From Flexibacter sp. CG_4_10_14_3_um_filter_32_15 (lineage in GTDB: Bacteria > Bacteroidota > Bacteroidia > Cytophagales > Bernardetiaceae), in the NCBI GenBank assembly GCA_002784125.1, contig PFKD01000287.1, positions 1-41,890 of the forward strand: a stretch of 41,890 nt of DNA, given 5' to 3'. Under the pieces are notes generated by a model. It saw only the letters and a program-made list of their open reading frames with translations, had not been told where the DNA came from and did no database searches. Below are positions 1-41,890 of this stretch, piece after piece; within the stretch, counting starts at the first letter, position 1, and each line of letters starts with the position of its first letter. Made by a program: the position numbers and the translations under genes.

Positions 1-555
1 TATTTCTAATGCAACCTGTTGTTGTACTGCTGGTTTTTCTAATTTTATATCTTTTTTAGAAGCATTTTTTGTTTTTACAAGCCAATACAACCTTCCTGTC
101 ATATTATTAAAACTGTCTTTATTTTTATGTGCTAAACTATTTAAAAGAAGTTGAGCTAAATGGCGACTTTGCATTATATCTAAATCATTCTGATATTTTT
201 CTTTAGTTTCCTTTATTTTTATCTGATTCCGTTTCAACTCTCCTTTTGCTATTTCCTTTAGTTGGTCTATTATTTCAAATTCGTTTTCTTCAGTTTTTTC
301 AAATAATACGTAAAAGTGACCTTTACCTTTAACATTCTTTGCATGAATTGTAGCTTTAGCAAATTTTATATTTTCATAAATCTTGTCTATAAAAGGAGAA
401 TAATAGGTGTCTTCATTTTCAAAATCAAATCTATAAATTGAAAATTTTTCATCTATTTTCTTTAGATTTTCTCTTGTAAATAACTTATCTACATTGATTT
501 CATTTGTTCTAAATGAATTAGGAATTTGTTCAATATGTTCATTTTGAATTTGCAT
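1..555 (-). CDS. Hypothetical protein, C-terminus beyond left edge (partial)
   Basis: My own translation from ATG at 555 (minus): MQIQNEHIEQIPNSFRTNEINVDKLFTRENLKKIDEKFSIYRFDFENEDTYYSPF...GRLYWLVKTKNASKKDIKLEKPAVQQQVALEI, open to the window edge. Starts 12 nt after the stop of the upstream helicase ORF. Not in the supplied ORF track. Confidence 0.8.
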   Translation of the reverse strand, partial: MQIQNEHIEQIPNSFRTNEINVDKLFTRENLKKIDEKFSIYRFDFENEDTYYSPFIDKIYENIKFAKATIHAKNVKGKGHFYVLFEKTEENEFEIIDQLKEIAKGELKRNQIKIKETKEKYQNDLDIMQSRHLAQLLLNSLAHKNKDSFNNMTGRLYWLVKTKNASKKDIKLEKPAVQQQVALEI

Positions 556-567
556 AACAATATTTTT

Positions 568-3500
568 TTATTTTGTGAGTAAGAGTTTGGATATTTTGGA
601 AAGTTGAGAAGTAGAGATTTTATAACTAGAATTTTCTTCTTCTATAAGAAAAGGAATTTCTATTATTCTTTTGTCTAAACTTGTTGTATTTTTATATGAA
701 GTTTTAGCAAATATATTTATGATTATTACTTTTTCAACTTCTTTGTTTTTTTCTTCTAAAAATTTTATTTTCCTATGGATTTTATCTATTTGCTTTTCCC
801 TACTTTGCTCATTTTTTTCTGACCAAAATTTAAAATCTATAAATATATTCTCATTATAAACATAATCAAATTTTTCAAAAATACTTTCTGATAATTCTTT
901 TAGCGTATTTTTGGGTAAAACATCCTTTTCTAAAATAAATTTACCTACTATTTCTCCCAACGCTCCCTTATAAATGTTATTGAAAATAATAGGAGAAAGG
1001 ATATAACTGTTTTCTTGAAATGAAGTTGCATAATCATTTAGTTCAAACATTTCTCTAAGAAAATCAATTTGCATAAGGTCTTTTAAACGTGCTTCGTTTT
1101 GAGAAACTTCTTTCCAATTTCTATTTGAAATACTAATTTCTATATCTTCAAATTCATTGCTTCCATTATTTTTAAAAAAATAGGTGTCTTTTTTGATAAT
1201 TCTTCCTTCTTCTGAAATAGGAACATAAGCAAACTGACAACTGCTAAAAGGTTTTTCAGATTGATATTCTTCCAAATCAATAGTTGGATATTTTAATACC
1301 ATTTCTCGTAATTGCTGCCATTCTTCAATATCGTTTTGTCTAGTAAATTGTCTTGCTATTTTGCCATCAATCCAGCTTTTTGCTTGAAGAGTAGTGCGTT
1401 TCATTTGTTTATCATAAAAGCTATCATCTTCTTTTACTTCTTTTACAGCTATTAATTTTGCTTTAGTTACTAATTTTTCAAATTCTTTCAAGTATAGCTT
1501 TTCTTCAATATTGATATTTTGAATAAATGGAACAATTTGTTCGTCTGCAAATACATAAACTGTACTGTTTTTATAAGTAGCTCTGCTTATTCTACCAATC
1601 GCTTGTACAATTTCTTTTATCAAAAATTCTCTAAAATCGGTTAAAGTAGAAAACTTGACACCACTATTTTCATAATATCCTTTAAAACTCAATGTATTCT
1701 TTACTTCTTGCTTGAGTTGTTTTTTATCTATTTTATCAGATTCATGAAGCATTTCTAAATGAAAAATACGTTTTGCCTTTTGTTCTTCACTTAAAGTTTC
1801 TTTATTGTTTACTATTAAATTAGTTGGTTTATCTAAATAAATTGCATCAAAATCTTTTTCAAGTTTATCATCTGAACTTCTAGTAAATACTTTTTTTGTA
1901 TAACTCTCTGATTGTAAATTTTCTGGAATAGAATATTGTAAATTTTGTCCTGCACCTAAAGTCTTATAGGTTGTAATTACAAATATTTTTTCTCCTCTAC
2001 TAAGTCTTTCTAGTATGAGTTTTTTCTCATCTTCAAAATTTGTAGAGTCTAAAATAATATAATGATATTGTATTCTATCTTCATGATTTTGAGCTTTTTC
2101 TATTTGTTCAAATAAAGTTTTCAGAATATTCTCATTACATTCTATACTATTTGATTTTGGTAAAATAGTGAGAAAACATAAAAAGGATTTAATATCAGTA
2201 TATTTTACAAAATTCTGATATGCTTTTGCTATTCTAAGATAACGTTCTACAATGTAATAGCTCTTATCATCATATTTCTCTAATTCTGTAAGCATTTTAT
2301 TTTTACTGATACCTTCAAAACCTAAGCTCTTCAATTCTGTTTCTAAACCTCTATTTGTATTTATAAAACTTGTTTCTATACCTACATAATTCTTATTTCT
2401 TTCATCAAAAATTTCTTTTAGTTTTGATTGTTCTTCCTTACTGATTTTAAGTAATTTTTCTTTTGTAAGATTTCGTCTTAAATAACTCAAATCATAATTT
2501 CCCAATACAGTTTCAATAGTTGCTGTTGCAGATAAGCCTACTACAAAATTAGTTTGTGAAATATCTAGCAATAATTTTTCAGGTGTTCTATTAAAATCGG
2601 TAGAATAAACATGAGATTTAGTATTGTGGTTCTCATTGTCTTCAAATTCATAGTATCTAACTCCTTTTTCATAGAAAGTTTGATTTTCAAAATTATCAGC
2701 TTTTTGTTTTCTTTTATTTTCTCTAAAAACACCTTCACTCAAAATACTTTCTACCAAGTAATCTATATTTTCTTTTGATATCTTTAACTGATTAAAGAAA
2801 GACTTTAGAGCATTTTCATAGGAAAAATGAATTTCTTGAATATCATTTTTTTCTTCTCGTTCTTGATTAACTAAATATTGATAATTTTCTGCTATAATTT
2901 TTGAAGATGATTTGAAATGATTTATGAAGCCTCGTAACTGATTTATAAAATCAATAATACTAGGATTTTCTTCAGACTTTTGCTCTGAAATTATAATTTG
3001 ATTCAATTTTTTGTCTATATCAGTTTTTAGATGAATAAACCTTTTTTCTTTATCTCCTGTAATGGTTGAATATCTCTCATCATGAAAAAGGAAAGTGCGT
3101 TTTTTTTCTATCCCTATAGTTTTGAAAGAGTAATTAAAATTATATTTTTTATGCAACTCTTGGGTTGCTTTAATTAGTTTTTCTATTATCTCTCTTGGAG
3201 TTTCTGCTCTTTTATTATTCTCCTTACGCCACTTATTTTCATCTTTACTTCTTTCAGACTCTTCATAATAATCTTCTGGCAAATCTAAAGAAATAAAGCT
3301 ACTGTATATTTGACTAAACAAATTAATAAGACTAATACGATGTTGTAATTGCTGCTGTATTATATGTTCTAATATAACCTCTTTACTAGCATCAAATTCG
3401 TCAATTATAATGATTGCATTTTGTAAAAAATTTTCATCTATAAATGAATGAGAAGAACCAACAATAGTAGAATTTTTGACAAGAAACTTTTTTATACTCA

Positions 3501-4134
3501 TGAAAAATATTCGTTTTTCACTTGTAAATACAGCAGGATATAATTTTCCTATCCAATTATATTTTGGAAAATTTTTGATTGCTTCAATTTTATCCTTTCT
3601 AATCGTAAAGTTATCATTTAGAAACTTTATTACTTCATTTCTAAATATTGGTTCATACTTTTGACGAATTTCATTTTTTGTAAAATCTGTAAAATCCTTT
3701 TGATATTTGTTCTCTTTACTTCTGTTGTATGTATTTATTTGATAATCTAAATTTTTAAAAGCACTAGAGTTTAGAATATCATCTGTTATCTCATCTCTTA
3801 CTTTTTCTAAATTTTCAATTACAGAGTCACTATTAGAGTCTAAGAAAATCACATCTTTTTCGTACTGTTCAATTTCATCATTTGCTTCAAAAAACTTCTG
3901 TAAAGAGTTTTTATCTAAATTCTTTTTTAAATTGGTTAGAAAGATAATATTCTTATCGTGGTTTCTATATGTTTTATATATGAATTCCATTATAGAATAG
4001 GTTTTGCCAAATCCAGTAGGTAAGTCTAGCAAAAGCAATCCAGAAGCATCTCCTTCTTTTGTAGGAATATATTTTTGAAATAGGTCAGTTAGGATATTTT
4101 TTTGCATAGTTTGTCTTATTTTTATATTGTTCAT
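568..4134 (-). CDS. Large SF2 DEAD-like helicase with candidate C-terminal PD-(D/E)XK nuclease
   Basis: Walker A LPTGFGKT, Walker B IIIIDEFDA, motif III-like GLSATAT, motif V-like TTYKTLGAGQNLQ, motif VI QAIGRISR; C-terminal GALGEIVGKF...FDYVYNENIFIDFKFW resembles E...D...DxK. Start set at MNNIKIRQ (4134) because the track start (4167) is only 2 nt from the aceA terminator hairpin; MQKNIL (4110) is an alternative. Confidence 0.85.
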   Translation of the reverse strand: MNNIKIRQTMQKNILTDLFQKYIPTKEGDASGLLLLDLPTGFGKTYSIMEFIYKTYRNHDKNIIFLTNLKKNLDKNSLQKFFEANDEIEQYEKDVIFLDSNSDSVIENLEKVRDEITDDILNSSAFKNLDYQINTYNRSKENKYQKDFTDFTKNEIRQKYEPIFRNEVIKFLNDNFTIRKDKIEAIKNFPKYNWIGKLYPAVFTSEKRIFFMSIKKFLVKNSTIVGSSHSFIDENFLQNAIIIIDEFDASKEVILEHIIQQQLQHRISLINLFSQIYSSFISLDLPEDYYEESERSKDENKWRKENNKRAETPREIIEKLIKATQELHKKYNFNYSFKTIGIEKKRTFLFHDERYSTITGDKEKRFIHLKTDIDKKLNQIIISEQKSEENPSIIDFINQLRGFINHFKSSSKIIAENYQYLVNQEREEKNDIQEIHFSYENALKSFFNQLKISKENIDYLVESILSEGVFRENKRKQKADNFENQTFYEKGVRYYEFEDNENHNTKSHVYSTDFNRTPEKLLLDISQTNFVVGLSATATIETVLGNYDLSYLRRNLTKEKLLKISKEEQSKLKEIFDERNKNYVGIETSFINTNRGLETELKSLGFEGISKNKMLTELEKYDDKSYYIVERYLRIAKAYQNFVKYTDIKSFLCFLTILPKSNSIECNENILKTLFEQIEKAQNHEDRIQYHYIILDSTNFEDEKKLILERLSRGEKIFVITTYKTLGAGQNLQYSIPENLQSESYTKKVFTRSSDDKLEKDFDAIYLDKPTNLIVNNKETLSEEQKAKRIFHLEMLHESDKIDKKQLKQEVKNTLSFKGYYENSGVKFSTLTDFREFLIKEIVQAIGRISRATYKNSTVYVFADEQIVPFIQNINIEEKLYLKEFEKLVTKAKLIAVKEVKEDDSFYDKQMKRTTLQAKSWIDGKIARQFTRQNDIEEWQQLREMVLKYPTIDLEEYQSEKPFSSCQFAYVPISEEGRIIKKDTYFFKNNGSNEFEDIEISISNRNWKEVSQNEARLKDLMQIDFLREMFELNDYATSFQENSYILSPIIFNNIYKGALGEIVGKFILEKDVLPKNTLKELSESIFEKFDYVYNENIFIDFKFWSEKNEQSREKQIDKIHRKIKFLEEKNKEVEKVIIINIFAKTSYKNTTSLDKRIIEIPFLIEEENSSYKISTSQLSKISKLLLTK

Positions 4135-4168
4135 AAATATAGCAAAATCTAATAATAATACCAACAAA

Positions 4169-4207
4169 AAAACGAACCACCCCCAAAAAAAAGAGATAGT
4201 TCGTTTT
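4169..4207 (-). terminator. Putative intrinsic terminator downstream of aceA
   Basis: AAAACGAAC ... GTTCGTTTT inverted repeat 27 nt after the aceA stop, flanked by an A-run on + (T-run on the transcript). Confidence 0.6.
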
Positions 4208-4233
4208 CAGAAATTCTAAAAAATAGTTATAGC

Positions 4234-5553
4234 TTATACTTTAGCTTCATTGAATTGCTCTTCTTCTGTTGAGCCTTTCAAGGCAGCCGTTGATAAGCCT
4301 TCACCTACGATAGCTTGAGCTACTTGGTCGAAATAACCAGCACCTACAAAACGTTGGTGTTTCGTTCCTGTATAACCTTTTTCTTCGTAATCAAACTCTT
4401 TGTCTTGAAGACGAGAATAAGCAGCCATTCCTTCCGTTTTATATTTCAATGCAAGTTCGAACATTCCCATATTTAAGCTGTGGAAACCTGCAAGCGTTAC
4501 GAATTGGAATTTGTAACCCATTTTTCCTAATTGCTCTTGGAAATTAGCGATGGTATCAGCATCTAAATTTGCAGTCCAGTTGAACGAAGGCGAACAGTTG
4601 TAAGCCAATAATTTACCGGGAAATTTTTCATGAATTTTTTCAGCAAAATAACGAGCCTCCTCTACATCAGGCTTAGACGTTTCACACCAAACTACGTCAG
4701 CATAGGGAGCATACGCCAAACCACGAGCAACAGCAGCTTCAATTCCACCTTTCAAAACAAAAAATCCTTCTGTTGTACGAGGTTCATCAGAAATAAATGG
4801 AGCATCCGTTTCATCGATATCACTTGTAATCAAAAATGCACCGTTTGCATCTGTACGAGCAATCAAAACAGTAGGAACATCCAAAACGTCAGCAGCCAAA
4901 CGAGCAGCTTTCAATTTTTGAACAGCTTCTTTAGTGGGAACTAATACTTTTCCTCCCATATGGCCACATTTTTTGGCAGAAGAAAGTTGGTCTTCGAAGT
5001 GAACACCTGCTGCACCTGCTTCAATCATGCCTTTCATTAATTCAAAAGCATTCAAAACGCCACCAAAACCAGCTTCTGCATCAGCAACGATTGGAGCTAA
5101 CCAATGTACAGAATTTGCATCTTCTGCATTTTCGATTTGGTCGGCACGCATAAGTGCATTGTTTACACGAGTTACCATTTTTGGAACACTATCAGCAGGA
5201 TACAAACTTTGGTCTGGATACATTTGTCCAGCGTTGTTTCCGTCTGCTGCAACTTGCCAGCCACTCATATAAATTGCTTTCAAACCAGCTTTTACTTGCT
5301 GTACGGCTTGATTTCCTGTAATTGCACCCAGAGAATTTACATACGGCTCATTGTTCATAAGTTCCCACAAACGCTCTGAACCCATACGTCCTAATGTATG
5401 TTCTACTTTTACCGAACCACGTAACTTGGCTACATCTTCTCCTGTATAATCCCTAGTAATTCCTTTCCAACGTGGCGATGTTTTCCACTCGTTTTCTAAT
5501 TCTGATGCGCTTCTGTGAGCAAATTTGTTTGGAGTTCCGTTTGTCTTAGACAT
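4234..5553 (-). CDS. aceA: Isocitrate lyase
   Basis: 439 aa; isocitrate lyase signature [37 protein letters not shown]; adjacent to malate synthase. Confidence 0.96.
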
Positions 5554-5709
5554 ATAATTTTTTTTTACAGTTACGAATAATTATTTACCAGTAACCAGTT
5601 TTTGAATTGTTTTTTTATAATTAATTTATAGAAAGAGCGTGTGTTTGTGCTTGTCGATTTATTTTATTGTGTGTCCAGTTAAGGATTTTGGTTTTTCTTT
5701 ATAGTAAGA

Positions 5710-5725
5710 ACGATGCATGCATCGT
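5710..5725. repeat. 16-bp perfect palindrome ACGATGCATGCATCGT
   Basis: Direct reading; context GTAAGAACGATGCATGCATCGTCCCTAC between aceB and aceA. Confidence 0.7.
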
Positions 5726-5742
5726 CCCTACAAATGCCATTT

Positions 5743-7380
5743 TTATATTAAATGATAGGCTTCTGTTGTCAAAAAGTCTTTGTATTCTTGTGTGAAAACT
5801 AATTGTTCCATAAGCTCTTTTGCTTTTGGAAATTTTGAGTTTGCGAAGTCAAAGTTTGGATATTGAGCAGCTTCATCTTTTATAGATTGATACTCTTCTT
5901 CCATACATTTTCTCAAGTATTCTTCTGTAATTGGCTTACTACTATCTCCATCTAATACAGCATTTGGATTATTGAGCCATTGCCAAAGTTGCGTTCTTGA
6001 AATTTCGGCAGTTGCTGCATCTTCCATCAAATTAAAAATAGCTGCTGCACCTACTCCATCCAGCCAAGAAGCGATATAACGAATACCTACATTAAAATTC
6101 ATTCTGATACCTGCATCGGTGATTTTCCCACCTTCGATATCAAAATTAGTAAGGTCTTTTGCCGTTTCTTCAATATTTACATCTTCTCTTAAACGGTCTT
6201 TTTGGTTTGGTTTGTCGCCAAATTTAGCATCAAAAACATCTTTTGCTACTTTTACCAAATCTGGATGCGCTACCCAAGAACCATCAAAACCATCGTTGGC
6301 TTCACGTTCTTTGTCCTTTCTGACTTTTTCGAAGGCTTGTTTGTTGATTTCTTCATCATGACGAGTAGGAATAAAAGCAGACATTCCACCAATAGCGTGT
6401 GCTCCTCGTGTATGACAACCTTTTACCAAAAGTTCGGTATAAGCTCTCATAAATGGAACTGTCATTGTGATTTGACTACGGTCAGGAAGTGGATTTTTGA
6501 CTACATTTCTGAATTTTTTGATAGCCGAAAAAATATAATCCCAACGTCCTGCATTGATTCCTGCCATGTGGTCTTTGAGTTCGTATAAAATTTCCTCAAT
6601 CTCAAAAGAAGCCATAATTGTTTCTAAAAGAACAGTTGCTTTGATTGTTCCTTGAGGAATTTCAAGGTAATTTTGAGCAAAAACAAATGCTTCATTCCAA
6701 AGACGAGCCTCCAAATGAGATTCTATTTTTGGAAGATAAAAATAAGGTCCAGAACCACGAGCAACAAGTTCTTTTGCATTATGGAACATATACAATCCAA
6801 AGTCAAAAAGACCTCCAGAAATTGGTTTTCCATCAATGAGTAAATTCTTTTCATTCAAATGCCAACCACGAGGACGAGCCAATAAAACAGCTACATCTTC
6901 ATTCAACTTGTAATCTTTACCTTTTTTTGCATCATGAAAAGTAATCGTACGACGAATAGCATCATAACAATTTATCTGACCTTGAACGGCATTTTCCCAC
7001 GTAGGCGAATTAGAATCTTCAAAATCTGTCATGAAAATATTTGCACCTGAGTTTAGGGCATTTATCATCATTTTTCTTTCCACAGGTCCCGTAATTTCTA
7101 CTCTTCTGTCTTGTAAGTCTTTCGGAATTGGGGCAACTTTCCATGTTTTGTCTTCTCTGATATGCTTCGTTTCGGATAAGAAAGTAGGCATTATTCCATT
7201 ATTGATGTCTTCTTGTCTTTTATTTCTTTTTTCTAATAATTCGTGGCGACGAGCATCAAATTTCTGATGTAATTCTGCCAAAAACGATAGAGCTTCAGGC
7301 GTTAATATTTTTTCAAATTCGGGCGTAACTTTTCCCTTTACTTCTAGGTTGGCTAGAGGTTCAGATTTTGTATTGGACAT
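5743..7380 (-). CDS. aceB: Malate synthase A
   Basis: 545 aa; motifs GPVERKMMINALNSGANIFMTDFEDSNSPTW, RPRGWHLNEKN, GRWDYIFSAIKKF, HAIGGMSAFIPTR. Confidence 0.96.
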   Translation of the reverse strand: MSNTKSEPLANLEVKGKVTPEFEKILTPEALSFLAELHQKFDARRHELLEKRNKRQEDINNGIMPTFLSETKHIREDKTWKVAPIPKDLQDRRVEITGPVERKMMINALNSGANIFMTDFEDSNSPTWENAVQGQINCYDAIRRTITFHDAKKGKDYKLNEDVAVLLARPRGWHLNEKNLLIDGKPISGGLFDFGLYMFHNAKELVARGSGPYFYLPKIESHLEARLWNEAFVFAQNYLEIPQGTIKATVLLETIMASFEIEEILYELKDHMAGINAGRWDYIFSAIKKFRNVVKNPLPDRSQITMTVPFMRAYTELLVKGCHTRGAHAIGGMSAFIPTRHDEEINKQAFEKVRKDKEREANDGFDGSWVAHPDLVKVAKDVFDAKFGDKPNQKDRLREDVNIEETAKDLTNFDIEGGKITDAGIRMNFNVGIRYIASWLDGVGAAAIFNLMEDAATAEISRTQLWQWLNNPNAVLDGDSSKPITEEYLRKCMEEEYQSIKDEAAQYPNFDFANSKFPKAKELMEQLVFTQEYKDFLTTEAYHLI

Positions 7381-8085
7381 AATTGAATGTGTTGATTTTT
7401 TGAATGAAATATATTTATTTCTGTATTGTAATTTTCTAAAATAGAATTTTTCAGGAGAAAATTAATTGTGATAGGATTTGCTACAAATAAAGCGACAAAA
7501 AAATAATAGAGTTTGGAAACCAAACTACAAAGTGGCTTGTAAAATAGCACCGTAAAAGAATTTTTATCTATTTTATCTAGGTAGATAGTTTTTTTCTTTA
7601 GTTGTTTTGAATCTAAAACGTGTATCACAAAACGGTTGATTAGTGATCAATTAGCAATAAATCAGATTATTAAATTAAAATAATTCTGAAAATATAAATT
7701 AAAACTAGAACAAGACTAGAACAAGACTAGAACACTAAGAACCCTAAATCGCTTTTCCCAAATATAAGAAAATAAAACGATTTTTTATTACAGTAAAGCT
7801 AATTTAGAAAAGGATTAACTTTGTTAAGAACAAGTTAAATAATTACGATACTTTTCTAAATTGTTATGCGTGCAGCGTATTTATTGGTATTTTGTTCAAA
7901 GAACGTCAATAATTTGGAAAAAAACAAATTTGACTTGTGATAAAATTGGAATTTTGTTAAAAGTTAGATTTTAATTCTTTTTTGGTTTGTCATGTTTATA
8001 CAATTCATTTTTCTACTTACCCTTCCACCAACAAGATTAATAGAATTTATCAATAAATTGTTTTTTCACAGAAAGGAAGTCTGTG

Positions 8086-9195
8086 CTACTCGAATAATTC
8101 CAAAAAATTCTCTGTATTAGATTTTACAGAATATTCATTTTGGATAGTTTTTAAAGCTAGAGTTCCCATTTCTTGTCTTTTTTGTGGATTTTCTAAAAGA
8201 AAAGATAGATATTCTTTCCATTCAGTTTCTGTATCAGCTAAAAAACCATTTTCATTTTGATTAATGATTTTTTTATTGACACCAATCGGAGAAATCACAG
8301 CAGGAATACCCAAAGCCATATATTGCAAGGCTTTAAAACCACACTTTCCCTCTGCCCACGCATCCGCCGTAAGTGGCATCACTCCAATATCTAATTCTGA
8401 TAAATCTTTTATTTCTGTTTCTTTATTCCATTTTACAAATTCAAAACTTTTTAACTGATTTTCTGTGTCAAGATTTGGGTTTTGATTGCAGATAACACGA
8501 AAAACAAAATCATATTTCTGTTCTAATTCCTTCAAAATAGGAATTATCATTTCTAAATAAATTAGCGTAGAATGCGAACCTGTCCAGCCAATAATCGGTT
8601 TTTTATTTGGATTGTGTTCGTGTAGAATATTGTGTTTTTTTTCTAAGTCAATCGTGGTTGGATTTAAGATGGCTTTTGTAGTGGAATTTGCAAACGTATT
8701 CAAAAACTCAATGGCATTTTTTTGTAAATATTCATTTCCTACACTTATTTTATACGACCAATTACAAATCTGTTTTACTTTATCAGGCGATTTGAAAAAA
8801 GCAGCTAATTTATTTTGAGAAGAAGTCGCATGAATCCATATCGCATCATCAAAATCATAGATAATCTTTCTATTAAAAACCTTTACCAAAATCCATTCAA
8901 AAATAGGAAACCCTACTGGCGTAGCTTCACGAAATAAAAACACAAAATCTGCATTTCTAGCCTTCCAAATATGAACAAAACGCCTTAAAAAGCCTTTCAA
9001 AACTCCTATTATTTTCTGAATAGTGTGTCCTTTTTTGTAGAGAATTTTGTTGGTTCCTTCGTCTAAAAAAGACAATAATTCATACTCAAAATTATTTTCT
9101 GTGAGAATATCCAAATACTGTTCGTAACGAAATCGCTGACCAGGGGCAATGTCGTAAGGATAAGGAACAAGAAATTTGATTGTCTTTTTTTTCAT
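8086..9195 (-). CDS. Glycosyltransferase (group 1 / GT4-like)
   Basis: MKKKTIKFLVPYPYDIAPGQRFRYEQY...PIIGWTGSHSTLIYLE...DIGVMPLTADAWAEGKCGFKALQYMALGIPAVISPIGVNK. Start refined to the second Met at 9195. Confidence 0.85.
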   Translation of the reverse strand: MKKKTIKFLVPYPYDIAPGQRFRYEQYLDILTENNFEYELLSFLDEGTNKILYKKGHTIQKIIGVLKGFLRRFVHIWKARNADFVFLFREATPVGFPIFEWILVKVFNRKIIYDFDDAIWIHATSSQNKLAAFFKSPDKVKQICNWSYKISVGNEYLQKNAIEFLNTFANSTTKAILNPTTIDLEKKHNILHEHNPNKKPIIGWTGSHSTLIYLEMIIPILKELEQKYDFVFRVICNQNPNLDTENQLKSFEFVKWNKETEIKDLSELDIGVMPLTADAWAEGKCGFKALQYMALGIPAVISPIGVNKKIINQNENGFLADTETEWKEYLSFLLENPQKRQEMGTLALKTIQNEYSVKSNTENFLELFE

Positions 9196-9313
9196 TGATT
9201 TTTGGAATGCAATTTTAAACAGAAAATGAACTGTAAAGTCAGCAAAGCTAAAATACAATTTTCAAATACAAAAAATGATTTTCGTAATTCGTAATTTTTA
9301 ATTCGTAATTGAT

Positions 9314-9817
9314 TCAGCTCATTTTATACTTTTTAGGATATTCAAAAAAACGAACTCTTCCCGAATGTCTTGCTACTTCACTCCACGAATTTACATCAAA
9401 ATCCAAACAATATACTCCACTTGTAGGCATTTCTTCGACAGGTTCTTCTGCCAAAAAATCTACCAAACCACTAAAATCAGGATTATGTCCGACCAAAGCA
9501 ACTGTGTTTTTTGTGTCTAAAAGTGTATTAATAATTCTCATGTGAAAGGGAAGACCAGTAAAATAAAGATCGTCCGTTAAATGAACTTGACTTTCCATAA
9601 ACCCATAAACATCAAAAAAAATCTTTTGGGCTGTCTTTTTTGCTCGTTTGGCAGAACTAGACAAAACTAAATCTGGAATAATATTTTTTTCAAACAAAAT
9701 TTGTCCCATCAAAGGAGCGTCATTTTTTCCTCTTGTATTTAATGGTCGTTCACGGTCTGGCAAGGTTTCGTCTTTCCACGAAGATTTGGCGTGTCTGATA
9801 AGTATAAGTGTCTTCAT
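9314..9817 (-). CDS. SixA-like histidine phosphatase family protein
   Basis: N-terminal LILIRHAKSSWKD, LVLSSSAKRAKKTA, VALVGHNPDF: histidine phosphatase superfamily motifs. Confidence 0.88.
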   Translation of the reverse strand: MKTLILIRHAKSSWKDETLPDRERPLNTRGKNDAPLMGQILFEKNIIPDLVLSSSAKRAKKTAQKIFFDVYGFMESQVHLTDDLYFTGLPFHMRIINTLLDTKNTVALVGHNPDFSGLVDFLAEEPVEEMPTSGVYCLDFDVNSWSEVARHSGRVRFFEYPKKYKMS

Positions 9818-9925
9818 TAACTTCTGATTCTATTATTATTATTTTCTATAAAACTGAATTCAATAAAATTTATACAAAGATAAGAGTTTTTTGAATGAAG
9901 GTTTGTATGGCAGACTTCTATTTTG

Positions 9926-10023
9926 ATTTGGTCTGTACTGGAAGTCTGACCAAATTAAAATAAGTATTTCTAATTCCGAAAGGCTTATTTTATTCAAGTC
10001 AGACCTAAAGGTACAGACTTGAA
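9926..10023. repeat. Paired-hairpin palindromic repeat, family A, copy 1
   Basis: ATTTGGTC...GACCAAAT hairpin followed by TTCAAGTC...GACTTGAA hairpin with AAAATAAG...CTTATTTT between; closely related to the copy at 14625-14724. Confidence 0.75.
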
Positions 10024-10255
10024 CAAAATACAAAATAATATCAATCGCTAAAAAGTCGGAAGATCTATTATTTTTTGATTTCTTTCTCTTTTTTTTCAGA
10101 TTGTTGCAACCTTTGATTTTTTGTCTTGTCTTTCATAGCATAAGAGATAACAAAAACGATTTGAATATCTCTAACAACAACTAACGAAAAAATAGTATTT
10201 TTATTCAAAATAATAATAACAATAAAGATACAATCAGAACAATAGAATTACTTAA

Positions 10256-10858
10256 ATGTCTAACCCAACTGTTGATACCAATTACGAAGAACCTAATTCC
10301 GAACTTATTAAGAAAGTTCGATTAGGAAGTCAGAAGGCGCAATACCAACTCTACGAAAAGTACGTCAGAGCGATGTATCATGTTTGTGTCAGAATTGTGG
10401 GCAAAGGACACGAAGCAGAAGAAGTAGTGCAAGATGCTTTTGTGAGGGCATTTATGCGAATTGAAGAATATCGTGGTGATGCAGCTTTTGGAACTTGGCT
10501 CAAACGCATTGTCATAAATACTTCAATTAATTATCTTCAAAAAAAGAAGGTTGATTTGGTTTCTTTGGATGAAATGGTTGTCGAACCAGCTATTGAAGAA
10601 GATGAAAATTCTGAAAATGACTTTGCAGAAATGAATATTCAAACAGGAATTTCTGAAAAAGTTACCAAACACAATTCGGAAGTCAGCCGAGTAAAAGATG
10701 CTATCAATAAGCTATCCGACGGTTATAGAATCGTCTTGAGTTTATATCTTTTTGAAGGTTACGACCACGAAGAAATTGGAGAAATATTAGGAATTTCTAG
10801 TTCTACTTCAAAATCACAATACAGTAGAGCAAAAAAGAGATTACGAACCATGTTATAA
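10256..10858 (+). CDS. ECF-type RNA polymerase sigma factor
   Basis: 200 aa; sigma-70 region 2 YEKYVRAMYHVCVRIVGKGHEAEEVVQDAFVRAF and region 4 LSLYLFEGYDHEEIGEILGISSSTSKSQYSRAKKRLR. Confidence 0.93.
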   Translation: MSNPTVDTNYEEPNSELIKKVRLGSQKAQYQLYEKYVRAMYHVCVRIVGKGHEAEEVVQDAFVRAFMRIEEYRGDAAFGTWLKRIVINTSINYLQKKKVDLVSLDEMVVEPAIEEDENSENDFAEMNIQTGISEKVTKHNSEVSRVKDAINKLSDGYRIVLSLYLFEGYDHEEIGEILGISSSTSKSQYSRAKKRLRTML

Positions 10859-10860
10859 AA

Positions 10861-10938
10861 GTCGTCAGTGGGGACACCGACAACGGCTTAAAATTTCATA
10901 AAAAAATACTTACCGTTGTTGGTGTCTTTACCAACGAC
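10861..10938. repeat. Imperfect inverted repeat, family B, copy 1
   Basis: GTCGTCAGTGGGGACACCGACAACGG (10861-10886) and CCGTTGTTGGTGTCTTTACCAACGAC (10913-10938); left arm recurs at 13670. Confidence 0.7.
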
Positions 10939-10966
10939 AAAAACAATACTAAAACAGCATGTAAAA

Positions 10967-11965
10967 ATGGACAATAAAAATAAAAATACAGAAGAAAGAC
11001 AGCTTGATGAGCTTGAAAAATTCTTACTTACTCATCGTAGCAAACTTCAAAAAGAAGAAAAAAAATCAATCAATCAGCAGTTTGATGCTTCTTTTTCTAT
11101 GGAAAAAAACTTTTTAGCTATTCAAGCCAAAATGAAAAACGAACAAGCAAGTCGTTTAGAGCCTAGAAATATCATAGAAGAAAGAGCAAAAAAACTGATA
11201 GAAATTGAATCAGAAGAGTCAGAAAAAGAAGAAACCAAAAACTGGGTCAAACCTGCTCCTATTTCGTCTGAAACAGAAAAGACTGCCAAAAGTATCAAAA
11301 TAGGTTACGCAGAAGTAAAAAGAGATGTAACAAATTGGGTCAAACCTGCTCCAATAACTTCTCAATATTCTTCTCATGCTACCTCTTTAGAAACAAGAAA
11401 TCAAAAGAATATGCCAACAACAAAAACAGTTTCTCTTCGAAAATTTTGGACAGTTGCAGCTTCTCTGACGGCACTTTTGATTACTACTTTTATGTATCAA
11501 GCTGACACTATAAGTATGCTGACAGCAGAAAATGAAGAACTGATTTCTATGTACGAAGAAAATGGAATGAGAGGTTTTGATGAAAACTTTGAAGGAAATA
11601 ATAGACAAAATTATGCTCAAAATGCGTCTTTACCTGCCGAGCTTTTAGAAGCTGAAAATTATTATACTTCTATTATCGCAAAAGACAAAAAAGAACTCAA
11701 AAAAAAAGATACTCAAAACTGGATAACTCCAGAAACTATCCAAACTTTAGATGAGCTGGATGAAGTCTATAAAGTAATGAAAGCAGACCTTTTGGAAGAG
11801 CAAAATCCAAAAAAACTTGTCGATGAAATGCTTAATAATCTAAAACTACGTAAGCAGATTTTAGATGAAAGTATTCAAATCTTAGAAAAATCAAACACAG
11901 AAAAATCAAACTCATCTGATTCAAAATCCAACACAACTAATAATTCAAATGAAAAATCTATATAA
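10967..11965 (+). CDS. Single-pass membrane protein, possible sigma-factor partner/anti-sigma
   Basis: Follows the ECF sigma gene; one TM (LRKFWTVAASLTALLITTFMY); internal repeats NWVKPAPI(S/T)S. Start refined to MDNKNKN. Confidence 0.7.
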   Translation: MDNKNKNTEERQLDELEKFLLTHRSKLQKEEKKSINQQFDASFSMEKNFLAIQAKMKNEQASRLEPRNIIEERAKKLIEIESEESEKEETKNWVKPAPISSETEKTAKSIKIGYAEVKRDVTNWVKPAPITSQYSSHATSLETRNQKNMPTTKTVSLRKFWTVAASLTALLITTFMYQADTISMLTAENEELISMYEENGMRGFDENFEGNNRQNYAQNASLPAELLEAENYYTSIIAKDKKELKKKDTQNWITPETIQTLDELDEVYKVMKADLLEEQNPKKLVDEMLNNLKLRKQILDESIQILEKSNTEKSNSSDSKSNTTNNSNEKSI

Positions 11966-13073
11966 TACTTCTCTCGCCATTTTCTTTTCTATTTTACTGG
12001 TTTGTCTAGGAGTTTTGATTCCCATTTCAAATGCAAAAGCTGAAAAGTATAATTCTGTCAAAAATCCTACTTACGAACCAAAATCAGAAAAGCAAAAAGT
12101 AGTAAAAGCGACCTTTAAAGTCAATTCGACAGACTTACTTAGTATTTCTAATAAATATGGAAATGTCAATTTTACCAATCATGATAAAAGTGAAGTTACT
12201 ATTCAAGTTACGATTTTAGCTTGGGCAAGAAGTGATAAAGACGCACAAAATATTTTGGATAGAATTGAAATAGACCAAGATAATGACTCTAAAAGTATTC
12301 ATTTCGTAACTGAAATTGAAGAATCAAGAGGAGGATATAACTCTTCAAATAGAGAAGGTTTTGAGATAAACTATGAAGTCAAGATTCCAAAAAACCTGAA
12401 TATAGATGTAAAGAACAAATTTGGTTCTGTAACAATCGGCGACCTCAATGGAAAATTAAATCTTGAACTAAAACATGGTAATTTTAATGCTCATAACTTG
12501 ACAGGAATGCGTCATGCAATTAGTGTGAGTTTTGGAAATCTTTCTATCAATGAAGTAGCTTCGGCAGATATAGAAGTGGCTCATGGAAGTATCAATATTG
12601 ATAAAAGTAGTACGGATTTGAAGATTGAAAGTAAGCATTCTAATGTCAGAATTGATGAAGCAAATGTATTACAGATAGAAGTCAAACACGGAAATATGAG
12701 AATAGGAACAGTTTCTAAAATTATAGGAGAAAATAAATTTGGAAGAATAGAAATCAGAAAAGTACTAAAATCTGCTATTCTACAACTTGCACATGGAAAC
12801 TGTGAAATTGAACAAATAGCAAAAGGATTTGATAAAATAGAAGTAGAGAATGCTCATGGATCGATAGAATTACGTTTTGATTCAGATGCCAAATTTCAAT
12901 TTGAAGCAAGAACAGAACACGGAAGTATCAGAAATTCAATGCCCAATACAACTATCCAAAGGCAACAAGATGATGACTATGACAAAATAGTAGAAGGCAA
13001 AACAAACGGAGGTGGAAGTGGAAAAGTACGTATAAATAACCGACATGGAAGCATTCGTTTAGAAGAGCGTTAG
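11949..13073 (+). CDS. Secreted DUF4097-like beta-solenoid protein
   Basis: Signal peptide, then about 20-aa repeats built on (K/A/E/R)HG(S/N)hxh; overlaps the preceding CDS by 17 nt. Confidence 0.75.
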   Translation: MKNLYNTSLAIFFSILLVCLGVLIPISNAKAEKYNSVKNPTYEPKSEKQKVVKATFKVNSTDLLSISNKYGNVNFTNHDKSEVTIQVTILAWARSDKDAQNILDRIEIDQDNDSKSIHFVTEIEESRGGYNSSNREGFEINYEVKIPKNLNIDVKNKFGSVTIGDLNGKLNLELKHGNFNAHNLTGMRHAISVSFGNLSINEVASADIEVAHGSINIDKSSTDLKIESKHSNVRIDEANVLQIEVKHGNMRIGTVSKIIGENKFGRIEIRKVLKSAILQLAHGNCEIEQIAKGFDKIEVENAHGSIELRFDSDAKFQFEARTEHGSIRNSMPNTTIQRQQDDDYDKIVEGKTNGGGSGKVRINNRHGSIRLEER

Positions 13074-13136
13074 TTTGAAGTAAGAAAAGAATAGTGAAAT
13101 AATTTTATTTTCTCTACTTTCTCTTCATAGAGATTG

Positions 13137-13169
13137 AAAATCGTTAGACACTTTGTGTTTAACGATTTT
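13137..13169 (+). terminator. Intrinsic terminator downstream of the DUF4097-like gene
   Basis: AAAATCGTTA-GACACTTTGTGTT-TAACGATTTT hairpin followed by a T-run. Confidence 0.75.
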
Positions 13170-13347
13170 TTTTGTTCGAATTATTCCATTCTCTATTTTA
13201 TTCTGACAAATTCAAAATATGAAATATTAATCAAATCAAAATCAGTTCTAGTTTTTTTGCTTTCTTATAATTTATTATCTTTAGAAGTCCTTGCTTTTCT
13301 GCGTTTTACATAAACAAAATATTCTATCTTATCTTAATTCTTATTAA

Positions 13348-13659
13348 ATGCTTCTTTCTATTCCTTCTATTCTAACAGATGTAGTTGTTATTTTGGCACT
13401 TGCTATTCCTGTTATTTTAGTTTTGTATAAAATGCGCTTGCCTAGTATTGTCGGTTTTTTGGTAACAGGTGTCATTGCAGGGCCTTATGTTTTAAAACTC
13501 GTTACGAGCCAAGAACACATTGATATTTTGGCAGAAATTGGAGTTATTTTGCTCCTTTTTACTATTGGAATGGAATTTTCGCTTCCCAATCTTTTACGTA
13601 TTAAAAAAGCTGTTTTTTTAGCAGGTTCGCTAAAAACGCTTAAAGAATATGGAAAGTAG
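13348..13659 (+). pseudogene. N-terminal fragment of a CPA2/KefB-like cation:proton antiporter
   Basis: LPSIVGFLVTGVIAGPYVLKLV...IDILAEIGVILLLFTIGMEFSLPNLLRIKKAVFLAGS matches the N-terminus of the family; ends after about 103 aa and is followed by repeat sequence. Confidence 0.75.
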
Positions 13660-13669
13660 ATAGTTTTAT

Positions 13670-13696
13670 GTCGTCGGTGGGGACACCGACAACGGC
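13670..13696. repeat. Family B repeat, copy 2 (half-element)
   Basis: GTCGTCGGTGGGGACACCGACAACGGC, one mismatch from 10861-10887. Confidence 0.75.
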
Positions 13697-13775
13697 AAGA
13701 GAAAGTATTTATCTGTATTTTCAAATCCTATTAATCCTAAAAATCATTTACCAATAAGCCCTAGTATTTCTCATT

Positions 13776-14411
13776 ATGAAAAAACAAATCACTAAAAAAA
13801 ACAAAATCCTTCAATTGGGAATAACTGGAGGCATAGGAGCAGGAAAAAGCACCGTTTGTAAAATCTTCGAAACGCTAGGCATAGCCGTTTACGATGCTGA
13901 TACTCGTGCAAAACTCGTCATGACAACGGATAAAATATTAAAACAAGAACTCAAAAAAGCCTTTGGAGAAGAGGTTTATTTAAGCGAAAATGAGATTAAT
14001 AGAGATTTTTTAGTAAAGACTGTTTTTTCAAATCAAGATAATAACGAAAAAGTAAAACTACTCAATTCTATTGTCCATCCAGCCGTAGGAAGAGATTATC
14101 AAAATTGGTACAATGAAAATGCAGCCAAAAGTCCGTATCTTTTGAAAGAAGCTGCCTTGATGTTTGAGTCGGATTCGTACAAAGTTTTAGATGCCATTAT
14201 TGTTGTTCATGCACCATTGGAGGAGCGCATAAAACGAGTTTTGCAGAGAGATTCCCACCGAACCGAAGAACAAATAAAAGCCATTATTTCCAAACAACTT
14301 CCCGAAAGTGAAAAACTAAAACGTGCCGATTTTGTGATTTATAATGATGCTTCTCATTCGTTGATTAAGCAGGTTTTGGAATTGCATGAGGGGGTTGTGG
14401 AAAGAATGTAA
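13776..14411 (+). CDS. coaE: Dephospho-CoA kinase
   Basis: LGITGGIGAGKSTVCKIFETLGIAVYDADTRAK P-loop and CoaE signature; ~200 aa. Confidence 0.94.
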   Translation: MKKQITKKNKILQLGITGGIGAGKSTVCKIFETLGIAVYDADTRAKLVMTTDKILKQELKKAFGEEVYLSENEINRDFLVKTVFSNQDNNEKVKLLNSIVHPAVGRDYQNWYNENAAKSPYLLKEAALMFESDSYKVLDAIIVVHAPLEERIKRVLQRDSHRTEEQIKAIISKQLPESEKLKRADFVIYNDASHSLIKQVLELHEGVVERM

Positions 14412-14420
14412 TTTTTTAGT

Positions 14421-15159
14421 TAATTTATTTTTCGTAATTCAACTTTTGGAGAACGCAAAATAATAGTATTTCCTTCTTTATAAATGATAAACTCCCTTAA
14501 ATCTTTACTGAGAAATTTAGAAAAATTTATTTGATTTGTTTTTTCGTAATGAAAAACTGTACGAATACTATTTGGTTATCTGACAATTTTTGTGATAATT
14601 TTATTTTTGGTAACACCTAATTTTAACTTGGTCTGTACCGAAGGTCTGACCAAGTTAAAATAAGCGCTGAAACAAGTAAAAATGCTTATTTTGTTCAAGT
14701 CAGACCTTCGGTACAGACTTGAACAAAATAGAAAATACATTTTAAAAATACCTACTAGTGATTTTCCACAAAAATTGTCAGATAACCTACTATTTTTATT
14801 TTCTGAATAGGTATATTTTTTTGATGTTCCTTCTAAAAAAATAGTAATTGTAATTTCCTTATCATCTATATTTCCTTTGTATTTCCCTAGTAGTTCTTCA
14901 AATAGAATTTCTTGGATTTTGGAAGATGGAGTTATAGTTTCTGAAGTTGCTGTTTCATTTTGTGAATTAGGTTGTGAAGTTGATTTTGTATTGAAATTAA
15001 AAGCATAAACCACTCCTATTATCAATAGAATATTCCTAAAACTCCTAGTATTGGATATAGATAATTTTTTTTAGTAGCTTCTTCTTTATGAGTGGTTTCT
15101 ATCTTATTTTCTACTTTTTCGGAAGTAGCTTGGCTTGTTTCACTTGGTCTATCAAACAT
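14421..15159 (-). pseudogene. Disrupted paralogue of the MFDR-type membrane protein at 17870-18343
   Basis: Starts MFDRPSETSQ (cf. MFDRTSESPQ); frameshift near 15012-15025 (frame 1 stops at 15022-15024, continues as track ORF 14576-15025); interrupted by a MITE. The remnant beyond it reads SIRTVFHYEKTNQINFSKFLSKDLREFIIYKEGNTIILRSPKVELRKIN*, similar to the intact paralogue's C-terminus. Confidence 0.88.
14574..14787. mobile_element. 214-bp MITE with 21-bp perfect TIRs and 8-bp target duplication
   Basis: GGTTATCTGACAATTTTTGTG (14574-14594) and CACAAAAATTGTCAGATAACC (14767-14787) are exact reverse complements; direct repeat TACTATTT at 14566-14573 and 14788-14795; contains family A repeat 14625-14724. 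Confidence 0.92.
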
Positions 15160-15206
15160 ATTGCTGTCTTTAAAGTTTTATTTTTGAACGAAAGTGAGAA
15201 AAATAT

Positions 15207-15923
15207 CTATTTTTTCTTTTTTCTTGTAAACCAATCTTTTATTTTTTCTCTCCAATTTTTTTCACATTTTTGGGCAACTCGTTTTGAATTTTCTTCTGTG
15301 TTTGATATATACTTCTTTTCATCTTTAATATAAAAAAATAATTCTTCTTTTTCATCTATTTTTATTTTATCAAAAAAAGCATTAATATCTAAATTTTTTT
15401 CTAATTTAAGAAAGTAGCTATAAGTAGAATCACTCAATAATTTACACATTCTAGATACTTCTATTTCTTTCTTTTGCTCTTTATAGGAAATCACTAGATG
15501 GTATTTTATATCTTCAACTAATGTAGTATCTTTTATTAATTTTTCTGAATGAAGGACTATATTAATATCTATCTTTAATGTATTTTTATTTTTGCAGCAT
15601 TTAACTATATCATCATTATTGTCAGATAAAGGATAAAGAATAATTTTGTTCTTTCCTATAAGTCTATTTTCAGGGTTTTGCTCACTAGTTACAATACTTG
15701 TTGTATCGTCTTGTATAGGGTTTTCGTCTGTTTCACTTTTACCTTCTGGAGAAATAGTAGTTGCTTGTTTAGGTTCTACTATATCTTCCGAAGAAGATGC
15801 TATTACATCTTCTTCGGAAGATATAGTTATCTTTCTTATAGCATCTCGTATGTCTACTAGAGTTTCCTTAGTACAACTACAAGTAAAAAATATCAATAAG
15901 ATAAACAGAGTATTTTTTTTCAT
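15207..15923 (-). CDS. Putative lipoprotein, unknown function
   Basis: 238 aa; lipobox-like MKKNTLFILLIFFTCSCTKE; same strand as the upstream cluster genes. Confidence 0.7.
   Translation of the reverse strand: MKKNTLFILLIFFTCSCTKETLVDIRDAIRKITISSEEDVIASSSEDIVEPKQATTISPEGKSETDENPIQDDTTSIVTSEQNPENRLIGKNKIILYPLSDNNDDIVKCCKNKNTLKIDINIVLHSEKLIKDTTLVEDIKYHLVISYKEQKKEIEVSRMCKLLSDSTYSYFLKLEKNLDINAFFDKIKIDEKEELFFYIKDEKKYISNTEENSKRVAQKCEKNWREKIKDWFTRKKKK
15778..15827. repeat. 22-bp perfect inverted repeat with 6-nt loop inside a CDS
   Basis: ACTATATCTTCCGAAGAAGATG-CTATTA-CATCTTCTTCGGAAGATATAGT. Confidence 0.85.
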
Positions 15924-15937
15924 TTTAGCTTTTAGCT

Positions 15938-17050
15938 TTAAGATTCTTTAATAGCTTTTACTAAATCGACAAGCTTATCCAGGAGAAAACTTGGATTTTC
16001 CTTCTCATCTTTTTGAATAATAGATTGTAATTTGGTACTTACTGTATTTTGACCTTGTTGCAAAATAAAATTTCGTTCAATACTTACTAATCCCTTTACT
16101 AATTCAGTAATGTCAATTTCTTTTAGTTCTTCCTCCATTAGAGAATAGAAAACTAACTTTTGCTCTATATTATTTAACTCATTCTGAATATATTTTACCG
16201 TTAATATGTTGTGTCTATATTGGTTAATAAAGGTTCGTATGATTAATGAGGTAGCGACAATTAGAGCTGTTTTTGGGAAAATTAGCCTTATTATTGTTAT
16301 TGTAGTATTGTCTGTTGCTGTTATACTTGTTTCGTTATAAAGCAGAACACAAAATACTGCAAATCCTACTGTAAATGAAAGATAGGCTGCTAGTTGGGCG
16401 TTATGTGCATCTTTTAGAAGTTGTTTTACCTCATCATAAAATCTAGACCTTACTGATTCTGTATAATAATGTACGACCTTTTTGCAATCACTAGAAGTTA
16501 CAAATTCATCTATCTCAAGATGATTCTCATTCAATTTTCCAAATATAGGTTTCCAACTTTGAGATTTTCCAGAAACAAAATAAGACAAGAAAATACCTAA
16601 ATACAACAATGCGCCACTAGCTAAAAGTGCATATACTACTATTTCAGTATTTATGACAGATGTACCTCCTTTTGGGTTTTTATAAAGATATGGATCAAGA
16701 ACAAAAAGCCAAGTGATTATAAGAGCAAAAAATATTAATAAAATAGGTAAAAAATATTTTAAAATAGATTGAAAATAGATTGAAAATAGATTGAAAAATT
16801 TGGGAGTATACTTAAATATATCTATTTGTATTCTGTTTGTGGCTGTATTTCCTTCATTTATAATTGTATTTCTTTTGTTTATAAATACATTGAAGAAAAA
16901 TAGTGCTAAAATAAAAAAACATAGAGAAGTCCATTTTAAAAATGAATATTCTGAAATAGTAAAAGAATACATAAATCCGATAAGACTTACTACTAAAAAG
17001 CCTATTCCTAAATATAAATATAAAACTGAATTTGAAGTGTTAGTATTCAT
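15938..17050 (-). CDS. Multi-pass membrane protein, unknown function
   Basis: Several hydrophobic segments (YLYLGIGFLVVSLIGFMY, FLPILLIFFALIITWLFV, YALLASGALLYLGIFLSYF, AAYLSFTVGFAVFCVLLY, FPKTALIVATSLII). Start set at MNTNTSN, just after the upstream stop. Confidence 0.75.
   Translation of the reverse strand: MNTNTSNSVLYLYLGIGFLVVSLIGFMYSFTISEYSFLKWTSLCFFILALFFFNVFINKRNTIINEGNTATNRIQIDIFKYTPKFFNLFSIYFQSILKYFLPILLIFFALIITWLFVLDPYLYKNPKGGTSVINTEIVVYALLASGALLYLGIFLSYFVSGKSQSWKPIFGKLNENHLEIDEFVTSSDCKKVVHYYTESVRSRFYDEVKQLLKDAHNAQLAAYLSFTVGFAVFCVLLYNETSITATDNTTITIIRLIFPKTALIVATSLIIRTFINQYRHNILTVKYIQNELNNIEQKLVFYSLMEEELKEIDITELVKGLVSIERNFILQQGQNTVSTKLQSIIQKDEKENPSFLLDKLVDLVKAIKES
16764..16796. repeat. 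Three tandem 11-bp units ATAGATTGAAA inside a CDS
   Basis: Direct reading; unit length not divisible by 3. Confidence 0.85.
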
Positions 17051-17054
17051 AATT

Positions 17055-17867
17055 TTAATTATCAATGTTTTTAATTTCTAAACCTGCTTTATTAGCTTTG
17101 TATGCAGCTCCTGTGTGTCCCAATTCGTTGGCTTGGATGTAAAGTTTTTGGGCTTCTTGAAGGAGTTTTTTCTTTTCTTCTTTTTTTTCTGTTTTGTTTT
17201 TGGTAAAAACGCCTGTTGTTTTGATACCCATTGCCTTATTGTATTTGTCTTCTGCTTGTTTGAATATTTTCTCGGCTTGAAGACTTTGTTCGCTTTTTTC
17301 GGCTTTTAGTTTGTTTTGTTCGGCTATTTCTAAAGCTTCTTGTTTTTGTTTTTCTATTTCAGAAATAGTTTGTTCTTTTTCCTCTATTGTCTTGGTAGCC
17401 ACTCGGTACTTTCCTGTCAGAATTTCGTTTTCTTTGTTAGCTTTCTCTAGTTTGGTATAAAGCACGCTCATTTCTCTTTTTTTACTTTCTAGAGCTGCTT
17501 TCATAGAATTTAGGTAAGAAATAAGTGCATCAACTCCTTTTACACCTGCTAAACTTTCTATTTTTTGATTGATTTGATCTATTTGATTTTCTGCTAATTT
17601 TCTGCGTGAATCAACTTGTTCTAGATACTCTGTTATTTTCTCAGTATCAAAACCTGTCAAATCATCGATAGTACTAAGTGAATCCGAATCATTCAACGAT
17701 TTCATCACACTAGAAATTTGAAGAGCTTGACTACTAAGCTCATCCATTACTAGGCGAACCTGTGCTAATTCGTCTTGACACGGCTTGCAGCTATCTTCAC
17801 TTGAACAAGAAGTGAAGATAACAACTACGAAAAGCAACAAAAAAACTTTAAATTTTATAATTAACAT
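17055..17867 (-). CDS. Coiled-coil lipoprotein
   Basis: MLIIKFKVFLLLFVVVIFTSCSSED lipobox, then extended heptad-rich region; start 17867 lies 2 nt after the upstream stop. Confidence 0.75.
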   Translation of the reverse strand: MLIIKFKVFLLLFVVVIFTSCSSEDSCKPCQDELAQVRLVMDELSSQALQISSVMKSLNDSDSLSTIDDLTGFDTEKITEYLEQVDSRRKLAENQIDQINQKIESLAGVKGVDALISYLNSMKAALESKKREMSVLYTKLEKANKENEILTGKYRVATKTIEEKEQTISEIEKQKQEALEIAEQNKLKAEKSEQSLQAEKIFKQAEDKYNKAMGIKTTGVFTKNKTEKKEEKKKLLQEAQKLYIQANELGHTGAAYKANKAGLEIKNIDN

Positions 17868-17869
17868 AG

Positions 17870-18343
17870 TTAGTTTTCTTTTTTTACTGTCCAAAAATCA
17901 TTTTTTATAAAAATAGTATTATCTTTTTTATCTAGCAAAACATTTCCTATTATTTCTTTATTAAAATTAATAGAATTAGAAGAAGGTATGTAAGTTCCTG
18001 TTCCAACGTCCAAAGGTTTTTGAGTAGTAGAAAAATTATACTCAAAACTATAAGTGATACTATCTTGTGTAGTAAGAGAAGTAATATTTATGTTTAGTAC
18101 TTTTCCACCTCCTGTATATTTTCCTTTTATATCTACAAATGGATTACTTGCAGAATTTTCTATATTATTTTTAGGAGAGTTAAAAACAAATAAAGCCAAA
18201 ACCACAATAAGGACTACAATACCACTACCGATACCTATAAATAGAAATGTTTTGTTGTTCTTAGGTGAACTGCTAGGTAAATCCTTTGCTTCATTTTTGG
18301 GAGAATTTGGTATTTGTGGACTTTCGCTTGTTCTATCAAACAT
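17870..18343 (-). CDS. Small membrane-anchored protein (MFDR type)
   Basis: 157 aa; N-terminal MFDRTSESPQ, TM TFLFIGIGSGIVVLIVVLALFVF; paralogue of pseudogene 14421-15159. Confidence 0.75.
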   Translation of the reverse strand: MFDRTSESPQIPNSPKNEAKDLPSSSPKNNKTFLFIGIGSGIVVLIVVLALFVFNSPKNNIENSASNPFVDIKGKYTGGGKVLNINITSLTTQDSITYSFEYNFSTTQKPLDVGTGTYIPSSNSINFNKEIIGNVLLDKKDNTIFIKNDFWTVKKEN

Positions 18344-18373
18344 AATTTTAGTATAAAAAGAAAGTAAAAAGAT

Positions 18374-19111
18374 TTATTGAAATTTTATTTTTGCTTTTTG
18401 TTTGACTTCCCAAACTTCTCCATTTTTGATTAAGAAACCTTTTTGTATGGTCTTTACATGAGTGGAAGAAAGAGAAGATAAACCGATTACCTCAAAGGCA
18501 AAATCAAAATCAGATAGCGAACGATAAAATGAAGTGAAAAAATTACTTGTTATGTCTCGATATGTACTAAAAATAGCTTCTGTTGCAGAAATAAGTTGAA
18601 TAACGAATAGGGTATTACTCATCGCTCTTTCTCTTCCTGTTTTTAAAAAGCTTTTTACTTTCGTATTTTCTTTTGTAATTACTTCTACATCTTTTATAGA
18701 AAGGTAACTTTTTGGATAATTTGATTCAGCTTCTATATATTTTTCTTCTAAATAGTCATTTTGATATTGGTCTGTTTTTGGTAATTCTATTTCTTCTGTA
18801 TCAATTTCTATTTCTTTCTGAATTACGATATTATCCGTTTTGACTTCTGTTTTAATTTGTTTTTCAATGATTACAGGTTTTTCCTTAGTTGCTATCATGA
18901 TTTTCATTCCTGTAATTTGAAACATTAAATCCAAAATTTTGGGTTCTTGTTTAGTCGATTTATCAAGTGTTTGATAAAATTTGTTTGCTTCTTTTATTTT
19001 TGTTTCGATGTCATATTTTTGTCCATTAATAAGATTGAGTTGATACAACGCCTTTCCTAAGTTTTGCAGACGAACTCCTTCTTTGAACTTTTGTATCTCT
19101 TCTTCTGTCAT
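18374..19111 (-). CDS. Soluble protein: helical module plus shared C-terminal domain
   Basis: 245 aa; no TM; C-terminal ~110 aa aligns with the C-termini of the next three proteins (SNTLFVIQL..., KTIQKGFLIKNGEVWEVKQKAKIKFQ). Confidence 0.8.
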   Translation of the reverse strand: MTEEEIQKFKEGVRLQNLGKALYQLNLINGQKYDIETKIKEANKFYQTLDKSTKQEPKILDLMFQITGMKIMIATKEKPVIIEKQIKTEVKTDNIVIQKEIEIDTEEIELPKTDQYQNDYLEEKYIEAESNYPKSYLSIKDVEVITKENTKVKSFLKTGRERAMSNTLFVIQLISATEAIFSTYRDITSNFFTSFYRSLSDFDFAFEVIGLSSLSSTHVKTIQKGFLIKNGEVWEVKQKAKIKFQ

Positions 19112-19136
19112 AATTTTTTAGTTTTTTAGTCAAAAA

Positions 19137-21569
19137 TTAGTGAAATTCTATTTTTGCTTTCTCTACTACTTTCCAAACATTCCTTTCTTTGATTAACTTT
19201 CCTTTTTGGATTGTTTTTACAAGCGTAGGAGCTGTAGAAGGTCTTTTCATTACATCAAAAGCAAATTCAAAATTATAGAGTGCATGATAAAATGAAGTAA
19301 AAAAATTGCTTTGCATATTTGGATACGTTTCTAGGGTAGCTTCATTTTCCGAAATCTGTTCAATAATAAAAATAGTGCTACTGACAGATTTGTTACGTCC
19401 TGTTTTCAATTCTTTTACTTTTTCTAGACTATCATTTGAAGATAAATAAAATATTTTTTTCTCAAAATCAGAAGTAATAACAGCTTCGTCTGCCGTTTCT
19501 TTTACTTCTTCCTGCGTTTCTTCAATTTTGCTTTTTTGTTGTTCCTCTACTTCTTTACTTTTTCTTATTTTGAACATCAAATCTTGAATTTGCTCATGTT
19601 GCTGAATTTTTCCGTTATTTTGTTTGTAATATTCATTGGCTTGAGCAAATTTATCTTGTGCTGACTGTTTGCTTGAAATGACAATTTCTAGTGTAGTTTT
19701 TAATTTTTCTAAATCTCTATTAAAAATTATTTCCTCTTCCTGTTCTTTTTTAATTTTTTGTTCAGCTTCTCTTGTTGCTTCTGAAATAACAGTAAATCGT
19801 TTATCATATTCGCTTTTATCCTTGATTTCTTGTTTTTCTTCTACTTCTTTATTTGATTCTATTTTTGCCATTAAAGCCTTGATGTCTTTATGCTGTTGTA
19901 TTTGAGGACTGGCTTTTTGATATTCTGCATTAGCTTGTAAAAACTTATCTTTTGCTGATTGATTTGTATTTATTAGCACTCCCAAAATACTTTTCAATTC
20001 ATATAAATGTTTATTAAATAGTATCTCTTCATCACTTTTCTGTTTTTCTGCTTGATTTGGTTTTTCTTGAATTCTGATAGGTTCAGTTACTTTTTCTATT
20101 TTAGTATTTTTATTTTTTCTAGTAGTAAAAAATACGATTAGAAAAAGGATAATGAAAACAGTTGCTGCCATTGCTATATAAATTATTTTTTTTGAATAAG
20201 GAGAAGGTGTCTCTTTAGGATAAATCTGTATAACACGCTCAAAATTTTGATTGGGAAACTCAATAGTAATTAGTTTAGTTTCTGTTTCCACTTCATAAGT
20301 TATTGATTTTCCTTTTTCGTTTTGATAGATAATTTCGTCTTCCTCTCCTACATCTTTTATTGTATAGACAAATTTAGATCCTTGACTTGATGACCTTTCT
20401 ACGCTGCCGTCTTTTTTAAAATGTTGTACCTCTCCTGTGCTGCTGCTCCTAATTGTGTACTCAAAAATATCTGCTGTAGGTGGTGGTGGTTTTGGAAGTC
20501 CTATTATCTCGACAGTAGATTTACTAATATATTTGCTATTCTTTTTTCCATTCATAAAAGGAGAAACAGTAAATTCTAATAGTGCTTCTACTTCTTTTTT
20601 TGTAGGATCATAAGTAATTCTGTATGTTATATCTTCTTCTTTTGAGTCTTTTATTTTTTTTAAAGAAAAGGCATTATCAATGTCTGTCAAATGTGGCGAA
20701 ATACTTAATCCTACATTTGCATTTTTACTATTGATTTTTACATCAATCTCTTTCTCTCCTTCTTGTAAAGTATAGGTCATACGTGAATTTTTAATTTTCT
20801 CATTATGCTCTCCTTGATTTTGATTATAACCTACTTTATTTTTTATATCATATTTTTTGTTAGGTAACTGAACAGAATAAGAATAATCAATAGAATAATT
20901 TTTAGCTATTTTTTTTAAGTATTTTTCTTTTATACGTATTAGTTTTTGCTCTAATTGCTTAGTTTCTGAATATTTTTCTGTTGCTGGCAAACGATAATAA
21001 TTATGACTTCCATTAAGCTCTTTTTGTATAATACTATTGTATTGCCCTATCTGTGTAATTGCAGTTTGAGTAACATCGCCAAGGAGCGTTTCGATATCTT
21101 GAAACGTATTTACTTCATTTATGTCTTCTCTATGTTCATAGATTTTATCGACAATATTTTTATCTGTTACTCCGTCACGCTTTCTATAATCATCAAAAAT
21201 AGCTGCTACTACTTTTTTTGCAGTTGAATAACCTACTTTAGGTCTTAGTTTTTTTATATCCTTATAAGTTGGGTTTGTCTTCGGGAAAAGATTATCATCA
21301 AGCTGACTTGCTCCATCTAAATTTTTTCTTTCAGAAGCATAATTCAAAATATAATACACCAACTCAAAATCTATTTCTAAAATAGCTTGTTCTAGTTGTT
21401 CATTTATTTCTTGCTTAGAATAGGGGGCTTCATTTTGAGCATAGCAAAAACTTCCTGACCAAAAAAAAATCAAGCTACTCAAAAAGGCTATTACATAAAG
21501 TTTGTTTTTTACTAGATTTTGGATAAACACTAATAAAAACGTCCTTTCATTTTTTGTTCTACTTCCCAT
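19137..21569 (-). CDS. Single-pass membrane protein with two helical modules and shared C-terminal domain
   Basis: 810 aa; signal-like segment VIAFLSSLIFFWSGSFCYAQ, TM IYIAMAATVFIILFLIVFF; C-terminus SSTIFIIEQ...KTIQKGKLIKERNVWKVVEKAKIEFH; overlaps the upstream CDS by 40 nt. Confidence 0.82.
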   Translation of the reverse strand: MGSRTKNERTFLLVFIQNLVKNKLYVIAFLSSLIFFWSGSFCYAQNEAPYSKQEINEQLEQAILEIDFELVYYILNYASERKNLDGASQLDDNLFPKTNPTYKDIKKLRPKVGYSTAKKVVAAIFDDYRKRDGVTDKNIVDKIYEHREDINEVNTFQDIETLLGDVTQTAITQIGQYNSIIQKELNGSHNYYRLPATEKYSETKQLEQKLIRIKEKYLKKIAKNYSIDYSYSVQLPNKKYDIKNKVGYNQNQGEHNEKIKNSRMTYTLQEGEKEIDVKINSKNANVGLSISPHLTDIDNAFSLKKIKDSKEEDITYRITYDPTKKEVEALLEFTVSPFMNGKKNSKYISKSTVEIIGLPKPPPPTADIFEYTIRSSSTGEVQHFKKDGSVERSSSQGSKFVYTIKDVGEEDEIIYQNEKGKSITYEVETETKLITIEFPNQNFERVIQIYPKETPSPYSKKIIYIAMAATVFIILFLIVFFTTRKNKNTKIEKVTEPIRIQEKPNQAEKQKSDEEILFNKHLYELKSILGVLINTNQSAKDKFLQANAEYQKASPQIQQHKDIKALMAKIESNKEVEEKQEIKDKSEYDKRFTVISEATREAEQKIKKEQEEEIIFNRDLEKLKTTLEIVISSKQSAQDKFAQANEYYKQNNGKIQQHEQIQDLMFKIRKSKEVEEQQKSKIEETQEEVKETADEAVITSDFEKKIFYLSSNDSLEKVKELKTGRNKSVSSTIFIIEQISENEATLETYPNMQSNFFTSFYHALYNFEFAFDVMKRPSTAPTLVKTIQKGKLIKERNVWKVVEKAKIEFH

Positions 21570-23479
21570 ATATCATTTCTTTTTATTAGTTTTCCTTTTT
21601 CAAGTGTTTCGCAGTGTTTAGGGTGTGCTGTGCTATTCAAATCTAAAATAGCAATTCCGTATAAGTAATCTAAAGACCTAAACATAACTTCAAAACCAGT
21701 AGGTCTAATATCATCATGAAGAAAAAGTTCTCCATATTCTACTCCGTTTTTTGTAAAAGACTTTATTACAAAAATAGTATTGCTTGCTGGTCTCTTACGT
21801 CCTTCCTTTATTCCTCCATCGTTGGTAATATCTCTTAGAGAAATATAAGAATCATCATGATAAACAATAACAGGCTCTGCTTTCGTTTCTTTTTTAGTTT
21901 GGTTTGATACTTCTTTCTTTTCATTTGGAATAAAATTAAACTCACTATCAGTTCCACCAAAAAAAGAATTTTCTGTTTCTTTTTCTGTTTCTGCAATTTC
22001 ATTTTTAGGTTCTTGTTTTTCTTCTGCTTCTTTATTTGACTTTATTTTTGCTATTAAAGCTTTTACGTCTTCATTCTGTTGTACTTTGCCATTATATTTT
22101 CGGCACTCTTCATTAGCTTGAGAAAATTTATCTTTTGCTGATTGTTTTGTTTTGATTAGCATACCCAAAACAGTTTTCAATTCTAGTAAATCTGCATTGT
22201 AAGACATTTCTTCTTCATTGTGTCGTTGGCTTGTTGTTAGTTCTTGATTCGCAAGAGTATTAACAGCTATTGGTCTTATATTTTCTGTTATTACGTCTTC
22301 CCCTCTTGGATGTTCTTCTTCTCGTTTTTTAGAACCAAGTAACATAAAGGCTGAAACTAATAATAGAACAAACAAAAGACCTATTCCTCCTATCCAATAC
22401 CAAATAGTAGAGTCTTGTTCTCTTGTTATTAATGGAAGACTTTCCTCTGATTTATTTAAGTTTCTGCTATCTATTTTAATATATGATTTCTTTTCTTTAT
22501 TAGCAGAATGAGTATAACCATGGAGAGTCATTGTAACTACTTCTTGATTTCCTTTCTCTGCTTCTACTATAAAAGTTAAAATAGCTTTATCTACTTTTTC
22601 TTTACTGTATTCATATTCAATAGTTCCATAGCGAGTATTTCTATTATCTTTTTGTGCTATTAATTCTGGTCTATCTTTACTACCAATGTATTCTCTAATT
22701 ACAAAATTCGTACTATCAGTTAGAGTTTGAGAAACTAAAGTAATAGGATTATTACTTATGTTTTTGACAAAGAAATAAATTTTTCCTTTTTTTTCATCAA
22801 AAGTGAAATTATTACCTTCTTTAAAAGTGTTGGTTTCTGATAAACCTATTTTATATTTTAATTCTGCTTTTACTTCTTGTTTTGCATCAGTTTCAGTAGA
22901 AGTTGCAGCCTCATCAATAGGTTTAATACTTTTTTCAGCTATATCATTTAAAGCACTAACCAACTGCTTTTTTTGACTTGAATTGATTGTGTATGGATTA
23001 ATTCTATTCTTATCACTTGGCTCTAAAAACTTATTGTATTGGTTTATCTTCTCGCCTATAAATCTAACTAATGCTGATAAAAAAGCCTTCTTTTCTGCAT
23101 TGGTAGTAATTGGATAAGCTCTTCCATCTATTCTGTAATTATTTTTAATATTGTTTATCTGATCTACATAGTTTAAAGGTGTATTATTCTTTGAATCTTG
23201 TTTATTATGAAATATTATATTTAATGCTTGTGATTTTATATTAGTTATGTTCTTTGCTGCTTCATAGTCTTGTTTTGTACCAAACTCTATTCCTTTCAGA
23301 TAAGTACCTTTTGGCGCACTAACTACATTGTGCCTATACATGCTATATGCAAACTTATAATTTATTTTATCTATTGCATTATTTATTATCTCTTTGTCTT
23401 GTGAGGTCTGCCCAAAAACAGCAGAACCCCAAAACAAAGCAGCTAAAAAAAATACCAAAAAAGTATGGACTGGTTTCAT
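21530..23479 (-). CDS. Single-pass membrane protein with shared C-terminal domain (paralogue of next)
   Basis: 649 aa; signal peptide MKPVHTFLVFFLAALFWGSAVFGQ; TM IWYWIGGIGLLFVLLLVSAFML; C-terminus SNTIFVIKS...LEKGKLIKRNDIWEVEQKMKGRFY. Confidence 0.85.
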   Translation of the reverse strand: MKPVHTFLVFFLAALFWGSAVFGQTSQDKEIINNAIDKINYKFAYSMYRHNVVSAPKGTYLKGIEFGTKQDYEAAKNITNIKSQALNIIFHNKQDSKNNTPLNYVDQINNIKNNYRIDGRAYPITTNAEKKAFLSALVRFIGEKINQYNKFLEPSDKNRINPYTINSSQKKQLVSALNDIAEKSIKPIDEAATSTETDAKQEVKAELKYKIGLSETNTFKEGNNFTFDEKKGKIYFFVKNISNNPITLVSQTLTDSTNFVIREYIGSKDRPELIAQKDNRNTRYGTIEYEYSKEKVDKAILTFIVEAEKGNQEVVTMTLHGYTHSANKEKKSYIKIDSRNLNKSEESLPLITREQDSTIWYWIGGIGLLFVLLLVSAFMLLGSKKREEEHPRGEDVITENIRPIAVNTLANQELTTSQRHNEEEMSYNADLLELKTVLGMLIKTKQSAKDKFSQANEECRKYNGKVQQNEDVKALIAKIKSNKEAEEKQEPKNEIAETEKETENSFFGGTDSEFNFIPNEKKEVSNQTKKETKAEPVIVYHDDSYISLRDITNDGGIKEGRKRPASNTIFVIKSFTKNGVEYGELFLHDDIRPTGFEVMFRSLDYLYGIAILDLNSTAHPKHCETLEKGKLIKRNDIWEVEQKMKGRFY

Positions 23480-23494
23480 TGAAATTGATTTTTC

Positions 23495-25714
23495 TTACAA
23501 GAATTGCACTTTTATAGGCTCTACTACTTTCCAAACTTCTCCATCTTTTTCTAATTTTCCTTTTTCTAATTGTTTTACGTTTTTTACATGTTCAGTAAAA
23601 CCTGAAAATTTCATTACTTTCTCTAAAGTTTCTAAAGAACGAAACATAGACTCAAAACCCATAGTCGTAATAGAATCATGAAGATGAAGCTCTGCATATT
23701 CCCCTCCTCTTTGTGTATAAGGTTTTATAACTAAAATAGTATTACTCATTGGTTTGTTACGTCCTTCTTTTAGTGCCGTTTTATCATCAGTAATATCTCT
23801 TAAAGCAATATAAGAATTATCGCCATAATCAATAAAAACCTCTTTCGGAACAACAGGCTCTGCTTTTATTTCATTTTTAGGTTGATTTGCTACTTTCTCT
23901 GAATGTTTTGGAATAGAGTTAAATTGACTATCAGTTCCACCAAAAAAAGGATTTTCTGTTTCTTTTCCTGTTGGTGGTTCTTTGATTTCATCTTTAGATT
24001 CTTGCTTTTCTTCTCTTTCCTTGTGTAATTCTATCTTTTCCATTAAAGCTTTTACGTCTTCATTCTGTTGTACTCTGTAATTATATTTTCGGCACTCTTC
24101 ATTAGCTTGAGAAAATTTATCTTTTGCTGATTGGTTCGTTCTTATTAAGACAGTTAAAACAGCCTTTAATTCTGATACATCTGCATTGTAAGCCATATCT
24201 TCTTCGTTTTGTTGTGTGTTTGTTGTTTCTTGATTGTTTGGTCTATTCATAAGAGTATTAACAGCTTTTGGTTTTATATTTTCTGTTATTACCTCTTCCC
24301 CTCTTGGATGTTCTTCTTCTCGTTTTTTAGAGCCAAATAACATAAAGGCTACAACTAACAAGATAATAGCTAAAAGACTTATTCCTCCTATCCAATACCA
24401 AAAATTTGAAATTGGAGTTGGATTTGGTTCATTCCCTTCTATTTTAATGCGAATATTATGTACTCTATTTACGTTTTCCATAATTTTTATAACTTCTTCA
24501 CGTTCGCCTTCTGTAGTGTAAGAGTCTATCATTTTATCGCCTTCATAAAAGTAGATAGTATCTCTCACTTTTGCTAATATAGTTTGTTCATATTCAGGTT
24601 TGTCTTTGGGAGAGCTTGCACTTTTTGTAAGAATTTCAGCTGTAGATATAGTATCATTTATTTTATAACTAAATTTTATTGTTTCTTCTCTCTCATTTTC
24701 ATCATTATTATCATCTTGGTCACCCTTTGTTGTATAGCCTTTCAATTTGATTTCTACTGTTTTTTCTAATTCATCGGCTCTTAATACTAAAGTTAAAGTA
24801 GCATCATTTTCTTTATTTTCATTGTATTCATATTCAATAGTTCCATAGCGAATATGCTTCTTCTTATCATCTTTAGAATTTTCTTTCACTATTACTTCTC
24901 GTTTTCCTTTCGTACCAATACTTTCTTCTATTGAAAAATTAGAATTACTAGTCAAAGTTTGAGAAACTAAAGTAATAGGATTATTACTTATGTTTTTGAC
25001 AAAGAAATAAATTTTTCCTTTTTTTTCATCAAAAGTGAAATTAGTACCTTCTTTAAAAGTGTTGTTTTCTGATAACCCTATTTCATATTTTAATTCTGCT
25101 TTTACTTCTTTTTTTGTATTAGTTTCAGTAGAAGTTGTAGCCTCATCAATAGGTTTAATACTTTCTTCAGCTATATTATTTAACGCACTAATTAAGGCTT
25201 CTTTTTGCTTCGATTTTATGATATAAGGGTTTATTGTTCCTTTCTCTGGTTCTAAGAACTTATTGTATTGATTTATCTTTTCTTCTATAAAAGTAACCAA
25301 TGCTGATAAAAAAGTTTCTTTTTCTGTATCAGTAGTAATTGGATAAGTTGTTTTATCTATTTTATAATTATTTTTGATTCCATTTATCTGATCTACATAG
25401 TTTAAAGGTACACCCTCACTCACTTGATTATGAAAGATGATATTTAGTGGTTGTGTTTGTATATTAGTTATACCCTTCGTTGATTCATAATCTTGTTCTG
25501 TTTCGTTAAATTGTACTTTCTTTAACCCCCCTTCTTTATCTTTATTTGGATCTCCTAGATATATATAAGAGTACATAGCATGTGCAAACTTATAATTTAT
25601 TTTATCTATTGCATCGTTTACTATCTTTTTATCTTGTGGAGTTTGCCCCCAAACAGCAGGACTACAAAACAGAGCGACTAAAAAGACGACTAAAAAAGTG
25701 TGTAATGGTTTCAT
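23495..25714 (-). CDS. Single-pass membrane protein with shared C-terminal domain
   Basis: 739 aa; signal peptide MKPLHTFLVVFLVALFCSPAVWGQ; TM FWYWIGGISLLAIILLVVAFML; C-terminus SNTILVIKP...LEKGKLEKDGEVWKVVEPIKVQFL. Confidence 0.85.
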   Translation of the reverse strand: MKPLHTFLVVFLVALFCSPAVWGQTPQDKKIVNDAIDKINYKFAHAMYSYIYLGDPNKDKEGGLKKVQFNETEQDYESTKGITNIQTQPLNIIFHNQVSEGVPLNYVDQINGIKNNYKIDKTTYPITTDTEKETFLSALVTFIEEKINQYNKFLEPEKGTINPYIIKSKQKEALISALNNIAEESIKPIDEATTSTETNTKKEVKAELKYEIGLSENNTFKEGTNFTFDEKKGKIYFFVKNISNNPITLVSQTLTSNSNFSIEESIGTKGKREVIVKENSKDDKKKHIRYGTIEYEYNENKENDATLTLVLRADELEKTVEIKLKGYTTKGDQDDNNDENEREETIKFSYKINDTISTAEILTKSASSPKDKPEYEQTILAKVRDTIYFYEGDKMIDSYTTEGEREEVIKIMENVNRVHNIRIKIEGNEPNPTPISNFWYWIGGISLLAIILLVVAFMLFGSKKREEEHPRGEEVITENIKPKAVNTLMNRPNNQETTNTQQNEEDMAYNADVSELKAVLTVLIRTNQSAKDKFSQANEECRKYNYRVQQNEDVKALMEKIELHKEREEKQESKDEIKEPPTGKETENPFFGGTDSQFNSIPKHSEKVANQPKNEIKAEPVVPKEVFIDYGDNSYIALRDITDDKTALKEGRNKPMSNTILVIKPYTQRGGEYAELHLHDSITTMGFESMFRSLETLEKVMKFSGFTEHVKNVKQLEKGKLEKDGEVWKVVEPIKVQFL

Positions 25715-25745
25715 TTTAATTTTATGTTAGATAGGTAAGCCAAAA

Positions 25746-25783
25746 TACCCTAAGCATCATCAAAAGATAAAATACTTAGGGTA
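25746..25783 (-). promoter_or_regulatory. Intercistronic hairpin
   Basis: TACCCTAAG (25746-25754) / CTTAGGGTA (25775-25783) between the Hsp70-like gene and the receptor-like genes; no obvious long T-run. Confidence 0.5.
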
Positions 25784-25800
25784 GTAATTGAAAGTGAGTA

Positions 25801-28800
25801 TTATGCGTTTAATTTTGTTTGTGCCATAGCCAAAGCCCAATCTCTAATAATTACACGCAGAGGATAGAAAAAGAAGGATTCTCTTACAGGCGTATAACCA
25901 CCATCAGAAGCATTTTTACGCTCATAAATCATTCCTTTTGCTAGTTCTTTCTGCTTGATGCTTTTGAATCCTTTTTCAAAATTTGTAAGGTTTGTTTCTA
26001 TGTTGTAGAATTCAAAACGAGTTTCAGGGTTTTTATTCATACTCAAAAAGATTTCTAAAAACTGATCTAAATTTTTATCTATTCTTAGAGCAAGTTCTCC
26101 TCCTTCTTTTGTGAATTTACCATCTTGTTCGATAAGGTCTTCATAAGTAAGCTGACGATTAGGCAACAAATCGCTTTTCTTTGCATCTATTTCTCCTAAG
26201 AATATAGTATTAATATCTTCTCCTAAGTTTATATTTTTATAAGCTGTAGAAAAGCTATGAATTCCTCCAAAACAAGTAGCTTCTTTTGGTTCTTGAGTTA
26301 CATGCAAATTGATTGTTCCATCATACTGATCTTCAATAGAACTACTACCACTTTCGTCCAAAGAGCCATCTAAGAACGGATTGTAATCTTTTTCTTGCAC
26401 CTGCTGTTCTTCTTGATTTTCTTTTTGTTCTTTTGCTTCAATTTTCAAATCTTTGTATTTGTCATACACCTTCTTAGCAAAAATTTCGGTAAACTTTTGT
26501 ATGTTCTTTTTGTCTTTGGTTACATCTAAGAAATTAAGGTATTTCGAACCTGTACCACTAAAACAAAAGTCTTTTGGGTAAGGCATTCCCTTAATAGCCA
26601 AAAGCTGAACGGCATGATAAATACAAGCTGCATAATGCAATAAGAAAAGCAATAATATATCTTGATCTTCACTCAACTGCTTATCAAAGTCTATGTTTTT
26701 GGCAGAATACATAAAACTTGCTTTATCGGAAGAACTAAAGCGACCACTTTCCATAATTTCGTTGAAAATTATTTCTAATCGTGATCCTTCTGCTTGACTA
26801 ATTCCCTGTTTGGTAAGTTCAATTTTATTTTTAAACCAGTTACGGTATCTTGAAACTATACCCCCTTCTGTTTCTAGGCTTGGGTCTTTTGTGTCTTTTC
26901 CTTCGTAGAGTGTATTTGCTCCAAAATAAGCAGAAGTAGCAATTTTAGTTCTTCCTCCATTAGAAACTAAGGCAATATCTGTCGAACCTCCTCCAATATC
27001 TATTGAAACTACGGAAGAACTCTTTTCTACTTTTCCTTTTGCACGATAATAGAAATAAGGAGCTTCTGATTCGTTCATCAAATGGACATCTACTGATTTG
27101 CTTATTATTTCCTTAGATTTATTTTCCCACAAATTATTGAGGTTGTCAGTAAGGCGTTTTGGCAAACTAAGAGGCTTAAACCAAATTAATTTTGTTCGTG
27201 ATAAATCTCCACCATTCAGAAGTATCTTGTTTCTAATCATGTGGAGTAGTTGTTCTATAAAAACTTCTACTAGCTTAGAATTATCAGCCGACCATTTTAA
27301 GTTTGTTGTTACTCTTTGCGAATGTCTATCTATGTCCAAATAATCTTTTTCATATAGAAAACTGATAGATGAATTGAGCAAAGGATCAAACTTGACATCA
27401 GAAGCGTGAATTAAAGCAGTACGAATAGGAAAGGCATTTCGCCAGTTGCCATAGTTGGATTCTTGTGCTGGTGGATTTCCAATAAGATTAGGCATAAACA
27501 TACGATCTTGAAAGAAAGTAGTCGCTAGTCCGATAGCATTATCATCAAAATCATATCTATCTAGCATGACATGGTTTTTGTCAGCCGTAGGTTTGTTGAG
27601 TGTAACAGTTTGCATATCATCTTCCCCTATAAAGAAAGGATAAGTTTGGATATTTCCTTCTGTTGCAGTATTGCTATCTGTAAAAGCAACGAAACTATTT
27701 GTAGTTCCGAAATCTACAGCTACTGTAAACTGTTTTGGATTGCTTCCTTGTTGTATTGGTTTCTTCCATCTAGGCAAAATCCAGCCTTTTGCTCTGCTCC
27801 CTGTTTTTCCTCTGTAAGGAGTTACTATTTCGATAGCATCAAATGCACACCCTGAAACTGAAAATACAGATAAATGTGAACCTTCTACGTTGCGTTCGAA
27901 TCTACTTATTTTCTGAATAGCAGCATCACTTGTTTCAATAGCCTTTTCTTCATTGTAGGCGTTTAGGCTATATGCTTCTACATTATCTAGCTTAGAAGAC
28001 AGAAGCATGATTTTGTACATAGTATCATTAGCTGCATTTCCAGTACGTATAAATGGGTAAATGCTAATAGAAAAAGGCGAAGGAATATCTTCCATAGTTT
28101 CGTCTTTTCCGTCATCTACTAAATTGATTATTTTTCCGTTGTTATCATTTCTAGGTTTTCCATAATCGTAATAACGAGTAAAAGTCAGATACGATTTTCC
28201 TTCTTCCTCTGTTCCTTTTATTGGTACTCTTAATCGTACTCGTATAGCTCCTTCATTAGAATCTGCTGTTTCGATAGTAAGGTTTTCAATGAGTGTCTCT
28301 TCATCAAAAAACTTGAAATACAAATCCGTAACAGGTAAAAGAAAATCTATATTAGAATCGTGTATGTGATTTTTAGGAACTACAAAACGCTCATCATTAA
28401 TACGATACGGCATACGGATAAGATCTTCTGCTAATAAATCTGTCGTTACCAAATACGGATAACCAAATCCAACCTCTGGAAGATTTCTATCCGACCAGTT
28501 TTCTTTTGGTAATGAGAAAGGAACTTTTGTTTTGTTGCTCCATTCTTTATCTCTAAAGTATTTGAAAGCAGGATTTTCATATCCTTCTTGCAAGACTAAA
28601 GGCAATACTTTTTGTCCTCCTTGTGTTTCTAAAAGAGCTGTTTTTTCTTTTGATTTACTTGGTTTTATCAAATAACTACTCTTTAAGTTGCCATCTGTAA
28701 TAATAGGCGCACAACTTTTCCATGCTACCTTTTCTATACGTGGCGTTTTTCCATCAATGATTACATCATTATAATCTGCATTGAAAGCTCCTAAAGTAGA

Positions 28801-29601
28801 AGTTTCCTCATAAATATCTTTTATTATATCCCCCTTTTTACTGTGATACTTATCCCTTTGGATACGCATATATTCATGAACGTTATCCATTTGATTGAGC
28901 ATATTTTTGTGCAAATGGAAAAGACGATGAACATAGATTTGAAATTCTTCTGAACGTTGGTGCAATGCTCTAATTCCTGTAAACATATCCCTGCCATCTA
29001 TCGTCTTGACACCACTTATGAGTTCTTTATCTACCTTTGGCGCAAGGAAAGCAAAGGTAAGAGGAGAAGTTGCTACGATAGGAGTTGTATCATACGTCAA
29101 GATGTACATATTAGGCGTTTTGCGTTCTCCTTGCATATTTTTTGCGAAAGGAGAAAGATCACCTGTAAAGAGTTCGATAGTTTTTCCTAATAATTGGTGT
29201 CCGTCGTTCTCCGAACTTCTTAGTGATTTTATACGCTCATCTATATTCCATTCTATGATAGCAAAATGTTCTTCTTTATCTGCTTGAAGATGCTCTCTAA
29301 GATTATAAATAAGGTCTATCGCATCAAGACATTCAGAAACAAGTTGATTATAAATAGTTTGTCCTTCGTGTCCTAACTCTTTACGGTTTACCATTTTGAA
29401 GGCAATATCGTAAAGGTGCATTTGTGCAAAAGGCGTAGGAATTGAACTCGGTGGAATAGCTACTTTTGAGCCATTTGGATCTTCTATTTCTTCTATACGA
29501 GAAGAATTATAAATAACGGTTTCGTGCCAGCCTTTTTTATCTGTACTTCTTTCTTGGCGTAGCGTAAGTAAATGACGACTTTCTGGAATTTGTAATGCCA
29601 T
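25801..29601 (-). CDS. Hsp70/actin-like ATPase with long N-terminal extension
   Basis: 1266 aa; phosphate-1 FTVAVDFGTTNSFVAFTD (~aa 622 on), phosphate-2 SSVVSIDIGGGSTDIALVSNGG, adenosine-like FCFSGTGSKYLNF. Confidence 0.88.
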   Translation of the reverse strand: MALQIPESRHLLTLRQERSTDKKGWHETVIYNSSRIEEIEDPNGSKVAIPPSSIPTPFAQMHLYDIAFKMVNRKELGHEGQTIYNQLVSECLDAIDLIYNLREHLQADKEEHFAIIEWNIDERIKSLRSSENDGHQLLGKTIELFTGDLSPFAKNMQGERKTPNMYILTYDTTPIVATSPLTFAFLAPKVDKELISGVKTIDGRDMFTGIRALHQRSEEFQIYVHRLFHLHKNMLNQMDNVHEYMRIQRDKYHSKKGDIIKDIYEETSTLGAFNADYNDVIIDGKTPRIEKVAWKSCAPIITDGNLKSSYLIKPSKSKEKTALLETQGGQKVLPLVLQEGYENPAFKYFRDKEWSNKTKVPFSLPKENWSDRNLPEVGFGYPYLVTTDLLAEDLIRMPYRINDERFVVPKNHIHDSNIDFLLPVTDLYFKFFDEETLIENLTIETADSNEGAIRVRLRVPIKGTEEEGKSYLTFTRYYDYGKPRNDNNGKIINLVDDGKDETMEDIPSPFSISIYPFIRTGNAANDTMYKIMLLSSKLDNVEAYSLNAYNEEKAIETSDAAIQKISRFERNVEGSHLSVFSVSGCAFDAIEIVTPYRGKTGSRAKGWILPRWKKPIQQGSNPKQFTVAVDFGTTNSFVAFTDSNTATEGNIQTYPFFIGEDDMQTVTLNKPTADKNHVMLDRYDFDDNAIGLATTFFQDRMFMPNLIGNPPAQESNYGNWRNAFPIRTALIHASDVKFDPLLNSSISFLYEKDYLDIDRHSQRVTTNLKWSADNSKLVEVFIEQLLHMIRNKILLNGGDLSRTKLIWFKPLSLPKRLTDNLNNLWENKSKEIISKSVDVHLMNESEAPYFYYRAKGKVEKSSSVVSIDIGGGSTDIALVSNGGRTKIATSAYFGANTLYEGKDTKDPSLETEGGIVSRYRNWFKNKIELTKQGISQAEGSRLEIIFNEIMESGRFSSSDKASFMYSAKNIDFDKQLSEDQDILLLFLLHYAACIYHAVQLLAIKGMPYPKDFCFSGTGSKYLNFLDVTKDKKNIQKFTEIFAKKVYDKYKDLKIEAKEQKENQEEQQVQEKDYNPFLDGSLDESGSSSIEDQYDGTINLHVTQEPKEATCFGGIHSFSTAYKNINLGEDINTIFLGEIDAKKSDLLPNRQLTYEDLIEQDGKFTKEGGELALRIDKNLDQFLEIFLSMNKNPETRFEFYNIETNLTNFEKGFKSIKQKELAKGMIYERKNASDGGYTPVRESFFFYPLRVIIRDWALAMAQTKLNA

Positions 29602-29637
29602 AATAATAGTATAATAGAATAGTTAAGGTGTGAAAAA

Positions 29638-31098
29638 TTATATTCTGAAATAGTCTTGATAAATAACATCAGTAGCTTTGTCCATAAGTTCGAGAACTCT
29701 ATCAAAGCCTTTTTCATCTTTTTGTACTTTCCTTATTTGAGAATTAAGAATGACATTGATTTTATCATCAGACAGGCGTTTGGGAATTATCTTATCCATC
29801 AAGCCTTTTTTCATTACCGACCCATGATTTACTACCCATTCATTAATATCTTGACTGACATCAAAAGGCAAAAATTTTCTTTCTTTTACTCCTAGTTCTT
29901 TTATCCAGTTGTTATAATCCTTTAAGAATTTTACTAGAGGTTCGAATTCTCCATTTCCTTTTTTAAAAGCCTGTTCGTGTTGATCCCCTAGAGCTTCTAT
30001 AAACCAAGGCTGGCTAGATGAAGAAGGGCCTAAATTATTATAGATATAAGATAAGAAAAGATTTTTAATTAGAGGTTTGTGGACTAGTGCTTTTGTATGA
30101 TCATCTAAGTCATACAAAGAAAGCTCATTTCTATTTCCATTTATAGCACACTCATGAAAATTTCCATCTCTAAGCGTAGAAGCTACTCCCAAATCATATC
30201 TTTTAGTAGAATCAGCAAAATCAATAATTCCCATAGCAGACATCATTTCTACCAAATGAGAAGCATTTTCTTGTTTTGTTTCATCATTATTGTGCATAGC
30301 CAACTGACTGTCAGCTATATAATAAAGTTCATCTACTCCCTTTAATTGCCCTTCATAAAAAGAAAGTGCTGCCTTTGTTTTGGTAATAAAGGAATTAGAA
30401 TCAATATAGCTTTCGCCATTCTCATTGAGTTTGAAATAAGGCATTACACTAACTGCCCCCTTTACGGCTTTTTGAATATTATCTCCTGCTGTTTGCAAGT
30501 TTTTGAGAAGGAGAGGAAAACCAGATGCTCCTGTTCCACCAAAAATAGAACTCACCATAAAAATTTTGTCGCCTGTATTAAAAACACGTTTGAAGAACTT
30601 AAACTCTTCTGAATCTTCTAGTTTGTTTAAGATAATACTTCCCATACTTGGATTACCACGAAAACCTACTGCCATTTCGCTTTTTCTATCTTTTTCTGAA
30701 AAAAACATAGATACAAAGCTTTGATCTATTGTAGGCATGTCTTTATTGTAGCCTATAAATTCTTCAAAAGTATTTTTGGCATATTTACTAAAACTAAGAC
30801 CAAAAGAATTATCTATATCCTCTGTGTCTTTGATAGTATCGCTGTGAAGTTTTCCTAAAGGTAAAATTTCAGTAGAAAAAAATGAAGCTCTTGTACTTTT
30901 ACTATGTTGATACATCTTTTCATACTGTTCTAACATCATACTTACCTTTCTGTACTCATCGCTTGTTTCATGTGGATCGATAAGAATAGGAATTACCCTT
31001 TCTGCATTTATTTTTACTCCTGAAGAAAGTAGCATAATTAGAGATTTGACTACTCTAGTTCCTGTGCCACCGATTCCAAATATAAAGAGATTTTTCAT
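29638..31098 (-). CDS. Tubulin/FtsZ-superfamily-like protein
   Basis: 486 aa; N-terminal MKNLFIFGIGGTGTRVVKSL and tubulin-signature-like FMVSSIFGGTGASGFPLLLKNL. Confidence 0.8.
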   Translation of the reverse strand: MKNLFIFGIGGTGTRVVKSLIMLLSSGVKINAERVIPILIDPHETSDEYRKVSMMLEQYEKMYQHSKSTRASFFSTEILPLGKLHSDTIKDTEDIDNSFGLSFSKYAKNTFEEFIGYNKDMPTIDQSFVSMFFSEKDRKSEMAVGFRGNPSMGSIILNKLEDSEEFKFFKRVFNTGDKIFMVSSIFGGTGASGFPLLLKNLQTAGDNIQKAVKGAVSVMPYFKLNENGESYIDSNSFITKTKAALSFYEGQLKGVDELYYIADSQLAMHNNDETKQENASHLVEMMSAMGIIDFADSTKRYDLGVASTLRDGNFHECAINGNRNELSLYDLDDHTKALVHKPLIKNLFLSYIYNNLGPSSSSQPWFIEALGDQHEQAFKKGNGEFEPLVKFLKDYNNWIKELGVKERKFLPFDVSQDINEWVVNHGSVMKKGLMDKIIPKRLSDDKINVILNSQIRKVQKDEKGFDRVLELMDKATDVIYQDYFRI

Positions 31099-31145
31099 GT
31101 ATTATTTTTTTATAATTAATTATATTGACTTAATATTTTTTTTAT

Positions 31146-31553
31146 CTAAAAAGGAGATTTTCTTCCATTTGGAGAAAACCATTTAAAAATCATAGAAAAT
31201 ACAAAGAATAGAATAAAGGCATAGACCAAATTAAGTACTGCATACCATAACGATAAAGTAAGTACTTGCTTAAACATCGCAGGAAAAGCTGCATAGACAA
31301 TAATAAAAGCTACTATTCCACAAATAAATCCATTCAAAAGAAATGTTCTGAACCAGCTTCCCCCACTATTGTAAGAAGAGTACATTTTATTGAAAAAGAA
31401 ATAAAACAGTAGTGTAGAAACTAATGATATAGCAATAATAAGCCATAAAGTAAGTGGAAATACATCGTTTCTCCATGGAGTAACAGTATTAGAGGGGATT
31501 TGAGCTACTTCTCTCAAAAACTTTTCAAAAATGGTCATTACAAAATCTCTCAT
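31146..31553 (-). CDS. Small multi-pass membrane protein
   Basis: 135 aa with three to four hydrophobic segments (LTLWLIIAISLVSTLLFYFFF, TFLLNGFICGIVAFIIVYAAF, WYAVLNLVYAFILFFVFSMIF). Confidence 0.75.
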   Translation of the reverse strand: MRDFVMTIFEKFLREVAQIPSNTVTPWRNDVFPLTLWLIIAISLVSTLLFYFFFNKMYSSYNSGGSWFRTFLLNGFICGIVAFIIVYAAFPAMFKQVLTLSLWYAVLNLVYAFILFFVFSMIFKWFSPNGRKSPF

Positions 31554-31574
31554 AAATTTTAATAGTTAGTTGGT

Positions 31575-32951
31575 TTACAAAGTACTCGCAGTAATAATAT
31601 ATTGGTAAGAAAATAAGATTTCGTTTTCATAAGCTTCATTGATACCTGAAAAGATTCGTTTCAAAAGAACGGTTCTTTCGCTTCGTTCTGCATCAGTTTC
31701 ATCAGATTCTGTATTCCAAGTATCTATCCATTTTGGAAGACTACTTTTGAGTTCTAGATTTATGGTAGCTTTACATGGGTCATCTACTGAAACAGTTTTT
31801 ACTTCTACGAAATGTGTATATTTTTTGGCAAGAACAACATCTTCTGGATTAATATTTTTTTTAAATTCGCTATACGTTCTGATAGTTTTTATTTGTGTAC
31901 TTGAATTTGAAGATACTGCTTTCAAGTTATCCTGCAAATAAGTTTTATTTTTGTAATAAGTAGGCAAATTATTCAAATTTAAACCAATTGTATAAGTAAG
32001 CCTTTCTCCATCTCTAATTTTACCTTCTGTAATGATATTTCCACATTCAGCTTTTCGTTGCCATATAGAAGTTTCATCTCTTCCTGATTGTGATAGAATC
32101 TCTCCTTCAATTTTTTTATAAGTTTTGCCTACGTGCAATTCTTTTAAGAAATTTATATTTTTCTCATTAATAATTTTGTCTATTTGTTCTACTAATGATT
32201 GTTCTCCCAAAACCCAAACATAATAAGGGCGTTTGTCAGAACAACAATTTAAAACTGTTTGATTGCTTACAGTATAAAACCTTCCTACAAAATCAGATTT
32301 AAAAGCATAAACAGACAGAGCCATGTTCGGGTGTTTCAAAAACATTTCTCTTAGTCTTACATTTAGAGTTCCTTCTAGATTCATCATATTAGGAGGAGAA
32401 TACAAAAAATCAGAAACAATTATACTTACATCTTCTTTCTTATTTTGATTGATTACATTTTCGACTAAGTCTGGTAATGTAGTAGTAGCTCCAAAACTGA
32501 AGTTTGCACGAGATATTTTCGAGGCTACATCATCTTTAGATTCAAATTCGATAGTAGTTTTATCATCTTTTATTCCATAGAATTTCTTAGAACTAGCATT
32601 TACATTTGTTACTAACCAAGAAAAAAGACTAGCCATATCTTTCTGAAATGAAGTAGATTTTCCTTTTTTTCCAGGCATATACCCTTTCATACTTCCTGAA
32701 ATTTCTAAATAAGTCTTTAAGTTTATTATTTTTTTAGAGGTAGTAGAAGTTGATACTTTCATACAGCCTGTACAAGGATCTATGAATTCTGCATTTTTCA
32801 CAGCTTCATCAGAGATACAGTTATCTATAACGTCAATTACGTTATCATAATCTATATCTTCTTTACTATCACAAGAAACAGATCTGCTATTACTTGAACA
32901 AGAACAAATTAGTGAAAAAATAATAATCCACAAGTAATTAGTTTTAAACAT
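31575..32951 (-). CDS. vWA-like lipoprotein with variant MIDAS
   Basis: 458 aa; lipobox IFSLICSCSS; YLEISGSMKGYM (ExSxS), ATTTLPDLVENVI, VSIIVSDFLYSPP at MIDAS-like spacing; cysteine/Asp-rich N-terminal stretch. Confidence 0.72.
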   Translation of the reverse strand: MFKTNYLWIIIFSLICSCSSNSRSVSCDSKEDIDYDNVIDVIDNCISDEAVKNAEFIDPCTGCMKVSTSTTSKKIINLKTYLEISGSMKGYMPGKKGKSTSFQKDMASLFSWLVTNVNASSKKFYGIKDDKTTIEFESKDDVASKISRANFSFGATTTLPDLVENVINQNKKEDVSIIVSDFLYSPPNMMNLEGTLNVRLREMFLKHPNMALSVYAFKSDFVGRFYTVSNQTVLNCCSDKRPYYVWVLGEQSLVEQIDKIINEKNINFLKELHVGKTYKKIEGEILSQSGRDETSIWQRKAECGNIITEGKIRDGERLTYTIGLNLNNLPTYYKNKTYLQDNLKAVSSNSSTQIKTIRTYSEFKKNINPEDVVLAKKYTHFVEVKTVSVDDPCKATINLELKSSLPKWIDTWNTESDETDAERSERTVLLKRIFSGINEAYENEILFSYQYIITASTL

Positions 32952-32963
32952 GAAAAGGTTTTG

Positions 32964-33896
32964 TTATTTATTTTTATTGAATAATGGAAGAATGTTTTGC
33001 AAAATATCATTTTTTTCTAAAATAGAAAAATGATCAGCATCATTTATTATAGTAAATCTTGCATTTACTAGATTTTTATTTCGACATACTTCTAAAGTTT
33101 GACTGTTTGTACTGGAAACTAAATCGCCTTCGTATTCTAATTCTAATAATTCCTTTGCTATATCACACAAAGAAGAACGAGCTGCAACAAAATGATAGTT
33201 TACGTCAGAAGGGTGTTCTTGCTGATTTAGAGTATGCAAAAGCCCATTATCAGTTTTTACTAAGTCAGAAATAGCTGCGCCATTCATTGCTAATGGAATT
33301 TCTTTTTGTAGTTCTGCTATCATTTCTTTGTAAAGAGTACTTCCCAAAATATTTTCTACTCCGTAGCTAAAGTTAGCCAAGTTAGTACCTTGATGTGGCG
33401 AAGCTATCGTAAGCAAATTTTTGACACAATGATAATCTTTATTATCTACCACATATTTTCTACAAATAATTCCTCCCATGCTGTAGCCCACTAGATTTAC
33501 TTTTTCTACGCCAGTTCGATATAAAATTTCTTGAATACAGTAACCTAGCTGTTCAGATAATTCTGTAATTCCTTTTGTAGAATCAGAAAAAGAAAGCGTA
33601 TAAAAGTCTTCAACACCTGTTGAATTAGTGTAAGGCTCAAAATCTACGGTTTGATTTTTAGCATTTATTGTATAATGTCCACCATACGAATGCCCTTCAC
33701 TTTGTAATTTTCCGATATACCCTACGTCTTTCCATAAAGTACTTTTACTCCCATACCCTGGTACTAGAATAACAGGTTCTGAAACAGAAGTAAACGAAGA
33801 ATCACAAGAAGATAGTAGTACAACTAATAAAATTAGATATAGGAAATAATGCTTTTTGATTTCAAACAGCTTATATGTCTTAGAAAGTAGTATCAT
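32964..33896 (-). CDS. Lipoprotein alpha/beta hydrolase (lipase-like)
   Basis: VILVPGYGSKSTLW oxyanion-type motif, VNLVGYSMGGIICRKYV nucleophile elbow, LLTIASPHQGTNLA, INDADHFSIL; lipobox LLVVLLSSCDSS; start refined to MILLSKTYKL. Confidence 0.85.
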   Translation of the reverse strand: MILLSKTYKLFEIKKHYFLYLILLVVLLSSCDSSFTSVSEPVILVPGYGSKSTLWKDVGYIGKLQSEGHSYGGHYTINAKNQTVDFEPYTNSTGVEDFYTLSFSDSTKGITELSEQLGYCIQEILYRTGVEKVNLVGYSMGGIICRKYVVDNKDYHCVKNLLTIASPHQGTNLANFSYGVENILGSTLYKEMIAELQKEIPLAMNGAAISDLVKTDNGLLHTLNQQEHPSDVNYHFVAARSSLCDIAKELLELEYEGDLVSSTNSQTLEVCRNKNLVNARFTIINDADHFSILEKNDILQNILPLFNKNK

Positions 33897-34071
33897 GTTA
33901 CAATTAGTTACTTGTTTACAAAGAAAGACAAGTATAGTAAAAAATGCTAAATAAACAATGGTAATTTCATTAAAACCAGTATTTTTACTGTCCATTTTAT
34001 AATGAATGCGATACACATTAAACTATTTTTATATAAAATTGAACTATTCACTTTATTTTCAATCATAAAAA

Positions 34072-34108
34072 TTTAGTCCTTTCTTATTTTTTACTTTTGA
34101 GGACTAAA
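34072..34108. promoter_or_regulatory. Inverted repeat upstream of the accessory cluster
   Basis: TTTAGTCCT (34072-34080) / AGGACTAAA (34100-34108), 19-nt spacer, between the nuoM terminator and the first cluster gene. Confidence 0.45.
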
Positions 34109-34124
34109 CACTACTTTATTTTTG

Positions 34125-34159
34125 CACAAAAAAACCTTATTCTAATTAAAAGAATAAGG
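34125..34159 (-). terminator. Intrinsic terminator of nuoM
   Basis: On minus: CCTTATTCT-TTTAATT-AGAATAAGG followed by a T-run, downstream of the nuoM stop. Confidence 0.8.
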
Positions 34160-34192
34160 AAAATATAGCTTGTCTAAAAAAGTGTTTTTCCT

Positions 34193-35824
34193 CTAAACCC
34201 ACCCAAAAACCAAACTAGGCAAAATCCCCAAAAGAATACTAAAGAAAATCAGAATAATAGCAATGAGTTTGTAAAAAGTAGAAATGTCTTTTAGTTCTGT
34301 ATTTTTTAAATTGTGATGGAGTGAAAAATCGCCTAAAAACATTCGTTTGTACGTCCAAAGAAAATAACTGGCTGTAAAAATAAGCGTTAAGGCAGCCAAA
34401 ATAGATAACCAAATCGGTAAATAATCCGATGAAAAAGCACCTAAAAAAACAGTCAGTTCGGCTACAAAACTAGAAAAAGTAGGAAGTCCCAAACCTGCAA
34501 AAAAAGCAATTCCTACAAAAGCCGTATAACGAGGCATTTTATGAAAAAGTCCACTATAATTTGTGATAGTTAGGTCATTAGTTTGCTCATACAAGACACC
34601 CACCAACAAGAAAAGTAAAGGCGAAATAAGTCCATGACTAAGCATTTGATAAATCGCTCCGTTTGTTCCCTCTGCATTTATGGCAGCAAAACCCAAAAGC
34701 ACAAAACCCATGTGCGAAACCGAAGAATAAGCAATCATGCGTTTGAGGTGCGTCTGTCCAAGTGCTAAAAAAGCTCCATACAACATCGAAAAAACGCCCC
34801 AAGCTCCTATCCAAACTGAAAAATCTATCGCTACATCTGTAAAAACAGAAAAAGGTAAACGCAAAAGTCCATAACCACCCACTTTCAAAAGTACACCAGC
34901 CAAAACCATCGAAATCGGTGTTGAGGCTTCTACGTGTGCAATCGGCAGCCACGTATGCAAAGGCGCAACAGGTAATTTTATCGCAAAACCCACCAAAAGC
35001 AAAAAGAAAACAACTATTCGTGTTGTATTTCCTTCATACGAAAAAAGAGCCGATTGAGGTAAAAAATAATTGGCATCTTTGAAGGCAAGCATATCAAAAG
35101 AATGCACAATTTGAGCAGCATTTTCAGTTAGTAAAGTAGAGTTTTTGAGTTTTGTAATGACTTCTTCTGTCGAAATTCCCAATTCTAAAGCTGTCTTTGT
35201 GATGTCTATTCCAGAATTTACGATGATTATTCCTGCAATCAGAATCAAAACCGAACCAATCAGCGTATAAATAAAAAACTTTATGGCTGCATATTCTTTC
35301 TGTTGCCCTCCCCAAATTCCTATCAAAAAATACATAGGAAGCAACATAAACTCAAAACAGATAAAGAAAAGCAAAAAGTCAAGCGACAAAAAACTTCCCA
35401 TTACTGCCCAAGAAAGCAATAAATATAAGAAAAAATACAAACGAGGACGAATCAATATTTTTTTAGAAAAAACAGAAGCCAAGCCTCCCACCCACAAAAC
35501 AAGCGCAGCAAGAGCAATCAAAAGAATATTATTCTTATCTATTCCCAAAAAATAATCAGCGTGAAGAATCCCAAATTTACCCAAACTGACGTGCCACCAA
35601 CTTAGTTTTTCAGATAAAAGTAAATTCTGACTGTCTAAAAGTGATAAATCTAAATTCGTTTTGGCAAAATAAAGCATCATTGCTACCAAAAACAGTTCGA
35701 TAGAAAGAACGCCTATTCCAATCCATTTGTAAAAATGAGTTTTGTTTTCTCCAAAAGGAATCAAACAAAGAATACTTCCCAAAAGTGGAAACCAAAAAAT
35801 AAGAGAGAGAATGAAATTTTCCAT
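34193..35824 (-). CDS. nuoM: NADH-quinone oxidoreductase subunit M
   Basis: 543 aa; multi-TM; GFAIKLPVAPLHTWLPIAHVEASTPISMVLAGVLLKVGGYGLLR and MIAYSSVSHMGFVLLG signatures. Confidence 0.92.
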   Translation of the reverse strand: MENFILSLIFWFPLLGSILCLIPFGENKTHFYKWIGIGVLSIELFLVAMMLYFAKTNLDLSLLDSQNLLLSEKLSWWHVSLGKFGILHADYFLGIDKNNILLIALAALVLWVGGLASVFSKKILIRPRLYFFLYLLLSWAVMGSFLSLDFLLFFICFEFMLLPMYFLIGIWGGQQKEYAAIKFFIYTLIGSVLILIAGIIIVNSGIDITKTALELGISTEEVITKLKNSTLLTENAAQIVHSFDMLAFKDANYFLPQSALFSYEGNTTRIVVFFLLLVGFAIKLPVAPLHTWLPIAHVEASTPISMVLAGVLLKVGGYGLLRLPFSVFTDVAIDFSVWIGAWGVFSMLYGAFLALGQTHLKRMIAYSSVSHMGFVLLGFAAINAEGTNGAIYQMLSHGLISPLLFLLVGVLYEQTNDLTITNYSGLFHKMPRYTAFVGIAFFAGLGLPTFSSFVAELTVFLGAFSSDYLPIWLSILAALTLIFTASYFLWTYKRMFLGDFSLHHNLKNTELKDISTFYKLIAIILIFFSILLGILPSLVFGWV

Positions 35825-35836
35825 TAAAAATCAAAA

Positions 35837-35917
35837 GTAGCCGACAGTTTCCAACTGTCGTTTAAAACAAACTGTCATTTAAAATATACTTCTGACAGCT
35901 TGGAAGCTGACAGCTAC
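35837..35917. repeat. Paired-hairpin repeat, family C, copy 1
   Basis: GTAGCCGACAGTTTCCAACTGTCG ... TCTGACAGCTTGGAAGCTGACAGCTAC. Confidence 0.75.
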
Positions 35918-35933
35918 GTAAAAGACAAATTTA

Positions 35934-36470
35934 CTACTTTTCTTGCTCTTTTCTGTCAAAGGTTTCTTCTAGTTTCTTTTTTTGTCTTTCTTGTGATTCA
36001 GGAGTAGAAATAATATAAACCGTTTTTCCATTTTCTACAAAGACAACTTGGTCAAAATCCTTTTTTTCAATCAAGGTCATTCCTACAAAAGGAGATGTTG
36101 CTTTTGAAGTTATATCGACATCTTCATAAAGCCAAATAATTTCGTTTTGTTCGTAGGTAATGTGTTGAGTAGTGATTTGAGTAGGATTTTTTTCATACTT
36201 GACAACAGCCACTACAATCTGCTGAGAAAAATCTATATCCCCTTTTATCTTACCAAAAGCAGCTTCAAAACTCTCTTTTTCGGTAAAATACATAAAACGA
36301 GTAGTATCATTGGTAGGCTTATAGTCTTTATTTTGGTACTCATAACCACTCAAATCTGCAAACGCCAAACGCTCCAAAGAATCGTAAGAAGTAAAAGAAA
36401 CACAGCTTGATAAAAAAGTAGAACCTACAAAAAGACAAAAAATAGAAAGGGTAAAAAATATTTTTTTCAT
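35934..36470 (-). CDS. Putative lipoprotein, unknown function
   Basis: MKKIFFTLSIFCLFVGSTFLSSCVSF lipobox; start refined to 36470. Confidence 0.7.
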   Translation of the reverse strand: MKKIFFTLSIFCLFVGSTFLSSCVSFTSYDSLERLAFADLSGYEYQNKDYKPTNDTTRFMYFTEKESFEAAFGKIKGDIDFSQQIVVAVVKYEKNPTQITTQHITYEQNEIIWLYEDVDITSKATSPFVGMTLIEKKDFDQVVFVENGKTVYIISTPESQERQKKKLEETFDRKEQEK

Positions 36471-36488
36471 ATAAAATAGAGAAGTTAA

Positions 36489-36552
36489 GTAGTACAGATT
36501 TCCTAATCTGCACAAAAAATAGTTTTCAAATAGACTAGGAAGTCTGTTATAC
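36489..36552. repeat. Paired-hairpin repeat resembling family C in architecture
   Basis: GTAGTACAGATTTCCTAATCTGCAC ... TAGACTAGGAAGTCTGTTATAC. Confidence 0.55.
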
Positions 36553-36832
36553 GTTGTTTGATTAACAAACTAAAAAGAATCAAGTTAGTTTTTTTTGATA
36601 AAATTACAACAATTCTTAAAATCAAAATTCGTTTTTGTATTTTTGAGGAATTAAAAACTACTAATTTCATAGAACACCGATTTTACGAATTAGACAGATT
36701 TGAATATAATTGAATTAACAGAAAAAGAAATTTATATTATCTTCATTCATCATATAGATCATAAAAATCATTTACCAATCCTACCCTACAAAAAACAGCA
36801 AGGTAGAGTAATAAACACAGAAATTATATTTT

Positions 36833-38587
36833 ATGCTAGAATCAACAATCCAACAAAAAGTCAATCATTGGTTAGACGGAAATTATGACGCAGAAACCAA
36901 AGCAAGCATCAAAAAACTATCTGAAACTGACCTTACAGATGCTTTCTATAAAGATTTAGAATTTGGAACAGGTGGACTTCGTGGACTTATGGGCGTTGGC
37001 ACAAACCGAATGAATCGTTACACAGTAGGTGCAGCCACGCAAGGACTTTCAAATTACCTCAAAAAATCATTTCCAAACTACAAAGAAGGAGAAATTAGTG
37101 TTGCTATTGCGTATGATAGCCGTAATAATTCCCCTGAATTTGCTCAAATTGTAGCTGATGTTTTTTCTGCAAATGGCATAAAAGTATTTTTATTTACTGC
37201 ACTACGTCCTACTCCAGAACTTTCTTTTGCTATCCGTTATTTGGGTTGCAAAAGTGGTGTTGTTTTGACAGCTTCACACAATCCGAAGGAATACAATGGT
37301 TACAAAGCCTATTGGGAAGACGGTGGACAAGTCGTTGCACCTCACGACGAAAACATTATTACAGAAGTACAGGCAATAAAAAGTGTAGATGAGATAAAAT
37401 TTCAATCTAATGCTAAATTGATTGAAAAAATAGATGAGCAAGTAGATAAACCTTATCTTTCTCAACTTATCAACTCTCTAGCAGACCCAAAAACAAAGGA
37501 AGTAATCAAAAAACAGAGCGACCTTTCTATCGTTTATACGCCTTTGCATGGAACAGGAATTACACTTATTCCACAGGTTTTGAAGGAATTAGGTTTCGAA
37601 AATCTACATAATGTAGAAGAACAAACTAGCGCAGATGGAAATTTTCCAACAGTAGTTTATCCAAACCCAGAAGAAGCCGAAGCGATGACTTTAGCACTCA
37701 AAAAAGCAAAAGAAGTAAATGCTGATGTTGTTATGGCAACTGACCCAGATGCCGATAGAGTAGGAATTGCAGTAAAAAATAAGGAAGGCGATTTTGTATT
37801 AATGAACGGAAATCAAACGTTTGCTTTGCTCGTGGCTTACAATTTGGAAGCATGGAAAAATGCAGGAAAACTCAATGGCAATCAAATGGTAATCAAAACC
37901 ATTGTTACAACCGAATTGATAAAAGAAATTACACAAAAATATGGTGTAAATATCTATGATACTTTGACTGGTTTCAAACACATTGCAGCACTTATTGAAA
38001 GTAAAAAACAGACCAATCCGAATGAAGAATTTATTTTGGGAGGAGAAGAAAGCTACGGTTATTTGATTGGCGATGAAGTTCGTGATAAAGATGGTGTTGC
38101 CTCGTGTGCAAGTATTGCGCTTTTGGCAGCTTATGCAAAAGACAAAGGTTTTTCTCTTTTTGAATGGCTTATTGAAATCTATAAAGAATATGGTTTTTAT
38201 TTGGAAGAACTCGTTTCTATCACTAAAAAAGGACAACAAGGAGCAGCACAAATCGAAGAGATGCTAAAAACATTTAGACAAAATCCTCCAAAAAAATTAG
38301 CAGGAAGTGATTTGTTATCTGTCTATGATTATCAAAAGCAAACTATTTTAGATGTACAAAAAGGAACTTCTAAACCAATGGAAACAGATTTACCAAAGTC
38401 TAATGTACTTGCTTTTTATACAGAAGATGGAAGTAAAATAAGTATGCGTCCGTCGGGAACAGAACCAAAAATCAAGTTCTATTTTTCTGTAAAAGATACG
38501 TTAGACAGTACAGAAAATTATGAAAAAGTAAAAAAAGGACTTCAAGAGAAGATTCAAAAGCAGATTGCTGATTTGGGGATTAATTAA
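36833..38587 (+). CDS. Phosphoglucomutase/phosphomannomutase family protein
   Basis: 584 aa; GTGGLRG, catalytic TASHNPKEYNGYK, metal-binding TDPDADRVGI, SMRPSGTEPKIKFY. Confidence 0.95.
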   Translation: MLESTIQQKVNHWLDGNYDAETKASIKKLSETDLTDAFYKDLEFGTGGLRGLMGVGTNRMNRYTVGAATQGLSNYLKKSFPNYKEGEISVAIAYDSRNNSPEFAQIVADVFSANGIKVFLFTALRPTPELSFAIRYLGCKSGVVLTASHNPKEYNGYKAYWEDGGQVVAPHDENIITEVQAIKSVDEIKFQSNAKLIEKIDEQVDKPYLSQLINSLADPKTKEVIKKQSDLSIVYTPLHGTGITLIPQVLKELGFENLHNVEEQTSADGNFPTVVYPNPEEAEAMTLALKKAKEVNADVVMATDPDADRVGIAVKNKEGDFVLMNGNQTFALLVAYNLEAWKNAGKLNGNQMVIKTIVTTELIKEITQKYGVNIYDTLTGFKHIAALIESKKQTNPNEEFILGGEESYGYLIGDEVRDKDGVASCASIALLAAYAKDKGFSLFEWLIEIYKEYGFYLEELVSITKKGQQGAAQIEEMLKTFRQNPPKKLAGSDLLSVYDYQKQTILDVQKGTSKPMETDLPKSNVLAFYTEDGSKISMRPSGTEPKIKFYFSVKDTLDSTENYEKVKKGLQEKIQKQIADLGIN

Positions 38588-38606
38588 ACCTACATTTAGT
38601 ATTTTA

Positions 38607-38800
38607 CTACTGTACCCTACTATTTTTTGTAGTTGTATTATGGGTAAGGATTGGTAGGATTAACAGGATTTAAAATACAGATAAATACAAACAGTACTTA
38701 TTTTAAATAAATAATTTATAAAAAAAAATTTAAATAATATAATTATATTCTCTGTGTTCCTCTGTGAACTCTGTGTTTAAAAAATAGTAGGGTACAGTAG
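38607..38800. repeat. 21-bp perfect inverted repeat, one arm inside a CDS 3' end
   Basis: CTACTGTACCCTACTATTTTT (38607-38627) / AAAAATAGTAGGGTACAGTAG (38780-38800). Confidence 0.8.
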
Positions 38801-39083
38801 GCATTATTCTCAACATAACCAAGCTATCTTCAAAAACAGGTAACTCAACTATAATACTATCTACTTTTGTGTCATCTACACGAAAATACAAATCTTGTAC
38901 AACCTTATATCCAGGGGCAAATTTGTTACTCCAATAATATCCCCAATCACTCATTGCAATACCTGCACAATAAATTGTTTCCTCATATTCAATTTGTTTT
39001 AGAGATTGAGCAAAACTATTAGATGTTATAATTAATAGAAAAGAGAAAGAGAAGACTAAAAACACTTTTTTTGAACTGTTCAT
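38730..39083 (-). CDS. Hypothetical secreted protein
   Basis: 117 aa; signal peptide MNSSKKVFLVFSFSFLLIITSNSFAQ; last ~25 aa encoded by repeat-like DNA. Confidence 0.55.
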   Translation of the reverse strand: MNSSKKVFLVFSFSFLLIITSNSFAQSLKQIEYEETIYCAGIAMSDWGYYWSNKFAPGYKVVQDLYFRVDDTKVDSIIVELPVFEDSLVMLRIMPTVPYYFLNTEFTEEHREYNYII

Positions 39084-39117
39084 ACTTGTTTGTTTTTTGA
39101 TGTGAAAACAAGATACA

Positions 39118-39155
39118 AAAAAGCCTTTTCAAAAATTAATTTGAAAAGGCTTTTT
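39118..39155. terminator. Bidirectional intrinsic terminator downstream of htpG
   Basis: AAAAAGCCTTTTCAAA-AATTAA-TTTGAAAAGGCTTTTT, 16-bp perfect stem. Confidence 0.85.
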
Positions 39156-39257
39156 ATGTATTCCTAAATTGTATGATAGGAAAAGGCAAGCCATTTTCCC
39201 TACAAATTATGATGAAAATCTAGGTAACTGAAATTAGAAATTTTCATTTCCCAATTC

Positions 39258-41090
39258 CTATTTCATAAAACTCAAACTACGTTCTACAAAATTAGAAAGA
39301 GCTTTTCCTTCTAAAAGATTTTGAGAAAGAAGCGACAAATCATACGCCTGTTGAGCGATTTGCTTTTGTGTTTCTTCATCTTTTGTATCTAAGATTTTCT
39401 GTACTAAAGAATGATTTGCATTTACGATAACATTGTACTGGTCAGGCAGATTCATTCCGTACATTCCTCCTCCTCCAGACATCGCCATTTCTTTCATGCG
39501 ACGCATAAACTCTGAAAGTGTAAGCGTTACAGGCATTTCATCGGTTGGCATTGGTTGTACTTGAACAGTATGATTTTCGGTAACGATTTTCTCAAAAATC
39601 TCTTTTACTTTCGTTTGGTCTGCTTCTGATAAAACGGCTTCTAAAACTTCATCTTTTGCAATAATTTTATCTGCAGTATCCGAGTCAATTCTACGAATAG
39701 AAATATTTTCTAATTTTCCTTCCAAACGCTGAATTAAATGCGAATCGATAATCGAATCCATTACCAAAACATCATATCCTCGCTTTTGAGCAGAAGAAAT
39801 AAATGTATGTTGTTTTTGTACATCAGCAGCATATAACCAAACTTTTTTACCGTCTTTGTCGGTTTGATTGGTTGCAATTTTTTCGTTGTATTCGTCAAAT
39901 GTAAATGTTTTTCCATCTACATTTTTTACTAATGCAAATTTCTCAGCTTTTTCTAAGAATTTTTCATCCGTTATCATTCCGAATTTTACGAAAAGACCTA
40001 TATCATCCCATTTGCTTGCGTAACCTTCTCTATCATTTTTGAAAAGTTCTTGTAATTTATCAGCTACTTTTTTAGTAATATAACTGCTGATACGTTTTAC
40101 ATTTCCATCTGCTTGTAAATAACTTCTCGAAACGTTCAAAGGAATATCTGGAGAATCAATTACACCGTGTAAAAGTGTCAAAAATTCGGGAACAATTTCT
40201 TTTACTTCATCTGTAATAAATACTTGACGGCTATAAAGTTGAATTTTATCTTTTGAAGCTGTAAGCTCTTGTTTTACTTTAGGGAAATACAAAATTCCTG
40301 TAAGCTCAAACGGATAATCTACATTCAAATGAATCCAAAATAATGGATCTTCGCCCATTGGATAGAGTTTTTTATAGAACGCTAAATAATCTTCGTCTTT
40401 AAGCTCAGAAGGAGATTTTGTCCAAAGTGGATTTGTATCATTGATTTGCTCTCCTTCAAATTCGATTGGAATTGGTAAAAATTTAGCGTATTTATCCAAA
40501 ATTCCTTTCAAACGGAAGTTATCTAAAAACTCTTCTGAATCTTCTGCAATGTGAAGAATAATATCAGTTCCTCGTTCTGCTTTAGTTGTTTGTTCTAACT
40601 CAAATGAAGTCGAACCTTCACATTCCCAATGCGCTGCTTCATCTTCTTTAGCCGAAAAAGCACGAGAAATAATTTCTACTTTGGTAGAAACCATAAAAGC
40701 AGAATAAAAACCTAAGCCAAAATGTCCGATTATTTGCTTATTATTTGGAGCATCTTTGTATTTTTCTACAAATTCTGCTGCACCTGAAAAAGCAATCTGA
40801 TTGATGTATTTTTTGATGTCTTCGGCAGTCATACCGATTCCATTATCACTTACTGTAATCGTTTTGGCTTCTTTATCAAAAAAAACTTTTACTTTCAAAT
40901 CGCCTACTGGGCTTGTTGCTTCTTTATCAAAATCAGCCGAAGAAGCTAAGTGTTTTAGCTTTTGAGTGGCATCTATGGCATTGGCTACAAGTTCTCTTAA
41001 AAATATTTCGTGGTCAGAATAGAGAAACTTCTTGATGATTGGAAAAATATTTTCCGTATTTACTGATAAATTACCTTGTTCTACGCTCAT
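39258..41090 (-). CDS. htpG: Hsp90 family chaperone HtpG
   Basis: 610 aa; FLRELVANAIDA, VSDNGIGMTAEDI, GHFGLGFYSAFMV, DSPDIPLNVSRSYLQ. Confidence 0.95.
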   Translation of the reverse strand: MSVEQGNLSVNTENIFPIIKKFLYSDHEIFLRELVANAIDATQKLKHLASSADFDKEATSPVGDLKVKVFFDKEAKTITVSDNGIGMTAEDIKKYINQIAFSGAAEFVEKYKDAPNNKQIIGHFGLGFYSAFMVSTKVEIISRAFSAKEDEAAHWECEGSTSFELEQTTKAERGTDIILHIAEDSEEFLDNFRLKGILDKYAKFLPIPIEFEGEQINDTNPLWTKSPSELKDEDYLAFYKKLYPMGEDPLFWIHLNVDYPFELTGILYFPKVKQELTASKDKIQLYSRQVFITDEVKEIVPEFLTLLHGVIDSPDIPLNVSRSYLQADGNVKRISSYITKKVADKLQELFKNDREGYASKWDDIGLFVKFGMITDEKFLEKAEKFALVKNVDGKTFTFDEYNEKIATNQTDKDGKKVWLYAADVQKQHTFISSAQKRGYDVLVMDSIIDSHLIQRLEGKLENISIRRIDSDTADKIIAKDEVLEAVLSEADQTKVKEIFEKIVTENHTVQVQPMPTDEMPVTLTLSEFMRRMKEMAMSGGGGMYGMNLPDQYNVIVNANHSLVQKILDTKDEETQKQIAQQAYDLSLLSQNLLEGKALSNFVERSLSFMK

Positions 41091-41121
41091 AATTCTATTT
41101 TTTTTATGGTTTATTTCTAGG

Positions 41122-41198
41122 GTAGAAGACAGTTTTCAACTGTCTTAAAAATTATCTTTAAAATATTGTATCTCTGACGGTTGAAAACAGTCAGCTAC
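41122..41198. repeat. Paired-hairpin repeat, family C, copy 2
   Basis: GTAGAAGACAGTTTTCAACTGTCTT ... CTCTGACGGTTGAAAACAGTCAGCTAC, upstream of htpG. Confidence 0.75.
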
Positions 41199-41337
41199 TT
41201 TATGATAAAGGAGTTAGCTAGTTTTATTCCAATCGAATTTTTGAGTTTTTAAATAGGTAAAATCGGAAATTTTGTCAGTTTTTTAATCAATAAACAATAT
41301 TGTTCTTAAATTGGAGTCTTATCAAAATCTATTTACT

Positions 41338-41814
41338 ATGAATCATTTCACTAAATTACTTTTCGTTCTAGCTTTTAATATTTTATTCTTTGCTTGTTCT
41401 TCTACTTCTAAAGTTGAGAAAAAAGAACTGACTTTGGAAGAATTGTTAATCAAAACATGGGAATTACATCAAGCAGTAGGAACAAACTCTAAATACGACA
41501 CTAACTCTAACAATCTCCATCACGACAAATATATAGAGTTTGAAAAAAATAATACTTACAACACAAATGCACCAAAATATTTTAAAAAGACAGTAGGGAC
41601 ATGGCATTTCAATGAAACTAGAGACAGCATTTATTTTAATAAAAACACCGAAAAACAAATCATTTTTTCTATTTTCAATATTTATGAACGAGGAATGTCT
41701 TTGTTGTCTTATGAAACAGAAAGCGAAGAAGATATTTATGGACAGCTTTATTCTTTACAGTTTGTAGAAGTTGGTTATTATGGTAGTTCTCAAATTCCTA
41801 AAGATAAAAGGTAA
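41338..41814 (+). CDS. Putative lipoprotein, unknown function
   Basis: MNHFTKLLFVLAFNILFFACSSTSKVEKKELTLEELLIKTWELHQ; lipobox FFACSS. Confidence 0.65.
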   Translation: MNHFTKLLFVLAFNILFFACSSTSKVEKKELTLEELLIKTWELHQAVGTNSKYDTNSNNLHHDKYIEFEKNNTYNTNAPKYFKKTVGTWHFNETRDSIYFNKNTEKQIIFSIFNIYERGMSLLSYETESEEDIYGQLYSLQFVEVGYYGSSQIPKDKR

Positions 41815-41890
41815 AATAGAATTAACATGAGTGACATTTATAAAATCTAAAATAGTCCTTTCCTAGCAACAAAGTTGCGTAACCTTTGTA

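Follow-up and report, generated by a model that had tools for sequence, protein, structure and literature searches.

A minus-strand gene cluster at 14423-33896 of the window (the whole 41,890-nucleotide stretch of Flexibacter DNA analysed here) contained a conserved core of only five parts: a vWA-like lipoprotein, a small membrane protein (TM135), a tubulin-like protein (TUB), an actin/Hsp70-like ATPase of the ASKHA type (HSP) and a type I membrane protein with its C-terminal domain. This core is one genetic unit and in most Bacteroidota is completed by a MotA/MotB pair of ZorA/ZorB type. The assembly of parts is well supported. From it we infer the function, and we lean, at somewhat better than even confidence, to reading the region as the form taken in one lineage by a conserved machine that spans the envelope, is controlled by nucleotides and is usually powered by ions.

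Gene organization of the locus

ORF calls gave 13 intact co-directional genes and one interrupted gene. A preliminary description of this DNA, made from the letters alone, had placed about 12 intact co-directional genes here; position and strand were correct, and the count is amended to 13 intact plus one interrupted. The intact genes were, in order, lipase-like, vWA-like, TM135, TUB486, HSP1266, T739, T649, T810, S245, TM157, LP279, MP375 and LP238, with spacings of -40 to +86 bp as far as the last of them. Both previously described borders were found: a terminator-like hairpin of nuoM (34135..34159, minus strand, placed earlier at 34125-34159) lay upstream and set nuoM apart from the operon, and the convergent neighbour coaE (13776-14411; PF01121, E 2.6e-47) ended the cluster. 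Multiple internal promoters giving unrelated units had been considered in the preliminary description, but promoter-like sites inside the operon were no more frequent than after shuffling (75 seen vs 88 expected), and matches to internal terminators that would split it were also only at shuffle level. Scans against NCBIfam did not assign the core proteins to a useful family.

Several of the genes were accessory. LIP350 (32964..33896, minus strand) was a lipase/esterase-like lipoprotein of the alpha/beta hydrolase kind (PGAP1, E 1.2e-11; Palm_thioest, E 3e-9). Its long ORF was called from a GTG at 34016, which makes the lipobox cysteine, directly behind a signal-like segment, residue 71; from the position of this cysteine the true start is probably 33896, in agreement with the earlier proposal. 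LP279 (17055..17894) was a coiled-coil lipoprotein with a lipobox at C30, MP375 (15938..17065) a polytopic membrane protein with six predicted TM helices, and LP238 (15207..15923) a lipoprotein with a lipobox at C17, all on the minus strand. Counterparts of LIP350, LP279, MP375 and LP238 were absent from 18 related loci. Thus, of the candidate system of about 12 genes, the conserved NTPase and membrane-protein set was retained and these four genes fell outside it.

TM157 (17870..18343, minus strand), a single-TM protein of 157 aa, belonged to the family of the ancestral last gene of the operon (k16) with E 4e-47, though the k16 profile itself contains TM157. A second k16 copy (about 14423..15040, minus strand) was interrupted: two matching pieces, 15031-14780 and 14557-14423, were in one frame and had ~220 bp of unrelated sequence in between. 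This copy was intact in other members of the genus, at the same position near coaE.

The tubulin-like and actin/Hsp70-like proteins

TUB486 (486 aa, core gene 3; 29638..31098, minus strand) matched Tubulin PF00091 (E 3.8e-6) and Tubulin_2 PF13809 (E 2e-5), both slightly below the Pfam cut-offs; for PF13809 the score was 24.5 bits against a cut-off of 27. A cyanobacterial relative exceeded the Tubulin_2 cut-off with 40.7 bits (E 2.3e-10), and among 55 family members PF00091 was matched in 48 and PF13809, weakly, in 44. The motifs GIGGTG and FGGTGASG, corresponding to the GTP-binding GGTG(S/T/A)G, were nearly invariant in the 55 members. Q276, N278, H281 and E284 were also conserved and were not matched to the T7 loop. 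An AlphaFold2 model of TUB486 (pLDDT 85.9, pTM 0.90) was helical, but without a long coiled coil behind the FtsZ domain, and its top Foldseek matches were all tubulin, CetZ or FtsZ (E 2e-4, probability 1.00), with TM-scores of only 0.2-0.4, too low to take polymerisation for granted. The predicted model and the profiles together confirm a divergent tubulin fold, as had been supposed for the 486-aa protein; this tubulin-like GTPase is related, in diverged form, to the FtsZl1/Tubulin_2 family.

HSP1266 (1266 aa, core gene 4; 25801..29601, minus strand) matched Ppx-GppA (E 6.4e-7) and contained the motifs DFGTTNS, NESEAPY, DIGGGSTD and SGTGS. Residues D630-G632-T633-N635, E844-S845, D868-G870-G871-G872-D875 and G1016-S1019 were invariant in 25 members, and the phosphate 1, phosphate 2 and adenosine motifs were invariant or nearly so in the family alignments. 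Against the PDB, the family profile matched Hsc70 and MreB (E 9e-4). A model of a full-length relative, not of HSP1266 itself (pLDDT 86.3), gave MreB, Mbl and DnaK as best Foldseek matches (E 8e-9, probability 1.00). Profiles and this predicted model thus confirm an intact actin/Hsp70-type ATPase domain, which is also what the preliminary description had read in the 1266-aa protein. The phosphate and adenosine motifs and the best solved-structure matches (MreB, Mbl, DnaK) are shared with the MreB/FtsA/Hsp70 ATPases; unlike these, HSP proteins are about 1100-1300 aa long and have a large, unassigned N-terminal region. In HSP1266 the ATPase domain was C-terminal (residues ~625-1266) behind such a region of ~600 residues, PF00012 was unmatched and the Hsp70 substrate-binding domain was absent.

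The membrane and lipoprotein components

The vWA-like lipoprotein (458 aa, core gene 1; 31575..32951, minus strand) had a lipobox ICSC near its N-terminus and a MIDAS-like motif. In a 25-member alignment E83-x-S85-x-S87-M88 (MIDAS-like, with E for D), T100 and D181 were kept, and cyanobacterial relatives had the canonical DGSGSM. By profile comparison the site aligned with the MIDAS of ordinary vWA proteins at E 0.003, vs 0.05-0.27 for controls. None of the 25 members matched a vWA Pfam family, and a PDB search gave nothing useful, its sole match below 0.01 spanning the N-terminal signal region. The motif and the weak profile match make a vWA assignment likely, not secure. TM135 (135 aa, core gene 2; 31146..31553, minus strand) was predicted to have three TM helices, and of the 98 loci examined besides the window, 80 had a homologue in the corresponding place.

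Core gene 5 was present in three copies on the minus strand. T739 (23495..25714), with TM segments at 4-22 and 442-460, was laid out as signal peptide, periplasmic part, TM, coiled linker and C-terminal domain. T649 (21530..23479) was 60% identical to T739 in its N-terminal part, and T810 (19137..21569) was recognised, like T739, by a phylum-wide type I profile (E 4.9e-8 and 7.7e-8, respectively). S245 (18374..19111, minus strand), with no TM predicted and an orthologue in 6/6 congeners, was 35% identical to the C-terminus of T810 (E 4e-29). The C-terminal domain that the preliminary description had seen in three type I proteins and one soluble protein was indeed common to S245, T649, T739 and T810 (pairwise E 4e-29 to 1e-12); it is ~130 aa long, lies on the cytoplasmic side of the membrane-anchored proteins and occurs across the phylum. 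Comparison of the Bacteroidota and cyanobacterial profiles of this domain (E 0.007 vs 0.5 for the control; one sequence E 9e-6) is no more than suggestive of kinship.

Conservation and distribution of the core

The six remaining genomes of the window's genus all had TUB, at 77-78% identity (7/7 with the window), and vWA, TM135 and HSP were at 66-76% identity in the loci fetched from these congeners; within the genus the place adjoining coaE was conserved. The tubulin-like plus Hsp70-like set postulated earlier proved to be conserved across Bacteroidota, in the order vWA-TM135-TUB-HSP-typeI-MotA-MotB. Among 77 named tubulin-gene loci, HSP was present in all, MotA-MotB neighbours in 56 and all seven genes in 47, and most neighbours were no more than 700 bp apart. 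TUB occurred in 13 (about 3%) of 393 sampled Bacteroidota genomes, HSP in 11 and vWA in 10; neither HSP nor vWA was seen outside TUB-bearing genomes. With so sparse a distribution, most Bacteroidota can do without whatever the cluster does. TUB was present in each of the 81 Hymenobacter genomes tested, which argues against an ordinary defence island, and the flanks of the Hymenobacter locus recurred between species and resembled household genes. In one 9-Mb single-contig genome (G013) the parts were scattered over three distant loci, yet all were retained. These results confirmed that the gene set is real and conserved and not due to chance.

Cyanobacterial plasmids carried a diverged core side by side: vWA (E 3e-13 to 3e-17), a TM protein, TUB (E 3e-61 to 8e-66), HSP (E 6e-18 to 1e-33) and type I-like proteins. 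By alignment search, three IMG/VR viral contigs carried the operon, two of them running on into MotA/MotB genes; a single-sequence TUB scan of viral contigs found nothing, and 50,697 phage records gave zero matches. The three contigs are probably bacterial contigs or carried islands.

A ZorA/ZorB-type motor in relatives

MotB proteins of related loci matched a solved ZorB-type protein (E 1.1e-11) and PADLOC ZorB (E 7e-13), and MotA proteins matched ZorA (E 3.5e-5). W14, D19 and T22 were invariant in the MotB helix, and MotB of one locus (L129) was of OmpA type (PF00691, E 1.2e-16). In most relatives there is, as in Zorya, a MotA/MotB pair with the Asp of the MotB helix, an OmpA-like domain that binds the wall and a long helical tail on MotA. 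Neither MotA nor MotB was matched in the window genome; among the congeners MotA was absent in 6/6 and MotB in 5/6, the sixth giving only a partial match (E 2e-4). Hymenobacter positive controls were matched in both searches. The ZorAB-like motor of most relatives is not visible from the window alone, whose genus is without it. MP375 was rejected as a disguised MotA: its six TM helices were differently arranged and the MotA profile was unmatched.

Comparison with published predicted systems

A literature search on the combination returned two prediction papers and surveys only, with no experiment on any member. Makarova and Koonin (2010) described an FtsZl1 (Tubulin_2)-vWA membrane-remodelling system whose vesicle or remodelling role is itself only predicted (PMC2875224). 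Both have a divergent tubulin-like gene beside a vWA gene in a membrane setting, an OmpA-type protein in some operons and a conventional FtsZ-type gene elsewhere in the genome. A GTPase and/or protein kinase is frequent in the published systems; here an ASKHA ATPase accompanies TUB instead, no diverged GTPase or protein kinase being found among the window proteins and no TRAFAC GTPase or protein kinase recognised among the recurrent families of 98 loci, part of which were run against Pfam. FtsZl1 has an extended coiled coil behind its FtsZ domain, which TUB486 has not, and here a three-helix protein and type I proteins with their shared C-terminal domain come in addition. The preliminary description had judged the Hsp70-like ATPase and the receptor-like paralogues not to match this system; the set as a whole is indeed unmatched, but the kinship of TUB with FtsZl1/Tubulin_2 is closer than it supposed.

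Kaur et al. (2020) predicted conflict systems centred on GTPases, whose partner genes are tubulin and vWA, or HSP70. In these, the tubulin and HSP70 themes do not overlap and are built around GAP1/GTPase genes of Firmicutes and Actinobacteria (PMC7159879). In the Bacteroidota and cyanobacteria studied here, by contrast, tubulin-like and HSP genes occurred together and without those GTPases; the text of that paper names neither MotA nor MotB nor Zorya (PMC7159879). As a whole the cluster is apparently undescribed, related in part to FtsZl1-vWA systems and different in its core.

Proposed machine and alternative explanations

In the machine we propose, TUB and HSP would form a nucleotide-controlled assembly beneath the inner membrane; the type I proteins would recruit it through a putative contact with their C-terminal domains. 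The vWA lipoprotein, through its metal-site-like domain, and the type I ectodomains would act in the periplasm. Where the motor exists, the assembly may be driven or gated by ion flux and the peptidoglycan-binding MotB, and MotA may couple the motor to the NTPases through its long cytoplasmic tail. Because the motor genes are absent from the window's genus, the motor was presumably lost there, and motor-driven action cannot fully explain how the system works in that genus; the additional type I copies in the window may alter inputs or anchoring. As output, a vegetative process of the envelope would be most likely, be it remodelling, wall tension or contact sensing, rather than defence by an optional module.

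An anti-phage system like Zorya, in which a ZorAB-type motor would sense wall perturbation by phage, the tubulin- and Hsp70-like proteins would be or deploy the effector and the type I proteins would add recognition, is an unlikely explanation. The resemblance of MotA/MotB in relatives to ZorA/ZorB suggests it, since Zorya requires wall binding by ZorB, ion flow and the ZorA tail (PMC11890865), and related tubulin- and Hsp70-containing GTPase systems are predicted conflict systems (PMC7159879). The plasmid-borne cyanobacterial copies, the three IMG/VR contigs and the multiplied type I paralogues of the window also fit. However, PADLOC found no Zorya component in ten window proteins, ZorC, ZorD and ZorE included, its sole match being a weak hydrolase, and the cluster has additional NTPases. 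Zorya is patchy, whereas this cluster was universal in the Hymenobacter sample, with recurrent household-like flanks, and TUB was present in 7/7 of the window's genus at a conserved site beside coaE. That genus has no motor, and the phage records were unmatched.

Rather unlikely, too, is a Bacteroidota branch of the Makarova and Koonin FtsZl1-vWA system with an ASKHA ATPase replacing the GTPase. The weak Tubulin_2 matches across the TUB family, the stronger cyanobacterial one, the vWA partner and the OmpA-type MotB fit the published gene list; the lack of a recognised TRAFAC GTPase or protein kinase among recurrent families, the missing coiled coil, the score of the window protein under the Pfam cut-off and the predicted status of the remodelling function speak against it. 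That the ASKHA protein is a chaperone folding or recycling the tubulin-like protein, playing no part in filaments or a motor and having the membrane genes as passengers, seems very improbable: its domain resembles Hsp70 as well as MreB and the TUB-HSP pairing is strict, but there is neither an Hsp70 Pfam match nor a substrate-binding domain, ~600 residues of a different kind precede the C-terminal ATPase domain, and the vWA, small membrane and type I proteins recur alongside equally regularly.

Tubulin-like and actin-like NTPases in one genetic unit are rare to our knowledge, and we know of none accompanied by an ion-driven stator. The envelope-spanning machine may, more tentatively, represent a new class that joins a tubulin-family GTPase, an actin-family ATPase, a wall-anchored ion-driven motor and membrane receptors, a core feature of genera like Hymenobacter with a motor-less derivative in Bernardetia. 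If so, both great cytoskeletal NTPase families would be coupled to ion-driven work, motors of the ZorAB kind would extend past phage defence, and the predicted FtsZl1-vWA idea would gain a concrete experimental system. Given its strict co-occurrence, the survival of the set after operon break-up and its presence in every Hymenobacter genome sampled, this undescribed machine is open to experiment in bacteria that can be cultured. The window genome also contained a conventional FtsZ-type gene (E 6.5e-45).

Organization and conservation of the operon

Between the nuoM terminator (34159–34135, minus strand) and the convergent coaE (13776–14411), which bound the operon at its two ends, 13 intact genes and one interrupted gene were found, all on the minus strand, most of them spaced by a few tens of bases or overlapping. 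Next to coaE, the copy of k16 (the ancestral last gene family of the operon) was broken by ~220 bp of unrelated sequence (14557–14780). Beyond coaE, a 576-aa Na+/H+ exchanger was reduced to its initial ~100 residues (13312–13659, plus strand), the remainder being gone; this remnant was 85–93% identical to complete copies that congeners have near coaE. At 10256–13073 (plus strand), an ECF sigma factor came first, then a 349-aa protein that matched no Pfam family and then a DUF4097 toastrack protein, perhaps a unit of sigma/anti-sigma type.

The core genes occurred in the same order in all six congeners, where the operon also ended near coaE and the 486-aa tubulin-like protein (TUB) was 77–78% identical. 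Relatives were searched in one genome per species, giving at least 465, and the best 80 loci, nearly all from Bacteroidota, were kept. Gene clustering of these revealed a fixed order: vWA-like lipoprotein, three-helix membrane protein (TM135), TUB, 1266-aa ATPase (HSP), type I membrane protein, MotA and MotB. In some loci a trypsin-like protease came next. This trypsin/DegP-like protease (cluster c14, 14 loci, e.g. L067, L070, L085, L096 and L099) often lay 3′ of the motor genes. Among 393 Bacteroidota genomes, 13 had TUB, 11 HSP and 10 vWA; HSP and vWA occurred exclusively in TUB-bearing genomes, where they adjoined TUB. Two TUB genomes had no HSP: one was 13% contaminated and had a stop in its TUB frame, and in the other TUB was a weak match within a frame of 1622 aa. 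The genes were dispersed in four genomes (G013, G050, G007 and G010), yet both TUB and HSP were retained, as were MotA and MotB in G013.

The core is a genetic unit, and we infer that its products would form a physical machine. The preliminary description had treated the whole cluster as one system; this held for the core, whose order is kept in congeners and relatives, but not for four window genes (a hydrolase lipoprotein, a coiled-coil lipoprotein, a six-TM protein and a small lipoprotein), which lacked any counterpart in 18 related loci and are not to be counted as core.

TUB and HSP

Two Pfam families matched TUB slightly below the curated cut-off, Tubulin at E 3.8e-6 and Tubulin_2 at E 2e-5; they matched 48 and 44, respectively, of 55 family members. 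Among solved structures, its AlphaFold2 model (pLDDT 85.9, pTM 0.90) was matched best by tubulins, CetZ and FtsZ at E 2e-4 and probability 1.00, with low TM-scores of 0.2–0.4. By these matches TUB is a clear, if distant, tubulin relative, as had been proposed. In the TUB tree, sequences fell broadly by family (Flavobacteriaceae, Cesiribacteraceae, Spirosomataceae and most Bacteroidales), and a long stem led to Bernardetia. A tubulin-like protein from a contig labelled Acetatifactor (L088, a Bacillota MAG) nested beside Bacteroidales; this contig was likely mis-binned.

Phosphate and adenosine motifs characteristic of the actin/Hsp70 superfamily were present in the C-terminal half of HSP; they were invariant among 25 members and almost invariant among 48. 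A profile search of PDB found Hsc70 and MreB, and the predicted structure of a full-length relative (1124 aa, modelled in place of the 1266-aa protein; pLDDT 86.3) matched MreB, Mbl and DnaK (E 8e-9), confirming the suggested actin/Hsp70-like assignment. HSP had neither a Pfam Hsp70 match nor a substrate domain, and Hsp70 proper was therefore ruled out. The N-terminal ~600 residues resembled no recognised kind.

Membrane-side and motor proteins

The 458-aa lipoprotein contained a MIDAS-like E-x-S-x-S-M site and a later conserved Asp; its cyanobacterial relatives had the canonical D-G-S-G-S-M, and when profiles were compared, the site aligned with that of typical vWA proteins at E 0.003 (controls 0.05–0.27). 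Judged from these motifs and alignments, it is likely, though not securely, a vWA protein. As noted earlier, three type I membrane proteins (T739, T649 and T810) and the soluble 245-aa S245 had a common C-terminal domain. In relatives the type I protein terminates in this domain too, and the domain ended in G-x-L-x-K...W-x-V-x-x-K-x-x-x-x-F.

The MotB-like protein of related operons matched ZorB-type proteins of solved structure (E 1.1e-11 and 7e-7) and PADLOC ZorB (E 7e-13), and the MotA-like protein matched ZorA (E 3.5e-5) and Pfam MotA_ExbB. A helix Asp, D24, is required in ZorB (PMC11890865); we take the invariant helix Asp of the MotB-like family, D19, as its probable equivalent. The order in L129, a locus from a remote Bacteroidota genome, was MotB, vWA, TM, TUB, HSP, a further protein and MotA. 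MotA was absent from the window genome and six congeners, all seven also lacking a full MotB match, and Spirosomataceae loci had the operon without the pair. The plain reading is that the motor was lost in both lines. In the window species the type I protein was present three times. As Bernardetia shows, the NTPase core can occur in the absence of a motor. In operons of Spirosomataceae type (L032, L033, L108, L109 and L111), cluster k24 proteins occupied the MotA/MotB position.

Earlier descriptions and possible function

Makarova and Koonin 2010 (PMC2875224) predicted that FtsZl1 and vWA, together with GTPases, kinases and OmpA proteins, form membrane-remodelling systems; Hsp70 is not mentioned there, in keeping with the preliminary description, in which the Hsp70-like ATPase did not match that scheme. 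The systems of Kaur et al. 2020 (PMC7159879) are centred on GTPases, with tubulin and HSP70 as separate themes, whereas here TUB and HSP are in one operon. A 2023 survey (PMC9871819) set Tubulin_2 proteins aside as divergent, and a 2025 survey of MotAB evolution (PMC12505986) mentioned ZorAB only as remote. None of these four papers described the combination seen here; supplementary files and subscription journals, outside the search, may list these operons.

An ordinary defence island is disfavoured, since the operon (by TUB) was present in 81 of 81 Hymenobacter genomes and its position in Bernardetia was stable. The better guess is therefore a vegetative role in the envelope, in which the ion-driven motor, where present, might serve as power source or gate.

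Related loci outside Bacteroidota

On plasmids of Gloeothece and Picosynechococcus, adjoining genes encoded vWA (467–482 aa), a TM protein, TUB and HSP, together with either one or two type I-like proteins; their annotation is hypothetical or "tubulin-like". The vWA gene of Gloeothece was on the opposite strand. One cyanobacterial TUB was above the Tubulin_2 cut-off (E 2.3e-10), which ties the whole TUB family to FtsZl1. Three IMG/VR contigs (L136, L138 and L137) contained vWA-TM-TUB-HSP, two of them also MotA-MotB; these are probably bacterial sequence wrongly classed as viral, or else a carried island.
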